Positions 1-64,000 of a stretch of 64,000 nucleotides of DNA are shown here, piece after piece (the first letter of the stretch is position 1; each line of letters starts with the position of its first letter). Below the pieces are notes generated by a model, which was not told the DNA's origin, ran no database searches, and saw nothing but the letters and a program-made list of their open reading frames with translations. The stretch comes from Macrocystis pyrifera (lineage: Eukaryota; Sar; Phaeophyceae; Laminariales; Laminariaceae): assembly GCA_031763025.1 (NCBI GenBank), contig JASSKH010000031.1, positions 4,757,783 through 4,821,782 on the forward strand, given 5' to 3'. Made by a program: the position numbers and the translations under genes.

Positions 1-358
<358 letters not shown>

Positions 359-509
359 CTAGAGTAGTACTAGTAGAGTACTAGTAGTAGTACTAGTAGT
401 AGCAGTAGCAGCAGCAGCAGTTGTAGTATTAATATTAATAGTAGTAGCAGTAGTAGTAGCAGTTGTAGTATTAATAGTATTAATGGTAGTAGCAGTAGCA
501 GCAGTAGTG

Positions 510-1260
510 ATGAGTCTGCTGCACATAGCTGTTCCGCAACAAACGACTGATTGTTCTAGTTGTCGTCCGCCTTGTACGGCATGCTTGTTTGATGGTACGT
601 ACGTACGTGTACCGGACTTGTGTCCATGCACCCCGCTTACGTACAGGTGTGCTGCAGGCGTGAACTGTCTCGGGACCCGCTGTTCAGCAAGATGTATCAA
701 GAAGAGGAGGGTCGACAATGAAAGGTTGGGGTAAAGCTTACGTGTCCGGAGTGCCGTTCCAACGAGCACACGACGTGCGGTAGAGCGTGGAATCCGCAGG
801 TGGGTGGGACCACGAGTACACAACGAACGTTGCCGAATTCGCACAGGAAGAAAGCGCTCTACAACTCGTTTCTGTTTTCGGAGGTGCCTGCAGGGAATTA
901 GTCATTGAGCACCACTGTTGTTCGCTTGACAACACACACCGCTGCGCGTTACTATTGTTACGTCATGTTCGATGTATTTCCATGCTGCCGTTGTCTATGT
1001 CTTTGGACAGCTACGAACAGTACACACCATGACCGGGAGAAACTGGTTGGTTGCGGCGCGCCGTCACCGCTGCCACATCCCCGGGTGTCCGAAGGTGAAG
1101 AAAGCGATCAGAGACAAGATGGCGAGCTAAAGCGACGACTCCGTGATGCCGCGATCAAGACCGGAGAAGAGGGAGGTCACGAAAGCTGAGCGGGAGAGCA
1201 TGCGGAGAGGAGCACTGTCGGGAATTGCACCAAACGTCATCGGGACATTGCTCAACTGAG
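510..1260. other. Unrecognised, possibly coding-derived stretch
   Basis: No confident gene. In one plus frame, about 1065-1130 reads through a Cys-Pro-Gly-Cys-Pro-Lys segment (PGCPKVKKAIRDKM) that ends in a stop, and another open stretch follows to about 1260. The Cys and basic residues could be a zinc-knuckle remnant of a transposon protein, but no family is recognised. Confidence 0.25.
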
Positions 1261-1473
1261 GCTGGTCTTTTTAGATCCACGACGAACGGTGAGTACTTAG
1301 TAGATTAAATAGTAAGAAGGGCATGGTGAAGAAAACAGCCCACTGCTGAGCGCGCGCTCGCGGAGAACACCACCGATGCTTTGCTGTATACCCCCGTCGC
1401 CAACCCTCAGGACCTGGCGCTGTCTGAATGCCGCTTGCATAATTCACAACACGCACTCCCTCCGCCGCCGCAG

Positions 1474-1615
1474 GTACATGGAACTCATGCCGCCCCTGGT
1501 GAGGTTGGCTTTCCCGTTCGACTTGTACGCACGAGGAGGAGCGACCCATCAGCTACTGAACCAGACGATGGTCTGCGGGCAGTCGATTTCAGCCATGACG
1601 CACGATCTGGTTCGG
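1474..1615 (+). CDS. Unrecognised exon-like segment
   Basis: A single frame stays open between a CAG acceptor preceded by a pyrimidine-rich run and a CGG|GTATGG donor, and reads as a well-mixed hydrophobic peptide (ELMPPLVRLAFPFDLYARGG and on to AMTHDLVR). It does not look like repeat translation. I do not recognise the family. A second open stretch follows at 1901-2340 in a compatible arrangement, so the two could be exons of one degraded gene or mobile element. It would begin in phase 2. Confidence 0.35.
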
Positions 1616-1900
1616 GTATGGTTAGTTTTGTAGTGCTGCCACTGCTGTAGCAGAACGCGGAGTCTTTTATTTTGTTTATTTTCGGATTTCTCACGCTGCC
1701 GCAAGTGCTTTATGACCAAGGTCACAGGCGCTGAAGCTCTGTTCGCAAGTTCCATGTTCTGGAGACAATAAGTTGTACTTCGAAGAACCATGCAAGCACG
1801 TTTTTTTGTGTGTGTGTGTGTGCCGCGAGGCTAATACGCCATCCTCCTGCCGCCCTCGCGTCTGTGCCGCTTGTCCTTCTAATCGGGCGTGATTTTCCAG

Positions 1901-2340
1901 GGGCGTACTCACGAACAGGTGCGCGACATGCTCAAGTACGGGGCTTTCGCGCAGGTGGAGGGTGGCATGTGGCCGCCTTGGAGCGCTGTAGGAGAGGGTA
2001 CCCTGCTCTCCCCCCCGACAATCATAAACATGAAGGTGTACAAGATACATCAACGAAAGATATGAAAAATATGGAAGGATGGCGTTTTGAGGGGGGAGGA
2101 AAGATGGAAGACGGTGCAGCTGATGGGGATTGTGGATAGACTGTACTCCGAGATGCTTGTTCTGGTGCGCCACATCGTGTACGGCCAAAGAGTTTGGGCC
2201 GCGCGAACCGGCAGGGTTGTCATGCTCGCTAGGGAACGGGCCCACGTCAACGAAGTGGATGATCGGATTTCGTCCATTCGGATTTCGTCCGCGCAGCTGA
2301 TGATAAAGCAGAGGCAAGACGAGGTACACCCCGTACAGTA
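1901..2340 (+). pseudogene. Unrecognised coding-like segment with one in-frame stop
   Basis: After an acceptor-like TTTTCCAG, one plus frame runs about 146 codons with protein-like composition (HEQVRDMLKYGAFAQVEGG near the start, then IVDRLYSEMLVLVRHIVYGQ), broken by a single TGA at 2063-2065. Amphipathic and charged segments, including a possible coiled coil near the end (RERAHVNEVDDRISS), argue for former coding function. No family is recognised. It is either a pseudogene or mobile-element relic, or the stop lies in a small unrecognised intron. A related-looking peptide word (ALLV..NRSMLAQDG) recurs near 2560 and 2790. Confidence 0.35.
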
Positions 2341-3620
2341 ACAGCAGCAGCGTCCCAGCTCGGCCAGACGTAAGCCGACACTGGTAGACCCGTTTGCAGC
2401 TGGAGGCACAGGCATCGCCGGCGAACAGCAGGAGCAGTAGCAACGTTCAGCAGCTGCCGCCGCAGCACGGCTGTCGCTATCGCCGCCGCCGACTCCACGG
2501 CTGAAACCGACACCCGCGTTGGTTTGGGGTACGGAACAGAAAACGGGAGGGAAGAACGCTCTGCTCGTGGCGCACCGAATGCCATTGGGCCGACAAGCGC
2601 TTGGGTCTTACGAGAAAAGGGAGGAGGAAGATGGAAGGATGGTTGAGGCGGAAAGAGAGGAAAGGGATGATGAGGAAGGCGATGAGGCGGGCGAGTAGCA
2701 ACATCAGCCACTGCCACCGCCGCCGCCGACACCGCCGACACCCTCGGTAGACGTACGCGCGGAACGGGAAACGAAGGAGCAGCACGCTTTGCTGGTGGAA
2801 AACCGTTCCATGCTGGCGCAAGACGGGCTGGTATCGCACTGAGAAACGCAAGGAGAAAAGGGGAAGGGTGTTTTAGGCGGAGGAGGAGGAACGAGAGGAA
2901 CGAGACGTGGAGGAGATATGAGAAGGAGAGCGAGAGCGTGGAGGAGGAGAAGGAGAGCGAGCAGCAGCAACGACAGCAGCAGCAAGGGAACGAGCGAAAG
3001 CATTATCTACAGCAAGGTGGTTTTTGGACCGGAATGAACGCCGGAGAACGATGGCGCCTGGGAGGCGCCCTCCACCCCCCAGTCAGCCCTGACTAGAGGT
3101 GTACATGCGCTTTGCTTCCTGGTCGATTGCTTGCGGAGAATCGGTTGCAACTGTTTCTTGTTTTCGGAGGCGATGATTTTTATGGACGTTTCACTGTAGA
3201 TTTGACTTGCGCATTGTCGATTACTGCTTGCCGCCGATATTGAGTATAATGACTTCGCGTTTAGCGTTCTACGTCCGAATGGCGCAGGATGATGGACTGG
3301 GGACGTGGGGTGGATGATGACATGCGGCATGGCATGGGTAGGATGATAGATGTAGAATACGAACATAGCTCGTTTCACATAGGATATGGAGCAGCCAACG
3401 TATCTTATGTGTTTTAGCCCGTGGAGTAGCCTTGTTGCAGCTGATTGACCTCGCACATCGATGAGGCGACGCTCTATTTTCGTTGTTGATATGCATTGCT
3501 GCCGTCCTGATTTACTAAGTTTTTCTGACGGTTGAATACAGCACCAAACATACCAGGTAGATAGCAATCAGCGTGCGAATTCCAACTCCATCCCCTGCTC
3601 GCTGACTTTTTTGGTTTTTG
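2341..3620. other. No supported gene
   Basis: Contains purine-rich and CAG-rich low-complexity sequence (2620-3000) with coding-like fragments too broken to call. Nothing firm is seen between 3010 and 3620. Confidence 0.4.
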
Positions 3621-3624
3621 CACA

Positions 3625-3902
3625 TCGTATGTGGCTTGGTAGGTGGTCCGCGTGCCTACCAAGATCAATTTCGTGGGTTCGAGTCTCACCGAGTGCATGC
3701 TCGTAGAGACTTTTTCTTGCATAAAAAATTGACACGCGGAAAGCGCGAGAGCGTGAGTTAGCTATATTCGATGAAATCGACGAGCAGTGGGAATGCTGAC
3801 GCCTATGCGCGACAAAAAATAAAGGCACGTACCGGGGGGGAGAAGGGACGACACCTGTGACCACGGCTTGTCCAGAAGAAGACCGCCGAGGGTAAAACCT
3901 CC
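3625..3902 (+). mobile_element. tRNA-derived SINE, copy 1
   Basis: The head carries an RNA polymerase III A-box-like word (TGGCTTGGTAGG at 3632) and a good B box (GGTTCGAGTCTC at 3676), followed by a conserved body with GAAAGCGCGAGAGCGTGAG and an end at GAGGGTAAAACC. The same head and body occur in inverted orientation at 59311-59620, which shows a dispersed tRNA-headed retroposon rather than a tRNA gene: no closed acceptor stem can be drawn. Confidence 0.75.
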
Positions 3903-3905
3903 TAC

Positions 3906-4460
3906 GAGTCATGATTAAAATAATAATTTTTTTTTTTTAATGGTTGCAGTATCATGAGGGATCGTCTTTCCGCATAGTAGTTTAAATTATATCCTGGTGC
4001 CAAACTAGCAGGGTATTGGACACGGGCGTATGGTTGATTAGTCTGTCTGAGGTAGAATGGTTATGCTACACACGAGTTTACTGCTGTGCAGTATTCATGT
4101 TCTGATGTACTCGAGACGATCGAGAATGCACGGCCTTTTGACTCTGTACGGTAGCGTCTGGGCATATGCTTGTGTACGTAGCGGATGGTGGTGGATATTG
4201 TATACTTCAGCATTGAAAAACGGAGGAATACAAAACAAACAGCAGTGCGTACAACAGCAGTAGGAGGAAATCCCTCCCCCCCCTCGCTCCCCCCGTCCCT
4301 CCCTTCCTCCTTCTCAAAAGACTTGGGTAGGTAGTGAGATTTATGGTATTTGGTTGAATGCTAGACGAGTATAGGACGTTGGAGGTGGAGGATTCCCTTA
4401 TACTCCTCCTGTTGCCCCAACAGCCCCCATTCCCTTGGTGGAGTTTCCTTCCACTCCTCC
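3906..4460. other. Unannotated stretch
   Basis: A(T)-rich sequence, then a C-rich run after 4260. No gene, RNA or repeat recognised. Confidence 0.4.
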
Positions 4461-4489
4461 TGTCCCCCCCCCCCCCCCCCCCCCCATTC

Positions 4490-6660
4490 CCTTGGGCAAC
4501 ACCCACCGCGGATGCGCGGCGGTGCCTACTCAGCTGTGCCTCATCCTTGTGCCACTTCACCATGAACCGTTCGGCTTCTTCAAGGACCTCCCGGTACCAC
4601 TTCCCCGCCTTTTTCGCTACAGTGGACACAGCGCGGTCTCGACTCCAAACACCGAGGGGGGGTGTAGCGTTGGTCGTTCGGTGGCTCGGAACTCTCCAAG
4701 GCCTCCGACTATGCATCTATGCCGGGTCTTGTCCGCCAGGTCTCGGGTTCTCCCCACCAGCCATCGTCCCGAGCAGTACTTGACTGGGTAATCGCTCCTT
4801 GCTTTGCTGTTCCACGGCCCCCGTAAAAACGAGCCGCCGTTTACGGATGATCGTTTCAACGTTCTCGCATCGTGTCATCTAGAGGGCCTTCGCGACGAGA
4901 GGGTGGTGTGGTCGGTACGAAGTCGGCGCTGAAAGCCAATGACTCGCACGAAGACTTGGTGAACCGTTCGAAGCTTGGCAAAGTGTTCCGCTCAGAGGGT
5001 CCACGTCACACACCCGTACAGCAGAGTCTCAATCACCTCGGCCCTCAGCTTTCGGACTTTCAGACTAAGCGGGGCGGTCGTCCTATCATGCAACTCCGGG
5101 CCGAACCGTTTGGGGCATACCCGCATGAGACGGATCCGTCGGTCGATTTCGAGCGAGAGGTGAGCGTTTTCGTGGATATAATGCCGCCTAGGTATAAGAA
5201 CTGGGCCGTCTGTTTATACCTCTGGCCTGCTGCTTCAGTGACGAACGGTGAGGCGATGGTTGTCTGGAGCATTGTCTCTGTCTTCTTTTCCGATACCGTG
5301 AGGCCTGCTGCTTCGAAGACAGTCACGATTACTGTCATCATTTTAGCGAGCCCTTCAGCCGACTTCGAAACAATTCCTGCGTCATCGGCGTACAACATGC
5401 CCCACAAAGGCCTTCGCACGCATGCCAACGGCTCCTGCTCCTCTTCTGCTCCGACTACCCCAGCATCATTTATTTGAACCAAATCCCTCACGATGGCTTC
5501 GTCTTTGCTGAAGCGTACCAGCACCACGTGTAGCGCAGCAGCGAGGAACACGTTGAACGGTAACGGCGATAACACGCAGCTTTGCCGCAGCCCCTGCGTG
5601 ACATCAAACCATTCGGAGTGCTCGCCGTCATGCGTACGCACACGGGCCCGCATGCCCTCGTGGAAATTGCGGATAATTGTAAGCATCTTAGTTGATACGC
5701 CAGAGCGTGTGAGTACCTCCGGCAACAGCTCTCGGTCGACAGACTCGTATGCTTTCTGCAGATCGATGAAGCACGCGTACAAGGGGATTTCCTCTGTCGT
5801 CCGAGCTCTCGCAACCGGCGCACCACGAACAGCACATCGATCGTTGATCGTGCGGGGCGGAAGCCGCACTGTTCCCCCGGGAGTAAGGCGGGACGCGACG
5901 ATTTTCGAGAACACTTTGCCTGCGTGGGCAATTAGCGAAATCCGGTCCTCTTTTTGTGAGGGACCTTGATCGCATCTTTCCGTTGCTGGGGTACTTCTCC
6001 TGTTACCCAAACGTTGACAAGGATGCTGTGAAAGCACTGGGCGAATGCGGGGTGGTCGATTTTTAGGATTTCGGCCGGGAGGCCATCTGGCCCAACAGCT
6101 TTCCAATTTGACAAGCCATTAAGTGCTTCTGTCATTTCGTCCATGGATGGTTCATCTCCGAGCGACAGTTTAAGCGGTCGCGGTGGCAAGAGGTCGATGA
6201 TCCTGGGATCGAGTTTCAGCTATTTCGTGTCCAAGAGTTTGTGGTAAAACCCCGACCGTCGTTCACGAATCCGTACCTTATCCCACACCAGCGTGTTATC
6301 CTTGTCCTTGGTGAACTGCTCGCTCCTCACTTTATTTAGTCTCTTCCAATCCCACCGTACTCTTTAGGTGCATGTAAAATCATCTCTGGTTGTTATTCAC
6401 TATATAGGAGTCGTTCGGTTTCGGCGAGGTACTCTTCAAAATACGCATGCACTCCTGCGGCAATCACCTCCTGCAGGTTCGCACACGCAGATTTCAGTGT
6501 CTTTCACGCGTTTTTATCCCGGGGGTGGGGACGCAAGAATTGTCGCGCATCCTCCCTCGCTGCCCAAGCTATTTTGAATGCAGCCAAGGTTTCGGCGGAC
6601 TGACACCATCCATGTCTGCGGTGGCCAAGTGGAGGGGGTGGTACCTTTTTCGACCGCATC
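4490..6660 (-). pseudogene. Degraded non-LTR retrotransposon (LINE) reverse transcriptase, copy 1
   Basis: On the minus strand, reverse-transcriptase blocks appear in order across several frames: a GPDGLPAEILK block (about 6090), a Phe-Arg-Pro-Ala-Arg-Ser block (about 5850), ACFIDLQKAYESVDRELL (about 5760), VTQGLRQSCVLSPL (about 5600) and the catalytic YADD box (about 5395). A downstream region follows with [14 protein letters not shown] and RWHKDEAQ-type words (4520-4850). At least three frameshifts and several stops make it inactive. A second copy with the same C-terminal words lies at 18739-20255. The sense-strand 3' end runs into a poly(G) tract (poly(C) on plus, 4467-4486). The 5' end is poorly defined; 6360-6660 is assigned by weak similarity to the linker upstream of RT. 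Confidence 0.85.
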
Positions 6661-7342
6661 AATAATATAGCCGTAGTACAAGCTCGAATGACCGTAAGCG
6701 GATCGACTACATCCTAACCCGTCAAGCCCATCGACATAGAGTACATGGCGTTAACGTCGTCCCTCAGCCTCCGCCCTCAGCTAGGGCCGATTCAGACCAC
6801 AACATTTTGTATATCAAAGTCCGACTCAGTGGTCACTTTGCGCCCAACAGACAAAATACGAAAATCCCAAAAACACCGAGAGTTCGACAAGCAGCTTTTT
6901 ATGTCCGACGGAAAGTGCCGTCAACGAGTAGTCGCGAGGGTCGTTTCTACCCTGAAACGTTCTACGATAGAGGTAACACATTTCCCCTAAATATTTTCTG
7001 AATGACGGAGTTCCTCAACCCAAAACCGTCGGAAAGCCGATCTTGTTTCGAAAAATGACGTTTTTTGTATATTTGGGCCATGGGATTGTTCATCGGGATG
7101 TAATTTGATATTTGCTGAAGGCAGTTTTTGAGTGAGGTATGGAGGGCTCAACAAACTTTTCCAGCCCCGTTAGGCCGCCTTCTCGCGACGAATATGCGAG
7201 GTACGAGCCGTAGTGGCGAGGGGGGGTAAGAGCCTACTCTGTGACCCCGGATATGAGTTAGTACTAGGATGGGGAGAGAAAAGAAGGGCTAAGATAATGA
7301 ATGGGGTGGAGAATAAAGGACCCCCTCCCTATTATATATAGG
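6661..7342. other. Non-coding stretch with one dispersed repeat
   Basis: Only the repeat at 6958-7185 is recognised (see the TIR element at 43999-44267). Nothing else is supported. Confidence 0.5.
6958..7185 (+). repeat. TIR element fragment (GTTCTACGATAGAGGT family), copy 1
   Basis: Matches 43999-44267 across shared words (TTTTCTGAATGACG, CTTGTTTCGAAA, TTGGGCCATGGGATT, TTCATCGGGA). Only the left terminal inverted repeat is retained; the right end is lost. This copy lacks the TATTAATA word present in the other copy. Confidence 0.75.
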
Positions 7343-7876
7343 TTGCGTTGGCGTCGGTTGGCAACGACACTGTATAGCATGCCGCTCACTACTTGAGCTA
7401 CTGTAGACAACCAGGGTACCGCTTTTTTTCTTTCTTTGTTCTTTTGGCGGTCGGTCACAGCTGGTGGTCGAGTTCGATCATCTATGCGAGGTGAAGAACC
7501 TTTACTCCGCACAAGAGGGATTATCGTATCAAGTAGTGTGTTTGTGATAAGGCACCCAAGAGGCAGTTACATAGTACCCCCATTGCTGTCTCTGGAAGTG
7601 ACTACACCGGAGATTAAATTACCTTATTGAAGCCGTCATCCACATGCAAGTCCGCCTCATAAACTGTTCTTGGTAGGATGCAGCTCACCCTTCATGCGAC
7701 TCGCCGGACACTTCACGGCGCTTCGCGCCTGGTGCAAGCAATGTCTGCCTGGTCGGTGAAAACCCGATATGCTCCGTCCCGGCATTGTAGGGAAGCGAGG
7801 GTCTATGGTCATACGACTACGGCCATGCAATTGATCGAGTACATATCTCCTATCGAGTACACCCCCCCCCCGCGCT
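7343..7876 (+). repeat. Poly(C)-ended dispersed element, near full-length copy
   Basis: Begins GTTGCGTTGGCGTCGGTTGG, passes through the conserved block ACTCCGCACAAG, then the 3' block CTTCACGGCGCTTCGCGCC / GTCTATGGTCATACGACTAC, and ends GAGTACACCCCCCC. The same order is seen at 28023-28560 and 46336-46905. No coding capacity. It behaves like a short non-autonomous retroelement with a poly(C) 3' tail. Confidence 0.8.
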
Positions 7877-8039
7877 CTTGTTGGTGTGTGATTGCTTTTT
7901 TCACTTAGTGTTGTGGCTGACTATAGATATGTTTTTTTTTGCACTTGGCGTGTTGATATTAAAAAAAAAAAACTTGGTGTGGTTGACAAGACTATAAGGA
8001 ACATCTTACCCCCCACTTGGTGTGGTTGGCAAGACTATA

Positions 8040-8120
8040 AAGAAAATGTTACCCCCCCCCCCCCTCCCTCTATGGTCATATGACTACAGCCATGCACGAT
8101 ACTGAGTACATCCCCCCCCC
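8040..8120 (+). repeat. Poly(C)-ended element, 3' fragment
   Basis: TATGGTCATATGACTACAGC ... GAGTACATCCCCCCCC matches the last 45 bp of the dispersed element, preceded by another C tract. Confidence 0.65.
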
Positions 8121-8440
8121 TCCCCCAGCCCACCCATCCACCATATAAGGTTTTTGTGATGTGCATCGCCTTACAATGAAATGTTGGTGGTGGAGGGTTG
8201 TTGGTAGGTAGACCGACCGGCTCACGCATCAACCGATGGACCCAGCAACCCACTCACCAGCCAACCCACACCCACCCACCCACCCATACCCACCCAGTCA
8301 CCATACAAGGTTTCTGCGCTGACGCACATCTCTCAGTAGTGAAGGCGATCTCAAAAAGACTACGAGTATTGCTATTAATAGAACACAGTAAAGAGAAGAA
8401 CCACCAACGCAGTAGCTAGATGCAGATAAAAATAGTTGAG

Positions 8441-8712
8441 TGATCGATCAAGTGATTCGATCGGTTGGTCGATGATTGGTTGTTTGGTTGGTTCTGGTTA
8501 GTTAGTTGGTTGCTTGCTTTGTTTGATTGGTCCGTTTGCTTGATTAACTCCTTCATCACTGCAAAGCTTCCTTCACGCCTATTCCAACTATTTATAGCTA
8601 GTCCACAAAGTGGGTGCAGTTCTGGACGGTCAAGCAATTGGCTGATTGGTAGTTCTATTGGTTTCTATAGGTTCCTTGGTCGATGGTTGGATGGATGGTT
8701 GGATGGATAAAA
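8441..8712. repeat. TTGGT/TTGAT-type minisatellite
   Basis: Degenerate repeats of TTGGTTGG and GATTGGT units. A similar array lies at 28826-29130. Confidence 0.7.
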
Positions 8713-9001
8713 CGCTTAATGGATTATGGGTCGATCGACGGATGATTGTTGACGATTGATGTGACCCACAGGCAACCAGCAAATCAAGTACGTCGTGCAG
8801 AGGTTCTTAAAGTCGGGAATCATTTTCGGCTCGCAGATGCTTTGTGGACAGTCGGGTTCGTGTCTTTGGGGGTGCACATATCTATGGCAGCGTGATTCGG
8901 ACAATTTTCCTGCGTCGCCTAGCAGATCTCCCGTGGGCACCCCAAGTTTTTTCAGCGTACCAAAAGAGAGGAAAACCCGAGGGATGTGAACGTATTTGCT
9001 A

Positions 9002-9107
9002 CTACGGGGGTCCATAGTTAATAGGACCTATGGTATGCAAACAAACCTATATATTTGCCTATTTTTACTAACAATATTTGGTCCCATTTACTATGGGTCC
9101 CCCGGAA
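9002..9107. mobile_element. MITE-A copy 1
   Basis: 105-bp TIR element: left end ACGGGGGTCCATAGTTAATA, right end complementary, AT-rich centre with CCTATATATTT. See the finding on MITE-A. Confidence 0.9.
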
Positions 9108-9297
9108 TAGCGTGATTCGGAATACTCCCGTTATTCGAATTGGAGTAAATCAGCCCCTAAAAGTCGACCAATCGGGCTGTGCCAAACAAAACACGACATT
9201 TCGGCGAGACGCCATGTGTAGCATTAAATACAGCCCCGTGTGTCACCCCGGTTAGCCGCATGACACGTCTGTCTAAGCCCGATACTCCACGCAGCTG

Positions 9298-9392
9298 AAC
9301 GCCCTCAACGAACAACCCAAAACTGTCCAATCAACCTCTACATCAACTCATCGACCAATCAACTAATCAATCAACCAATCAGTCAACCAACG
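9298..9392. repeat. CAATCAAC minisatellite
   Basis: Degenerate CCAATCAA/CAATCAAC units immediately downstream of the DNL gene stop codon. Confidence 0.65.
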
Positions 9393-9394
9393 AA

Positions 9395-12300
9395 TCAAGT
9401 GCCTCCAGAAGACGGGGACAATTCGCTCCCGTCCCCTTCCTCTCCATCTCGCTTTTTTTTCTTCGCCGTCGCGGCCGCTGCCGCCGTCACGTCTGGGCTC
9501 TTTCCGGCGATGTCGACAAGGTTAAGCTCCATGACGTTGTCGTCGTTCACGACGTGGCAGTCGGTGTCCCCTATCCGGTTGGTGATCTTCTCGATGTCCC
9601 ACCCGCCCGCGCCGTCTCCCGCTTCCTCGAACCACCTGTTTTCGTTCCGTAGTAACGGTTGTATGGTGGTGACGATGTTGTTTTAATACGGGGGATCATA
9701 GTAAATAGGACCAAATATTGTTCGTAAAAATAGGTAAATATGTAGGTTTTTATGTATACCATAGGTCCTACCATGGACCCCCGTAATAGTTGCTGTCCAT
9801 GTTATTCATGTGGACGTTGTTGCTGTTGTTGTTTTCGTTGACATTGTTGTCGTTGACATCGGTGTTTGTTGATGTTGATGTTGAAGGTAGTGTCGTTGGT
9901 CGTGGTGGCGACGCTGATGTTGGTGTCGTTGGTGTTGACGTCAAATATCCAGGTGGATGACGTCGAAGTTGTTGGCTGTTGTTGTTGTTGATGTTGATGG
10001 CGGTTCCGTTTATCGTTGTCATTGAACATATTGTATTATTACGGGGGTCCATAGTTAACGGGACCAAATCTTGTTAGTAAAAATAGGGAAATATATAGTT
10101 TTTTGTGTTTACCATAGGTCCTGTTAACTATGGACCCCCGTAAATAGTTGGTATCGTCGTCGTCGCCGTGGCGTCGCGCACGCGTTCGAGTGTTGGCATG
10201 GTTGGGAGGTGTGGGCGGGTATGGGAGAGGTTTGTTCAAGGTACGGGAGAGGAGTCGGAACCCTCTTGGACTACAAACAAAGTGCAACGGAACTAAGAAA
10301 AAAAACAACGAACGAAACGAACGAACGAACAAACAAAACATGAGAAGAAAACATGAAGCATTGCAACGAAAAGAAGAAGAGGGCGCCACCTGCACGCCAA
10401 TACAAAAAAAAAACACCAACACAAGTAGAGCATCTAATACCCCCGCTCCTCAGTGAAACAAAAAACGCGCGCGTTCGCCCGTCGCATGGCCCCATCTTAC
10501 CCTAGCCGGTCTGCAATGAGGTGCAAGTTGTGGCACCCGGGACATCGGGCCACAACGACTCCTTTCTCGTAGGAGAGTTTCGCGAAGGTCTTAGCCGTCC
10601 GCGTGTCGCAAACCTGAGGAAGAAGAGGTCGACATAAACAAGGGACATGGGGGAATCAACGGCAATGGGGTAGCGGAAACCAGATGGGGCCAAAAATAAA
10701 GCAGACCAGACGGGAAAAGGCAAGAGAATGGAACGGAAGACACCACAACACAAGGGAGCAAAAGACAGGACAACAAACAACAACACAAGACAAGACGAAG
10801 ACAAGACGAGACAAGACAAGACAAGACAAGACAAGACAAGACAAGACGAGACAAGCCAAGACACCACGACACAAGCACATTGAAAAACACAACAGAAAGG
10901 CACGGGCGAAGAAAAAAAATAGGGGGGCAAAGGGCGAACAGACGGAAAAGAAAATCGGCGAGCTGCTTGCTGTATGACAGACGGCGACGACAAACGATTG
11001 CGCCCTCACTCTTGGCGCCACTCCTATATGCAGCTGGATTGTCAGACGCAAGGGCGTGCGCAGAGTTTCAAGGCATGTCCCCTGAAATTACGGGGGGGCA
11101 TATGTAGTAAGAATCAGAACCCACGACAGACCCCAAAAACCGTGTATCCCCCATTTTGTTCACACACAACATTCGGTTCTGATTACTGTGTTCCCGCCCG
11201 AAATAGTAATTTTTCATCGAAGATTGCCAGCTCGTGCTTTCGCGCTTGCGGCGACAGAAGAGGAAGACTCGAAACAGTCCACCGTGATAGACCACAGTCA
11301 ACCACTAAGCCTACTCGTACGGGAATAACACGCAGCAACTACTGCATATTCAACTCACGGGCGATCGAAGTATCACTATTACGGGGGGCCATAGTTAACA
11401 GGACCTATTGTATACATAAAAACCTATATATTTCACTATTTTTACTAACAAAATTTGGTCCTATTTACTATGGACCCCCGTAGTAGTATCACAGGCAGCT
11501 CGCAAAGACGAGTTTCGACGACGAAATCCTCGCGCGATCAGACAGCTTGTGGTTTTTTTATTTGTACAAATATCACCCGAAGAATATATCTACTGCTGTC
11601 GCTGCAAGGGGCGAGAACGAACCAAAAAATCAACGAGCGCCGAGTCCTTTGTGCCAGAGAATAAACAGTGCGGCACCTTCACGACGGCCTTGCAACCAGC
11701 AACCAACAGCAGTCGTGTCAGCTTGCGATTGGACCCGAGTTGTAGCCAACCCAACTAGACTCGTGCCATGTATACGTACTAGGCCAGGGCCAGCCACGGT
11801 GTGGAACGATACCGCAGCGCCTAGGGCGCCTTGGTAGTGTGTGCGGCTTTGCTTCTAGCCGCTGAGCTTGAATCCAACTATTACGGGGGACCATAGTAAA
11901 TAGGACCAATTTTGATAGTAAAAGTAGGTAAATATATAGGTTTTTATGTATACCATAGGTCCTATTAACTATGAACCCCCGTAATATTAATAGGACTTGA
12001 CTCTTACCGACTGGCGTCCACACGCACTGTATGCTGCAGCAATAAGCCACCACGCGCCACCACGGCAAACGATACTACTGTACAGCGCGTCGTACGCAGG
12101 TTACCTTGGCAGTGTTTCGTTTCGCTCCAGCCTCGCCATTACTGCTGCTGCTGCTGCTGCTGCTGTGATCGAATCCGAACCCGATTACGAGTACGATTAC
12201 GCGGCCAACGTGTGTTACCAGGTACCGCTAGTAATAGTAACCCTATAGCGGCTTGATTGTAGTTACAGTGACCTAACAAGCGAGACGTGCGTGCCCTCAT

Positions 12301-13574
12301 CAATCCTCTATTTCGGGGGGCACAATACCAATCAGAATCCACGATGTACCCCAAAACCCATGTATCCGCCTACCACTCTGCGCGGAAATACGATACAAGG
12401 ACTCTTTCGGCCAATTTTTGTGCAGTCAGGATAAGTGGATCGAAAAACCCCGTTTCCGATCGAAGACAAAATCGGGCTTTCATATAATACTGTTGACATT
12501 TTTTTCGATCGAGCGATCCGATCCACGCATCCCGTCGAACAACTCAAACTCGAGTTTTTCGACGGGATTCGTGGATCGGATTTCTCGACCGAAAAAGTTT
12601 TTCGAAGCCCTCTCCACCCCTCCAAACACAACGGTCACGCCACACAGCAGCAGCCTGAACACCTCTTCGATGTTGGACTGACTGCTCTACTGCTGTTGCT
12701 GCTCTACTGCTGCGGCTGCTGCTCACAGCGCGGTACCTCCTAGGGCCAGCGAGCAGGACACGAAGCAGTTTTAAGAATACTTTCGCCTGCGATGCTCCCA
12801 AAGAGCACGAAAACTACTATTTCGATCCGATAGACGATAGGGAAGGGAGGCATCCAGACACACCCTGCCGAATTCATAATGGATCGGAAACCCACCTTTT
12901 TTTATCCTTCCAAACCGACGGTATTTCATGTAAGAGTTACCCGTAGACATTACTATGAAGACCAATCGGTCCTTATGTTTACACCCAGGGTGGTGTGTCT
13001 TATACCGTATATATACGAGGTTCCTGTCCGGGACGTGCCTAGGGGACTGGCGCAAGAACGCATTGAAGAAGATAGAGCATACGATATTGTATCATATGCA
13101 TACGCTACAAATATCACGACGTTATGAAATATCTGCATATTGCTGCTGTACGTGTAGACGTGTGCTGCAGCAGACTGTTCTTTCGTAACTGCCATTTGCA
13201 TTTTTGAAGAAAAAACATACTATTAATACATGGAAAAAGTGTGGAACTGTTACTGTCGACTTGAATCGCTTTTATAGATTTTTCCTGATGATTCCACCGA
13301 ACATTGTACGATACTTGTCAGTATGTTGATGCATGTCTTTGTTATGGCGCTCATGGGGAAGAACGCCTCTCCCGCACAAAACCAAGGACTGCCGACAAAA
13401 ACAAATAGGTTTGAAACCCCACGCGTGACACACGGCACACACCGCACACAAACGCGTGACACACGGAACGCAGCAGTACAGTGACGGGATGATATTTACA
13501 CAAGTAGAAAAGGATGCACCTAAGAAAGAGTTGGCACTCTCGACCACACTCGGCTGCCCATGAAAAATCGCACT

Positions 13575-13605
<31 letters not shown>

Positions 13606-16448
13606 CGTTGTACATGCGGCAGCATGCATATTCTACACAATGGCAGAGACTCCCAGCTCTACAGATGGCAGGGTTCGATAGAAAAGCAACTACGGTACTG
13701 TATCAATAGAAAGCCACTGCAATACAGCGCGGACAAACTACCGCACGCGCGTGATGTTGCTTCCTGCTCTGATGGAGGGCGGCAGGCGTGTATAGCGCTA
13801 TAGCCAGCTGGTTTGCAGCACACGCACTGCACTGCTCATGTACTGTTTGTTTTCTGTGGTGCCTGGGCTACGTACACGGCCATTTTACTACCAGTTATAT
13901 TACAAAGGTCCGTATCACCTGGTACCTGGTATTATTTTTCCCTGCACACACATGCAAAGCAGCACAGCAGAAGAGGGAGAGGTGGAGATGACAGATGACG
14001 GGCCGCAGCCTCCGCTATCAAGCAACTAGTCATAGCAGTACACCATGGACCTGAGACACGCGCGTGGTGTGGCCGCTGCTGCTTGTGCTGCTACAGTAGG
14101 CGGGGTCGTAACGTTGTCTGTGTTCTTTGCATGTTATCTGATGTCTAGATTTCTTGAGTTTGCCTCGGTCAAGAAACACATAACATCGGAAATATAAGGA
14201 CAGTTTAGCTACTCTGTTCAATCCAAACGGTCTTTATATTTCCGTCCAGAGTGTGCGTGGTTCTGTCACACGCAGCGGCAGCAAAGATAGGGAGATGGTG
14301 GATTACGGACCGCAGGCTCTGATAAAACACAACTAGCCACAGCAGTACAGCGCAGATGTGTGTGTCACACGCGCACAGCAGTGTTGCGTGCTGGTGCTTA
14401 TGCGCTGCAGTGTTGTAGCGTTGTGCTCTCTGCCTGTTGTCTGTTCCCTACCTGGTACACGTCTGGGCTGTCTGCTCGTGAGAGGGCAAAAAGCTGACGA
14501 CTTCGATCGGTCGGTACGTACGTAGAAAATAAGGCCTCTCGTACTGAAACCAGGGAAATCGTCTCATCCACTCCCGCCGGAAAAAAAAAACTTCGAGCGC
14601 CTGTTACGCGCTCCAGAGTGGACGGATCGCGCCGAGACCTCGACCATTGTCTCCGGCCGGGCTTCCAGTGTCGGAGTACTCAGCATTTTGCCGAAATGCG
14701 CTCGTACGAAGACGAAAGTTGGAAAAAAAGTAAGACAAATTTGCAAACACACTCGTACGTATACCTATGATGCGCGCGCGTTGTACAGAGTCTCCCTAAC
14801 AATGCGTTGCACTTCGGACACATCCCCTTCTTGCCTCAACAGAGCGAGCAGCCCTACTACTAACCGTACGTATATAGCTACAGCAGTACATCGTGCTGCA
14901 GATCCTGTCATCGGCATTCGTTTTATTGGCGCTTTTGTTCCCTCTCCAACCCCGAAGGCAGTTTTCGTTGGTCCATTGCTGGTACGGTAGGTGTTAGCTC
15001 TGGGTAATTTACCGTGCGCCGTTCAGACGAGAAAGTACGAGGTACGTATGATATGATACGCACCAGTATATACCAGGTATATACGTACGAAACGGGGACG
15101 CCTGGTGGATTGAGGTCGAGAGTTTTCGGCTCGCTCAGAGTGACTCGTAATTGTTACGTGAGTCTTGACTCCCGATCGAGCTGGGGACTCGACAACGCGT
15201 AAGCTATGCGACTACTGTAAAAGCAAGCAAGAGGCGTACTGCTGTATCACACCCCAGTATGTGCCTGGCACCTGGGACTCGTACAGGTGTCAAGGGAAGC
15301 ACCAGGGGTGTTCGTTCGTGAGCCGGTAACCAATCGTACAGGATTATTGCCCTTTGCCGGGATTTTTTCACGGTATGGTCCAGGTACCAGGGTACTGTTA
15401 TACCGTACGTACAACACGCAAGATGACAACACCCCCCCGGACGATTTTCCAAGCTGGGTTTTCTCGCCAACGGGGAGGGCGTACTGAGTACGACGAGCGA
15501 TACATGCATCCATGGATGTCATGCAACCTTTCTCGACGAAATCTTTCCAAAGCCACCATTTTCGTTGTGCAGTGCGTGTGCCGCCGCCCATGTTTGGAGG
15601 AAACCGGGCCTAAAATTCGTCCCAGGGGATGTGTTATCTTGCCTGTTATACGGACGGTACTGTACGGTACCAGGTACCTGGTGCACCGTTATTGCCGGTA
15701 TGATAGTGTTTGCTCGCAGTCGATGGCGAGGTGCACACGGCGTCTTGGAGGTTGGCTCGTTACGTAACATACAAAGGCCGGTCGCTCTCACCGTGCACGT
15801 GAAGACGATGGTCATTTTCTCCTCCCTCGTCTGCTCCGACCCAGGCACATCAAGAAACCTCACTGTCGGGGGCTCTGCCCCGTTGTCGACCGCTGCGCCC
15901 CCAGCGCCAGCCCCGAGAGGCACCCTATCCTCCTTGGGCATCATGGCCCGGTCAACGTCACCACCATATTCGCTGTCTTTTGGCCCCGCCTTGTTAGCGG
16001 CAGCATCCACGTGGGTCACGTGGATATTCAGCTTGTTTTCTGTTGAGGAGGTGGTGGCGGCGGCGGTGGTTCGGGAGAGGTTGTTGCCTTTGTCGTTGTC
16101 CTCTGAGCGCGTGGAGAGGGACCTTCGGTGCGATGGAAGCGTCGACGGCAGCCAAGAAGGAGCTGCCGTGCGAAGGGTTGCGGTGAGCTGGGGCGAGAAG
16201 GAGAAGCTCCCTCTGCTTCTGTTCCTGCTGCTGCTGCTGCTGCTGCTGCTGCAGAAGCCGCTCTGGTTGGCGATTGATGCAAAGCTGCGGTGTAGCAACG
16301 ACGCTTGCTGAGGTGTCGTGGCGGAGATGGAAAAAAGTGTGTTGTTTACGTTGCCGTGTCTCGATGGTTTATTCACCAGGTTGCTGGCTGGCGCAGCAAA
16401 TCTCTGCAAACGTACTCTCACTGCCGAAGCTGGCCCGCGAAAAGCCAT
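9395..16448 (-). CDS. DNLZ: Mitochondrial DNL-type zinc-finger protein (Zim17/Tim15/Hep1 family), 3 exons
   Basis: Members of this family keep mitochondrial Hsp70 soluble in the matrix. Exons on the minus strand are 15792-16448 (219 codons), 10501-10613 and 9395-9635; splice phases are 0 and 2, all GT-AG, and the product is about 336 aa. Exon 1 starts with an Arg/Ser-rich, acid-poor segment (MAFRGPASAVRVRLQRF) typical of a mitochondrial presequence, followed by a low-complexity Ser/Ala linker. The zinc domain begins at about residue 212 (TIVFTCT|VCDTRTAKTF). The first CXXC (CTVC) is split by the 5.2-kb intron; the second is CPGC, followed by the hallmark HLIADRLG|WFEEA and WDIEK. The C-terminal tail is Ala/Lys-rich and ends at a TGA at 9395-9397. 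Introns hold MITE-A copies, a hairpin and minisatellites. All the expected Cys are present. It sits head-to-head with the DOT1 gene. Confidence 0.93.
9686..9786. mobile_element. MITE-A copy 2
   Basis: Inside DNL intron 2. Both TIRs are present with mismatches. Confidence 0.9.
10039..10143. mobile_element. MITE-A copy 3
   Basis: DNL intron 2, only about 250 bp from copy 2; intact TIRs flanked by TA. Confidence 0.92.
10787..10858. repeat. (ACAAG)n minisatellite
   Basis: Pentamer array in DNL intron 1. It generates spurious repetitive ORFs on both strands. Confidence 0.85.
11090..11202. mobile_element. MITE-E, TIR element related in its tips to MITE-A
   Basis: Left end TTACGGGGGGGCATATGTAG plus TAAGAATCAGAACC; right end GGTTCTGATTACTGTG then CCCGCCCG, an imperfect inverted repeat of about 28 bp. 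A left-half copy lies at 12313-12372. The internal sequence differs from MITE-A. Confidence 0.65.
11379..11483. mobile_element. MITE-A copy 4
   Basis: DNL intron 1; full-length with TA flanks. Confidence 0.92.
11881..11984. mobile_element. MITE-A copy 5
   Basis: DNL intron 1; full-length. Its right flank continues directly into a TATTAATA word (11985-11992). Confidence 0.92.
12313..12372. repeat. MITE-E left-half fragment
   Basis: TTTCGGGGGGCACAATACC followed by AATCAGAATCCACGA, then ACCCCAAAACCCATGTATCC, matches the left half of 11090-11202; the right half is missing. Confidence 0.55.
12501..12596. repeat. Near-perfect 96-bp hairpin (inverted repeat)
   Basis: The arm TTTTTCGATCGAGCGATCCG and on through ATCCACGCATCCCGTCGAA pairs with the complementary downstream arm ending GGATTTCTCGACCGAAAAA, with CTCAAACTCGAG at the turn. 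It is either a palindromic MITE or a fold-back element in DNL intron 1. Confidence 0.75.
13560..13605. repeat. CAG microsatellite
   Basis: Short (CAG)n run in DNL intron 1. It is one of several CAG/CTG arrays in the window (12141, 16230, 54960, 55870). Confidence 0.8.
13935..14480. repeat. Diverged direct duplication
   Basis: Two related blocks (about 13950-14110 and 14275-14430) share GGAGATG, GCCGCAG, CAACTAGNCANAGCAGTAC and CACACGCG in order. It is a segmental duplication within DNL intron 1; function unknown. Confidence 0.45.
14186..14256. mobile_element. MITE-C palindromic element
   Basis: CGGAAATATAAGGACAGTTT pairs with AACGGTCTTTATATTTCCG after a short loop. Same family as 43594-43679. 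Confidence 0.55.
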
Positions 16449-16985
16449 GAATGCCGGCTATAGAGAAGACGTGGGGGTGGAGATGGGCGACGACACCAGA
16501 GCGACGACATCGGGAAAGTAGAAGGAGGGTTTCCATAATAAAATTTGCGTTAGTTTTAGGGGACATATCGTCCCTGAACCCAAAAAGTGGGAGGAACAAT
16601 GATGCGCGACGAGCCACCAACACCGAGAACTATCTCTAGCCACGAGCAAGATCTGCATCGGATAGTAGAGACCTGAGCGCTACCCCAGGGCCCAAAGAAC
16701 GGCCATCGTGAAAGCAGAGAGAAGCAGCGTAAAGAGCTCCCTGGTCGAGGTACGTTCCTGTTCCCGCAGTACGTTTTCCTCCCGCCAAAAGTATCGGTTT
16801 TTTGGCGTTTTCACAACCTATGCGCAGCACGCGCAGAGCCCAGGACTCCCACAGGAGAACCAGATACGAGACGCGGAAAACAATCGCCGCGAAGCGTGAC
16901 TGAAGACTTTTCCCCACCACGCTTCCCCACCTCCGCCATTTCCTCCTTCGCCCCTCCGGTTGCCCCAGTCCCTCCGGCCGCAAGC
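16449..16985. promoter_or_regulatory. Shared 537-bp divergent promoter region
   Basis: The gap lies between the start codons of the DNL gene (minus) and DOT1 (plus). It must hold both 5' leaders and promoters unless an upstream non-coding exon exists. I see no clear TATA box, CCAAT box or other named element. It is one of the few stretches without a MITE or homopolymer tract. Confidence 0.55.
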
Positions 16986-18798
16986 ATGGAGCGTTCTGGC
17001 CAGGAACCTAAACAGGAAGCGAAACCCGCCGTTGGTGGTATCGATCAGCGAAACACGGCAGACCAAGAATATGTGTCGAATCCTGGAAGCCCTTCGGGGT
17101 GGGAAAGTCCTTTGCGAGGGCGGAAGGATGCTCCTGCTGCTGCTGCGGCGGCGGAGCCTTTGCCCCCTCCGCGTACCCCGGAGAAGAGAGAGATCAGCGC
17201 TGCGATGAGCCCCGAGAGGCCGTCGGCCGTGCTCGATCGCCGGGCGAGTGCTGCCACAAACTCCGGAGGTACGATCGTATATGTCTTGTTCTTGGTCGTA
17301 TTTTGTTTTTGCTCGCCATACGTACATTTTTTTTTTTTTCTGGCGCCAGCAGATGGACTTCTTCAAGTCCTTGATGAATGAAGCAAGACCATCCTACAGC
17401 AGTAGGTGCCGGCATCACCGCCGTTGCTGTTGCGCAAGGCACTCAAAATACTCGCGGGGGGAATGGTTCATGTGGCTGGCTAGATATTGGCCTTGCGTCT
17501 GAGTTCGAGCTCGCGCTTGGCGAATTCCTACTGCCCAGATGGCGGAGAGAGAAAAAGGCGTGCGTGCAGCCTGGTATGGCCGTCATTTTTGGTCGTGGTA
17601 CTCGTACCAGTTATAATATGGGTTGGTTGGATTTTTTGCGCCTTGTTTTTCTTTTCTGGTTGGCTTGGCGCCAAAAAAGCCGTTGTGTGGTTTATGGCAG
17701 CACGTACCTCTGCTGCTGCTGCGTGCACCGGTGCGTACAGCAATTATGACGTACCTGGTGCCGGGCACCAAGCACTGTTGCTGCTGTGTAGGCGGCCAAG
17801 TACTCCAGAGGCGTGCACACGCAGAGGGGAAACGAGACAGCAGTCACTATTACTATTAAATATCAATAGTATGTGTGTGTGTCATTCCCATGGATGTGTT
17901 GCCTTTGTGTACCATACCAGGTACCAGTCTGGTCGTAAATATAAGGGAGGTTCTGATGGCAACAAAATTTCGAAATGTACCTTATATTTATGGCCAGACT
18001 GATATATCATATACTATTAATACCTGGTACCAGGTATGTGTGTGTTGACGTCCTTTCTACCCTCAACTTCATCAGTACCTGATTGATCCCTTATCCTACA
18101 CAAAAAGAGGTACTGATTATGTGGTCACAGACCGTGACAGGCAGCACAGAAAGACCAAGAGTACAAAAAATGGATATATTTATATTCATGGGTAGAGCGG
18201 GTGAAATGACAGCAGCGTACCGGGTACGGGAACACAACGTAACCCCCCCAAGACCAAAAAATAAGAACAAAAAGACAATAAATAAGAAAAAATCAGAAAT
18301 GAAACAGAATACGATTGACGCAAGGAGACCAGAAAGGCTGCTATTGTGTAATAGAATGAAAGCATACGTGCTCAAGAAGGACAGATATTAATAGCTGCTG
18401 CACGGACGAAGCAACACGAAGGAGAGCAAGATATCGGCATAAGGACGGCCGGGAGGGGAAAGGAAACAAAGGGAGAGACAAGGCAAAAAGCAAGAATGAA
18501 GAGAGAGGGGAAAGAAAAGAGAAAATCGTACGCCAGGCGGTGATAGTAACATGAGCCGTCTCTGCTAGAAAACCGATTCGAAAACCTAGCCACACCCTCT
18601 GCTGTCTCCTTCCTACTCTCGTGAATAGCGGTGTCAAGTGTCCACGCTGCCGCTGTCTCGGTCCGCCCCATTGAACAACTCAGCAGAAACAAACAAAAAC
18701 TGCTATTAATAGACTTTAAGGGCTAGTCGAACCGATACCTAGCCACCCGATCTATCATTTCGTTTCTGCATTCGTCGACAGCTGTAGTATCGGTACGG

Positions 18799-18829
<31 letters not shown>

Positions 18830-21132
18830 GCCGCCGCCGTCCCCTTGTCGCCGCTCTTGGCGTGCCCAGCTGCGTGGCGCAGCCGGCTTCTCTGCGCCTC
18901 GTCCCTGTGCCACCTCGTCACGAAACAGTCCGCCGTTTCGACGACGCCCCGGTACCACGCCCCGCTCTTCTTAAGCCGCCCTCGGCCTTAACACCGTCTC
19001 CACTCTGAACAGCAAAAAAGGGGAGCTTTCCGTGGACCCCTCGGTGGCTCGAAAAACCTGAGGTCGTCTGCTGGACGTTGGGCCCAGTTATTTTGCGGTC
19101 GGCCTGGTCCGGGGTTCTCCCCACCCGCCATCGTCCCAAACATCGCCCGACGGGTCAGCCGTTCATTGGTCGTCCGCTGTACGGGCCCCTCCCCGCAAAG
19201 AGAAGGCGTCTCGTTTGCGGATGATCGTCTCCACGCTCTCGCTTTGTGCCTTTTTGAGGGCTTTGACGGACGACATGATGGTCGGTGCGTTGTCGACGCT
19301 GGAAGCCTATTATCTGTAGGAGAAGTTTGTGGTGTGCCGTTCGGAGCTCCGCAAAGCAAAGATGTCAGGAGACAGCGTTTTTACCCCTTGACAGAGAGCA
19401 AATTCGCCTTGACATGCCTTGCTTGACTGACACCAAACTACTAGATTTTAGAGTGAAACACTCGGCCCTACACCGTTGACAGCGCACGTTTTTGCTTGCT
19501 TGACGTGTCTCTTGACATCTTTGCCGCAAAGTGCTCCTGGCCAAGAGTCCGCGTCACACGCCCGTACGGCAGGGTCTCCATTACCTCGGCCTTTAGCATG
19601 CGCACTTTTAGAGTGAACGGGGCATCTTCCGTATCGTACAGCTCCCGTTTGAACCGAGTGTAGCATGCCCATGCGAGTCGGATCCGTCGTGTGATCTCTG
19701 GCGTAATGTCAGCGCTCGCGACGTCAAGACCGCCCCGGTACAAAAACTGCATCGTTTGTCTGTACCTCTGGCCCGCTGCGTCGATGACGAGCGGTTAGGG
19801 CTGGGGTGCCTTGTTCGGTGTCCGCAGCAGCATGGTGTCCGTTTTCTTTTTTAGAACGGTGCGGCCCGCTGCTTCGAAAACGATCACAATGACGGTCAGT
19901 CATCTCCCCAAGCCCCTCCGCCGACTTAGACGCAATGCCTGCATCGTCCGCGTACAGCATACCCCATACTGCCCTCCGTACGTGTTAGTGGGTCAACCTT
20001 CAACCCGTCCTCCCCGAGGTCCTCCTCGAGGCGAGAGGTGAACCAAGTCCCTCAAAATGTCTGGGTCTTCACTGAAGCGTACCAACACGGCGTGTATCAC
20101 TGTGACAGCAGCGAAGAAGACATTGAACAGAAGCGGTGACAGCACGCATCCTTGCCGCAGCCCCTGAGTGACGTCAAACCATTCCGAGTGCCCACCGTCA
20201 TCCGTACGCACGCGGGCTCGCATGCCTCCGTGGAACCGGCGAATAACGGTTGGCATGTAACATGTAATACGTGCTGGAAGGTTTGGCGAGTACTTGATGG
20301 AGGGCATGAATGACGTACGAGCTACTCGACGTCGTAGGTTTCTGTCGATGGTTTGTTGTTTATGCTCTATTTTGTTCAATCTACCCTGGTGTGTATATTG
20401 TATGAAATATACCTGGCATGTAGGAGAGACTACAGTACAAGACACGGCGTTGGGTCTATTGCTACTGCTGCTGTAAATTGGAACATCACTATGGATCATA
20501 GCTGGTTCCGGTAGGCAGTACGTAGCAGCACTCTGGGTACTGGGCACACTGCCAGTATTCTGATAAAACCAGTATTCTGATACAAGCGTAATGATAGTAT
20601 CCGCCCGCCGACGTAAAAATATACTAGCTGAAGTATACTCTAAGGTCTGAAGCATTCACGACTAACTCACAACAGTCGTGACGTAGGCCAGTGCTCGCAG
20701 TGTCACACCTCGAAAAATCTATCGGACCAGTACCAGGTATTACAGCCCAGTACTCGCAAGATCAAACCTCGACAATAATGTGTACCAGTACAGCCCAGTG
20801 CAAGTATGACGTACATACGATCACACCCCGATATCACTACGGGTTGTACGTAGACCTGTTGTATCGGGTATGACCTGCTCCTGATCATGTTTTATGTTGC
20901 TGTTACTCCTATCCCTACTGATAGTGCTACGTACTGCTATCGCTGCTGATATTGCTACTGCTATCGCTACTGATATCGCTGCTGATATCGCTACCTACTG
21001 CTGTCGTCTCTGGCTACCGCGATAGCTTATTGCCTAAGCATTGTTGTTGCTACGGCTGTCGCTGCTCTACCGATTTTTGCTGCCGAAACTGCCGCTGACA
21101 CTCCTCCTGCCCCTGCTAACATTGATCACCCT

Positions 21133-21194
<62 letters not shown>

Positions 21195-22085
21195 TACTGC
21201 CACTGTCACACTCCCACATCACAGCAGCCACGGGAACTCCCACGAAATCAAGGGACGATATCGCTGCCGACGCCGCCGCGATGCCGCCTCCGCCGACAAC
21301 TCCCAAGAGGAGGGGCCGTCGCGCCCTACCGCGCTCCAAGACCCCCGCCAAGCCGAGGACTCCCAAGGGGGGGCTAACCGCCCTAAGGATGGGCGAAGGG
21401 GAGGACGAGGAAGACGGGCGGAAGGAAGGGGAGGGGGATGGGGAGGAGCAGGAGGAGAAGCTGACCCCGAGCAAGGAGAAGCTGCGAGGGCCTAACCGTG
21501 CATTGGAAATGGTGAGAGGGAGGGTGGTGTCTGTGCGTGGTGAGGCGGGGGGTGCGTGTTCGGGTGCTTGACTGCATGTCGTTTCGCGCATACGTAGCTT
21601 CGTATCTGCTGCTGCTGGTTGTGTGACGATTTTGTTGAATCCCGTTTATAGCATCGGATTCGGGGGAATCTACATCACTGCAACTTCCCAAGTCGAACTT
21701 TTTTCTGGCATCACGTAATTGGGATGTTTTTGTGTGCGTGGGGAGAGAGCCGAGTACCAGACATTTGGTGGGACAGTAGTTTTGTAAATACACACAAGTA
21801 TTGCCAACACAGGAGATTCAGTGGAGCATTGTAAACGGTGCCTGGCATTTGATGGGGCTTGTCATATACCGTGTTGATATCAGCGCGCAAGCCATCTGTT
21901 GTAGATGTCGACGTTTGGCCACGGTCAAGCGAGGACGCGTTCAATATGCCACGGGGGCGGGCACAAAGGCAAGACTTTAGCTCTCTACCAGCATGACTAC
22001 TGCGGTGCTCGAGAACTGCTCGACAGGGGATGTACTCATGTCCTGCATGGCCGTAGCCGTATATCGATAAGGAGGGGGGGGGAGG

Positions 22086-22122
<37 letters not shown>

Positions 22123-23882
22123 GATTGTTTTCGTTTTCGCTAGGGTTGATTAAGGAGTCGTTGGGAGGTCAGTCAATTCTTAAGGGCGAACTTGGGGGAG
22201 GGGGGCGGGTTGGCGTGATTTGGTGTTTTAGTTATTGTTGGAGGAATCTCGTGCGGTGCGCGCGACCTGTGAGTTGTCCTGGTGTGAAATATGCGGGGAT
22301 GGGTTGCTGGTACGACAATAGTTCGGCGAGCCAGTTGGATGGTTTATCGTTTCGATCCGAATCAATTTCGTTTAGGAGATAATCGTGCCATACCTACATC
22401 GGCGTCTCCTCGCACGCTTGTCTTGGGATGAGTGGGCTGTTTCGAGGTCGTTCTGGCTCTTTGGTTTTCGCTCGCTTTCATTGTTTTTTAGTTTTCTCTC
22501 TTTTTGCGATACCCCCTCCCCCTTTTCTTTCTTTTTTTTCGGAGTTTTTTTTTTTTTTCAACTTTTTTCGTTTCTGCTCTTATTCTTTTTTCGATGGCAC
22601 CTCTTTTCGTGATACCCCTCGCCCCCTACCCTTTTTGTTCAAGGCCATGTTGACTTTTTGGTTTCTGCTTATTTCCGATTTCCAATTCCCCCCCTCCCTC
22701 TCTTCTGATACCCCCCCCCCTGCCTACCCACCACCACCACCACCACCACCACCCACCCACCTCACGCAACTTTTTTCAAGGTCATGTTTATTTGTTGGTA
22801 TCTGTTTTTTTTTTTTTTTTCAATGGCCCCCGCTTTTTTTCATGACACCCCTCCTCCCTCTTCCTCCCCCCACTCTCGGGACTTACACAGACGCCGACAA
22901 AAAAGGTGAAGGGTAAGGCGTTCGGTCGCGCAGAGGGCAGGTCACCGTGGAAGGACAGGATTGCCGTGCCTAGCGCAGTGTCCCGGGTGTACAGCCTTGT
23001 CCAGAGGGCCACGGGAAGCGTCGGAGGGAATGGTGAGAGGACTATTTTTTGTATTGCTTAGGAGATAGCGGGAATGTTGAATAAGAGGGGGGGGGAAGGG
23101 GGGGGGGGGGGGGGGGGGGGGGTACTCATGTCATGCATGGTCATGGTCGTGTCCGCAGACACTCGCGTCCCTACAGTGCTTGGGCGGAGCGCGGAGGGGC
23201 GTACTCATTTTTTGCTTCCCTCAGTCATTTGACCATTGGCTACGCAACCCTTTCGAGACAGACCACCGTTCCTACTCCTAATAGACACCTCCAACATTTG
23301 GCCCGCTCATTGCGTTTTTTTCCCCCATTTATCACATAATGGTAAGCGCTTTTTGCCTCTGGTTCCTTAGCTCCCCTTCCTGTTTTGCCTTTAGTGGCCG
23401 AGAGGCGGGTTAGCTGCAGGTAAACTAAATGCGGGGAGAAACATTCTGTTTGATGCGATAAGGCCGCGACTCGACACGAAGACGATTTTGGTTCGGTTCG
23501 GTTCGGTTCGGTTCGGTTCGGTTTTTACGCTCTTTTTTTTCGCCTTTTTTTGTTTTTTTTGCTCCGTTTTGGTGTGGTAATGCTCTGGTTTGGTTTGTTT
23601 CGGTTCGGTTTACAGTAGTGTGAATTTTATTTGTTTCTCTTGGTTATATCGGCTTTTCCGCCACCATCAAGGTACTCCAGTTGCGCATGATATCACTGCC
23701 GCTCTGCCCCCGCGGACGGGGAGGAGGTTAGGATTGTCACGTCACGTCAGGCGGTTTATTTATTTGTAATTTCGTAGCCGTGGTCGTGTGTTTTTTTGTA
23801 TTTTTTTTTGTATTTTTTTCTTGTTTCCAACACACGAGGCACAGCAGTTTTCAACAAGCGAGAAAATAGTGTTGTTCTGGAG

Positions 23883-23916
<34 letters not shown>

Positions 23917-26900
23917 TGAAAGCGCATGGCCGTGGTCGTAGGAGACCCTTCACCCGCGCATCCCTGCTCTTTTCCGGGACGGAGTGTGTCCGGTTTTCAC
24001 CGACCAGGGGGGGGGGCAGGAGTCTACTGAATATCCTCGCTATTTTTTTTTTTGTTGTTGCGGTCCTTGTGCTTCGGCTTGACGCGCTGAAGGAGATGTG
24101 GAACGACCTGCTGATCCTTCGTCTCGGTGCTGTTCTGCTGCGTGATATGTGTTTCGGGGAAAAATTCGCTGCAATTTTCTCAGGAAATAGCGGAGCAATC
24201 TACGGGGAGCTTACCGTCGGGTGCATGCAGAAGGTCGTCAACGTCCTCAAGGTAAACGTTTGTGCTATCGTTTTGTATAATAGTTAGGCGTTTGATGCTT
24301 AGCCGTTCGTTTTTTCGACGAGGGAGACGAAGTGGGGGCGATATATATATGTATATATATATGTACAACACGTTACGCGTACATGTGGCAGTTGTCGGCT
24401 AACGAGATCATAGGTGAGGCTCGCTCGGATGAAGGAAAACAGCAAGTGCGGTAGCGGTCCCTCCATTTAGAGCCGGTTGAGTATTAGTGCCGGCCTCCCT
24501 TAATCGTGCCTGTGAACTCGCTTGGCTCATACCTGGTATGGGATTGACCAGTACAATTGTGGCAGTGTGCGGAGGGATTAGTGCCAGTTGACGCTACATA
24601 TCGTGCCGGTATTGTTGGCTGGTGCATATGGTACCGGCACTATAGAGGGACCATTTCTGTAAGTGCTGCAGTGTTAAGGAGGGGTACGTGGCTACGGAGT
24701 TTTCTATAGGGTGACATAGCAGGGTACAGGATGCTGTGTAAGATGTCTGAACGGTACTGGTACGACTTTTAGTCGAGCTGATCCCCTCCCGCCTTTCGCT
24801 CTTTACCTCCCCGGTGGCTTCCGTGTGTTCCAGGAAGAGACGGGTTTCGACGCGAACTCTAGCTTTATTGACGTGGGATCGGGCCTAGGGAAGCCGAATT
24901 TTCATGTCGCGCAGGTTTGTGTGTTTGTGTGTGTGGCCTGATTGGGGAAGGTGTTGATCAGGCGTTTTCGTTTCATTTAAAAAAAAAAAATCCTGTTCGA
25001 TGAGCGATCTTTTTTATCCGGGTTTTTATGTTTTCTAGCAACAGGCGTTTCTTGCGCTTGGTGCCAATATGATCCCTGGTACTACGTATATACAGTACCA
25101 GTGTATATACTTTAGTATTAATAGTACACAGGTGTATGCCTCTTGAAACAGTTTTGGTGGTGCTAACCTAACCCTAACCCTGGAGCGATGGATGCACCAT
25201 ACTTCTGTTCGCTACGCGTCGTATTGTAGGTGAACAGATGAGTTACTCTTTTTTGTTTTGTTTTGTTTTTTGTTAACAATGTAAAGAAAAAAAATAAGCG
25301 AAATGTCACTATGTTCGGAAATGTTAACACCGTTTGCATGAGATATTAATGTATAAACGGTCTCTACGTTTTCGGGCAGATTAGTATGTGCAATACGTGA
25401 ACCATGAAGGAGAAGAAGCGGGCATTTCACGTTTCCGTCGTGGTTTCGGTGTGCTCAAGTAGGTATTTTGATGGCTCGATCACAATGGCTGTGCCGGCAG
25501 TGGCCGAGGCCAATGTTTCCGGCTGGCTGGCTGGCTGGCTGGCTCTACACGCACCGCGCTCCCTCTTCCTGTCGAAGTCACAGGCAGTCCGTCCGACCGC
25601 ATGACTCCCTCTGAGAGTCGGGCCACACCAGAGAATAGATCAACTCGTTTGAAGCTGCCACCCATGTGCAAGAAGGCCCAGCCCGTCTTATGAATGGCGG
25701 TTGTTTTAGCAGGATGTACCTCACCCTCAATACGAGTCGCCGAGCAAGCTCACGTTTCGCTTTGCGTTTTGGTGTAACGCGCAATGTCATGTCTGTCTGG
25801 TCGATGAAAGAAACCCCGACGTGCTCCGTCCCGGCATTGTAGGGATGCAAGGGTCCCTGGTCATATGACTGCGGCCATCCATGACTTTGACTACACCGCC
25901 CCCTCCTCCCGCCCACCTACCGCCCCTCACCGAGGACTGTATGGTGTAGTCCATGACCTTGATGTAAACCCTATAAAACCCCAACTACCCGACCGCGTTG
26001 GAAAATTCTCGGAAAATGAAGATATAATCAGGAAGTAGTGTGAACTATCAACCATTTTGTCGAAGCTGAACGCCTCCGCCTGAGAAGTTTATCGGAAAGT
26101 GAACAAATAATGAGTAAAAAGTGTAGTGTGGACTATCAACTATTTTACCGAAGCGGACCGCCTGAGAAACTTCTCGAAAAATGAAGAAGTAATGAGAAAA
26201 TAGTGTGGACTGTCAACTATTTTGGCGAAGCTGAGCCAATTCGTAGACCCTGCTATATATAAATTTGACCCCATCAACTGCTGTACGTAGATATATCTCA
26301 TAGTATATACCATATCTCGCATGTGTTACCCTCCCTATCCCCCTCATTTCTTGCTCATCATTACCCTACTGCTGTAAATAGCCCTCATGTTTTGTATCCC
26401 CCTCCCCCTTTCGTGCAAGCCTGCCTCACAAGCGGTTCTTAGTGGGATGCAGCTCACCCTTCATGCGACGCGCCCAACACCTCACGGCGCTTCGCACTTG
26501 GTGCGAGCAATGTCTGCCTGGCCGGTGAAAGCCCAACGTGCTCCGTGCCGGCATTGCTCACAAGGCGTTTTTAGTGGGATGCAGCTCGCTCCTCATGCGA
26601 CCCGCCCTGCACCCAACACCTCACGGCGCTTCGCGCTTGGTGCAAGCAATATCTGCCTGGTCGGTGAAAACCCGACATGCTCCGTCCCGGCATTGTAGGG
26701 ATGCGAGGGTCTATTGTCGTACGACCTCGGACATGCATGATATCGAGTACACCCCCCCCCCCTCCTCGCCCCTTCGTCTCGAAAGGGATGCGTAGTCAAT
26801 GCACAAATGACTAAGGCAAGCAACAGATGAATACCCTCCCCGCCCCCTTCCCTTCTTGCCTTGATCACCAAACTCGCGTTAATTCCCGTATTTGAAGTAA

Positions 26901-28099
26901 CATCTACCTGCTCATGTGCTATCTCGTAATGTTATCCCTCCCCATTCCCCTCATACCTTGCTCGTCAAACACGCCACATCTCCAGCTCCTTACCCTTGCT
27001 GCTGTACGTTAGTAACTCTTATTGTTGCCCCCGCCCCGCCCCCGTTGGCAATGAAACGCCTCTTTTGTGTCAGGACCCCGGCTGCGAAATCAGTTACGGG
27101 CTGGAGCTGGAGAAGGTCAGATGGCAGCTCAGCGTCGTCAACCATCGATTGTAAGGCGCTTATTTAATCTTGACGATGGTGCATGGGTGATGATGATAAT
27201 GATGATGATAATGGCATGAGCTAATTTCCCTGAATAACACAAATCTCGGCCGTGCTCACCAAAAAACAAGCTAAACGTTGAAAATAAAAGCGGCTCGATG
27301 GAAAAAAAACCAACAAGTACCAAGTACACCAAAAAAACCAACAAGCACCCAAGGGAACGGTACTAACCAGCCGTGGTACGCCATCCCGTCGCACTTGCAA
27401 CCGAATACTACCAGAAATATATCCATGGTCTGTTTTCTTTTTGTTTCTTTTTTTCTATCTCGTTTATCATGACGGTGGAACATAGTAAATCGAGAGCAGA
27501 GCTAACAGTCGTAGCTTGGATCCACTCCGGTTTTTGCCTCGCATTTTTATCGCGAGAAGACTTGGACCCTTTTTCTTCCCTCGTCTGTTAATGGTCGCAT
27601 CGATACACACCCAAAGACGAAAAATAGGGCCAGGTAACAGGCATATATGCGAATAAGGGATACATACTCCTCCTCTGTCCAGGAAAAGTAAGAGCCCGTT
27701 TTTAGATGTATTGATTTGCCCACTGTCTGGAAATGTAAGAAACGTTTGGGTACTGCTGCTGGAACGGTTCACACGCCGGACATATCACGATCTATCTAAC
27801 TTCGGATAGATCATCTAGCAGTTCCTGACCTGCCGTTGTGATGTATTGTGTAGCATGTGTCTGAGTACAGATCCAACCCAGGTACCGATGAAGATCGTCT
27901 AGATCCTTGCATGCCGTTGTGGGATGCGCTGTAGGATCTGTATAGGGTCGGAGGCGTTAACGGTTATCCCCGACCCCCCCCCCGCCCCCCCTCCCTCGGT
28001 GATCACCCTTGTTTATTATGCATAGGTGGGGTTGGCGTCGGTTGGCAACGACAATGTAAAACATGCCGCTCACTACTTGAGCTAGACAACCAGGGTACT

Positions 28100-28134
<35 letters not shown>

Positions 28135-31042
28135 TCGGTCGATCGGTCACAGCTGGTGGTCGAGTTGGGTCGTTTTGTGCAGGGTGGAAAACCTTTACTC
28201 CGCACAAGGGAAATGATCGTATCGCGTGGTGTGTATATGGTAAGGCACCCACGAGGCAGTTGCACAGTATGCTCCCCTTGCTGTCTCTGGAAGTGGCCAC
28301 ACCGGAAATTAAAGGAACTCATTGAAGCTGTCATCCACATGCAAGTCCGCCTCGCAAGCCGTTCTTAGTAGGACGCAGCTCACTTTTTCGTGCGACTCGC
28401 CGAACACTTCACGGCGCTTCGCGCGCTTGGTGCAAGCGATGTCTGCCTGGTCGGTGAAAACCCGACGTGCTCCGTCCGAGCAATTGTAGGGATGCGAGGG
28501 AGGGTCTATGGTCATGCGACTACGGCCGTGCATGATACTGAGGACAACCCCCCGGCCCTCCCTCCTTCCCTCGGTGATCACCTCCCTCTTTTTTATTTTT
28601 GTTTTCAGTGTGCTTCGTGATGGAGTCATTAACGGTGCTGCTGACGGAGGCATTCGTGGAGACGTTAGCGTTAACGGCGGGGTGGGCGTCCAGAAACACA
28701 ACCTTTTTTTCGCGCACGGAGACATTTTGTCGGCCAAGAGTTTCGACCCGTTCACGCACGTGTATATGTTCGATATCGGTGAGAGAAGGGTCACCGTGCG
28801 TTCGAAGATATCTCGCGTTTGTTGTTGGTTGGCTTGGTTGGTTTGGTTGATTGGTTGATGGGTTGGTTGGTTGATTGGTCGGTTGACTGGTTGATTGGTT
28901 GGTGGGTTGGTTGGTTGATTGGTCGGTAGATTGGTTGATTGGTTGGTTGGTTAGTGGGTTGGTTGGTTGATTGGTCGGTAGATTGGTTGATTGGTTGGTT
29001 AATTGGTTGGTTGACTGTTCGTTAGTTGAGTGGTTGGTTGACTATTGATAGTTGGTTGATTTTTCGGTGGATTAGTTGGTTGGTGGCTTGGTTTTTGTTG
29101 GGTTGTGTGATTGGTGGTTTTTGCTTGGTTAGTTGACTGGCGTTTGTATTGTAGTAGCTGGTACCGCGGGTATATGATATGCCAACATGGAAGTACATGA
29201 TAAAGCAAGTGGAAAAGCAACGCCGCAAGTACATGTCACGGGGTTGGTGGGTTAGTCGGTGGACTGGTTGTTCTATTGGTGGGTGAGTCGGTTGGTTGGT
29301 TGATAGGCCCTTGGAATGCTACAAGATAAGGCTAGCTTGCTTGGTTGCGTTGCTTGGTTGCGAGCTTGGTTGATGTTGTCTGGTTGGTTACGTACCTGCT
29401 TTGTGAGCTTGGTTGGTTGTGTCGCTTGCTTTCGACCTTTGCTTGCCAGCTTGCTTGCGACCTTGCTTGCGAGCTTCCTTGCGAGCCTGTCTGCCCGCAT
29501 GTTGTCGTTATTGTCATCCATGCTTGTTCGGTCACGGTTTTTTTTTTTGCCTGCCTCGCGCCCTAACACCTTTGTCTCTCCTGGTGTTTTGCCTCACCCC
29601 CCCCTCCCTCTGTTGGTTGGTCCCTCTGTTTTGGTTCCCTACCTCGCCGGCGGGTATCTATTTGTTTTTCGCGTCTGTGTGTTTGTCTGTCTTGCCTGTC
29701 CGTCGGTGCGTTTGTTTGTCCACGTGTTTCGTCTGATTGTCTGCCCGATGTGGTGGGTGTGATTGCTCCAGGCTTCCCCCCGGACACGCTCCGCAAGATC
29801 GCCGAGATCTTCAACAACTCTCAGGTACGTCCATATATACAATAAAATCAACATTTTTTGTTTGAGTGTAGGGTTGTGAAAGAAGCATCATAGCATCAGC
29901 CGTCGTCGACTATCTTGATACTTGTTTTTTCATGATCGCCCGCATTTGCAAACACCGCTAAGTCCCGGTCCAGTACATGGAACAGCAACTCCTCGGTGTA
30001 TGTATATACGTAGCCTGTTGTGAGTTTTGTTGTTGTTGTTGTTGTCACATTAACTCATCGCCACAATGAAATGCATTCCGTGGTCGCCAAGACGGGCTCC
30101 AATAACTCTGGAGTGGAAGAATACCTCGGTAGAAACAATAAACAAGCGAATGTGCTTGTGTCACCCTTCTTTTTTTTTAGAGAGGGTATATATATACTGC
30201 CTATCTTCTTTGGCTTTTCCTACAGCGATTAATATTTTACACCGCTAGTACGGGGGTCCATAGTTAATAGGACCTATGGTACACGTAAGAACCTATACAT
30301 TTACCTATTTTTACTAACATTAGTTGGTCCTATACTATATTTACTATGGACCCCCGTAGTAATATGTTGGTGTTAATTTTGTGTTGCCCTTGGCCCCGCT
30401 TTTTTTTTTTTTTTTTTTTCTCCTTGTCTGCTTTGCTTGTCCCTGTCTCTTGGTCTTCCGTTCTTTCGTCTCTGTGTACGAGCTGGTTCCAGCGACACCC
30501 ATAAAATTCCAGTAAAATTCAACCTTCGGGCAATAAAACAACGAACACGCCGAAAATCACATCACAGAGCATATCAAAACGTGACTACATCAACAAGGGG
30601 AACACATCGGTGAGGCTGGTTTTTGCGCGCGAGCTGTAGCTCGTTAGATATGGGAATTGTTCGTATTACTTGGAAAGGCGGTGTTGCATGGGGATTCAAG
30701 GGAACCCGGGCAAAATCCCTATGAATCGTCTTTAGGCCATAAATCGGCTAATACGTGTCGACATGATCGCATCGCCAAGAGGGAGGCGCCCGTGACACTT
30801 GTTCCGTTCTGCGAGATGTACCAGGCTGTTTTAAGAAACGCCTGCCAAAGTACTTGAAAACTGTACTGGGCTCTTGTTAAGCCCTACAAGTAGGGGGGCT
30901 TTTTACTTTTGCGGAAATCACTTTTCTTGCACTCTCGCAGAGAAAGACAGACATTTGGTATAATAGAGGTGTGCTTCATGACCATACGAAAAAATGACAC
31001 ATTGGTTTTTATTGAAAAAAAATCGTCCGTAAACCGAAGTTG

Positions 31043-31116
<74 letters not shown>

Positions 31117-31736
31117 AAAAAAAACTGTGTTTAAATGTGCCTCCTTAAAAAAAAAACACTGTTTCAAAGAAGGCCAGTGTGTTGTTTTTATCGTATGGGT
31201 GATGAAGAACATCCCTGCCAATTTTGTCTTTGCAAACTTTTTTCTAAAGGTTTCGGCTTTCGCTGGAACCAACCCGTCGTGCCTGTCTGTTGCTTTTTCT
31301 CTCGAATGCTCGAGGTTGTTTTTCAGGGGACCAGAGGGACGCTGCAACTGTGGCTTTTGTGTCAGTTCCTTCATATCCCCGTCACCATTAGTGGAGTTTC
31401 ACCGAGTTGTTTTTCTGGTTTCCTTGTGTTTTGATACTTGGGCATTTTCACGTGGGGAAAATAAGTAGCCTTGTCTCCATCCAGTGATCCATCGTCCCTG
31501 ATGTCGCCCACGCATTGATTATCACAGGTTGTTACTATCAACGCCATGTGATTAATTGTGTCGGTGCCTGTTATTTTTATTTTTATTTTTATTTTCTTGT
31601 GATTACCTGAGAACCAACACCCAACTAAGCTTGAGGGGCTGAAAGCCACATCGGAGCCCAACCGGGCTCAAACTGTCACAACTTTCTCGACAGCCAGCGC
31701 TCCCGCCATCACCATCACACTGCTAGCCTTATTTAC

Positions 31737-31797
<61 letters not shown>

Positions 31798-34700
31798 CCA
31801 CTACATGTACGTCTATCTAGAGCACCACCGTTGCTGTTGCGCCGAAGTGTACACGCGTGTGCAGCTCGAAACGCCGCCGTGGAACTCCATGATGTTTCAA
31901 ACCAGGTCGCTGCCACGGCCTCCCCGTACATGTTACTCCTGTGGCCACCAATCGCTTCAGTTTTGGGCCTCTGTTTTCCAATTTCCTCTCCCTTCCGTCC
32001 CTAAGCTCAATCAGCCTACCCCACCCCACACTGCGCTACCCTACAATACCCTACCCTATCCTACCCTACCCTACTCTACCTTACCCTACCCTACCCCCTA
32101 CCCTACCCTACCCTACCCTACCCTGCCCTACCCCCTACCCTACCCTACCCTACCCTACCCTACCCCCTACCCTACCCTACCCTACCCTACCCTACCCTAC
32201 CCTACCCTACCCTACCCTACCCTACCCTACCCTACCCTACCCTACCCTACCCTACCCTACCCTCTACCCTACCCTACCCTACCCTACCCTACCCTACCCT
32301 ACCCTATCCTACCCCAGTCCCACCTTACCCACCCCCCGTTGCTATCTTACTCTAAATCCTTGTTAATTGTAGGCGAGACATCTGATCAGCTACCAGGTAC
32401 CGAAGAAGGTGCTTGACTACGGGTTCAAGGTGGACAACATCCTCAAGATGCCCCTGAGCCTCACCGGTGAGTATTGTCGACAGAGACGTCATGCACTACT
32501 TACCGTAAGTGGGGCGTACTTTCGAGTCTGGAACTTGCGCACGACGATTTTGTGTATACGCGAGAACACTTCGTGCTCAAGATTTTTTCATCGTCTTTTC
32601 GTGACGGCCAACGTCTTGTTTGTGGCACCCAACGTTTGTTACAGTAGTAGAGCCCAACGTCTACGTATTAATCACGGTAGCAACACCTAGCTTTAAAAAA
32701 AAAAAGTATGTCGTAGTTGTACTAATTCGGGGGATTCTCCTTCGTGTGTTTGTTTGTTGGCTTATTTTTCGTATCCTCTTCGTTGTGTTCGTCCTTCTTT
32801 TCCTCCTCCCTATTGTATGGTAGTAACTCAAATCCGGGGTCACACACGTACAGCAGTAGCAAGCAGGCTCTCCCCCCCCCCCCCCCTTCTCCCCACACAA
32901 CCTCCCTCCCTCCCTCTCTCTCCCCGCCCGCTGCGTTGTTAATTCGTCCACGTGGCTCTTGCTGGTCGAGCTAATACGGAGGACCATAGTTAATAGGACC
33001 TACGGTACACACAAAAAACAAATATGTTTCCCTATTTTCGCTAACAATATTTGGTCCTATTTACTATGCCCCACCCCCCCGTAATATCATGTTTTTAAGA
33101 GTGTACTGCGCACGGGCACCACCTTCCGCGGCGAAGTGCTTGGAATCTGAGTTGGACAGTGCAGTCGGACGGCCAAGGTTCTAAAACTCCCGTCGAAACA
33201 GGAAGGGGATAGAATGAGCAATCAGCTTTTACTATCGCGGGGGGGGGTCCATGGTTAACGGGACCAAATTTTGTTAGTAAAAATAGGCAAATATATAGGT
33301 TTTTATGTACATCATAGGTCCTGTTAACTATGGACCCCCGTAATATGTAGCATATGGAATACCTGGTAGACGTTATGAGCTCCCAAATTTTGCAGATGTC
33401 TAGATTAGGAGTGGGAACGGTGCTAGGAACGGTGCTCCGTCTCGGAAGGGATGCGTGGTCCGTGGTATAATGACTGACTAAGGCAAGCGGTAAATGAATA
33501 CGCCCCCCTCTTCCCCCGCCCCGCTGCGTTGGTTTCCGTTTTTGCTTGTCTTGTCTCATTGTGTTTGTTGTTTTGTTGAGGTTCGGGAGAAGGTCACACG
33601 ATGTACTTGTACAGGCGAAAGTATGTGGAGCACGGCCTTCCAATCGACCGCATCTTGGAGGTATGCAGCATCAGACGCACCAGCAGTCGATGTACAGTAC
33701 GCGACGTGGTGTTACGAATTACAGGGTCGATGTTTTTTAGTTCCAGGATTGACAGGTGCCGTAAGCATTTGTACTCAAGGAGGGAAACTTCACCGTAACT
33801 CCTAACGGTACGAATTAGTTGAACGGGCGGGCCTATGCTCAACGTTGACATGACAATAAAATAAACCTACTCGTGTGCATGTCCAACGTTGATTTTACAT
33901 CACAACATAAAAATTAAACAAAAAACTATCAGCTGTGAGGTTCGAAGATCCAACTATTGATATCAGCTGTGAGGTTCGACGGATTCCGTCGAACCTCATG
34001 CAAGCTGTGTGTAATGTAATGCTCCGACCGCGCATGCTGCGGGCTGCTGAACGTTTTACATCACAATCAACCTGTACTACTGTATGCTCGACGTTGACTT
34101 CACAAATAAGCCTGTGGTGGACGTGGACGTTGCAATAAATACGCCTACGCTCAACGTTGACATCACAATACGCCTACGCTCAACGTGGACATCACGAAAG
34201 GACATGCTTAACTGCTGCTGCGTAGTGCATGTATGTACGTACCATGTTCAGTGACTACGGACTGTGTTTTATTATTTTGGCAATGAGCTAACGTGAGATG
34301 TATCAACACCATTTTTTTTTCACACGTATCTCCTCGCACAGATACGAGCTCATCGATTTTTTACTTGACCATGATCCAGACCTTTCTGAGCAGATTTTAT
34401 TCCTGATCTGCGAGATGTATACGTATAAATATATAGCTCTATGTTGCCGGCTGGGAGCCCTATTAATATGACCTTGCATCAAATGACCAAGGACACGTTT
34501 TCTGGGTTGGATCTGTGCCTGCACAAGATATCATAACTGGTAGCTTAGGATGTAGACGATCTACAGCAGATAGATATATCGTGATATGTCCTAACTGTGA
34601 ACTGCTGTACCACTCCGGTCGGAAATATGAGGACCTTTTGTACGTTGATATGAAGACCAACCGGCCCTTATATTGACAGACACCCAGAGCGGTGTAGTGT

Positions 34701-34845
34701 TTCTTGGCTACGGGGCTAGATTTTGGCAAATGAGCTATATAGGGTGAGATCGACTACAACATCACAGTTTTCAATATCTTGGACATTTCAAAGATAGTAG
34801 TAGTAGTTGTAGTAGTAGCAGTAGTAGTAGTAGTAGTAGTAGTAA

Positions 34846-34881
<36 letters not shown>

Positions 34882-34882
34882 C

Positions 34883-34917
<35 letters not shown>

Positions 34918-34918
34918 C

Positions 34919-34956
<38 letters not shown>

Positions 34957-37192
34957 CTTGCTGCTAATAACCCGGTTTCAGCTATTGATGTTACTCACCG
35001 GTTACTACCGGAAATCCGGGGATGATGTTTGCCGTCCCCGGGGTTTCCATAGTATCTTATTTGGTCGAGTCAGTCATTTTTTTGTTCTTCGGATGGTAGT
35101 AAGTAACCCGTAGCTGCAGTAGTAAGAGCTTACCGCTAATAACCCATTTTCAGCTATTGATATAACTCACCGGTTATTACCGGAAAAACGGGGATGATAT
35201 GTACCGTCCCCGGGGTTTTCATAGTACTATGCTTGAATCAACCATTTTTTTCCTTAGTTTGTGCGCACCTGATACCGGTTTGTACGTACCGTGTTATGCT
35301 GTAGCGCGAACGCTTTAGAAGGGTTTCCATTGCATATGTAGGCGTTTTTTACCCGGGGATAGAGGATATATAAATAAACCCGGGTTTTTTTTTTAATCTT
35401 ACCTACCCGGGAAGATTCACTACCGGGTATCACCAGTGCCTAAGATATTATTATTCATCGAGTATTTGCGGAGAATTTTGGTTGGGACCAGTTTGGTTCG
35501 GTTTCTTGTGGTGGTATGTTCCCTATATAAAAGTGACTCCAACCCATGAAATTCTAGGCGCTTCCTTGTAATTCTGGTGGAAAGTGACCAAAGTGACGCC
35601 TTCAGCCGGATTATTCTTGGGTTGGGTTATAATATCGCTCAGGGAGGAAGGTTCCTTGGGTTGGGGGTTATTTTTTGTGTATACTAGGAAAACTGATCAA
35701 AAGAGAGAAACCGAACCGAACTGGTTAACAACCGAATTTATTTCGTACATACAACATGCCATCTGTACTTGAAGTACAAGCGGTAACTACTGTTGTACTA
35801 TCATTCAACGCACGCAATGGTATAGATGGCTGGTGTGAAGCTCCTGGAAAATTGTGAAGCTCCTCTCCTCGCTTCATCGAACCATGTTCGGACCGCAGTC
35901 CCGTTTCGGGGACAAACTGCCTATTACGGGGGGCCATGGTTAATAGGACCAAATATTATTGGTAAAAAATAGGGAAATATATAGGTTTTGTGTATACCGT
36001 AGGTCCTATTAACTATGGTCCCCCGTAGTAGAAGTTGACTGGTTTGTCCCCAAACCGGGACTGCAGTGTGCAGTGTGCCATGCCACTCTGTCCCATGATA
36101 TAAGAAATCTTCTTACACTAAATGTTGAATCCAAAGGTGATTATATTTCGGGACAGAGTGGTATATTACAAGTGTTGAGAATTAAAAGTATTTTTTTCTA
36201 CACAAAAATCGGACTAAAAAATACATCAAGATTCAAGGCGAACCAATCAAATCAATGAGTCCCAATGTCTCGTACGTAGGTAGGTACAACGAAAAATTTA
36301 CGAGTAGAACATGAACGGCCTAATGTCCTTGGGTAGTGCCGCGGTTTATTTACTACAGTAGTAGTACGAGCCCCTTTTGAACCGCAGTCCCGTCTCGGGG
36401 ACAAACTATCGTACTGAAAATATGTACCACCCTGTCCCTTAATGTAAGTACCATTTTGTTCGAAAATTACTATTACGGGGGTACATAGTTAATAGGACCT
36501 ATGGTATACATAAAAAACTATATATTTACCCTATTTTTACTAATAAAGTTTGGTCCCATTAACTATGGACCCCCGTCATAGTAGTGTACAACAGCAGTAG
36601 TTTGTCCCCAAAACGGGGGACTGCAGTCTTAAAAAGTCCCCGTCTGTCAGAAACGGTTTTAGCCAAAAATACTACGTATTAATACTGGTACGCAGGATAG
36701 TACTAGTATTAATAACTGTTGATAGCTGGTGTACGAAGAAAAAGAAGAAAATAAAAAAAACGAAACTCCGAGATGCGAAAAGAAATACTCAAAACTCATT
36801 CGTCTTGAGCTTGGTTGGTGTGATTTCTCGATCGCGCCTTCTAGGGTGTGTGTGGGTTTCTAGAGATATCTACAAATTATTACAGGTTTGAAAGCAACGG
36901 ATTCGCTACCTACCAAGTATGTCATATAAGTAAGGCCACTGCTGTAGTTACGGTATACTACTTCCCTGTATCTACCATACCTGGTTTTTTTTTCGGTTCT
37001 CGTTTTTTATTTTCCCCCCTCCTCCTGTTTTGTTGATTTCTGCCTGTTTTGTTTTTGTTTTTGTTTTTTGGCACACAGGTGGACCCTTTCTTCGCAGAAG
37101 GTGTTGGCCTCTGTAGGGACGGCGGGGACGGATCGAGGCTAGCGGGTCACGTCGAGAGAAAATTCGAGCAAAACACATCTGGGGGCATGTGA
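16986..37192 (+). CDS. DOT1: DOT1-family histone H3-K79 methyltransferase, 11 exons
   Basis: Transfers methyl groups from S-adenosylmethionine to histone H3 Lys79 in nucleosomes. Exons: 16986-17268, 21225-21511, 22891-23032, 24184-24251, 24834-24914, 27074-27150, 28609-28778, 29772-29824, 32373-32466, 33581-33660, 37079-37192. All are GT-AG and every phase agrees, giving about 482 aa. Residues 1-190 are disordered and Pro/Ala-rich with a basic AT-hook-like patch ([20 protein letters not shown]). The catalytic fold follows: GAIYGELT (about 242-248), SAM motif [16 protein letters not shown] (273-287), acidic YGLELE (about 295), HGD..., [24 protein letters not shown], then [17 protein letters not shown]1L has Asn-Asn-Phe where this protein has Phe-Asp-Ile-Gly, as I recall for divergent protist DOT1s. 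Exon 1 is assigned by phase and composition only. The stop overlaps a strong GTGAGT donor, so a further exon at 38751 is possible. Confidence 0.93.
17924..18003. mobile_element. MITE-C palindromic element
   Basis: CCAGTCTGGTCGTAAATATA pairs with the downstream TATATTTATGGCCAGACTG. Located in DOT1 intron 1. Confidence 0.65.
18739..20255 (-). pseudogene. Degraded LINE, copy 2, 5'-truncated
   Basis: Minus-strand relic of the same LINE family as 4490-6660: [20 protein letters not shown] and [19 protein letters not shown] (about 20220-20060), a MLYADDAG box (about 19960), then [16 protein letters not shown] (about 19130) and [13 protein letters not shown] (about 18910). It starts abruptly near 20255, the typical 5' truncation of non-LTR insertions, and its sense-strand 3' end meets a poly(G) tract (18803-18829 on plus as C). 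Several frames and stops, plus roughly 190 bp of unmatched sequence (19310-19500), make it dead. It lies antisense in DOT1 intron 1. Confidence 0.85.
21134..21194. repeat. 61-bp homopolymeric C tract
   Basis: An uninterrupted run of 61 C sits about 30 bp upstream of the DOT1 exon 2 acceptor. Confidence 0.95.
22040..22122. repeat. Poly(C)-ended element fragment next to a G tract
   Basis: TACTCATGTCCTGCATGGCC is the reverse complement of the element's 3' end; a G tract of about 32 bp follows at 22090. Confidence 0.5.
23085..23330 (-). repeat. Poly(C)-ended element 3' end and LINE 3' tail, both inverted
   Basis: A G tract followed by TACTCATGTCATGCATGG is the inverted 3' end of the dispersed element. 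From 23190, TACTCATTTTTTGCTTCCCT then CCCTTTCGAGACAG and TTCCTACTCCTAATAG is the inverted 3' tail of the LINE at 48175-50800. Located in DOT1 intron 3. Confidence 0.6.
23883..23915. repeat. G tract
   Basis: Uninterrupted G run of about 33 bp in DOT1 intron 3. Confidence 0.9.
24456..24652. mobile_element. MITE-D, 197-bp TIR element
   Basis: Left end GGTCCCTCCATTTAGAGCCG, right end ACCGGCACTATAGAGGGACC: inverted repeats of about 20 bp with GTGCCGG sub-repeats inside. It fills a third of DOT1 intron 4. No coding capacity. Confidence 0.75.
25596..25885 (+). repeat. Poly(C)-ended element, diverged 3' half
   Basis: GGCCACACCAGAGAATA ... GTCCCGGCATTGTAGGGATG ... TCATATGACTGCGGCCATCC. The C tail is short and degraded. 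DOT1 intron 5. Confidence 0.7.
26003..26240. repeat. Three-copy tandem repeat, about 80-bp unit
   Basis: The unit reads GAAAATGAAGA...GTGTGGACTATCAACTATTTT.CGAAGC.GA and is repeated three times with drift. DOT1 intron 5. Confidence 0.7.
26403..26762 (+). repeat. Poly(C)-ended element with duplicated internal block
   Basis: The block GGATGCAGCTCACCCTTCAT to CCGGCATTG occurs twice in tandem (26448-26556 and 26576-26693) before the terminal ATGCATGATATCGAGTAC and C tract. Confidence 0.75.
26765..26842 (+). repeat. LINE 3' tail fragment
   Basis: GTCTCGAAAGGGATGCGTAG ... ACTAAGGCAAGCAACAGATG matches the last bases of the LINE at 48175-50800. Confidence 0.6.
28023..28560 (+). repeat. Poly(C)-ended element, near full-length copy
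   Basis: Same block order as 7343-7876 and 46336-46905, with a T33 run at 28101-28133 where the others have shorter T runs. DOT1 intron 6, ending about 50 bp upstream of exon 7. Confidence 0.8.
28826..29130. repeat. TTGGTTGATTGGT minisatellite
   Basis: Long degenerate array of TTGGTTGG/TTGATTGG units that fills much of DOT1 intron 7. It produces spurious Asn/Gln/Thr-rich minus-strand ORFs. Confidence 0.85.
30248..30359. mobile_element. MITE-A copy 6
   Basis: DOT1 intron 8. Full-length but about 7 bp longer: TACTATA is inserted in the right arm relative to other copies. Confidence 0.9.
31045..31115. repeat. 71-bp homopolymeric G tract
   Basis: The longest homopolymer run in the window, in DOT1 intron 8. 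Confidence 0.95.
31740..31796. repeat. 57-bp homopolymeric C tract
   Basis: Also in DOT1 intron 8, 625 bp from the G71 tract. The two could pair in the pre-mRNA. Confidence 0.95.
32027..32330. repeat. (CCCTA)n minisatellite
   Basis: About 60 pentamers of CCCTA with occasional extra C. It resembles a telomere repeat lacking one base and ends 42 bp before DOT1 exon 9. Confidence 0.9.
32974..33084. mobile_element. MITE-A copy 7
   Basis: DOT1 intron 9; right tip expanded to CCCCACCCCCCCG. Confidence 0.88.
33235..33343. mobile_element. MITE-A copy 8
   Basis: DOT1 intron 9; left tip has an expanded G run. Confidence 0.88.
33405..33520 (+). repeat. LINE 3' tail fragment
   Basis: TTAGGAGTGGGAACGGTGCT with a short internal duplication, GTCTCGGAAGGGATGCGTGG, then ACTAAGGCAAGCGGTAAATG and a C-rich end. 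It matches 50690-50800 and lies 60 bp upstream of DOT1 exon 10. Confidence 0.7.
33836..34200. repeat. Minisatellite with CAACGTTGACATCACAA core
   Basis: Five or six diverged units share CAACGTTGA and CATCACAA. A perfect 29-bp hairpin (TGAGGTTCGAC...GTCGAACCTCA, 33970-33998) sits inside. DOT1 intron 10. Confidence 0.65.
34608..34694. mobile_element. MITE-C palindromic element
   Basis: GTACCACTCCGGTCGGAAAT opposite GGCCCTTATATTGACAGACA, a diverged palindrome. DOT1 intron 10. Confidence 0.5.
34793..34956. repeat. (AGT)n microsatellite
   Basis: Imperfect AGT array of about 160 bp that yields a spurious poly-Val ORF. Confidence 0.95.
34957..35245. repeat. Diverged tandem duplication
   Basis: Two blocks share GCTAATAACCC, CAGCTATTGAT, ACTCACCGGTTA and CCGTCCCCGGGGTTT in order (34965-35055 and 35132-35225). 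Confidence 0.7.
35895..36066. mobile_element. MITE-B, split by MITE-A
   Basis: CGCAGTCCCGTTTCGGGGAC on the left pairs with GTCCCCAAACCGGGACTGCA on the right; MITE-A copy 9 lies between them. Confidence 0.75.
35924..36028. mobile_element. MITE-A copy 9
   Basis: Full-length, nested inside MITE-B. Confidence 0.92.
36082..36163. mobile_element. MITE-C palindromic element
   Basis: GCCACTCTGTCCCATGATAT pairs with TATATTTCGGGACAGAGTGG. Good example of the family; DOT1 intron 10. Confidence 0.75.
36384..36626. mobile_element. MITE-B, split by MITE-A, with a MITE-C half
   Basis: CGCAGTCCCGTCTCGGGGAC at left and GTCCCCAAAACGGGGGACTG at right enclose a MITE-C-like half (36426-36460) and MITE-A copy 10. 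Confidence 0.7.
36473..36578. mobile_element. MITE-A copy 10
   Basis: Full-length, nested inside a MITE-B pair. Confidence 0.92.
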
Positions 37193-37691
37193 GTTGATTT
37201 ATTCATTTCGCGGCTGTGATTTATGTACGTGCTATTAATATCAACACGTACATATCAACACGTATATACCAGGTATACCATATCGCTAAGATTGTGCTTT
37301 TGATTATTGGAGCCAAAAATACTGTACACCTTTATTTTTTTTTCAGCAAACGCAGGGGTGCGCGAAAAAAAAAAAGAAAAACGGAGCTACTGCTTGCTGT
37401 ACGCTCGCTCCATGTTGGAACTGAAATGAAACACCAACCACTTACGAGGAACAAGAGCGGGTTGGGATTTTTTGTCGCTAAGTTGAAGAAAACATGTTTT
37501 TTTTTTTTAGAGTTTTAGTTTATTAATATTAAATAGTTGAGTTTTGTATACCCCCTCATGTCTGGGACTCGACAAAAAAGTGGAGTGTCTATTTTTTTGT
37601 TGTTGCTTGTGTGCCCTTGGCTATACTATTTGTGGTATATATATTTACAATCTCTGTCCCTAAATACAATACACGTTTAATATTCATACTA

Positions 37692-37796
37692 TTACGGGGG
37701 TCCATAGTTAACAGGACCTATGGTGTACATAAAAACCTATATATTTGCCTATTTTTACTAACAAAATTTGGTCCCGTTAACTATGGACCCCCGTGA
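37692..37796. mobile_element. MITE-A copy 11
   Basis: Full-length, next to a half MITE-C. Confidence 0.92.
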
Positions 37797-37854
37797 TAAT
37801 GTATAAACGTTCCTTACGTTTCGGGACAGAGTGGTGTGCATTACAGCGGTAGGA

Positions 37855-38085
37855 AACACGCCTTGCGGAAAACCCCGTTCCTCCCGACGAACCCAAACCT
37901 GTTACTTGTATCAATAGCGTGTTCGACGTACGTTTATAAAAAACAATTCACAGCAGCAATGTTGATACGCCTTGCGGAAAAAAGCCGCGTTCCTCCGAAA
38001 CCCGAACCAAAACCTGTTTAGCGCATTCGAGGTATCTCGTAGATGTTTAAAGAAAGCTTTCACAGCAATGTTTTTGGAAAAATTG
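37855..38085. repeat. Two-copy tandem repeat
   Basis: ACGCCTTGCGGAAAA...CGTTCCTCC...AAACCTGTT...TTCACAGCA occurs twice with drift. Confidence 0.65.
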
Positions 38086-38286
38086 ATAGCAATATTTCTG
38101 AAAAAATTGACAGCAATGTTTTTTTTTTTTTTTTTTTAAATTAAAGCCAGATCACTTCGACTCATTCTTCACCCAGAAAATGTCTCAGAGATGAACGCTA
38201 TGAAGAGAGAAACTCCGCCATCTATTGGTCAACTTGCAAAAGGTGCAAGTTCCCTCGTGTTGTGTGGGGCCAGGCTGGTATTAGTA

Positions 38287-38391
38287 TTACGGGGGGCCAT
38301 AGTAAATAGGACCTACGGTACACACAAAAACCTATATATTTGCCTATTTTTACTAACAATATTTGGTCCTATTAACTATGGTCTCCCGTTA
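38287..38391. mobile_element. MITE-A copy 12
   Basis: Full-length. Confidence 0.9.
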
Positions 38392-38750
38392 TAGTCTCGT
38401 GTGCGGCAGGGTGTGTGTGTCCTGCTGGTGTAGGCTATATGATTTTCTTGAACAATTTTTTTTTGTCTTGTACCGGTGTAGTAGTACAAACGTTGAGCGA
38501 AAAAGTATTATTAATAGCTCCCAAATGTTTACGTGTCGCCTACACTACAGTACATATACCGCCCTTTGCTCGTGTCCTCCTTGCCGTTTCCGTTTTTTAT
38601 TCTCCGCGCCTGAGTTTTAATATGTATTTTTTGTTCCCGTGACCGTGTCTTAACGTTTTTTGTTTGTTCCCGTAACCCGCGTCTTTTCGTCTGTATTTTT
38701 GTATCGTTTTATTTCGCTTCGTTTGTCACTCACTCACCGTGCGCGCGCAG

Positions 38751-38787
38751 ACGAACAAGAAGCGGTTCACGGAGCACCCAGTCGTGA
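38751..38787 (+). CDS. Optional alternative 3' exon of DOT1
   Basis: The acceptor GCGCGCAG at 38750 is in phase with a GTGAGT donor at 37189. Joining them would replace the terminal Met-stop with a short basic Ser/Arg tail ending at TGA 38785-38787. The same sequence is also open in another frame (TNKKRFTEHPVVTLLPR), so it may instead be part of something unrecognised. Confidence 0.25.
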
Positions 38788-39289
38788 CACTTCTCCCTAG
38801 AGTGTCGAAATCAATGCTTACCTTAGAAGACCGAAGAAGGGCAGAGAGGGAAGGAGGGAGAGAGGGAGGGAGGGCGGTGAAGAGCGGAGCTGGGCCTCTC
38901 TCTGTATGTCTGCCTGCCTGCTCGACGACCTGCCAGTCTGTATGCCTCCTGCTTGCGTGTCTCTCTGTCTGGTTGCTTATGTTGCCGTAGCCTCCCTGTA
39001 TGGTGTACCCGCGCTTTGTTGAGCTCCTCGTAGCTCGCTACTAACATAACCGGAGATGGGTCGATCTGCGTGCGTGCGCGTGCGTTAGGCTTCGTTTGCC
39101 CCGCCGAAGGATGGAGGGGCGGGGGTACACCTCCTCCTCCTCCTCTCTCCTCTTTTTCTGAACCGTTTTTTTATATTTTCTTTATTTTAGTTTGCTGTTC
39201 GTTACCGTTGTCGCCGTGACTTATCGCCGGCCGCGCGAGGCCCGATTGGTACGTGCGCCTCCACCGCCTCTGCGCGACAGCAGCGGAGG

Positions 39290-39345
39290 GGCGGCGTGTA
39301 CTCAATATCATGCATGGCCGTAGTCGTTGAATCATAGAACACAGC
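39290..39345 (-). repeat. Poly(C)-ended element 3' fragment, inverted
   Basis: GTACTCAATATCATGCATGG then CCGTAGTCGTTGAATCATAG; no G tract remains. Confidence 0.55.
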
Positions 39346-40203
39346 GGCGGGAAGGGGGAGAGAAGAGAGGGAGGGGGCTGGCTTGCTGGCTGGCTGGCTG
39401 GCTGGCTGGCTGCATATGTATGCCGCTCCGTCCGGAAAAAACTTGGACCGTTTTTTTTTGCGTATTACTGTGAGTGACAGAACGGTCCTAATCTTTATGA
39501 ACAGAGTGGTCTGTCTAGCCCGGGTACGCCCCGCTTCTGGCTAGTCCCACCCTTCTTTACCGTCGAAATCGGCCCTGGTTGGGCTGGGGTTGGGAAGGGA
39601 AGGGAGGGAGGCGTGTTTGGCGGCTAGCCCCCTTCCTCCCTGCTCCACGCCGCTCTTGGCCTCTGCCGACAATGTGGTCCCTCTGTCTGGACTCTGATGC
39701 CAACATCAAATTTCCGGCCAGAGTGTATAGACAACCGGTATTATTGAACGTTTCAAGGCCTTTTTTGGTCTTGTTATCGTGGATTTGGTGTGGAGGGTGG
39801 TCAATGGAGGAATCAAACCATGGTCCCCTCAAGGCGTTTTTCCTCGGGGGCGGAGGGGGGGGTGTATTGCGGGGGAGGGATACCGCTGATTTAGCGTTTA
39901 GTTCACGATTGCTTTGTCCGAGAGAGGGTTGGGAAGCACTGTTCACTGCTGTAGCTGAGTAGCAGCGGTTCTGCGCGAGTCAGAGACCAGACGCTTCGCA
40001 TGTCGGACACAGGTGATGACCTTCCTGGCCCAGATCGTACAGGTCGGCAGTGGGTTTGATATGTGTGTAGATCATGCACGTCCTACAGCAGTTTGTCGTG
40101 CGGAGTTGGTGTACAGATGACACTGATAGTATGTGCCACGTACCTATCAGAGCAAGGTGTGACAATCGGCTTCCAAACCCGACCTACGCATGACAATATG
40201 GCC

Positions 40204-40335
40204 ACACGCCGTACATCACTGCTGTACAACCGCGGATGCGTGTGAACAGATCGTTCAGCTCCTATAGCACACGCCGTAGATCACTGCTATACAACCGCGG
40301 ATGCGTGTGAACGTGTGCACAGATCGTTCGGCTCC
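40204..40335. repeat. 62-bp tandem duplication
   Basis: ACACGCCGTA.ATCACTGCT.TACAACCGCGGATGCGTGTGAAC ... GATCGTTC.GCTCCT.TAG occurs twice. Confidence 0.85.
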
Positions 40336-41954
40336 TGTAGACCAGCCCCATCGTGGGACCTTGCAAACGTGATCCAGGTCCGTGACAATCATCTGTCTTG
40401 GTGTAATCTGTAAGAAGATCTGATTTATCTGACGTGTGAAACGTGTATACCTTCCTCTCCACACAGCTGCTGCTTGGGTTGTTTTTTATTTGGGTCTGCC
40501 TGAGCAGCGATTTCCTATCTGAGCATCTTCGGTTTTGTTCGAGCGAGTCTAGCACAACGTTCTAGCTTCTTCTTTTTTTGTCCTTTGGTGCGAGGGGGGG
40601 GGGGGGTTGGGGGGGGGGGGCAGGATACCTATGAGAGGGCGGGTGATTCGTGCGTCGGAGTCCTGGGTGGCTTATTCGAGCCGGGGTTGGTTGATTTATT
40701 GGCTGGTTTGGTTGTAATTCCTGCGTGTGTAACAATCGCTACAAATATTAAAAGTGTGCATTCATTCGTCAGGCCAGGGTTTTGGTGTGTGGTGTGGTTT
40801 GGTTTGGTTTGGTTGGTCGATTGGCTTCGCGCGTGCGCAACAGCCAGTAGATGCTACCGTAGGAACGGTATGTATGCGTTCATGCGTTCATCATGCGTCC
40901 ATGCCAGCAAACACCCACCCAGTATATCAAGTATCCCTGAGTATCAATCAAGTTCAATGAAATACGTATAATTTTGTGGTTGAATTTTACCTCCCGCACG
41001 GATGGATCAATCGGCAGTCGGTGCTGGAGTGTCTGCCGGTCGGCAGCATAACATTTATCGGAGTACGAAGACTTACGTAATATTAGTTGTTTTTTGTTGT
41101 GAGTGGTAATGGCGGGGGAGGATTGGTGGGGGGGGGGAAGGTCGGAGCGGGATTTGATCGCCGAGGACTACGTATAGAGCAGGCTTTGAAGTCCCCATTG
41201 TGGCCCGTGCGTGGTGTGGAGGAAAGCGCGGCGCTAGGCGGCGGTTGAGGCGTCGTAACAGAGGAAGCAGGCCACCAAGCGACTTTTGAGGCACAGCGGG
41301 GTTCGTTGGGGGGAAAACCACTGCGCTGTGCGTGCACGTAATATCTAGAGAGCGCAGGCGTGAAGCGTTTCGAAGCAGTAAGCTGCTGGGCACAGCTTAC
41401 ACAGCTTACGTAGGTAGGTACGATGGAGAATCAGGTATTAATAGTAGCCGGGATTATCTAATATACCTATTTAGCTGTTGCCTGGTAATGGATGTACGGT
41501 GTGTAGGACCGAGCAAGGTAGTGTGTGTGCCTCATAATTTTTTTTTCATGAAAAGTAAGACGTGTGTTGTCATCGTTGTTGGTGGAGGGAAGGACGGAAC
41601 GTTCCTGCTTTGACTCAAGTTGAAGTAGAGATAGGTGGGGGTGTGTGTGTGAGATGTGAAATTATTCCAAGAAAAAAATCCCAGGTTTACCTATTAATAG
41701 TAGCATTTGTCTCCTATACCGGGAAGTCCGAACAGATTCGGAATCCGTGGTGACGGGTTTCTTCTCTTCTCTCTCTCTCCGGCATTCGCCTTCGGGTTCA
41801 TCGCGCATTTGTACTACGTACAAAGCCGTGCTTCGGTATTTCTGCCGATCGGTGACAGCAAGGCAATCCATCATTTTTTTGGCCAACTCGTCGAGAAACG
41901 GCCGATTTTTCCTGACTGAGTTCGATGCTCTTTGTTTTTCAATCCTCTTGGAAG

Positions 41955-42055
41955 TGTAGTCCCGTTTTGAGGACAAACCACTCGAACTATAAGTCGTTTT
42001 GGGTTACTAACCAGACAAATTCTGAGTGGTTTTGTCCCCAAAGCAAGCCGGACTG
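41955..42055. mobile_element. MITE-B, uninterrupted copy
   Basis: GTAGTCCCGTTTTGAGGACA then AACCACTCGAAC, with the complementary right arm GAGTGGTTTTGTCCCC...CCGGACTG. A GACT microsatellite follows. Confidence 0.7.
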
Positions 42056-42788
42056 ACTGACTGACTGACTGACTGACTGCAGTATTCGAGTGGCTTCAGT
42101 TTACGCTGAAAGTGTTCAGCGATGTATTTCCCTCACGAGTCGAAGTTAATGAAGCTCGAGAATGTGCCGCCACAAGTGTGTGATGATGGCTATCCCCTTC
42201 CCCTGAACAAAATAAACAGTAAGTAAGGCAGCCTTTTGGCAGGCTCGTCAAACAGAAGATATAACATTATTAACAGTTGGCGTTTCGAACTTCGGGGGGA
42301 GGCGGCGCTTTCCCCCAATTAAAAAAATACCGATCTCCTGGATCATCCAGGTCTCGAGAGACTGCTGCCAACATTGCCGGGGGGGGTTTTTGTTTTCTTC
42401 TTTGGTCTGACCGACTGCCTGGTACGTACGTACGGTATTATAGCTGCCACTTGTTATGACTCCATTCTACAAGCAGTGTGTACATTTCGACTTAGTGAGA
42501 GAAATACGCATTTATGTACGTACGTCTTTCAAAAAGCCAAAATACATCCCATCCATCCTCCACGTATCTCGTCGGAAAAGCCTCTCTCGATTAGGAATTT
42601 CGGTTGTTTCGAGCTCTCGCACGTTCGGCGATCGACGGAAGACCCGTGGTACGATAGGGACATATACAGCAAGCAGTACTAGTAGTGTTGATCTCTCTAT
42701 ATATATTGCCGGTATCATATGCGGCAGTCGACAACGCCGGTACTACTATAGCGGCAACCGGCACTGTTATTATTCCGCGCACTAACTA

Positions 42789-42893
42789 TTACGGGGGACC
42801 ATAGTAAATAGGACCTACGGTAAACGCAAAAACCTATATATTTACCTATTTTTAATCACAATATTTGGTCCTATTTACTATGGTCCCCCGTAA
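42789..42893. mobile_element. MITE-A copy 13
   Basis: Full-length, TA-flanked. Confidence 0.92.
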
Positions 42894-42971
42894 TACCACA
42901 CTACTACTACTGGTGGTGAATCCTGTCTGTCTCTGTGCCGAGCGATTTCACAGGCGCTCACTGCTGTATAT

Positions 42972-43330
42972 TGTTAAGTATAAGGCTTATATTGGGTAGG
43001 CGATTGGTTAACCTTTTACCAGTAGCCCAACGGATTCAGACCTTAACATATGACGTCGTCGGCAAAACATGGGTGCGTTGGTCGTGAGTTCGAATCTCAC
43101 GTCCACCATGAATTCGCTCTTTTACCAAGTGAATTCCCCCATCATCATGTCAAGAATTTGAAACATTATCACTTGTGGATCCGCAGAAATTGGAACCGCG
43201 TGTTGGTGTCAAGCGTCGACCCGTACATCCGGTCCGTTCCAGGGGGGGAAAGTGTTGTCGTAAGGCTTATGTTGGGCAGACGATTGGTCATAACATTTTA
43301 CTAGTAGCCCAACGGACTAAGACCTTAACA
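42972..43330 (+). mobile_element. TRIM (miniature LTR retrotransposon), copy 1
   Basis: LTRs 42972-43048 and 43253-43330 begin TG and end CA (TGTT...CTTAACA). A 4-bp ATAT duplication flanks the element. A PBS-like block (GACGTCGTCGGC) follows the left LTR and a polypurine tract (AGGGGGGGAAAG) precedes the right LTR. There is no coding capacity. The internal part holds a tRNA T-arm-like hairpin, GTGAGTTCGAATCTCAC, followed by GTCCACCA. Confidence 0.88.
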
Positions 43331-43593
43331 ATATATATACACATATAGCTGGCAGCCGGCTCTGTTTAGGGACCACTGCTGTGTTGCTGTATACCTGGCG
43401 TATCACTTTTTGGCCCAAACATTTTAGCTGGTACAACTGACATGTGTGGCACCGTAGGATTCAGAACCGAGAAAGCTATACCAGGTACTCGATATCGTTT
43501 GAAGGCCACCAACTACTTTTCTCGGTCGGTAGGTGGAGCCTTTTTCACACCGGTATTTTTTATAAACCGCCCCCCCCCCACTAATGCAAAAAT

Positions 43594-43679
43594 GTACCAC
43601 TCTGAACCGAAATATAGAGACCGTTAGCATATAATTATTCATTCTAAATGGTCCTTATAATTTGGGTCGGAGTAGTACC
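43594..43679. mobile_element. MITE-C palindromic element
   Basis: TGTACCACTCTGAACCGAAA pairs with AATTTGGGTCGGAGTAGTAC. Confidence 0.7.
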
Positions 43680-43998
43680 TGGTATATATATTGGATTCAA
43701 ATAGTTTTTTCTAAGAGTGTACATAGATGCACTCTCCAGTTGGGGCGAAACAAATGACGTGAAGAATTTTGAAACGCGCCGCCGACTTGCTTGCCATGAG
43801 CCGCCGAGCTTTTTTCTAACGCGCCGCGCACATTTTCTACCGCGCCGCCACCGCCGAGAAAACCGTTTCGTTATTTTTTACAACAAAAGGTCTTCAAGCG
43901 TGACTCTCGAAAATTCCCGAAATAATCGCCGGGGCGTTAGCTTCGGCCTTGCAGTCAGGAGCAAGGATAGCGGACCCTGAGGCAAGCCGTTTGCGCCC

Positions 43999-44267
43999 GC
44001 GTTCTACAATACGATAGAGGTAATATTAATAGCACATTTCCGTTAAAATGTTTTCTGAATGACGGGGGTTTCTTAACCCAAAATCGTCACAATACGAATC
44101 TTGTTTCGAAATCTGACGTTTTTGCATACTTGGGCCATGGGATTTATTCATCGGGAGGCAATTTGAGCTTTGCCGAAGCCAGTTTTCGGGTGAGCTACGT
44201 ATGGAGCTCCTTGAGGTCAAGTGAGGAGCCTCAGAAAATTCAGGGTGAACCTCTATCGTAGAACGCC
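43999..44267 (+). mobile_element. TIR element (GTTCTACGATAGAGGT family), copy 2
   Basis: Starts GCGTTCTACAATACGATAGA and ends ACCTCTATCGTAGAACGCC, an inverted pair about 20 bp long, enclosing 230 bp without coding capacity. The left half matches 6958-7185; this copy carries an extra 9 bp containing TATTAATA (44024-44031). Confidence 0.8.
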
Positions 44268-44861
44268 TCTTTCATCGCCAAGGCTCTCCCCCCATTGGTA
44301 GGGTGTGGGGAGTACGCGAAGATTTTTGGCTGAAAATGACGGATCGGAGGGTTCGATTCGTGTCTCGTGCCGTCAATCGGTACGTCGCCGCGCTATATAT
44401 ATATAGCTCACGCAAATAGACATTTGACGAGCTCTGCCCACCTTCGTTCATAAGTCTGATAACGCCAGGCTTTGATGAGGCCTTGTTGTTCTCACATTAA
44501 CTCTCACATCAAGGACTCCGTGGTCACACAAAGGTGCTACGTAGAGCCCTGCAAAGACCCCATGCTTCCTGGTTCCTGGACTAACCCACCTGTGTTACGC
44601 CATGAAGTTGTGTCCCGCAGGCTTAGCTTGCTGCGTAGTTGGTTTACCCGGTACATCCGCTTGTACTACGCCGGACGGATCACGATCTGCAGCAGCCGCA
44701 TATCGTCTGGATCTTATACAGTCAGCCGTTGCGATGCGTTGGGCACGATTTGCGCAAGTGCAAGTCCAATCCGGGAAAAAAAAAACCCGTCCTCCTATGA
44801 TATAGACCCCGCAGATAGATGATGCGAGGCACCCATGCGGCAGCAAGAGCTATACTACAGA

Positions 44862-44990
44862 TCATACAGATCATACGTATTATACAGATCATACAGATCA
44901 TACGTATTATACAGATCATACAGATCATACAGATCATACAGATCATGCAGATCATACATATCGTACATACCATACAGATCATATATATCT
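44862..44990. repeat. ATACAGATC minisatellite
   Basis: About 12 units of ATACAGATC/ATACGTATT. It creates a spurious Ile/Gln-repeat ORF. Confidence 0.85.
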
Positions 44991-45330
44991 GCCCAGAAAG
45001 ATCTAGCTCCTGAAGCGGCAATCGCTCATCCATCTGATGTGTGTAATCCTGTCAACGCCGGTTGTTGGAGGGTGTTTGTATGGCACGAAGCTCCTCCCTC
45101 CGCAAGCGACGCGCCTCAGAAACATTTGGTGCTCACGTGCCCTCCCTTCAACAAGCACGGGTTTCATGTACCTGGTATACGCTACGGTAACATTCTACTG
45201 AACGAATGTTCATAATAGCTTCGGTGTATCGACGACATAGAGAGAGTGCAACCAACCGTATGTCGTTGTCGATCTTATTTTTCGGTTGTCTCAACCCGTC
45301 TCTGTTGACCTTTTTAGCACCGCGCTCCCA

Positions 45331-45388
45331 CTGTGGGGGCAAACCATTCTAATTTCAAGTGATTTTTTCCCATAACGGGACTGCACTC
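45331..45388. repeat. MITE-B remnant
   Basis: GGGGGCAAACCATTCTAATT ... CCCATAACGGGACTGCAC, directly beside MITE-A copy 14. Confidence 0.5.
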
Positions 45389-45391
45389 CTA

Positions 45392-45496
45392 TGGCGGAGG
45401 ACCATAGTTAATGGGACCTACGGCGCAGATAAAAACCTATATATTTACCTATTTTTACTAACAAAGTTTGGTCCTGTTTACTGTGGTCCCCCGTAA
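45392..45496. mobile_element. MITE-A copy 14
   Basis: Full-length, tip altered to GCGGAGG. Confidence 0.88.
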
Positions 45497-45557
45497 TAAA
45501 AGGGTCAACAGCCAGGCAATGTAAATACCGGTGGTATCACACCTTCTGTTGTTACGT

Positions 45558-45832
45558 GTTGGGCAGTATGGAACCAGGGACCGACCGACTGCTGCTAGCA
45601 GGTTTATGCCTTTGGCTCTGCTCTTGTCGCTCACACGAGGTGCGTGACGATGTTATAAGCTCTCGTATTAGTTGCTGCTTGCCTCGCCAGATGTTTTCTG
45701 AACGAAGGGGCGAGGCGCGCATCAGAAAAGCAGGCGATATAACGCCTGCCAGGTGTGCTATGAGGGGACGATTGCTACAAACCATAATGCCGCAACAGGG
45801 GAGAGGGGATACCATAACGTTATACCCAACAG
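45558..45832 (+). mobile_element. 280-bp element with inverted ends, copy 1
   Basis: Runs from TGTTGGGCAGTATGG to ACGTTATACCCAACA. The reverse complement of 47062-47362 matches it through GCCTTTGGCTCTGCTCT, TCGCCTCGCCA and GGGATACCATAAC, so this is a mobile unit with at least two copies. Confidence 0.7.
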
Positions 45833-46335
45833 ACGCAACTATGTCGTACGCACAAAAAAAAAAAAACGAAAAAGTGAGAAAAACAAAAATGAAAAAGAGT
45901 GAAAAAACGAAATACAAAAAAATGTATAAACAAAACGAAAAACGGGGTTCATCCACCCATCACGCTACAGACGACCCAGACCCAGTATGAATGCACACCC
46001 AGACATACCCATAGAGCACAGGGTCACAGTCAGATGCGCCGAACACAACATGAAAAGAAGGGAAACATAGTTACGAAAAAGAGAAAGAGAAAATAAATTA
46101 GCACATACAACGGGGAGAAGGGGTGGGGTCGGGGGGGGGGGGAGGAGAGTTGCCGACGGATTTCATCACCACAACGAAAGAACTCCCCCCGGAAAAATAC
46201 CGGGGGGGGGGGGGAGGGGGGGCACAGAAGAAGCAAAACATGTTTTTTCAGATATTTTTTAACGTGATTTTAATAAACCCCCCCTCCCCCTGAACTCCCC
46301 TCTATATTACATACCTGGTATATATATATATATAT

Positions 46336-46843
46336 ATAGGTTGGGTTGGTGTCGGTTGGCGACGACGCTGTAAAACAAGCCTCTCACTGCGTGAGCTAGA
46401 CAGCCATGGTACCGTTTGTTTGTTTATTTTATTTTATTTTTGGCGGTTACCACGGCTGGCGGTCAAGTTAGATCATTTTTTTTGTGCGGAGAGAACCTTT
46501 ACTCCGCACAAGGGGGATGATCGCATCACGTAGTGTGTGTATGGTGAGGCACCCACGAGGCAGTTACATAGTAAACCCATTGCTGTCTCTGGAACTGGCC
46601 ACACCAGAAAATAAGTCAATTCATTGATGCTGTCATACATATGCGAGAAAATCCGCCTCACAAGCGGTTCTTAGTAGGATGCAGCTCACCCTTCATGCCT
46701 CTCGCCCAACACCTCACGGCGCTTCGCGCTTGGTGCAAGTAATGTGTGCCTGGTCGGTGAAAACCCGACATGCTCCGTCCCGGCACTGTAGGGATGCGAG
46801 GGTCTATGGTCAAACGACCACGGCCATGCATGATAATGAGTAC

Positions 46844-46905
<62 letters not shown>
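46336..46905 (+). repeat. Poly(C)-ended element, full-length with C61 tail
   Basis: Best-preserved copy: starts after a (TA)n run at AGGTTGGGTTGGTGTCGG and ends ATGATAATGAGTACA then 61 C. It is followed immediately by the head of another copy. Confidence 0.85.
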
Positions 46906-47061
46906 ATTGATGTATATACACATATCGGTTGGGTTGGCGTCGGTTGGTGACGACGTTGTAAAACACGTCTCTCACTGCGCGAGCTAGACAACCAGGGTAA
47001 TACCTTTTTTTTTCTTTCTTCTTTTGGTAGTCACCACGTGACAGTCGAGTTAGATCATGTT

Positions 47062-47362
47062 TGGGCATGGATAACTGTTATGGTATCCCCTCTTCCCTGT
47101 TGTGGCACTATGATTTGTAGCAAACGTCCCTTCATCATACCTGGCGGGCGTCAGTTATCGCCCGCCTTTCTGATGAATGCCTCGCTCCTTCGTTCAAAAG
47201 ACATCTTGGCGAGGCGAGCAGAAACTGCAGTAACGCAAAGAGCCTGTAACAATTAACGTCGTCAAGCACCTTCCGTGGGTGACCAGAGCAGAGCCAAAGG
47301 CATCACCTGCTATTAATAGCAGTAGTCGGTCCCTATAGGCCTATACTGCCTTGTGCTTGACA
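47062..47362 (-). mobile_element. 280-bp element with inverted ends, copy 2
   Basis: Reverse complement of 45558-45832, nested in a poly(C)-ended element. It contains GCTATTAATAGC where copy 1 has GCTAGC, an exact 6-bp gain. Confidence 0.7.
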
Positions 47363-47645
47363 GAACCTTAACTCCGCACGAAGGGGGTGATCGTATCACG
47401 TAGTGTGTATGTAGCAAAAGGCACCGACGAGACAGCTACATAGTAAAGCCATTGCCGTCTCTGGTGTCTCTGGAAGTGGACACACCAGAAAATAAATCAA
47501 ACAAATTGACGCTGTCATCCGTATATGCAAGAAAATCCGCCTCAAAAAGTGGTTCTTAGTGGGATACAGCTCACCGCTCATGCGACTCGCCCCAACACCT
47601 CGCGTTCCGCTTCGCGCTTGGTGCAAGGCCATGTCTACTGCCTGG

Positions 47646-47994
47646 TGTTACGAGGCTTAGATTGGGTAGGCAATTGGTTAACCTTTTACCTTTAGCCCAA
47701 CGGACTAAGACCTTAACAAATGGCGTCGTCGGCAGGACATGGGTAGTTGGTCGTGAGTTCGAATCTCACGTCCACCATGAAATCGCTTTCTGAAGAAAAG
47801 TGAATTTCCTCACGTCAAGAACCTGAAAAAATACTTCTGGATCCCCAGAAATTGGAACCACCGCGTGTTGGTGTCACGCGTCGACCCGTATATATATCCG
47901 GTCCGTTCCAGGGGGGGAGAGTGTTATGAGGCTTAGATTGGGTAGGCAATTGGTTAACCTTTTACCTTCAGCCCAACGGACTAAGACCTTAACA
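47646..47994 (+). mobile_element. TRIM, copy 2
   Basis: Two 73-bp LTRs (47646-47718 and 47922-47994, TGTTA...CTTAACA) with CTGG duplicated on both sides. PBS-like TGGCGTCGTCGGCAGGAC follows the left LTR and the [15 protein letters not shown] precedes the right one. It shares the T-arm-like GTGAGTTCGAATCTCAC and GTCCACCA with copy 1. It was inserted into the GTCTGCCTGGTCGG block of a poly(C)-ended element. Confidence 0.92.
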
Positions 47995-48067
47995 CTGGTC
48001 TGTGAAAACCCGAGGTGCTATGGTCACTTGGTCGTACGACCACGGCTATGCATGATACTGAGCACAA

Positions 48068-48172
48068 TTACGGGGGTCCATAGTTAACAGGACCTATGGT
48101 ATACACAAAACCCTATATATTTCCCTATGTTTACTAACAAAATTTGGTCCCGTTAACTATGGACCCCCGCAA
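48068..48172. mobile_element. MITE-A copy 15
   Basis: Full-length, nested in the 3' end of a poly(C)-ended element. Confidence 0.92.
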
Positions 48173-48584
48173 TAGGTACACCCCACCCCCCGGCTGTCGG
48201 GGGGAAGCGGATGCACCGGTAGAGCCTTGCCGTGAGATAGGAACGCCCACGCAGCCAACGAAAGATTCGACGCAGAATTCGAGAAGGAAATCGACGCGTG
48301 GGCAGAGAGAGGCGAACGTTGATGCATCGGAAAGGGAAAAGGAGGCGGTGGTTCGGTAGGGGGGTAACCCAGAGGAAGTTCACAGGGGAAGAAATAGAGA
48401 AGTGCCTATAATAGCTAAACTTAAGAAAAGAAAGGCAGCGGGGGCAGACCGAACGGGGAATGGGTTTATGAAGTACGGGGGAGAAGGAATGCTCACCATA
48501 ATGGTTATGTTGCATAGCTAGCTGGGTGTCGAAAAACGAGTACGTACGCACCAGGGAAGGAGGTGGTAAGAAGGAGTAAAAGTA

Positions 48585-48690
48585 ATACGGGGGACCATAG
48601 TAAATAGGACCAAAATATTGCTAGTAAAAATAGGCAAATATACAGGTTTTAGTGTTTACCGCAGGTCCTATTTACTATGGCCCCCCGTAA
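48585..48690. mobile_element. MITE-A copy 16
   Basis: Full-length, inserted in the LINE relic; TATTAATA follows at 48694. Confidence 0.92.
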
Positions 48691-49584
48691 TCGTATTAAT
48701 AGTGAACCTACTAAAAAAAGGAGGTGCAGGCTGACCCGGGGAACTACGAGTACAGAGGGATAACGCTAGGAAGCACAATTTTTTAATGACATAATGAGAG
48801 CATGGAGAAGGAAGACAAAACAAGCGAAGGTCAAGCCGGGTGAAAGCCAAGCCGTCAGCTGCGTAGGCCATGTGTACACATCAGGTAATATAATCCAAGG
48901 TATAGGAAAGACGCAGGGCTAACAACGTACCGTCCTTTTCTGGATGTACTGGAGACCTACGACACAGTATGAATAAATGCATCGGGTTGTGGCAAATGCT
49001 GTGGCAAATAGGGACCAAGAGGAAATATGTGGAGATTGATGAAGCATATGACGGAACGTGCGAGCAGTGCTGTGATGCTAGGCGGGGAAATATCGAAGTA
49101 TGCTGATATTTTACGAGGGCTTGTACAGGGATGTACGTCAACGCGAACGAAACATATTCAAGATATAGATATATTAACGACCTGATAGTAGCAGTTGGAG
49201 CAGCAAAGCGGGGAGTTGCGGCGAGGGGAGGACATGGTGTCGGGATTGATGCTTGCGGATGACTTCGACCGCGGGGACATCTGAAACCACCCGAAGGATT
49301 GCAGAAACTAAATAGAGAAGGCACTAGTAGAGCAACACTAGGAACTGGAGAGTGACGGCGAACGTTAACAAGTGCGCAGCAGTTGTACGTAACGAAGATG
49401 TAAGGTGAACCCGCGGTAAATCTCAGTTGGAAGTGGGGAGACGGCGAATTAATTGCTGATCGTACACCAGCATACGTACCTTGGCGTAGAGATCTCAAAA
49501 TACTTCTCTTGGGATACACACATGTAGCAAAAGTAATAGAAAAGGGTATAAAACACACGTAGGCAATATGGATGGGTTGCTGTA

Positions 49585-49693
49585 TTACGGAGGACCATAG
49601 TTAACGGGACCAAATTTTGTTAGTAAAAATAGGTAAATATTTAGGTTTTTTGTGTGTACCGTAGGTCCTATTTACTATGGCCCCCCCCCGCAA
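49585..49693. mobile_element. MITE-A copy 17
   Basis: Inserted in the LINE relic; right tip expanded to nine or more C. Confidence 0.9.
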
Positions 49694-50925
49694 TAACAGA
49701 GTCTCACACTTGACACTAGGTTTGAGAGATGTGTCCTCGATGAACGCGATGGTACCAAAGCTAGAACACGCTGGAGAAGTACGGGGAGGGAACGCGAACG
49801 AACCTCGTAAAACAGTTGGAAACCGTACGTCTGACCAGCAGCTATTAATAGTAAAAAAACAAGACGCTCCAGTAAGACTAGGAATGCAGTACTGAGAGCA
49901 GAACTGGGAATGCACCCACTCAAAGACAAATAGAGACATGAGAGAGCTGAAACGGCAATATAAAGCAAGGAACACGCCAAAAAAGAGGTTGCCAGCCATA
50001 GTTTATAGAGCTTTATGGGAGAAAGTAACACAAAGGGCGAGCTGGAATAAGGTGGGATAGCGTAGTGGAGAAAGTATGGAAGGACGTACCAGGTACTGCT
50101 TGTATAGGAGGAAACCAAGCAGAGATGACGTCCGTAGAGAAGAGTGGCAGGTACAAGGCAGAAGTAGAAGCAGAAAGGGCAGAAAGAAGGGAAAGGCTAG
50201 CGCTAAGAAACAAGGTGGATCCGGAAAAAAAACACTTGGAGAGGTACGGGGGATTGGGCGCAAAGGAATAGGAATGAAAAAGTAATTTGCACGGCCCAAT
50301 GGACTTCGCGAAAACGCTGAAACTGCGATTTTCGTGTAGGTGACCTGGACCTGTCAGAAAGAAGAAAGAAGAATACCAGTAGCCGGGAGGAGGAGGAAGT
50401 AGACGCACAGATGTGCCCGTGTGGCAAAGCAATAGAGAGTAGAGCTCACAGCGTAGGAGAATGTGAAATGTACGAGGAGGAACGGGATGTGCTAGAAGAG
50501 GAGATGAGGGAAATAGACGAATGTGACATGGAGGAGTTTGTTACACTAGCGAGCAGCGAGAAAACGATCGATATCCCTAGAGATAGATGGTGGCCACAGG
50601 CGGCGAAGCAGGAAGGGGATAAGATTAGCAAAAAAAAACTATGTAATCTATGGAAACAACGTAATGAGCGCCCAACTGCTGTTGGAGAAGTCTCTATTAG
50701 GAGTAGGAACGGTGCTCCGTCTCGAAAGGGATGCGTGGTCAAAGGTCGAAAGATTAAGGCAAGCAACAAATGAGCACGCCCCCCCTCCCCCCCCCCCCCC
50801 CCGTTTGTCTGGAACTCCAAAAAAAAAGTGGGCTGTCGATTTGCCTCTTGTGTACCCTTCCTAGGCCTTCAATCATCCGCCATCAGTCAACAAACCACCC
50901 GTCACAGCAAAATACGCTGTACAGG

Positions 50926-51250
50926 AGACCGCGGCTTGACCCCGTGACTCGCCGCCCCCCGCACTAAAACTAGTATATTAAGATGCAAGGAGACCGCGGG
51001 GTTTGACCTCGTGACTGACCGCCCCCTGCGTTACAACTGGCATAAATACGACGCTAGGAGACCCCGGTTTGACACCTTGACTGACTGCCGCCTACATTAA
51101 AACTCATATTTCACGATGCTAGGAGATCGCGATGTGCTCCCCTTGACTGACCACCCCTACATTAAAACTAGTATACTATGACGCCAGCAGACCACGGTTT
51201 GACCCCCTTGACTGACCGTCCCCTACATTAAAACTAGTATAGTAAGGCTA
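50926..51250. repeat. Five-copy tandem repeat, about 60-bp unit
   Basis: The unit reads AGGAGACCGCGGTTTGACC..GTGACTGACCG.CCCCTACATTAAAACTAGTATA, with drift between copies. Confidence 0.8.
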
Positions 51251-51309
51251 AAAAGCGCCTCGACGCGTCCAAAAAGACCGACGTTTGGGTCGACCGCCAC
51301 CCACGCTAA

Positions 51310-51583
51310 AGCTATCCCTGGAACTGGCCACACCAGAAAACAAACAAATTTATTCGACGTTGTCATCTAACCGTATGCAAGTTCTCGTGTATGTACTGCG
51401 CCCTAGCAGGATGCAACTGTGGTTCACCCTTCATGCCGCTTGGGGCACTGTGTGAGCAAAAGTCTACCGCTTGGTCGGTGAAAACACGACGCGCTCTCCA
51501 TCCAAAAACATTGTAGGGATGCGAGGGTTCTGTGCTCTCTGGCCAGACGACAATTACGGCCATCATGCGCGACAATGAGCGCA

Positions 51584-51625
<42 letters not shown>

Positions 51626-51652
51626 ACCCCCCCCCCCCCCCCCCCCCCCCCC
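51310..51652 (+). repeat. Poly(C)-ended element, 5'-truncated
   Basis: Starts at CTGGAACTGGCCACACCAG and ends GACAATGAGCGCATC with a 68-bp C tract broken once by A. It lies 120 bp beyond the MIOS-like stop codon. Confidence 0.8.
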
Positions 51653-51771
51653 GCACGAAAACTATTACGTTCACAACAGACGATAAGACCGGTCGCCAAT
51701 TTTACAGCAGCGTCTCTTTGATGAATCAATCAGCCATCCAGATCATCAATCAATGAAACCACCGAGATCAA

Positions 51772-52251
51772 CTAGTGGGAGGAGAAACAGGGCACGGCCG
51801 GAGAGTCGATCGAGCGGCACTTGCACCTGCACCCTCTCACACCACACTCTTGCTGAGTGGCGAACCAATCGTTGAGGTGGTTCGCGTGTCCTCCATGGGA
51901 GCACCTGTTTTCTCGCGCGCGCGGCGCGCGAAAATAAATAAAACCAAGAAAAACACACGAGAGCAGCACCAAGGAAGGATGTGAGAGGGGTTTGGAGGGG
52001 GAGGGGAGGGGGGGGGGGGGGGGGGGTGTACTCGATAGGAGAGATGTACTCGATCTCATGCATGGCCGTAGTCGTATGACCATAGACTCTCGCACCCCTA
52101 CGGGGGAGGGGGGGGGGGGTGCTCATTATCAAACATGGTCGTAGTCGTATGACCATAGACCCTCGCATCCCTACAATTCCGAGACGGATCACACCGGCAG
52201 ACATTGCTTTCACCAAGCACAAAGCGAAACGTGAGGTGCGCGGCGAGGGGT

Positions 52252-52284
<33 letters not shown>

Positions 52285-54956
52285 AGCGGGTGTGTCATGG
52301 AATGTATCAGCATAGAGTGAACGGTGGAGAGTCGGGGTGGGGTAGGGCTTGTGTGCCGCTCCCCGGAGGCGTTCCGTTTGCTGCACAGAGTTCTCTGGAG
52401 CCAAGCCGGAAAGGGGCAGGCACGTATTTTCTCGTGCCGCGTGATGGAGGAAGCAACACTCCGTTGGTGACAAACACAGCAACAAACAACAACAACAACA
52501 ACAACAAAAACACAACAACAAACATAACGACAAACTTAACGACAAACACAACCACGATACAAACCAGCGGCGACCAAGAAACAACCACAACAACCACAAA
52601 AACAAAACGAAAACAGCCACGACGAAAACAACAGCAGCACAACATCACCGACACGCTACCACCGCCGCTACCACCACCACCAACACCACCACCACCAACA
52701 CCACAATCACCTCACCCCCCCTCCCCCTCGATCTCACATGTTGCACCACGTGAACCACGTGTCAAACGTGGCCCTCGGGGGCTGCTCCTTCTTCCCGCTG
52801 CCTCCAATTCCCGCCGCCCCCCCGGCCCCAGCACCGAAACCCCTCCCCCTTGGCCCCCCCCCCCCCCTTCGCCAGCTGCTTGAATTGCTGCCTCCTAGCC
52901 TCCATTTCCGGGTTGAGAGAGCCCATCTGCTGCATGCAAATATAGCAGTTCGGAAGGGGCTACGGGGAGGATTCAAGGAGGGGAGGGGAGGGAGGGGGGG
53001 GGAAGCGGGGAAGGAGGAGGAGGGGGGGGGGGGGGGGGGGTTGATTAGCGTGCGCCTCCACAAGAGCCAGAACCATAACAAGATTATCGTAAATCTTGTC
53101 ACAAAGCTGTTGCATCGGAGTCTGGAGGAAACAAAACGACGGAAGTCAGGCACTACTTTTGAGCAAACCCGCCTACCTTCTTGCCCCCCTCCGCTCCCCC
53201 CCTCCCACTCCACCCTCCCCCCTATTCCACTCCTAGCCCCCCACCGTCACCCCCCCACCCCCACGCCAAACCTTCCCCCTCCCCCCCCCCCCCCTCCCCC
53301 CCCCCCCCCCCCCCCCCCCCCCTCCCCTACCTTTTTGCATGCGGCACAGTAAGTGATGATAGGCTTCGGCCGCGGCGTCCCCACCCCTCCCCCCTGCCCG
53401 CCCCCACGCCTCCCTACAGGTTGGTCACCAACCCCCACCGGTGCCGAGCAAAAGTTGCACCTGGCCACAACACCAAACCAAGAAATTATGAGCGGGATAA
53501 AGGGGGGGAGGGGGACGGAGGGGGACGGAGGGAGGGGAGGGGAGGGGAGGGGACGGGGAGGGGACGGGGGGAGGAGGAGACGGGGGGAGGAGGGGACGGG
53601 GGGGGGAGGGAGGAGGGGAGGAGGGGGGGGGATCTCTTATGCTGTGGCGGTAAATGTGGCCGGCGGGGAGAGGAAGGGTGTGTGTGCGGGAGGGATCGAC
53701 AGTCTGCCTTGGTGCTGGTTGACGTATACCAGGTGTATTGCAGGGAGGCGGTAGGGAGGCGGGGTGGGTGGGGGTGGGGGGGGGGGGGTCACCACGGCGG
53801 TATCACAAATATGAAAAGCTTCTGAGACCAGGGTTGCAACGAAGTAACGCGATCGACAAAAGCGAAACAAAAAAAAAAAAAAACAAGCACTGAAAACCAA
53901 AAAAAACCAAAACCAAAAACTCGAAGCCACAAAAAACCACAAAAAAAAAAACAACAAACCGAAATCCAAAAACCAACAACCGACTACCCAAACCAAACAC
54001 AAAAAACAAAACAAAAAAAAAAAAAAAAACAAAAACCCACAACCAAAACCGACCCCCCCCCCCCCCCCCCCCCCCCCCGGCTCCAAAAACAACTATTACG
54101 GGGGACCATATTAAATAGGACCTACGGTACACACTAAAACCTATATTTTTACCTATTTTTACTAACAAAAATTGGTCCCATTAACTATGGACCCCCGTAA
54201 TACTAGAACCAAAACACTAAAAAACAAAATTAGCAAGAATATTTTTTTAACGTTATTGCCCCACTCGTATATACACTGGTATGAAGAATACAGAAAGAAA
54301 CCATTAACTCGTCTGGCGCGGTCGGTCGCTAGCTGGACCCTTCGGAAGACATTCGCTAAATTTTCACCGGCCATCAACCCATGATCCGTAAGTTAAGTGC
54401 TGGAAAGCTTTAGCGGGAATAACTTTTCGCCTTTCAGTTTTCGGGAATAGCTTTGACAGGATAAGTCAGGTTCACCGAGCTACACTCGGTACACACAGTT
54501 ATTTTTGTTTGGCTTATTGTGAACGACAACAGTACGCTTCGCCGTGGAATACTGCTGCTGCTGCATGGCTGCAGCTTTTGCCCGCAGCTTTCCGAGCGGA
54601 AAAAGGGCTCGGCACTCACACCTGTAAACCTTCGCCTCTGCGCAGCAGCTATCTGCCCTGTTGTTTTAAACACAGGGCGGACGAATTCGTAAGCTGGACT
54701 GCATATTAACAGCTGCGCTCGCGGGTTATTTCGATCGCATTTAGCAGTCTTAATAGCTGCTGCAAGTAATTTTGACTCCAATACATACTAACTTAGGGCT
54801 TGAGTGAACATCGCTGCGCTGTTTCCAAACGGTCCAAGAGCCTGGACACATCGTACGATTGTTGTTCTGGCAAGACGCAACGACCGCACACACAGCAGCG
54901 CAGAGCAGCGCATCGGAGCTCGCCAACGCCCTCACGCGGCACGCAAAAATATATGC

Positions 54957-55008
<52 letters not shown>

Positions 55009-55866
55009 ACGACGGGTCGTGGGCCGCTGAGGACTGATCGGCCACACCCTCTTCTGTTGCCGAAGTTGGCTGGAACAACAGCAGTCGAATCACTGTTTTA
55101 GCGAGTGGCTGTTTCTGCTGTACCTACGAGTAGCTGGCGACAATTACGGGGATCCACACCATAGTTAATGGGACCAAATTTTTGTTATTAAAAACAGTTA
55201 AATATATTGTTTTTTATGTATACCATAGGTCCTGTTAACTATGGACCCCCGTAACAGTCATACTTCTTGCTACAAACAATTAGGTACTACTACTACTACT
55301 ACTACTATTACTACGGGGGTCCATAGTTAACAGGACCTGTGGTATACACAAAAAAATATATATATATATTACCTATTTTTACTAACAATATTTGGTCCTA
55401 TTTACTATGGTCCCCCGAAATAGAGCTCCTCACGTGAACTGGGGTTGCAGCAGAAGAAGAAAAAAATATATATTTCTACGATCGCAGCAGGAGTACTGCT
55501 TGCCGCTGTACCTGGTACGTATCTGCTGTAATATCTGCTGCACCGATTCTTGATGTCCTTCTGTGTAGTAGTTCTGAAAAAAAAAAAAATCAGGTCTCCC
55601 GCAACGATAAAACAAGCCGGCCAACCACAGGCGATGTCCCCCCCCCCCCCCCCCCCAACATCACAACGAGTACGAGCAAGTGTCTTTGTTGTCAACATCA
55701 CAACGAGTACGAGCAAGTGTCTTTGTTGTCTTTGGTCGGGTGCGTTATCTGTCGACGCCTCCAGCACATTCGCGCCGGCAGACTACTTTTTTTTTTTTTT
55801 TTTTAATCCTCCGGCGGATTGGCAGACTACACATGCTTCTTCTCTCTCCGCTGCCGCTGCTGCTGC

Positions 55867-55908
<42 letters not shown>

Positions 55909-56417
55909 GGCTCCGTACTGCTACTCTGTCCTGCGCCGTATCTGTCTTGCGTTTCCACAATTCGGCCCGCTTGATTAATGGCATGGTATCTGCTGGTACA
56001 TCGTTCTTAAACCGCGTCACGGGACGCAAAAAAGCACGGCAGTCTCCACGCTATACGCAACAGCAGCACACCCGGCCACGTACACGCCTCCAATCCGAAC
56101 AGCATACAAAAGTGAAGCATTCATCAGTGGCAGGTATGTCTCTTGCGTCACCCCCCTGAGAACCTAAATCCCCCCGTTAGTTTTTTTTGGTCTAGCTGGG
56201 TTTTGGACATTTCCATACCTGCTGCACTTCGAAGCAACAACCTCACGACACCTGCTACTGTCGTATTGCGCCTATTACGGGGGTCCATAGTTAATAGGAC
56301 CAAATATTGTCAGTAAAAATAGGTAAACATATAGGTTTTTATGTATTCCATACGTCCTGTTAACTATGGACCCCCGTGATACTCGTTACGTACCACTGGG
56401 GAGGTAAATTTTGTATG

Positions 56418-56458
<41 letters not shown>

Positions 56459-57467
56459 GTATCTGTTTACGAAGCTCGTCTCGACGAATCCCTCGACCTC
56501 ACAGCAGATGTTTTTTTTTTTTTTTTTCAATCATAAATCCATACAGCCCGCTCACTTGATGCGGAGATGTCTCGGTTTCACCACCCCTTCCCCGAAGCCA
56601 TCATAGCTCCTACCGCCATCCACAAGGTCCTGCCTGCCCCCCCACCCCGCACCTACCCCGCCCCCACCCTCCGCGCCGCCCTCCCCGCCCCGACCCCTTC
56701 CTCCGCCGCCTCCCCCCCGAGCCGAAAGTGCGTAGCCCCCCCCCCCCGACTCCGAACGACGGAGAAGCAAAACGGGCCTTGTCTGCCAAGGCGCCCCCTG
56801 TCCCAGCGGCAGTCGCAGTGTCGGCAAGGGTGGCGGCGGCGGGAGGGGGGGTAATGGTGGTGGTGGCGGCGTCGACAGCGGAGCCCAAAGAATAGAGGTA
56901 GGGGTGCTTCGCGCTCGCACTGCTGCTGCTGCCGCTTCGGCTCGTCGCCCCTCCCCCCCCTCCTCCCTCTCCCCCCTCCGCCTCCTCCTCCTCCTGTTGT
57001 TGTCATGGTCATCGAGGGTGTAAAGGCGGGAAGATGAGTTGGGGGGGGGGGGGGGGAGGGGGAAGGGCGGGGGGGGGATTGAGGGAGCGCGCGGGGGGGA
57101 GGACGCAAGGGATGCGAGGGGCGGGGGAGGGGATAGGAGTGAGGCAGGAGAGAGGACGGAGGCGGGAGGAGATAGGGTTCAGGGAGAGGTGGAGGGGGGG
57201 CGAGCGGGGGGGAGCGGGGGGGGGGGGGGGGGGGGGAGGGGGCGAGGAGGGGGGGGGGGAGGGGGGGGGGGGGCGGGGGGGGTTACTCATTTGTCTCTTG
57301 CCTCAGTCATTCGGCTATTGACCACGCATCCCTTTCGAGACGGAGCACCGTTCCCACTCTTCCAAAACAGAGACACCTCCAACAGCTGGGCGCTCATTAC
57401 GTTGTATCCAAATATTCTATACCTGATAGACTTTTTTCGCAGATCCTATCCCCTTCCGGAGTAACAG

Positions 57468-57498
<31 letters not shown>

Positions 57499-60400
57499 TC
57501 CTCGATGCCATGCATGGCCGTAGTCGTATGACGGGGGGGGGGGGGGGGGGGGGAGGGGAGGAGCCGCTTGATGACAGCGTAGCATACAGGGAAGCACAGG
57601 ACAGGACACCTACTTCAACTAGAAAATGTAACAAAACTCGAACGACATGAAAGGGTGTGTTGCGCACTATAATAGTCGGGACCAAATTTTGTTGGTAAAA
57701 ATAGGTAAATAAATATATAGGTTTTTATGTATACCATAGGTCCTGTTAACTGTGGACCCCCGTAACAGCGGCTCCCGAAAATGTTTTTCTCCTCCTGTGA
57801 ACCTAAACCTCAAGTCTGGAACTACTACGTAGGGTTAGTGCCATGGTAACCGTTACGGGGGGCTATAGTAAATAGGACCTACGGTACACACAAAAACCTT
57901 TATACATTTCCATATTTTTACGAACAATACTTGGTCCTATTTACTATGGCCCTCCGCAATAAAATAGCTTGCAGTGCGCCGTCTCCCTCCGACGCATAAA
58001 TCACTTAAACGTCTTGAACCTGGACAAACTGATTGAATTACACATCCGTCTGCTACGAAAAACCAAAAACAAGACAAACAAACAAACAAAACGCACCCCG
58101 TTAGTTCAATTTCTGTAAACCCTCCTCATTTTATAGCTGAATCTTTCACTCCAGTATTTCCACTTTCTTCTCTAGAAAAAAAAAAAAAAGAAAAGTTACA
58201 CAAAGAAGGTTCCCAGCATATACGCTCGGATAAAGGTTCCCGGCACGTATGTCGTTGCGAACGAGAGCAGGCACGACACCCCCCGCAACTTCGCCTTTGA
58301 AACGATCCCACCGTCACTTCAGGCACAGCTGGCGTATTTTATACCATAACTGTTGTTGTCATCGTCACCGCTACCGCTAACGCTCCCGTTACCACTCCCG
58401 CTCCCGCTCCCGCTCCCGCTCCCGCTCCCGCTCGCGCTCTGCTCCCGTTCCCGTTCCACTCCCACTCCCACTCCCACTCCCGCTTCCCTCCGCTTCTGCT
58501 CCCACTCTCACTCCCGCCACCGCTCTCGCTTCGGCTCCCTCTCTTACACCCGCCACCTCTACCGCAACCGCTATACACCGTTCGTTACTGACGTGCCATC
58601 ATAGACAGTGTGAACAGTACATTTTTTTTTGCCAAAACAAAAGTTCTGATCTGGTTGGGGGGGGGGAGGTACTCATTATCGTGCATGGCCGTAGTCGTAT
58701 GACCATTGTGGGGGGGAGGGGGGGGGGGGGGGGGGGGTTCTCCCAAAATCAGGTAACCACTCTGGCCGAGAATATAAGAATCGTTTCATATTCCTATCGG
58801 ATTCCAAATGTTTCTTATATTCCGGTTTTCTATATAGTCGTTTTCGTCATACAAATGCCTACAATTCATAGGCCCATGGAAATGTTGCATATATTCCTGT
58901 TTTCTCTATGGTCGTTTTCGTTTTCCTATTACGGGGGGGCCATAGTAAATAGGACCTGCGGTACATACAAAATCCTATATGTTTATTTATTTTACTAACA
59001 ATATTTGGTCCTATTTACTATGGTCCCCCGTAAAATATTAATAGGCCATGGGATTTGATTTTGGTTTTAGCCCGTATCGGGTCAAGTGCGTGTTTTTAGT
59101 CTTGACCCTCTATTTGGGACTTCAAAGGGGACAATTGACGATTATTTACTTCAGAATTTATATATTTTTTATCGTCCCCCCCTACTTTCCAGCTTAACTC
59201 GTATTACGGGGGTCTATAGTTAACAGGACCTATGGCATACATAAAAACCTACATATTTAGGTATTTTTAAAAACAATATTTGGTCCTGTTTACTATGGTC
59301 CCCCGCAATAGGTGGTTTTACCCTCAGCGATCGTCTTCCGGACAAGGCGTGGTCACAGGTGTCGTCCCTTCTCCCCCCCCCCCGGTACGTGCCTTCGTTT
59401 TCGTCGCGCATAGGGTTCAGCTCTCCCACTTGCTCGTCGATTTCCATTTCCATCGAGTGTTGCTGACTCACGCTCTCGCGCTTTCCGCTCGTGATCAATT
59501 TTTACGCAAGAAAAAGTCCACACAAGCATTCACTCGGTGACACTCGAACCCACGAAATTTGACCCTATTAATAGCCGGCACGCGGACCACCCCTCGTACC
59601 ACCAAGCCACCGGGGGCGCCGACATAAAGCGACGACTACAAGCGTCGGCCACTGCTGCGTGGTCTGGGGGTATGATGCAGATTGGCGTCCGACTTGCAAC
59701 GCAACGCAACGAACGAGCGGTACGGCACAGGCGCATCATGGTCCTCCTACCCGTACCTCTGAGCCCTCGCGCCGCTCGTAGACGCTTGATACCACCAAAA
59801 AAAAAGAATCGTGGTTTTGATCGGTATATATCTACGAGTAGGGGGTCCTCAAGGTGTCTATTGAAATTACGGGGGGCCATAGTAAATAGGACCAAATTTT
59901 GTTAGAAAAAATAGGGAATTATATAGGTTTTTGTGTGTACCGTAGGTGTTATTTACTATGGTCCTCCGCAACAGAGACAGTTTTTTGGGCGAGGACATAG
60001 ACCGCCTTCTCAAGTTTAAAAAAAAAAAAAAGGCCCGAAGAACAAAAAATGCAGAAAAAAAAAACATTGCAAGGTAAACTAAGTTGAAAATAAAACCGGA
60101 GAAAAAAAAAAAAAATCTCGAGAAAAAAAAACACGCAAGGGTGCGCTTCCTACTTGCCATATTAACAGTGTACGCATCGATCGACGCGGTGTCGCCCGCA
60201 GCTTGTGCAAACATGAACTTGACACAAGAAAAAACCTCGGTCTCCACGGTTGAGGTGTAATTTGTCCCGAAATAGAGTAACCATTTGGTTCGACAATTAG
60301 AGTAAAATCAGTGCTTATAAAGTGGGACAGAGCGGTATTGTGTAAATAATTCGCCCATCATCAATCATCCAACGAATCAAACCATCGATGTCGTCGTACC

Positions 60401-62969
60401 TGTGGCCTATCACCGATCAGCAATCAACATCGATGACGACATGCCAATATATCTGCTGTCAGCAATCAGCAGTCGAAATATCAATGACACAACTGCACCA
60501 ATCAGCAATCAGACTATAAATGTCGTCATACCTATCACCTATCACCAGTCACCAATCAAACTATCAATGACGCCATGCCTAACTCGTTTCGACTACTGCT
60601 GTATCACCAATCACCAATCAAACTATCTCGAGGGCATCACACCCATAAACTACAGCAGTATCACCAACCAACAACCGAACTATCAGCATGACGTCATACC
60701 TGCCGACCGGTTTTCGTGCAGAGCAGCAGGCGTGTGTCGAAGCTTGATGGCTTCCAGGCGAGCGATGGCCTTGGGCGAGAGCGGGTTCTCGTCAAGCCTT
60801 GTCTTAGCGTAATACCACTGCTTCCCGAATTTCCTCCTGCGTCGTTTTTTGTTCACGTGGTTTCGACGAGAGCGTGAAAAAGAAGAGAGATAGGGGAAGA
60901 AAGAAACACAGGGAAGAGCGAGAGAGATACAGGCAGTGACACGGGACGTAGTGAGAAACGAGCGACAGAGATACAGACAAAAAAATAGAGAGTCGGTGCG
61001 CAATCTGAGACGATGCTTCTGCCCGACAAGTACGCGAGCCACTGAATAGTCTTGGAAGCATGTACCAGGTATACAGAAAAGCACGAAACAAGAACGAAAA
61101 AAAAAAAAAGAAGCTTGCTCCCTTCGCCGGTGCGTAGACCCTTGTGGCAAGTCGCATCATTCGTTCACGACTTTTTCCCGTGAACGACGACGACGGCGAG
61201 GACGGCGACGGCAACGAGACGGACAACCGAAAAAAAAAAAAAAAAAAAAAAAAAAAGCATCACCATCACCACCACCACCAAACCAGCACTAACTGTCGCC
61301 AACACCGACATCGACACCGACAGCATCACCGCCAACACCACAAACACCGCCGCCACCACCGCAACCATCCCTCCAAAAAAAAGAAAAAAGAAAAGAGGGG
61401 AGTCTCCTCCACCCTTTCTCTCCCCGTCCCCTCTCCCCCACTAGCTCTTTCAAAAATGGAAAAAAAAAAAAACATCACCAAATCACCACCACCACCATCA
61501 CCACCACCAACTCACGAGTTGTACCAGAACTGCCAGCGGTCCAGAAGATCGCGATATACTCCTCCGCCCAGCGAGCCACCGCCATCTTCTCCTCCCTCCA
61601 CGAGTTCGGATACACCACAGCCGCGCGCGTGGCCACGAGGGCCGCCGTCTGAACGTCGCTGGTGCGGTCCACGTACGACTAAACACACGCCGGACAACCA
61701 CAAGCACGCCGTGGGTTCGGGAGGATGGGGGGGGGGGGGAGGGAGACGGGGTACCCGTTACATGCTGCAATAGAGGAGACTCTTCTCATGTGAGGTGGAA
61801 AGCTCTCCATCACAAGAGTGCGCCTCGTATTGTCTGAGACTCCTCTCATGGGAGGTGGAGCCAGCTCTCCATGTCGCCCACAAAAAAAAAACGGGTTCTA
61901 TAGTAATTGAAATAAAAAAATATTTTCTATCGCGGGGGTCCATAGTTAATAGGACCTATGGTATACATAAAAACCTACCAGTATGCATTTACCTATTTTT
62001 TACTAACAATACTTGGTCCCATTTACTACGGTCCCCCGTAATACCTTGACCCAACAAGCCGGACCATACCGTACCGTACCGTATCTCGGGACCCCCTAAT
62101 GATGCAGTGTCCACAACGGTTGCTGCAATCGTCATTACATATCGTCAATTTTCCTTCTCTTCCACGTTCCCAAGAGATCTAATTCGAAATCCCCCCAAGA
62201 GACCTCGTACAGTAATCAAGTCCACTATTGCATTGGGATACAGGGATGGGCTACGACTTTGAAAAAAAAAAAAAAAAAACGATTTTTTTTTTTTTCAAGA
62301 CAAACCCCGATCTTAAAAGAAAAAGGCCTGGCACGATCTTAAAAGGCCTTGCACGGTCATACATACTACATACAGCAGTAAGACACATTTGGCACACTCG
62401 TATAATATACGTTCCGGTTCAAGAGATACCGTTTCGTTTCTTAAGAGTATACCAGTTTTGACCTTTTCAGGGCAAAACTGCAGTCAGTCCCGTTCTGAAG
62501 CCAAAGCACTCTAATTATCAGTCGTTTGGGGGGACAAAGCACTCTAATTCCAAGTATTTTATCCCCGAAACACAACTACACCCCTTTTGGGGATGAGAGG
62601 GGTATACGGCGATCATAAACCAAACAATCTCCGAAAAAGTACACCAGTATATATAATAATTATACACATACCCGTATATATATTATATTTGTGTGTTTTT
62701 TTTGTGTGTATATGATGGGCCCTAATGGCTGTGGTCCTCCCCCGAAGTATTAAAATGGGAGGGCTACCATCCCCCTCTCTCTTACCACATCGGAACCCCG
62801 TTAGCCAGAAAAAAAAACCCCAACACGCTGGGCATCATCTGTACATACTCCGTAGATCATCTGTAGATCATCTGTACATCATCTGTACATGACCTATTAA
62901 CAGATCCTCCTAGCCTCTGACGTTGTGCGGGTTCTATCCGTACGGTACAGATCTTGACCCAGGAAATAC

Positions 62970-63005
<36 letters not shown>

Positions 63006-64000
63006 ATGCAAGGTTGTACGGCTCCCACCCCACCCGGCAAACATGGAAGCTCGTAGATCACATCTGAACAGCAAATCAGGAATCTGTCTGCCCCGGAATT
63101 ATCTTTTGTACAATAGGTCGGTCACGGCGAAAGTATCCAAATATTGTTAGTAAAAATAGGTAAATATATACCTGGTAGGTTTTTGTGTGTACCGTAGGTC
63201 CTATTTACCGTGGTCCTCCCGTAATAGTGGCGAATCGATTCTCTGTTGCGAGGTGAGAAACCTTAGGCCAACAAGTGCTACCTGGTACCTGGTACGTATG
63301 TAGCTCTGTCGTGAGCACGCGTCTTGGGCGGAGGCGGTGGGGCGGGGGGGGGGGGGGGGGCGACACCCTTCTGGCGATGAGATGCACTCTACGGTTTCAC
63401 CATATTTTTTACATGTAATTCAAAATTTATAAAATGTATCTGGTGCTTCTTGTATCGACCATATACACCTTCGCAATTTTACACTTTTGCTTGACAAAAC
63501 AGAAACATTCCAATTCAGAAATTATTCACAGCTTTTGCATATTTTTACAGTTGTACATCTGCCCCCCCCCCCCCCCCCCCCCCCCCAATGTCTGCCTGGT
63601 CGGTGAAAACCCGGCATGCTCCGTCCCGGCATTGTAGAGATGCGAGGGTCTATGGTCATACGACTACGGCCAAGCATGAGATCGAGTGCATATCTCCTAT
63701 CGAGTACACCCCCCCCACCCCCCCCTTCGCGCTTGGTGCAAGCAATGTCTGCCTGGTCGGTGAAAACCCGACGTGCTCCGTCCCGGCATTGTAGGGATGC
63801 GAGGGCCTATGGTCATACGACTACGGCCATGCATGACAATGAGTCCACCTCCCCCCCCCCCGCCGCCCCCTCCTCTCGCGCGCTCCCGGGATACTAACCT
63901 TGAGCAAGCTGATGCCGCGAGGCGCCATGCCCACTAGCAATGCACCCTCCAAAACGCCTTTGTCGACGTAACGGTTCGCCTCAGAAGTAAGAAACGCCTG
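51772..64000 (-). CDS. MIOS: MIOS/SEA4-type GATOR2 subunit, C-terminal part; 5 firm exons, two apparent frameshifts
   Basis: MIOS is a WD40/alpha-solenoid subunit of GATOR2, which activates TORC1 at the lysosome or vacuole in response to amino acids. Minus-strand exons, 5' to 3': 63899-64000 (runs off the window; NRYVDKGVLEGALLVGM), 61516-61678 (SYVDRTSDVQTAALV, then DLLDRWQFWYN), 53331-53460 (CNFCSAP ... ITYCAACKK), 52738-52959 (PLPNCYICMQQMGS ... TFDTWFTWCN) and 51772-51904 (MCSHGGHANHLNDWF, then CGVRGCRCKCRSID, stop 51772-51774). The paired-Cys zinc region closely follows the human MIOS C-terminus as I recall it (CNFC, KPLPRCALC, WFTWCHNCRHGGHAGH, CTCKC). Splice phases fit once two problems are allowed for: an extra TA in TATATCGC at 61554-61558 and a G14 tract one base off frame at 52854-52867. 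These could be assembly errors, polymorphism or gene decay. An extra exon at 60700-60836 may belong here. The WD40 N-terminus lies outside. Confidence 0.9.
52010..52265 (-). repeat. Two inverted poly(C)-ended element 3' ends
   Basis: G tract + TGTACTCGATAGGAG...CATGCATGGCCGTAGTCG at 52010-52100 and a second G tract + TGCTCATTATCAAACATGG ... AAGCGAAACGTGAGG at 52105-52245, followed by another G tract. Within the last MIOS-like intron. Confidence 0.75.
54096..54200. mobile_element. MITE-A copy 18
   Basis: Full-length, directly after a C tract. Confidence 0.92.
54960..55006. repeat. (CTG)n microsatellite
   Basis: About 16 CTG units; a second array lies at 55866-55910. Confidence 0.9.
55144..55254. 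mobile_element. MITE-A copy 19
   Basis: Full-length with a small insertion in the left arm (GATCCACACCATAG). Confidence 0.9.
55311..55420. mobile_element. MITE-A copy 20
   Basis: Only 57 bp from copy 19; centre expanded by (TA)n. Confidence 0.9.
56275..56379. mobile_element. MITE-A copy 21
   Basis: Full-length. Confidence 0.92.
56415..56456. repeat. (TA)n microsatellite
   Basis: About 20 TA units. Confidence 0.95.
57030..57280. repeat. G-rich low-complexity block
   Basis: Long G runs broken by A and C, creating spurious Gly/Arg and Pro ORFs. Confidence 0.85.
57281..57405 (-). repeat. LINE 3' tail, inverted
   Basis: TTACTCATTTGTCTCTTGCC ... CCCTTTCGAGACGGAGCACC ... CAGCTGGGCGCTCATTACGT, the reverse complement of 50665-50775. 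Confidence 0.75.
57478..57550 (-). repeat. Inverted poly(C)-ended element 3' fragment
   Basis: G tract + TCCTCGATGCCATGCATGGC then GTAGTCGTATGAC, running into another G tract. Confidence 0.65.
57675..57765. mobile_element. MITE-A copy 22, left tip deleted
   Basis: Begins at GGGACCAAATTTTG; the first 14 or so bases of the left TIR are missing and the right TIR is intact. Confidence 0.85.
57853..57959. mobile_element. MITE-A copy 23
   Basis: Full-length, diverged tips. Confidence 0.9.
58380..58540. repeat. (CCCGCT)n minisatellite
   Basis: Hexamer array CCCGCT/CCCACT, source of spurious Pro/Leu ORFs. Confidence 0.85.
58655..58737 (-). repeat. Inverted poly(C)-ended element 3' fragment
   Basis: G tract + TACTCATTATCGTGCATGG, then CCGTAGTCGTATGACCAT and a second G tract. 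Confidence 0.65.
58929..59033. mobile_element. MITE-A copy 24
   Basis: Full-length; TATTAATA follows at 59036. Confidence 0.92.
59204..59308. mobile_element. MITE-A copy 25
   Basis: Full-length, abutting the 3' end of SINE copy 2. Confidence 0.92.
59311..59620 (-). mobile_element. tRNA-derived SINE, copy 2
   Basis: Minus-strand copy of 3625-3902 with a better-kept head: GGTGGCTTGGTGGTACGAGG, B box GGTTCGAGTGTC, body GAAAGCGCGAGAGCGTGAG, end AGGGTAAAACCACC. The head contains CTATTAATAG (59566-59573 core) where copy 1 has no such word. Confidence 0.78.
59867..59971. mobile_element. MITE-A copy 26
   Basis: Full-length. Confidence 0.92.
60261..60336. mobile_element. MITE-C palindromic element
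   Basis: TTTGTCCCGAAATAGAGTAA pairs loosely with ATAAAGTGGGACAGAGCGGT. Confidence 0.55.
60350..60700. repeat. Minisatellite, about 70-bp unit
   Basis: Units share CACCAATCA, AACTATCAATGACG and TCATACC; at least five diverged copies. It ends exactly at the donor side of the exon-like 60700-60836. Confidence 0.7.
60700..60836 (-). CDS. Orphan exon, possibly of the MIOS-like gene
   Basis: The minus strand has a GACGCAG acceptor and a strong CAG|GTATGA donor enclosing one open frame of 45 codons (KFGKQWYYAKTRLDENPLSP, then KAIARLEAIKLRHTPAAL). The other frames contain stops and the composition is protein-like. It enters in phase 2, which matches the upstream MIOS-like exon (61516), but it leaves in phase 1 whereas the next firm exon needs phase 2, so another exon would be required. 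I do not recognise the peptide. It could be a lineage-specific MIOS insert or a different gene. Confidence 0.45.
61929..62041. mobile_element. MITE-A copy 27
   Basis: Full-length, 8 bp longer; TACCAGTA is present where other copies read a single TA. Confidence 0.9.
62465..62585. repeat. MITE-B-like fragments
   Basis: CTGCAGTCAGTCCCGTTCTG, then CAAAGCACTCTAATTATCAG and GGGGACAAAGCACTCTAATT in series, diverged arms of MITE-B. Confidence 0.5.
62826..62900. repeat. ATCATCTGTAC minisatellite
   Basis: Four or five copies of CATCATCTGTA/GATCATCTGTA. Confidence 0.8.
62974..63002. repeat. (AG)n microsatellite
   Basis: About 14 AG units. Confidence 0.95.
63134..63224. mobile_element. MITE-A copy 28, left tip deleted
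   Basis: Left TIR lost; the centre carries TACCTGGTA (63169-63177) where other copies have a single TA. Confidence 0.88.
63583..63862 (+). repeat. Two poly(C)-ended element 3' ends in tandem
   Basis: ATGTCTGCCTGGTCGGTGAA ... GAGTACACCCCCCC occurs twice (to 63715 and to 63862), each ending in a C tract. It lies in the MIOS-like intron just 3' of the partial exon. Confidence 0.8.

Follow-up and report, generated by a model that had tools for sequence, protein, structure and literature searches.

The palindrome TATTAATA in the genome of the giant kelp Macrocystis pyrifera is, judged from sequence comparisons, very probably the footprint left by excised copies of MITE-A, a non-autonomous element of 105 bp with TT...AA tips and a TA target-site duplication. 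This origin had been proposed in an initial annotation of one 64-kb stretch of the genome at positions 4757783-4821782 of contig C213, referred to here as the window, and it drew support from the genome-wide excess of the word, from the presence of three alleles at a single TA, and from a tRNA-like SINE in which TTAA accounted for 30 of 38 gains. Candidate footprints are called scars below for brevity.

Abundance of the word

Exact copies of TATTAATA numbered 24 in the 64-kb window, compared with 0.85 expected under an order-1 and 0.37 under an order-2 Markov model, in keeping with the earlier estimate of about 20 copies where about one was expected. Expectations rose to 1.7 and 5.6 under order-3 and order-4 models, respectively, because such models already contain pieces of the word. 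Among 8-bp palindromes of the window, TATTAATA ranked third behind TATATATA and ATATATAT. Seventeen of the 18 positions listed previously were exact; the other, given as 38519, should be 38509. Copies at 427, 433, 469, 8373, 11985 and 37521 were missing from that list, the first three of which lie inside an AGT microsatellite spanning positions 1-508. The features of the window are listed below in window coordinates, without strand.

427..476: three TATTAATA in AGT microsatellite, two overlapping (TATTAATATTAATA); scars or microsatellite mutation, either possible
8373..8380: candidate TATTAATA scar, exact word, absent from the earlier list
11882..11983: MITE-A copy, core TACGGGGG...CCCCCGTA; the TATTAATA at 11985 abuts its right end
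13221..13228: candidate TATTAATA scar, exact word
18015..18022: candidate TATTAATA scar, exact word
18386..18393: candidate TATTAATA scar; paralog (L019) reads ACAGATA-GCTGCACG, a 9-bp difference made up of 6 bp and one GCT unit
18704..18711: candidate TATTAATA scar, exact word
25116..25123: candidate TATTAATA scar followed by GTA, exact word
34461..34468: candidate TATTAATA scar, exact word
36677..36684: candidate TATTAATA scar, exact word
36707..36714: candidate TATTAATA scar, exact word
37233..37240: candidate TATTAATA scar, exact word
37521..37528: TATTAATA with AT-rich flanks, maybe background, exact word
38509..38516: candidate TATTAATA scar, exact word (38519 in the earlier list)
41436..41443: candidate TATTAATA scar followed by GTA, exact word
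41692..41699: candidate TATTAATA scar followed by GTA, exact word
42789..42893: MITE-A, 105 bp, TT...AA, TA on both sides, both arms
44024..44031: TATTAATA in a stretch that is 9 bp longer than in the paralog at 6963-7146, from alignment; not a clean 6 bp
47311..47318: candidate TATTAATA scar, 6 bp longer than the paralog at 45594, where the TA is empty (GCTAGC)
48694..48701: TATTAATA adjoining the right end of MITE-A 48586-48689, exact word
49843..49850: candidate TATTAATA scar followed by GTA, exact word
54096..54200: MITE-A, 105 bp, TT...AA, TA on both sides, both arms
59036..59043: TATTAATA adjoining the right end of MITE-A 58931-59032, exact word; maybe a decayed MITE-A arm
59566..59573: TATTAATA within a tRNA-like SINE copy; no clean 6-bp gain relative to other SINE copies, from alignment

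The copy at 11985 is followed by GGAC and may likewise be a piece of a decayed MITE-A arm. Searches of the window with Rfam (gathering threshold) and ARAGORN gave no matches.

The count was extended to 20 stretches of 10 kb elsewhere on the contig (the 200-kb sample; 264 kb together with the window). The sample contained 34 copies against 2.3 expected, which made TATTAATA its top 8-bp palindrome by count. With simple repeats masked, the 264 kb held 57 copies of TATTAATA (3.0 expected), and no other TA-NNNN-TA word exceeded its expectation by as much. GC content of the window was about 50%, and the published assembly has 537 Mb in 223 contigs with 50.37% GC (PMC10498591, Table 1). Across the whole genome (537,376,219 bp, 223 contigs) we counted 94,130 copies of TATTAATA and 7,522 of the reversed control ATAATTAT, a ratio of 12.5. 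The genome-wide comparison with background suggested in the initial annotation thus placed the word far above it, and the over-representation is confirmed as real. The excess over the control word, approximately 86,600, is larger than the number of exact surviving MITE-A tips (66,605). Part of the total comes from other sources, such as one unit copied six times in contig C1 and possible decayed MITE-A arms.

The MITE-A element

Of the MITE-A copies in the window, 24 were recognised by both arms and a further 4 by a single arm. Thirty copies from the 264 kb yielded a consensus of 105 bp ending in TT...AA, to which their median identity was.90. This consensus agrees, as do the individual copies, with the earlier description of an element lying between TA dinucleotides with such tips. 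The first tip base is T in.77, C in.12, G in.06 and A in.05. Genome-wide, the exact tip TATTACGGGGG occurs 66,605 times on both strands combined, and its reversed control 212 times; viral contigs contained no exact match to the MITE-A arm pattern. MITE-A is short, has long inverted repeats and reaches a high copy number, as is characteristic of MITEs, and nested insertions of the form CCA-TA-TTACGGGGG...CCCCCGTAA-TA-GT display the TA target-site duplication of Tc1/mariner elements. Locally, the numbers of MITE-A copies and of scars do not go together, with only 6 TTACGGGGG tips beside 34 TATTAATA in the 200-kb sample. Many scars could be old, or a relative with the same tips could have contributed to this surplus.

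Three states of a TA site in the MITE-A arm

TA sites in multi-copy repeats were examined by comparing copies of one repeat site with each other rather than orthologous loci. The arm of MITE-A itself carries a TA in the preferred half-site, CCA-TA-GTA, and exact 6-bp gains of the form TA-NNNN-TA at this position numbered 124 genome-wide. Words were tallied for the first 100 of these 124 matches in contig order. Among these 100, the inserted word was TTAA in 38, GTAA in 20, CTCG in 7, ATAA in 4, CTAA in 4 and TTAG in 3, and 17 further words occurred once or twice each (24 in total). As GTAA amounts to a tandem duplication of TAGTAA, it was set aside as ambiguous; TTAA does not duplicate local sequence at this site. 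CTAA and TTAG are the residues expected from MITE-A copies with C, the second commonest tip base, in first position. TTAT and TTAC, expected in low numbers from the minor tip bases, were not among the 100 matches tallied. The four ATAA gains may be due to slippage or may have been left by a MITE-A with an A tip.

The same TA was occupied by MITE-A in 23 places genome-wide, all with a T tip. Twenty of these filled sites were fetched; 14 had a readable right junction (at most 3 mismatches) and 6 had no match, and in 12 of the 14 the inner element measured exactly 105 bp. The empty state was represented by 45 arms in the window that fit the ungapped arm pattern with at most 3 mismatches. The TA in the MITE-A arm therefore occurs empty, filled by MITE-A, and as TATTAATA. 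When 20 scar loci comprising 21 scarred arms were fetched, their flanks and internal sequence differed by eye, and amplification of one copy is therefore no explanation for them. Both scarred arms of locus L038 lie within one compound locus.

Without the motif requirement, any gain of 5-8 bp between CCA and GT was found 629 times genome-wide. Among the first 100 listed, 23 were local duplications; the 77 left included TACAGTA (16), TACTGTA (13) and TATTAATA (10), with all other words at 3 or fewer, making TATTAATA the third commonest non-duplication gain listed. Sixty of the 77 had the form TA...TA. Half of TATTAATA was present in five of the listed gains (TACTAATA twice, TAATAATA, TCATAATA and TATTATG), and such low numbers indicate a fairly uniform footprint within gains of 5-8 bp, a search that is blind to precise excisions, to those with deletions and to those with longer filler. 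From internal comparison, TACAGTA and TACTGTA look like the footprint of another family at the same site. Their A/T alternation is the form of a three-base footprint with a central mismatch, as in Sleeping Beauty. The Sleeping Beauty footprint itself has been printed as TAG(T/A)CTA (PMC2874221).

Other candidate footprints were rejected or set aside. Among 100 listed of 920 gains of 4 bp, TACATA occurred 25 times, but it matches a tandem duplication of local sequence, and TATGTA, its partner, was absent from the same 100; TACGTA occurred 16 times, with 11 of the 16 from one background. The enriched word TATCGATA occurs inside repeats of loci L002 and L014, and we make no claim that it is a scar.

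Gains in an unrelated SINE

A second host site was provided by the tRNA-like SINE, in which the TA lies in the context GTGAGT-TA-GCTANATTCGA. The complete list of exact 6-bp gains at this TA has 38 members, with TTAA in 30 and TTTC, TATG, TTAG, TTCA, ACAT, GTAA, CTAA and GTTA once each. Twenty of the 30 scarred SINEs were fetched and had 20 different flanks. Compared among themselves, these 20 had a median identity of.864; against 9 other SINE copies drawn from the 264 kb it was.884, and the 9 were closer to one another (.924). No base was fixed in the 20 scarred copies yet rare in the 9 others; four columns had a state found in 13-16 of the 20 scarred copies and in at most 2 of the 9. A few pairs of scars may therefore be of common origin, and the 30 scars represent many events, not necessarily 30. 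In both hosts the TTAA alleles have the terminal bases of the element between two TAs, as Tc1/mariner elements leave them, the excision itself being presumed.

Target-site preference

Reading outward from the outer TA, the flanks of MITE-A had G at.55, T at.55 and A at.48 (66 arms), and those of TATTAATA had G at.56, T at.53 and A at.51 (110 sides, 55 sites), compared to.21,.29 and.29 at the same three positions of TA sites overall. Beyond these positions, the TATTAATA flanks carried at most 0.06 bit per position. A second sample consisted of the first 40 regions of the genome-wide TATTAATA list, from the short contigs C1-C4 (<0.2 Mb). Its 41 sites came to 29 distinct ones after near-identical sites were merged, one site being present six times in C1. 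Here the flanks had G at.36, T at.43 and A at.53 (one-sided binomial p of.006,.015 and 8e-5, respectively), a weaker preference in the same direction. Scars and MITE-A insertions thus have a common preference for TAC-TA-GTA, less pronounced in the second sample.

Paralogous pairs

One of the three window pairs put forward in the initial annotation was a clean 6-bp case: the sequence at 47311 reads GCTATTAATAGC where its paralog at 45594 reads GCTAGC. Two aligners put the gap of this pair in different places, with the letters unchanged. The element at 44024 indeed gains 9 bp, the less exact fit already described, and the SINE pair 59566 and 3650, previously considered consistent, showed no clean insertion when aligned. 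A strict-flank all-against-all comparison of the 264 kb (834 alignments) yielded no TTAATA gap. Looser filters gave 83 alignments spanning a scar and several candidates, including a SINE at locus L004 and the copy at 18386. Neither was accepted as a clean case, the former being ambiguous once aligned to further copies and the latter having an extra GCT unit.

Proposed mechanism

These alleles are best read as the result of cut-and-paste excision in which MITE-A, or a relative sharing its tips, leaves two terminal bases of each end behind. A putative Tc1/mariner-like transposase would be supplied in trans, and its putative source is a partner element with a Tc1/mariner DDE transposase between TTACGGGGGNCCATAGT...GGACC ends. 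The enzyme would make a staggered cut two bases inside each 5' end, a position suggested by footprint length alone, so that TT on the left and AA on the right would stay behind, and end joining that keeps both pairs would give TA-TTAA-TA. Two TT 3' overhangs, as expected from such a cut, offer no base pairing to one another; this would account for the retention of both terminal pairs, with fill-in joining producing TTAA. CAG-type ends, by contrast, are supposed to overlap with one mismatch and so to leave three bases (the CAG/CTG footprint); pairing and non-pairing overhangs would then explain the even four-base footprint beside the odd three-base one.

We incline, though only slightly, to a broader proposal. 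In it, near-identical 6-bp scars of one MITE family would number in the tens of thousands, about as many as its surviving copies or more, since its TT overhangs do not pair and are joined by the host in a single standard way. The genome would then be a countable ledger of excision, in which three or more further footprint types (TAC(A/T)GTA, TACC(A/T)GGTA and TACGAGTA) stand for other families, some of them perhaps gone as elements.

Alternative explanations

The scars might have come mostly from another TA-inserting family with TT...AA tips, either an extinct relative or the autonomous partner. The footprints name an element no further than its tips and target preference, and the 34 scars beside 6 TTACGGGGG tips in the 200-kb sample would fit such a family. 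However, when the 264 kb were searched for inverted repeats flanked by TA, with arms of 14 bp and no more than 1 mismatch, no other recurrent TT-tipped family was recovered, just MITE-A and its internal words; the preference for TAC-TA-GTA is common to MITE-A and scars, and a scar-bearing site is also filled by MITE-A. We consider this origin unlikely, and for each scar MITE-A is the putative source in preference to any other element with those tips.

Explanations without excision fared worse. The word could be generated by mutation of microsatellites, by slippage or by decaying MITE-A arms (TAGTTAATAGG minus a G), a view favoured by the three copies in the AGT array and by the GTAA gains of MITE-A arms, which equal a tandem duplication of local sequence. 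GGAC, the mark of a decayed arm, followed TATTAATA on one side in each of two samples, but this was just 1 of 110 and 1 of 58 sides; TTAA is no local duplication at the MITE-A site, and it makes up 30 of the 38 gains in a SINE unrelated to MITE-A. We regard these sources as very improbable for the word in general. In favour of a functional motif or insertion hot spot present before MITE-A arrived, 3 of 55 TATTAATA lay within 12 bp outside a MITE-A end; the corresponding figure for other TANNNNTA words was 18 of 1,372 (p =.044, one-sided Fisher test). Such adjacency is weak evidence, and 2 of the 3 cases may, by eye, be decayed MITE-A arms. The preferred target is TAC-TA-GTA and not TATTAATA, and in both repeats TA is the family state and TATTAATA the gain, which leaves a pre-existing motif with next to no credibility. 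Excision of MITE-A is accordingly the reading we retain as very probable.

Comparison with known systems

MITE-A resembles Tc1/mariner elements (Tc1, Tc3, Sleeping Beauty) in its TA duplication and in the terminal bases left between two TAs. Sleeping Beauty overhangs are joined with a central mismatch. Its staggered cuts leave three-base 3' overhangs, to which the footprints are identical (PMC7827188), whereas four bases, both terminal pairs, are kept at MITE-A scars.

The Stowaway MITEs of grasses and rice Mariner elements are also short TA-inserting MITEs whose old footprints were inferred from sequence (PMC1925063, PMC4423477). Stowaway footprints are described as variable, with 1-4 bp of the terminal repeat (PMC1925063), and for several superfamilies in rice exactly two target copies are reported to have been left in 8 of 94 excisions (PMC4423477). 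In contrast, one word is dominant among gains of fixed length at the MITE-A site. The tips of Stowaway elements also differ from those of MITE-A.

Among brown algae, Ectocarpus has plentiful non-autonomous Tc1/mariner MITEs such as TcMar-N1_Ec32, and the main text of that transposon survey contains no word starting with "footprint" or "excision" (PMC12477816). The TTAA at the scarred site recalls piggyBac, an element that has TTAA as its target and leaves no footprint on excision (PMC7351741). Membership of that group was rejected, as the target duplication of MITE-A is TA and presumed excised sites keep a 6-bp gain.

The class of mechanism is thus already known, and the number and uniformity of scars in one genome are the new part. 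A literature search, mostly of titles and abstracts, for the word together with transposon excision and for Macrocystis transposon footprints found no report of a TATTAATA scar and no description of such scale and uniformity in one genome.

Significance

Of the two halves of cut-and-paste transposition, excision is usually the harder to see, as its footprints vary. A single dominant footprint would make excisions countable without a second strain, and one assembly could reveal the ratio of excision to insertion, which targets the lost copies preferred and how host break repair habitually joins ends. As a 6-bp gain keeps the reading frame, scars in coding sequence could conceivably be tolerated. 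Many small indels in the giant kelp genome would, on this evidence, be transposon scars.

Other recurring gains at TA sites

Copies of MITE-A (the 105-bp non-autonomous element with TT...AA tips) carry gains other than the TA-TTAA-TA scar. A 7-bp gain at TA, TACCAGGTA/TACCTGGTA, was found within MITE-A copies at window 63137-63230 and in two fetched loci, L025 and L039. Across 264 kb (the window plus L001-L020, 20 further 10-kb stretches of the same contig), this word was observed 54 times against 1.7 expected. It resembles a footprint left by a different family, with A or T at the central position.

Copies of MITE-A were also compared genome-wide at a TA inside the element's own arm (CCA-TA-GT). 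A further recurring gain of 6 bp, TACTCGTA/TACGAGTA, was present in 9 of the 100 matches listed of 124, and the same 264 kb held 44 occurrences where 6 were expected; it may resemble the Minos footprint. Two gains of 5 bp at this site, TACAGTA (16) and TACTGTA (13), were nearly equal in number among the 100 matches listed of 629, a pair such as a Tc1/mariner family with a three-base overhang would leave.

Double words and a word that is probably not a scar

The double word TATTAATATTAATA was found at three positions:
window 427-440
L012:8452-8465
L089 (a locus of the later scar sample)
Such words are as expected if a scar's TA was hit a second time and vacated, or if the 6-bp unit was duplicated.

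TATCGATA was enriched; it sits in repeats of L002 and L014 and is therefore probably not a scar.

Other features

Other window features were as follows:
3631-3909, tRNA-like SINE
within part of 59197-59621, tRNA-like SINE
5060-6118, minus strand, suspected by eye to be a reverse-transcriptase piece: the open frame there encodes 352 aa and includes a YADD-like motif

The SINE family also occurs in L005, L007, L009, L011, L012, L015 and L020, at about one copy per 30 kb over the 264 kb, and its copies are a useful recorder of scars.
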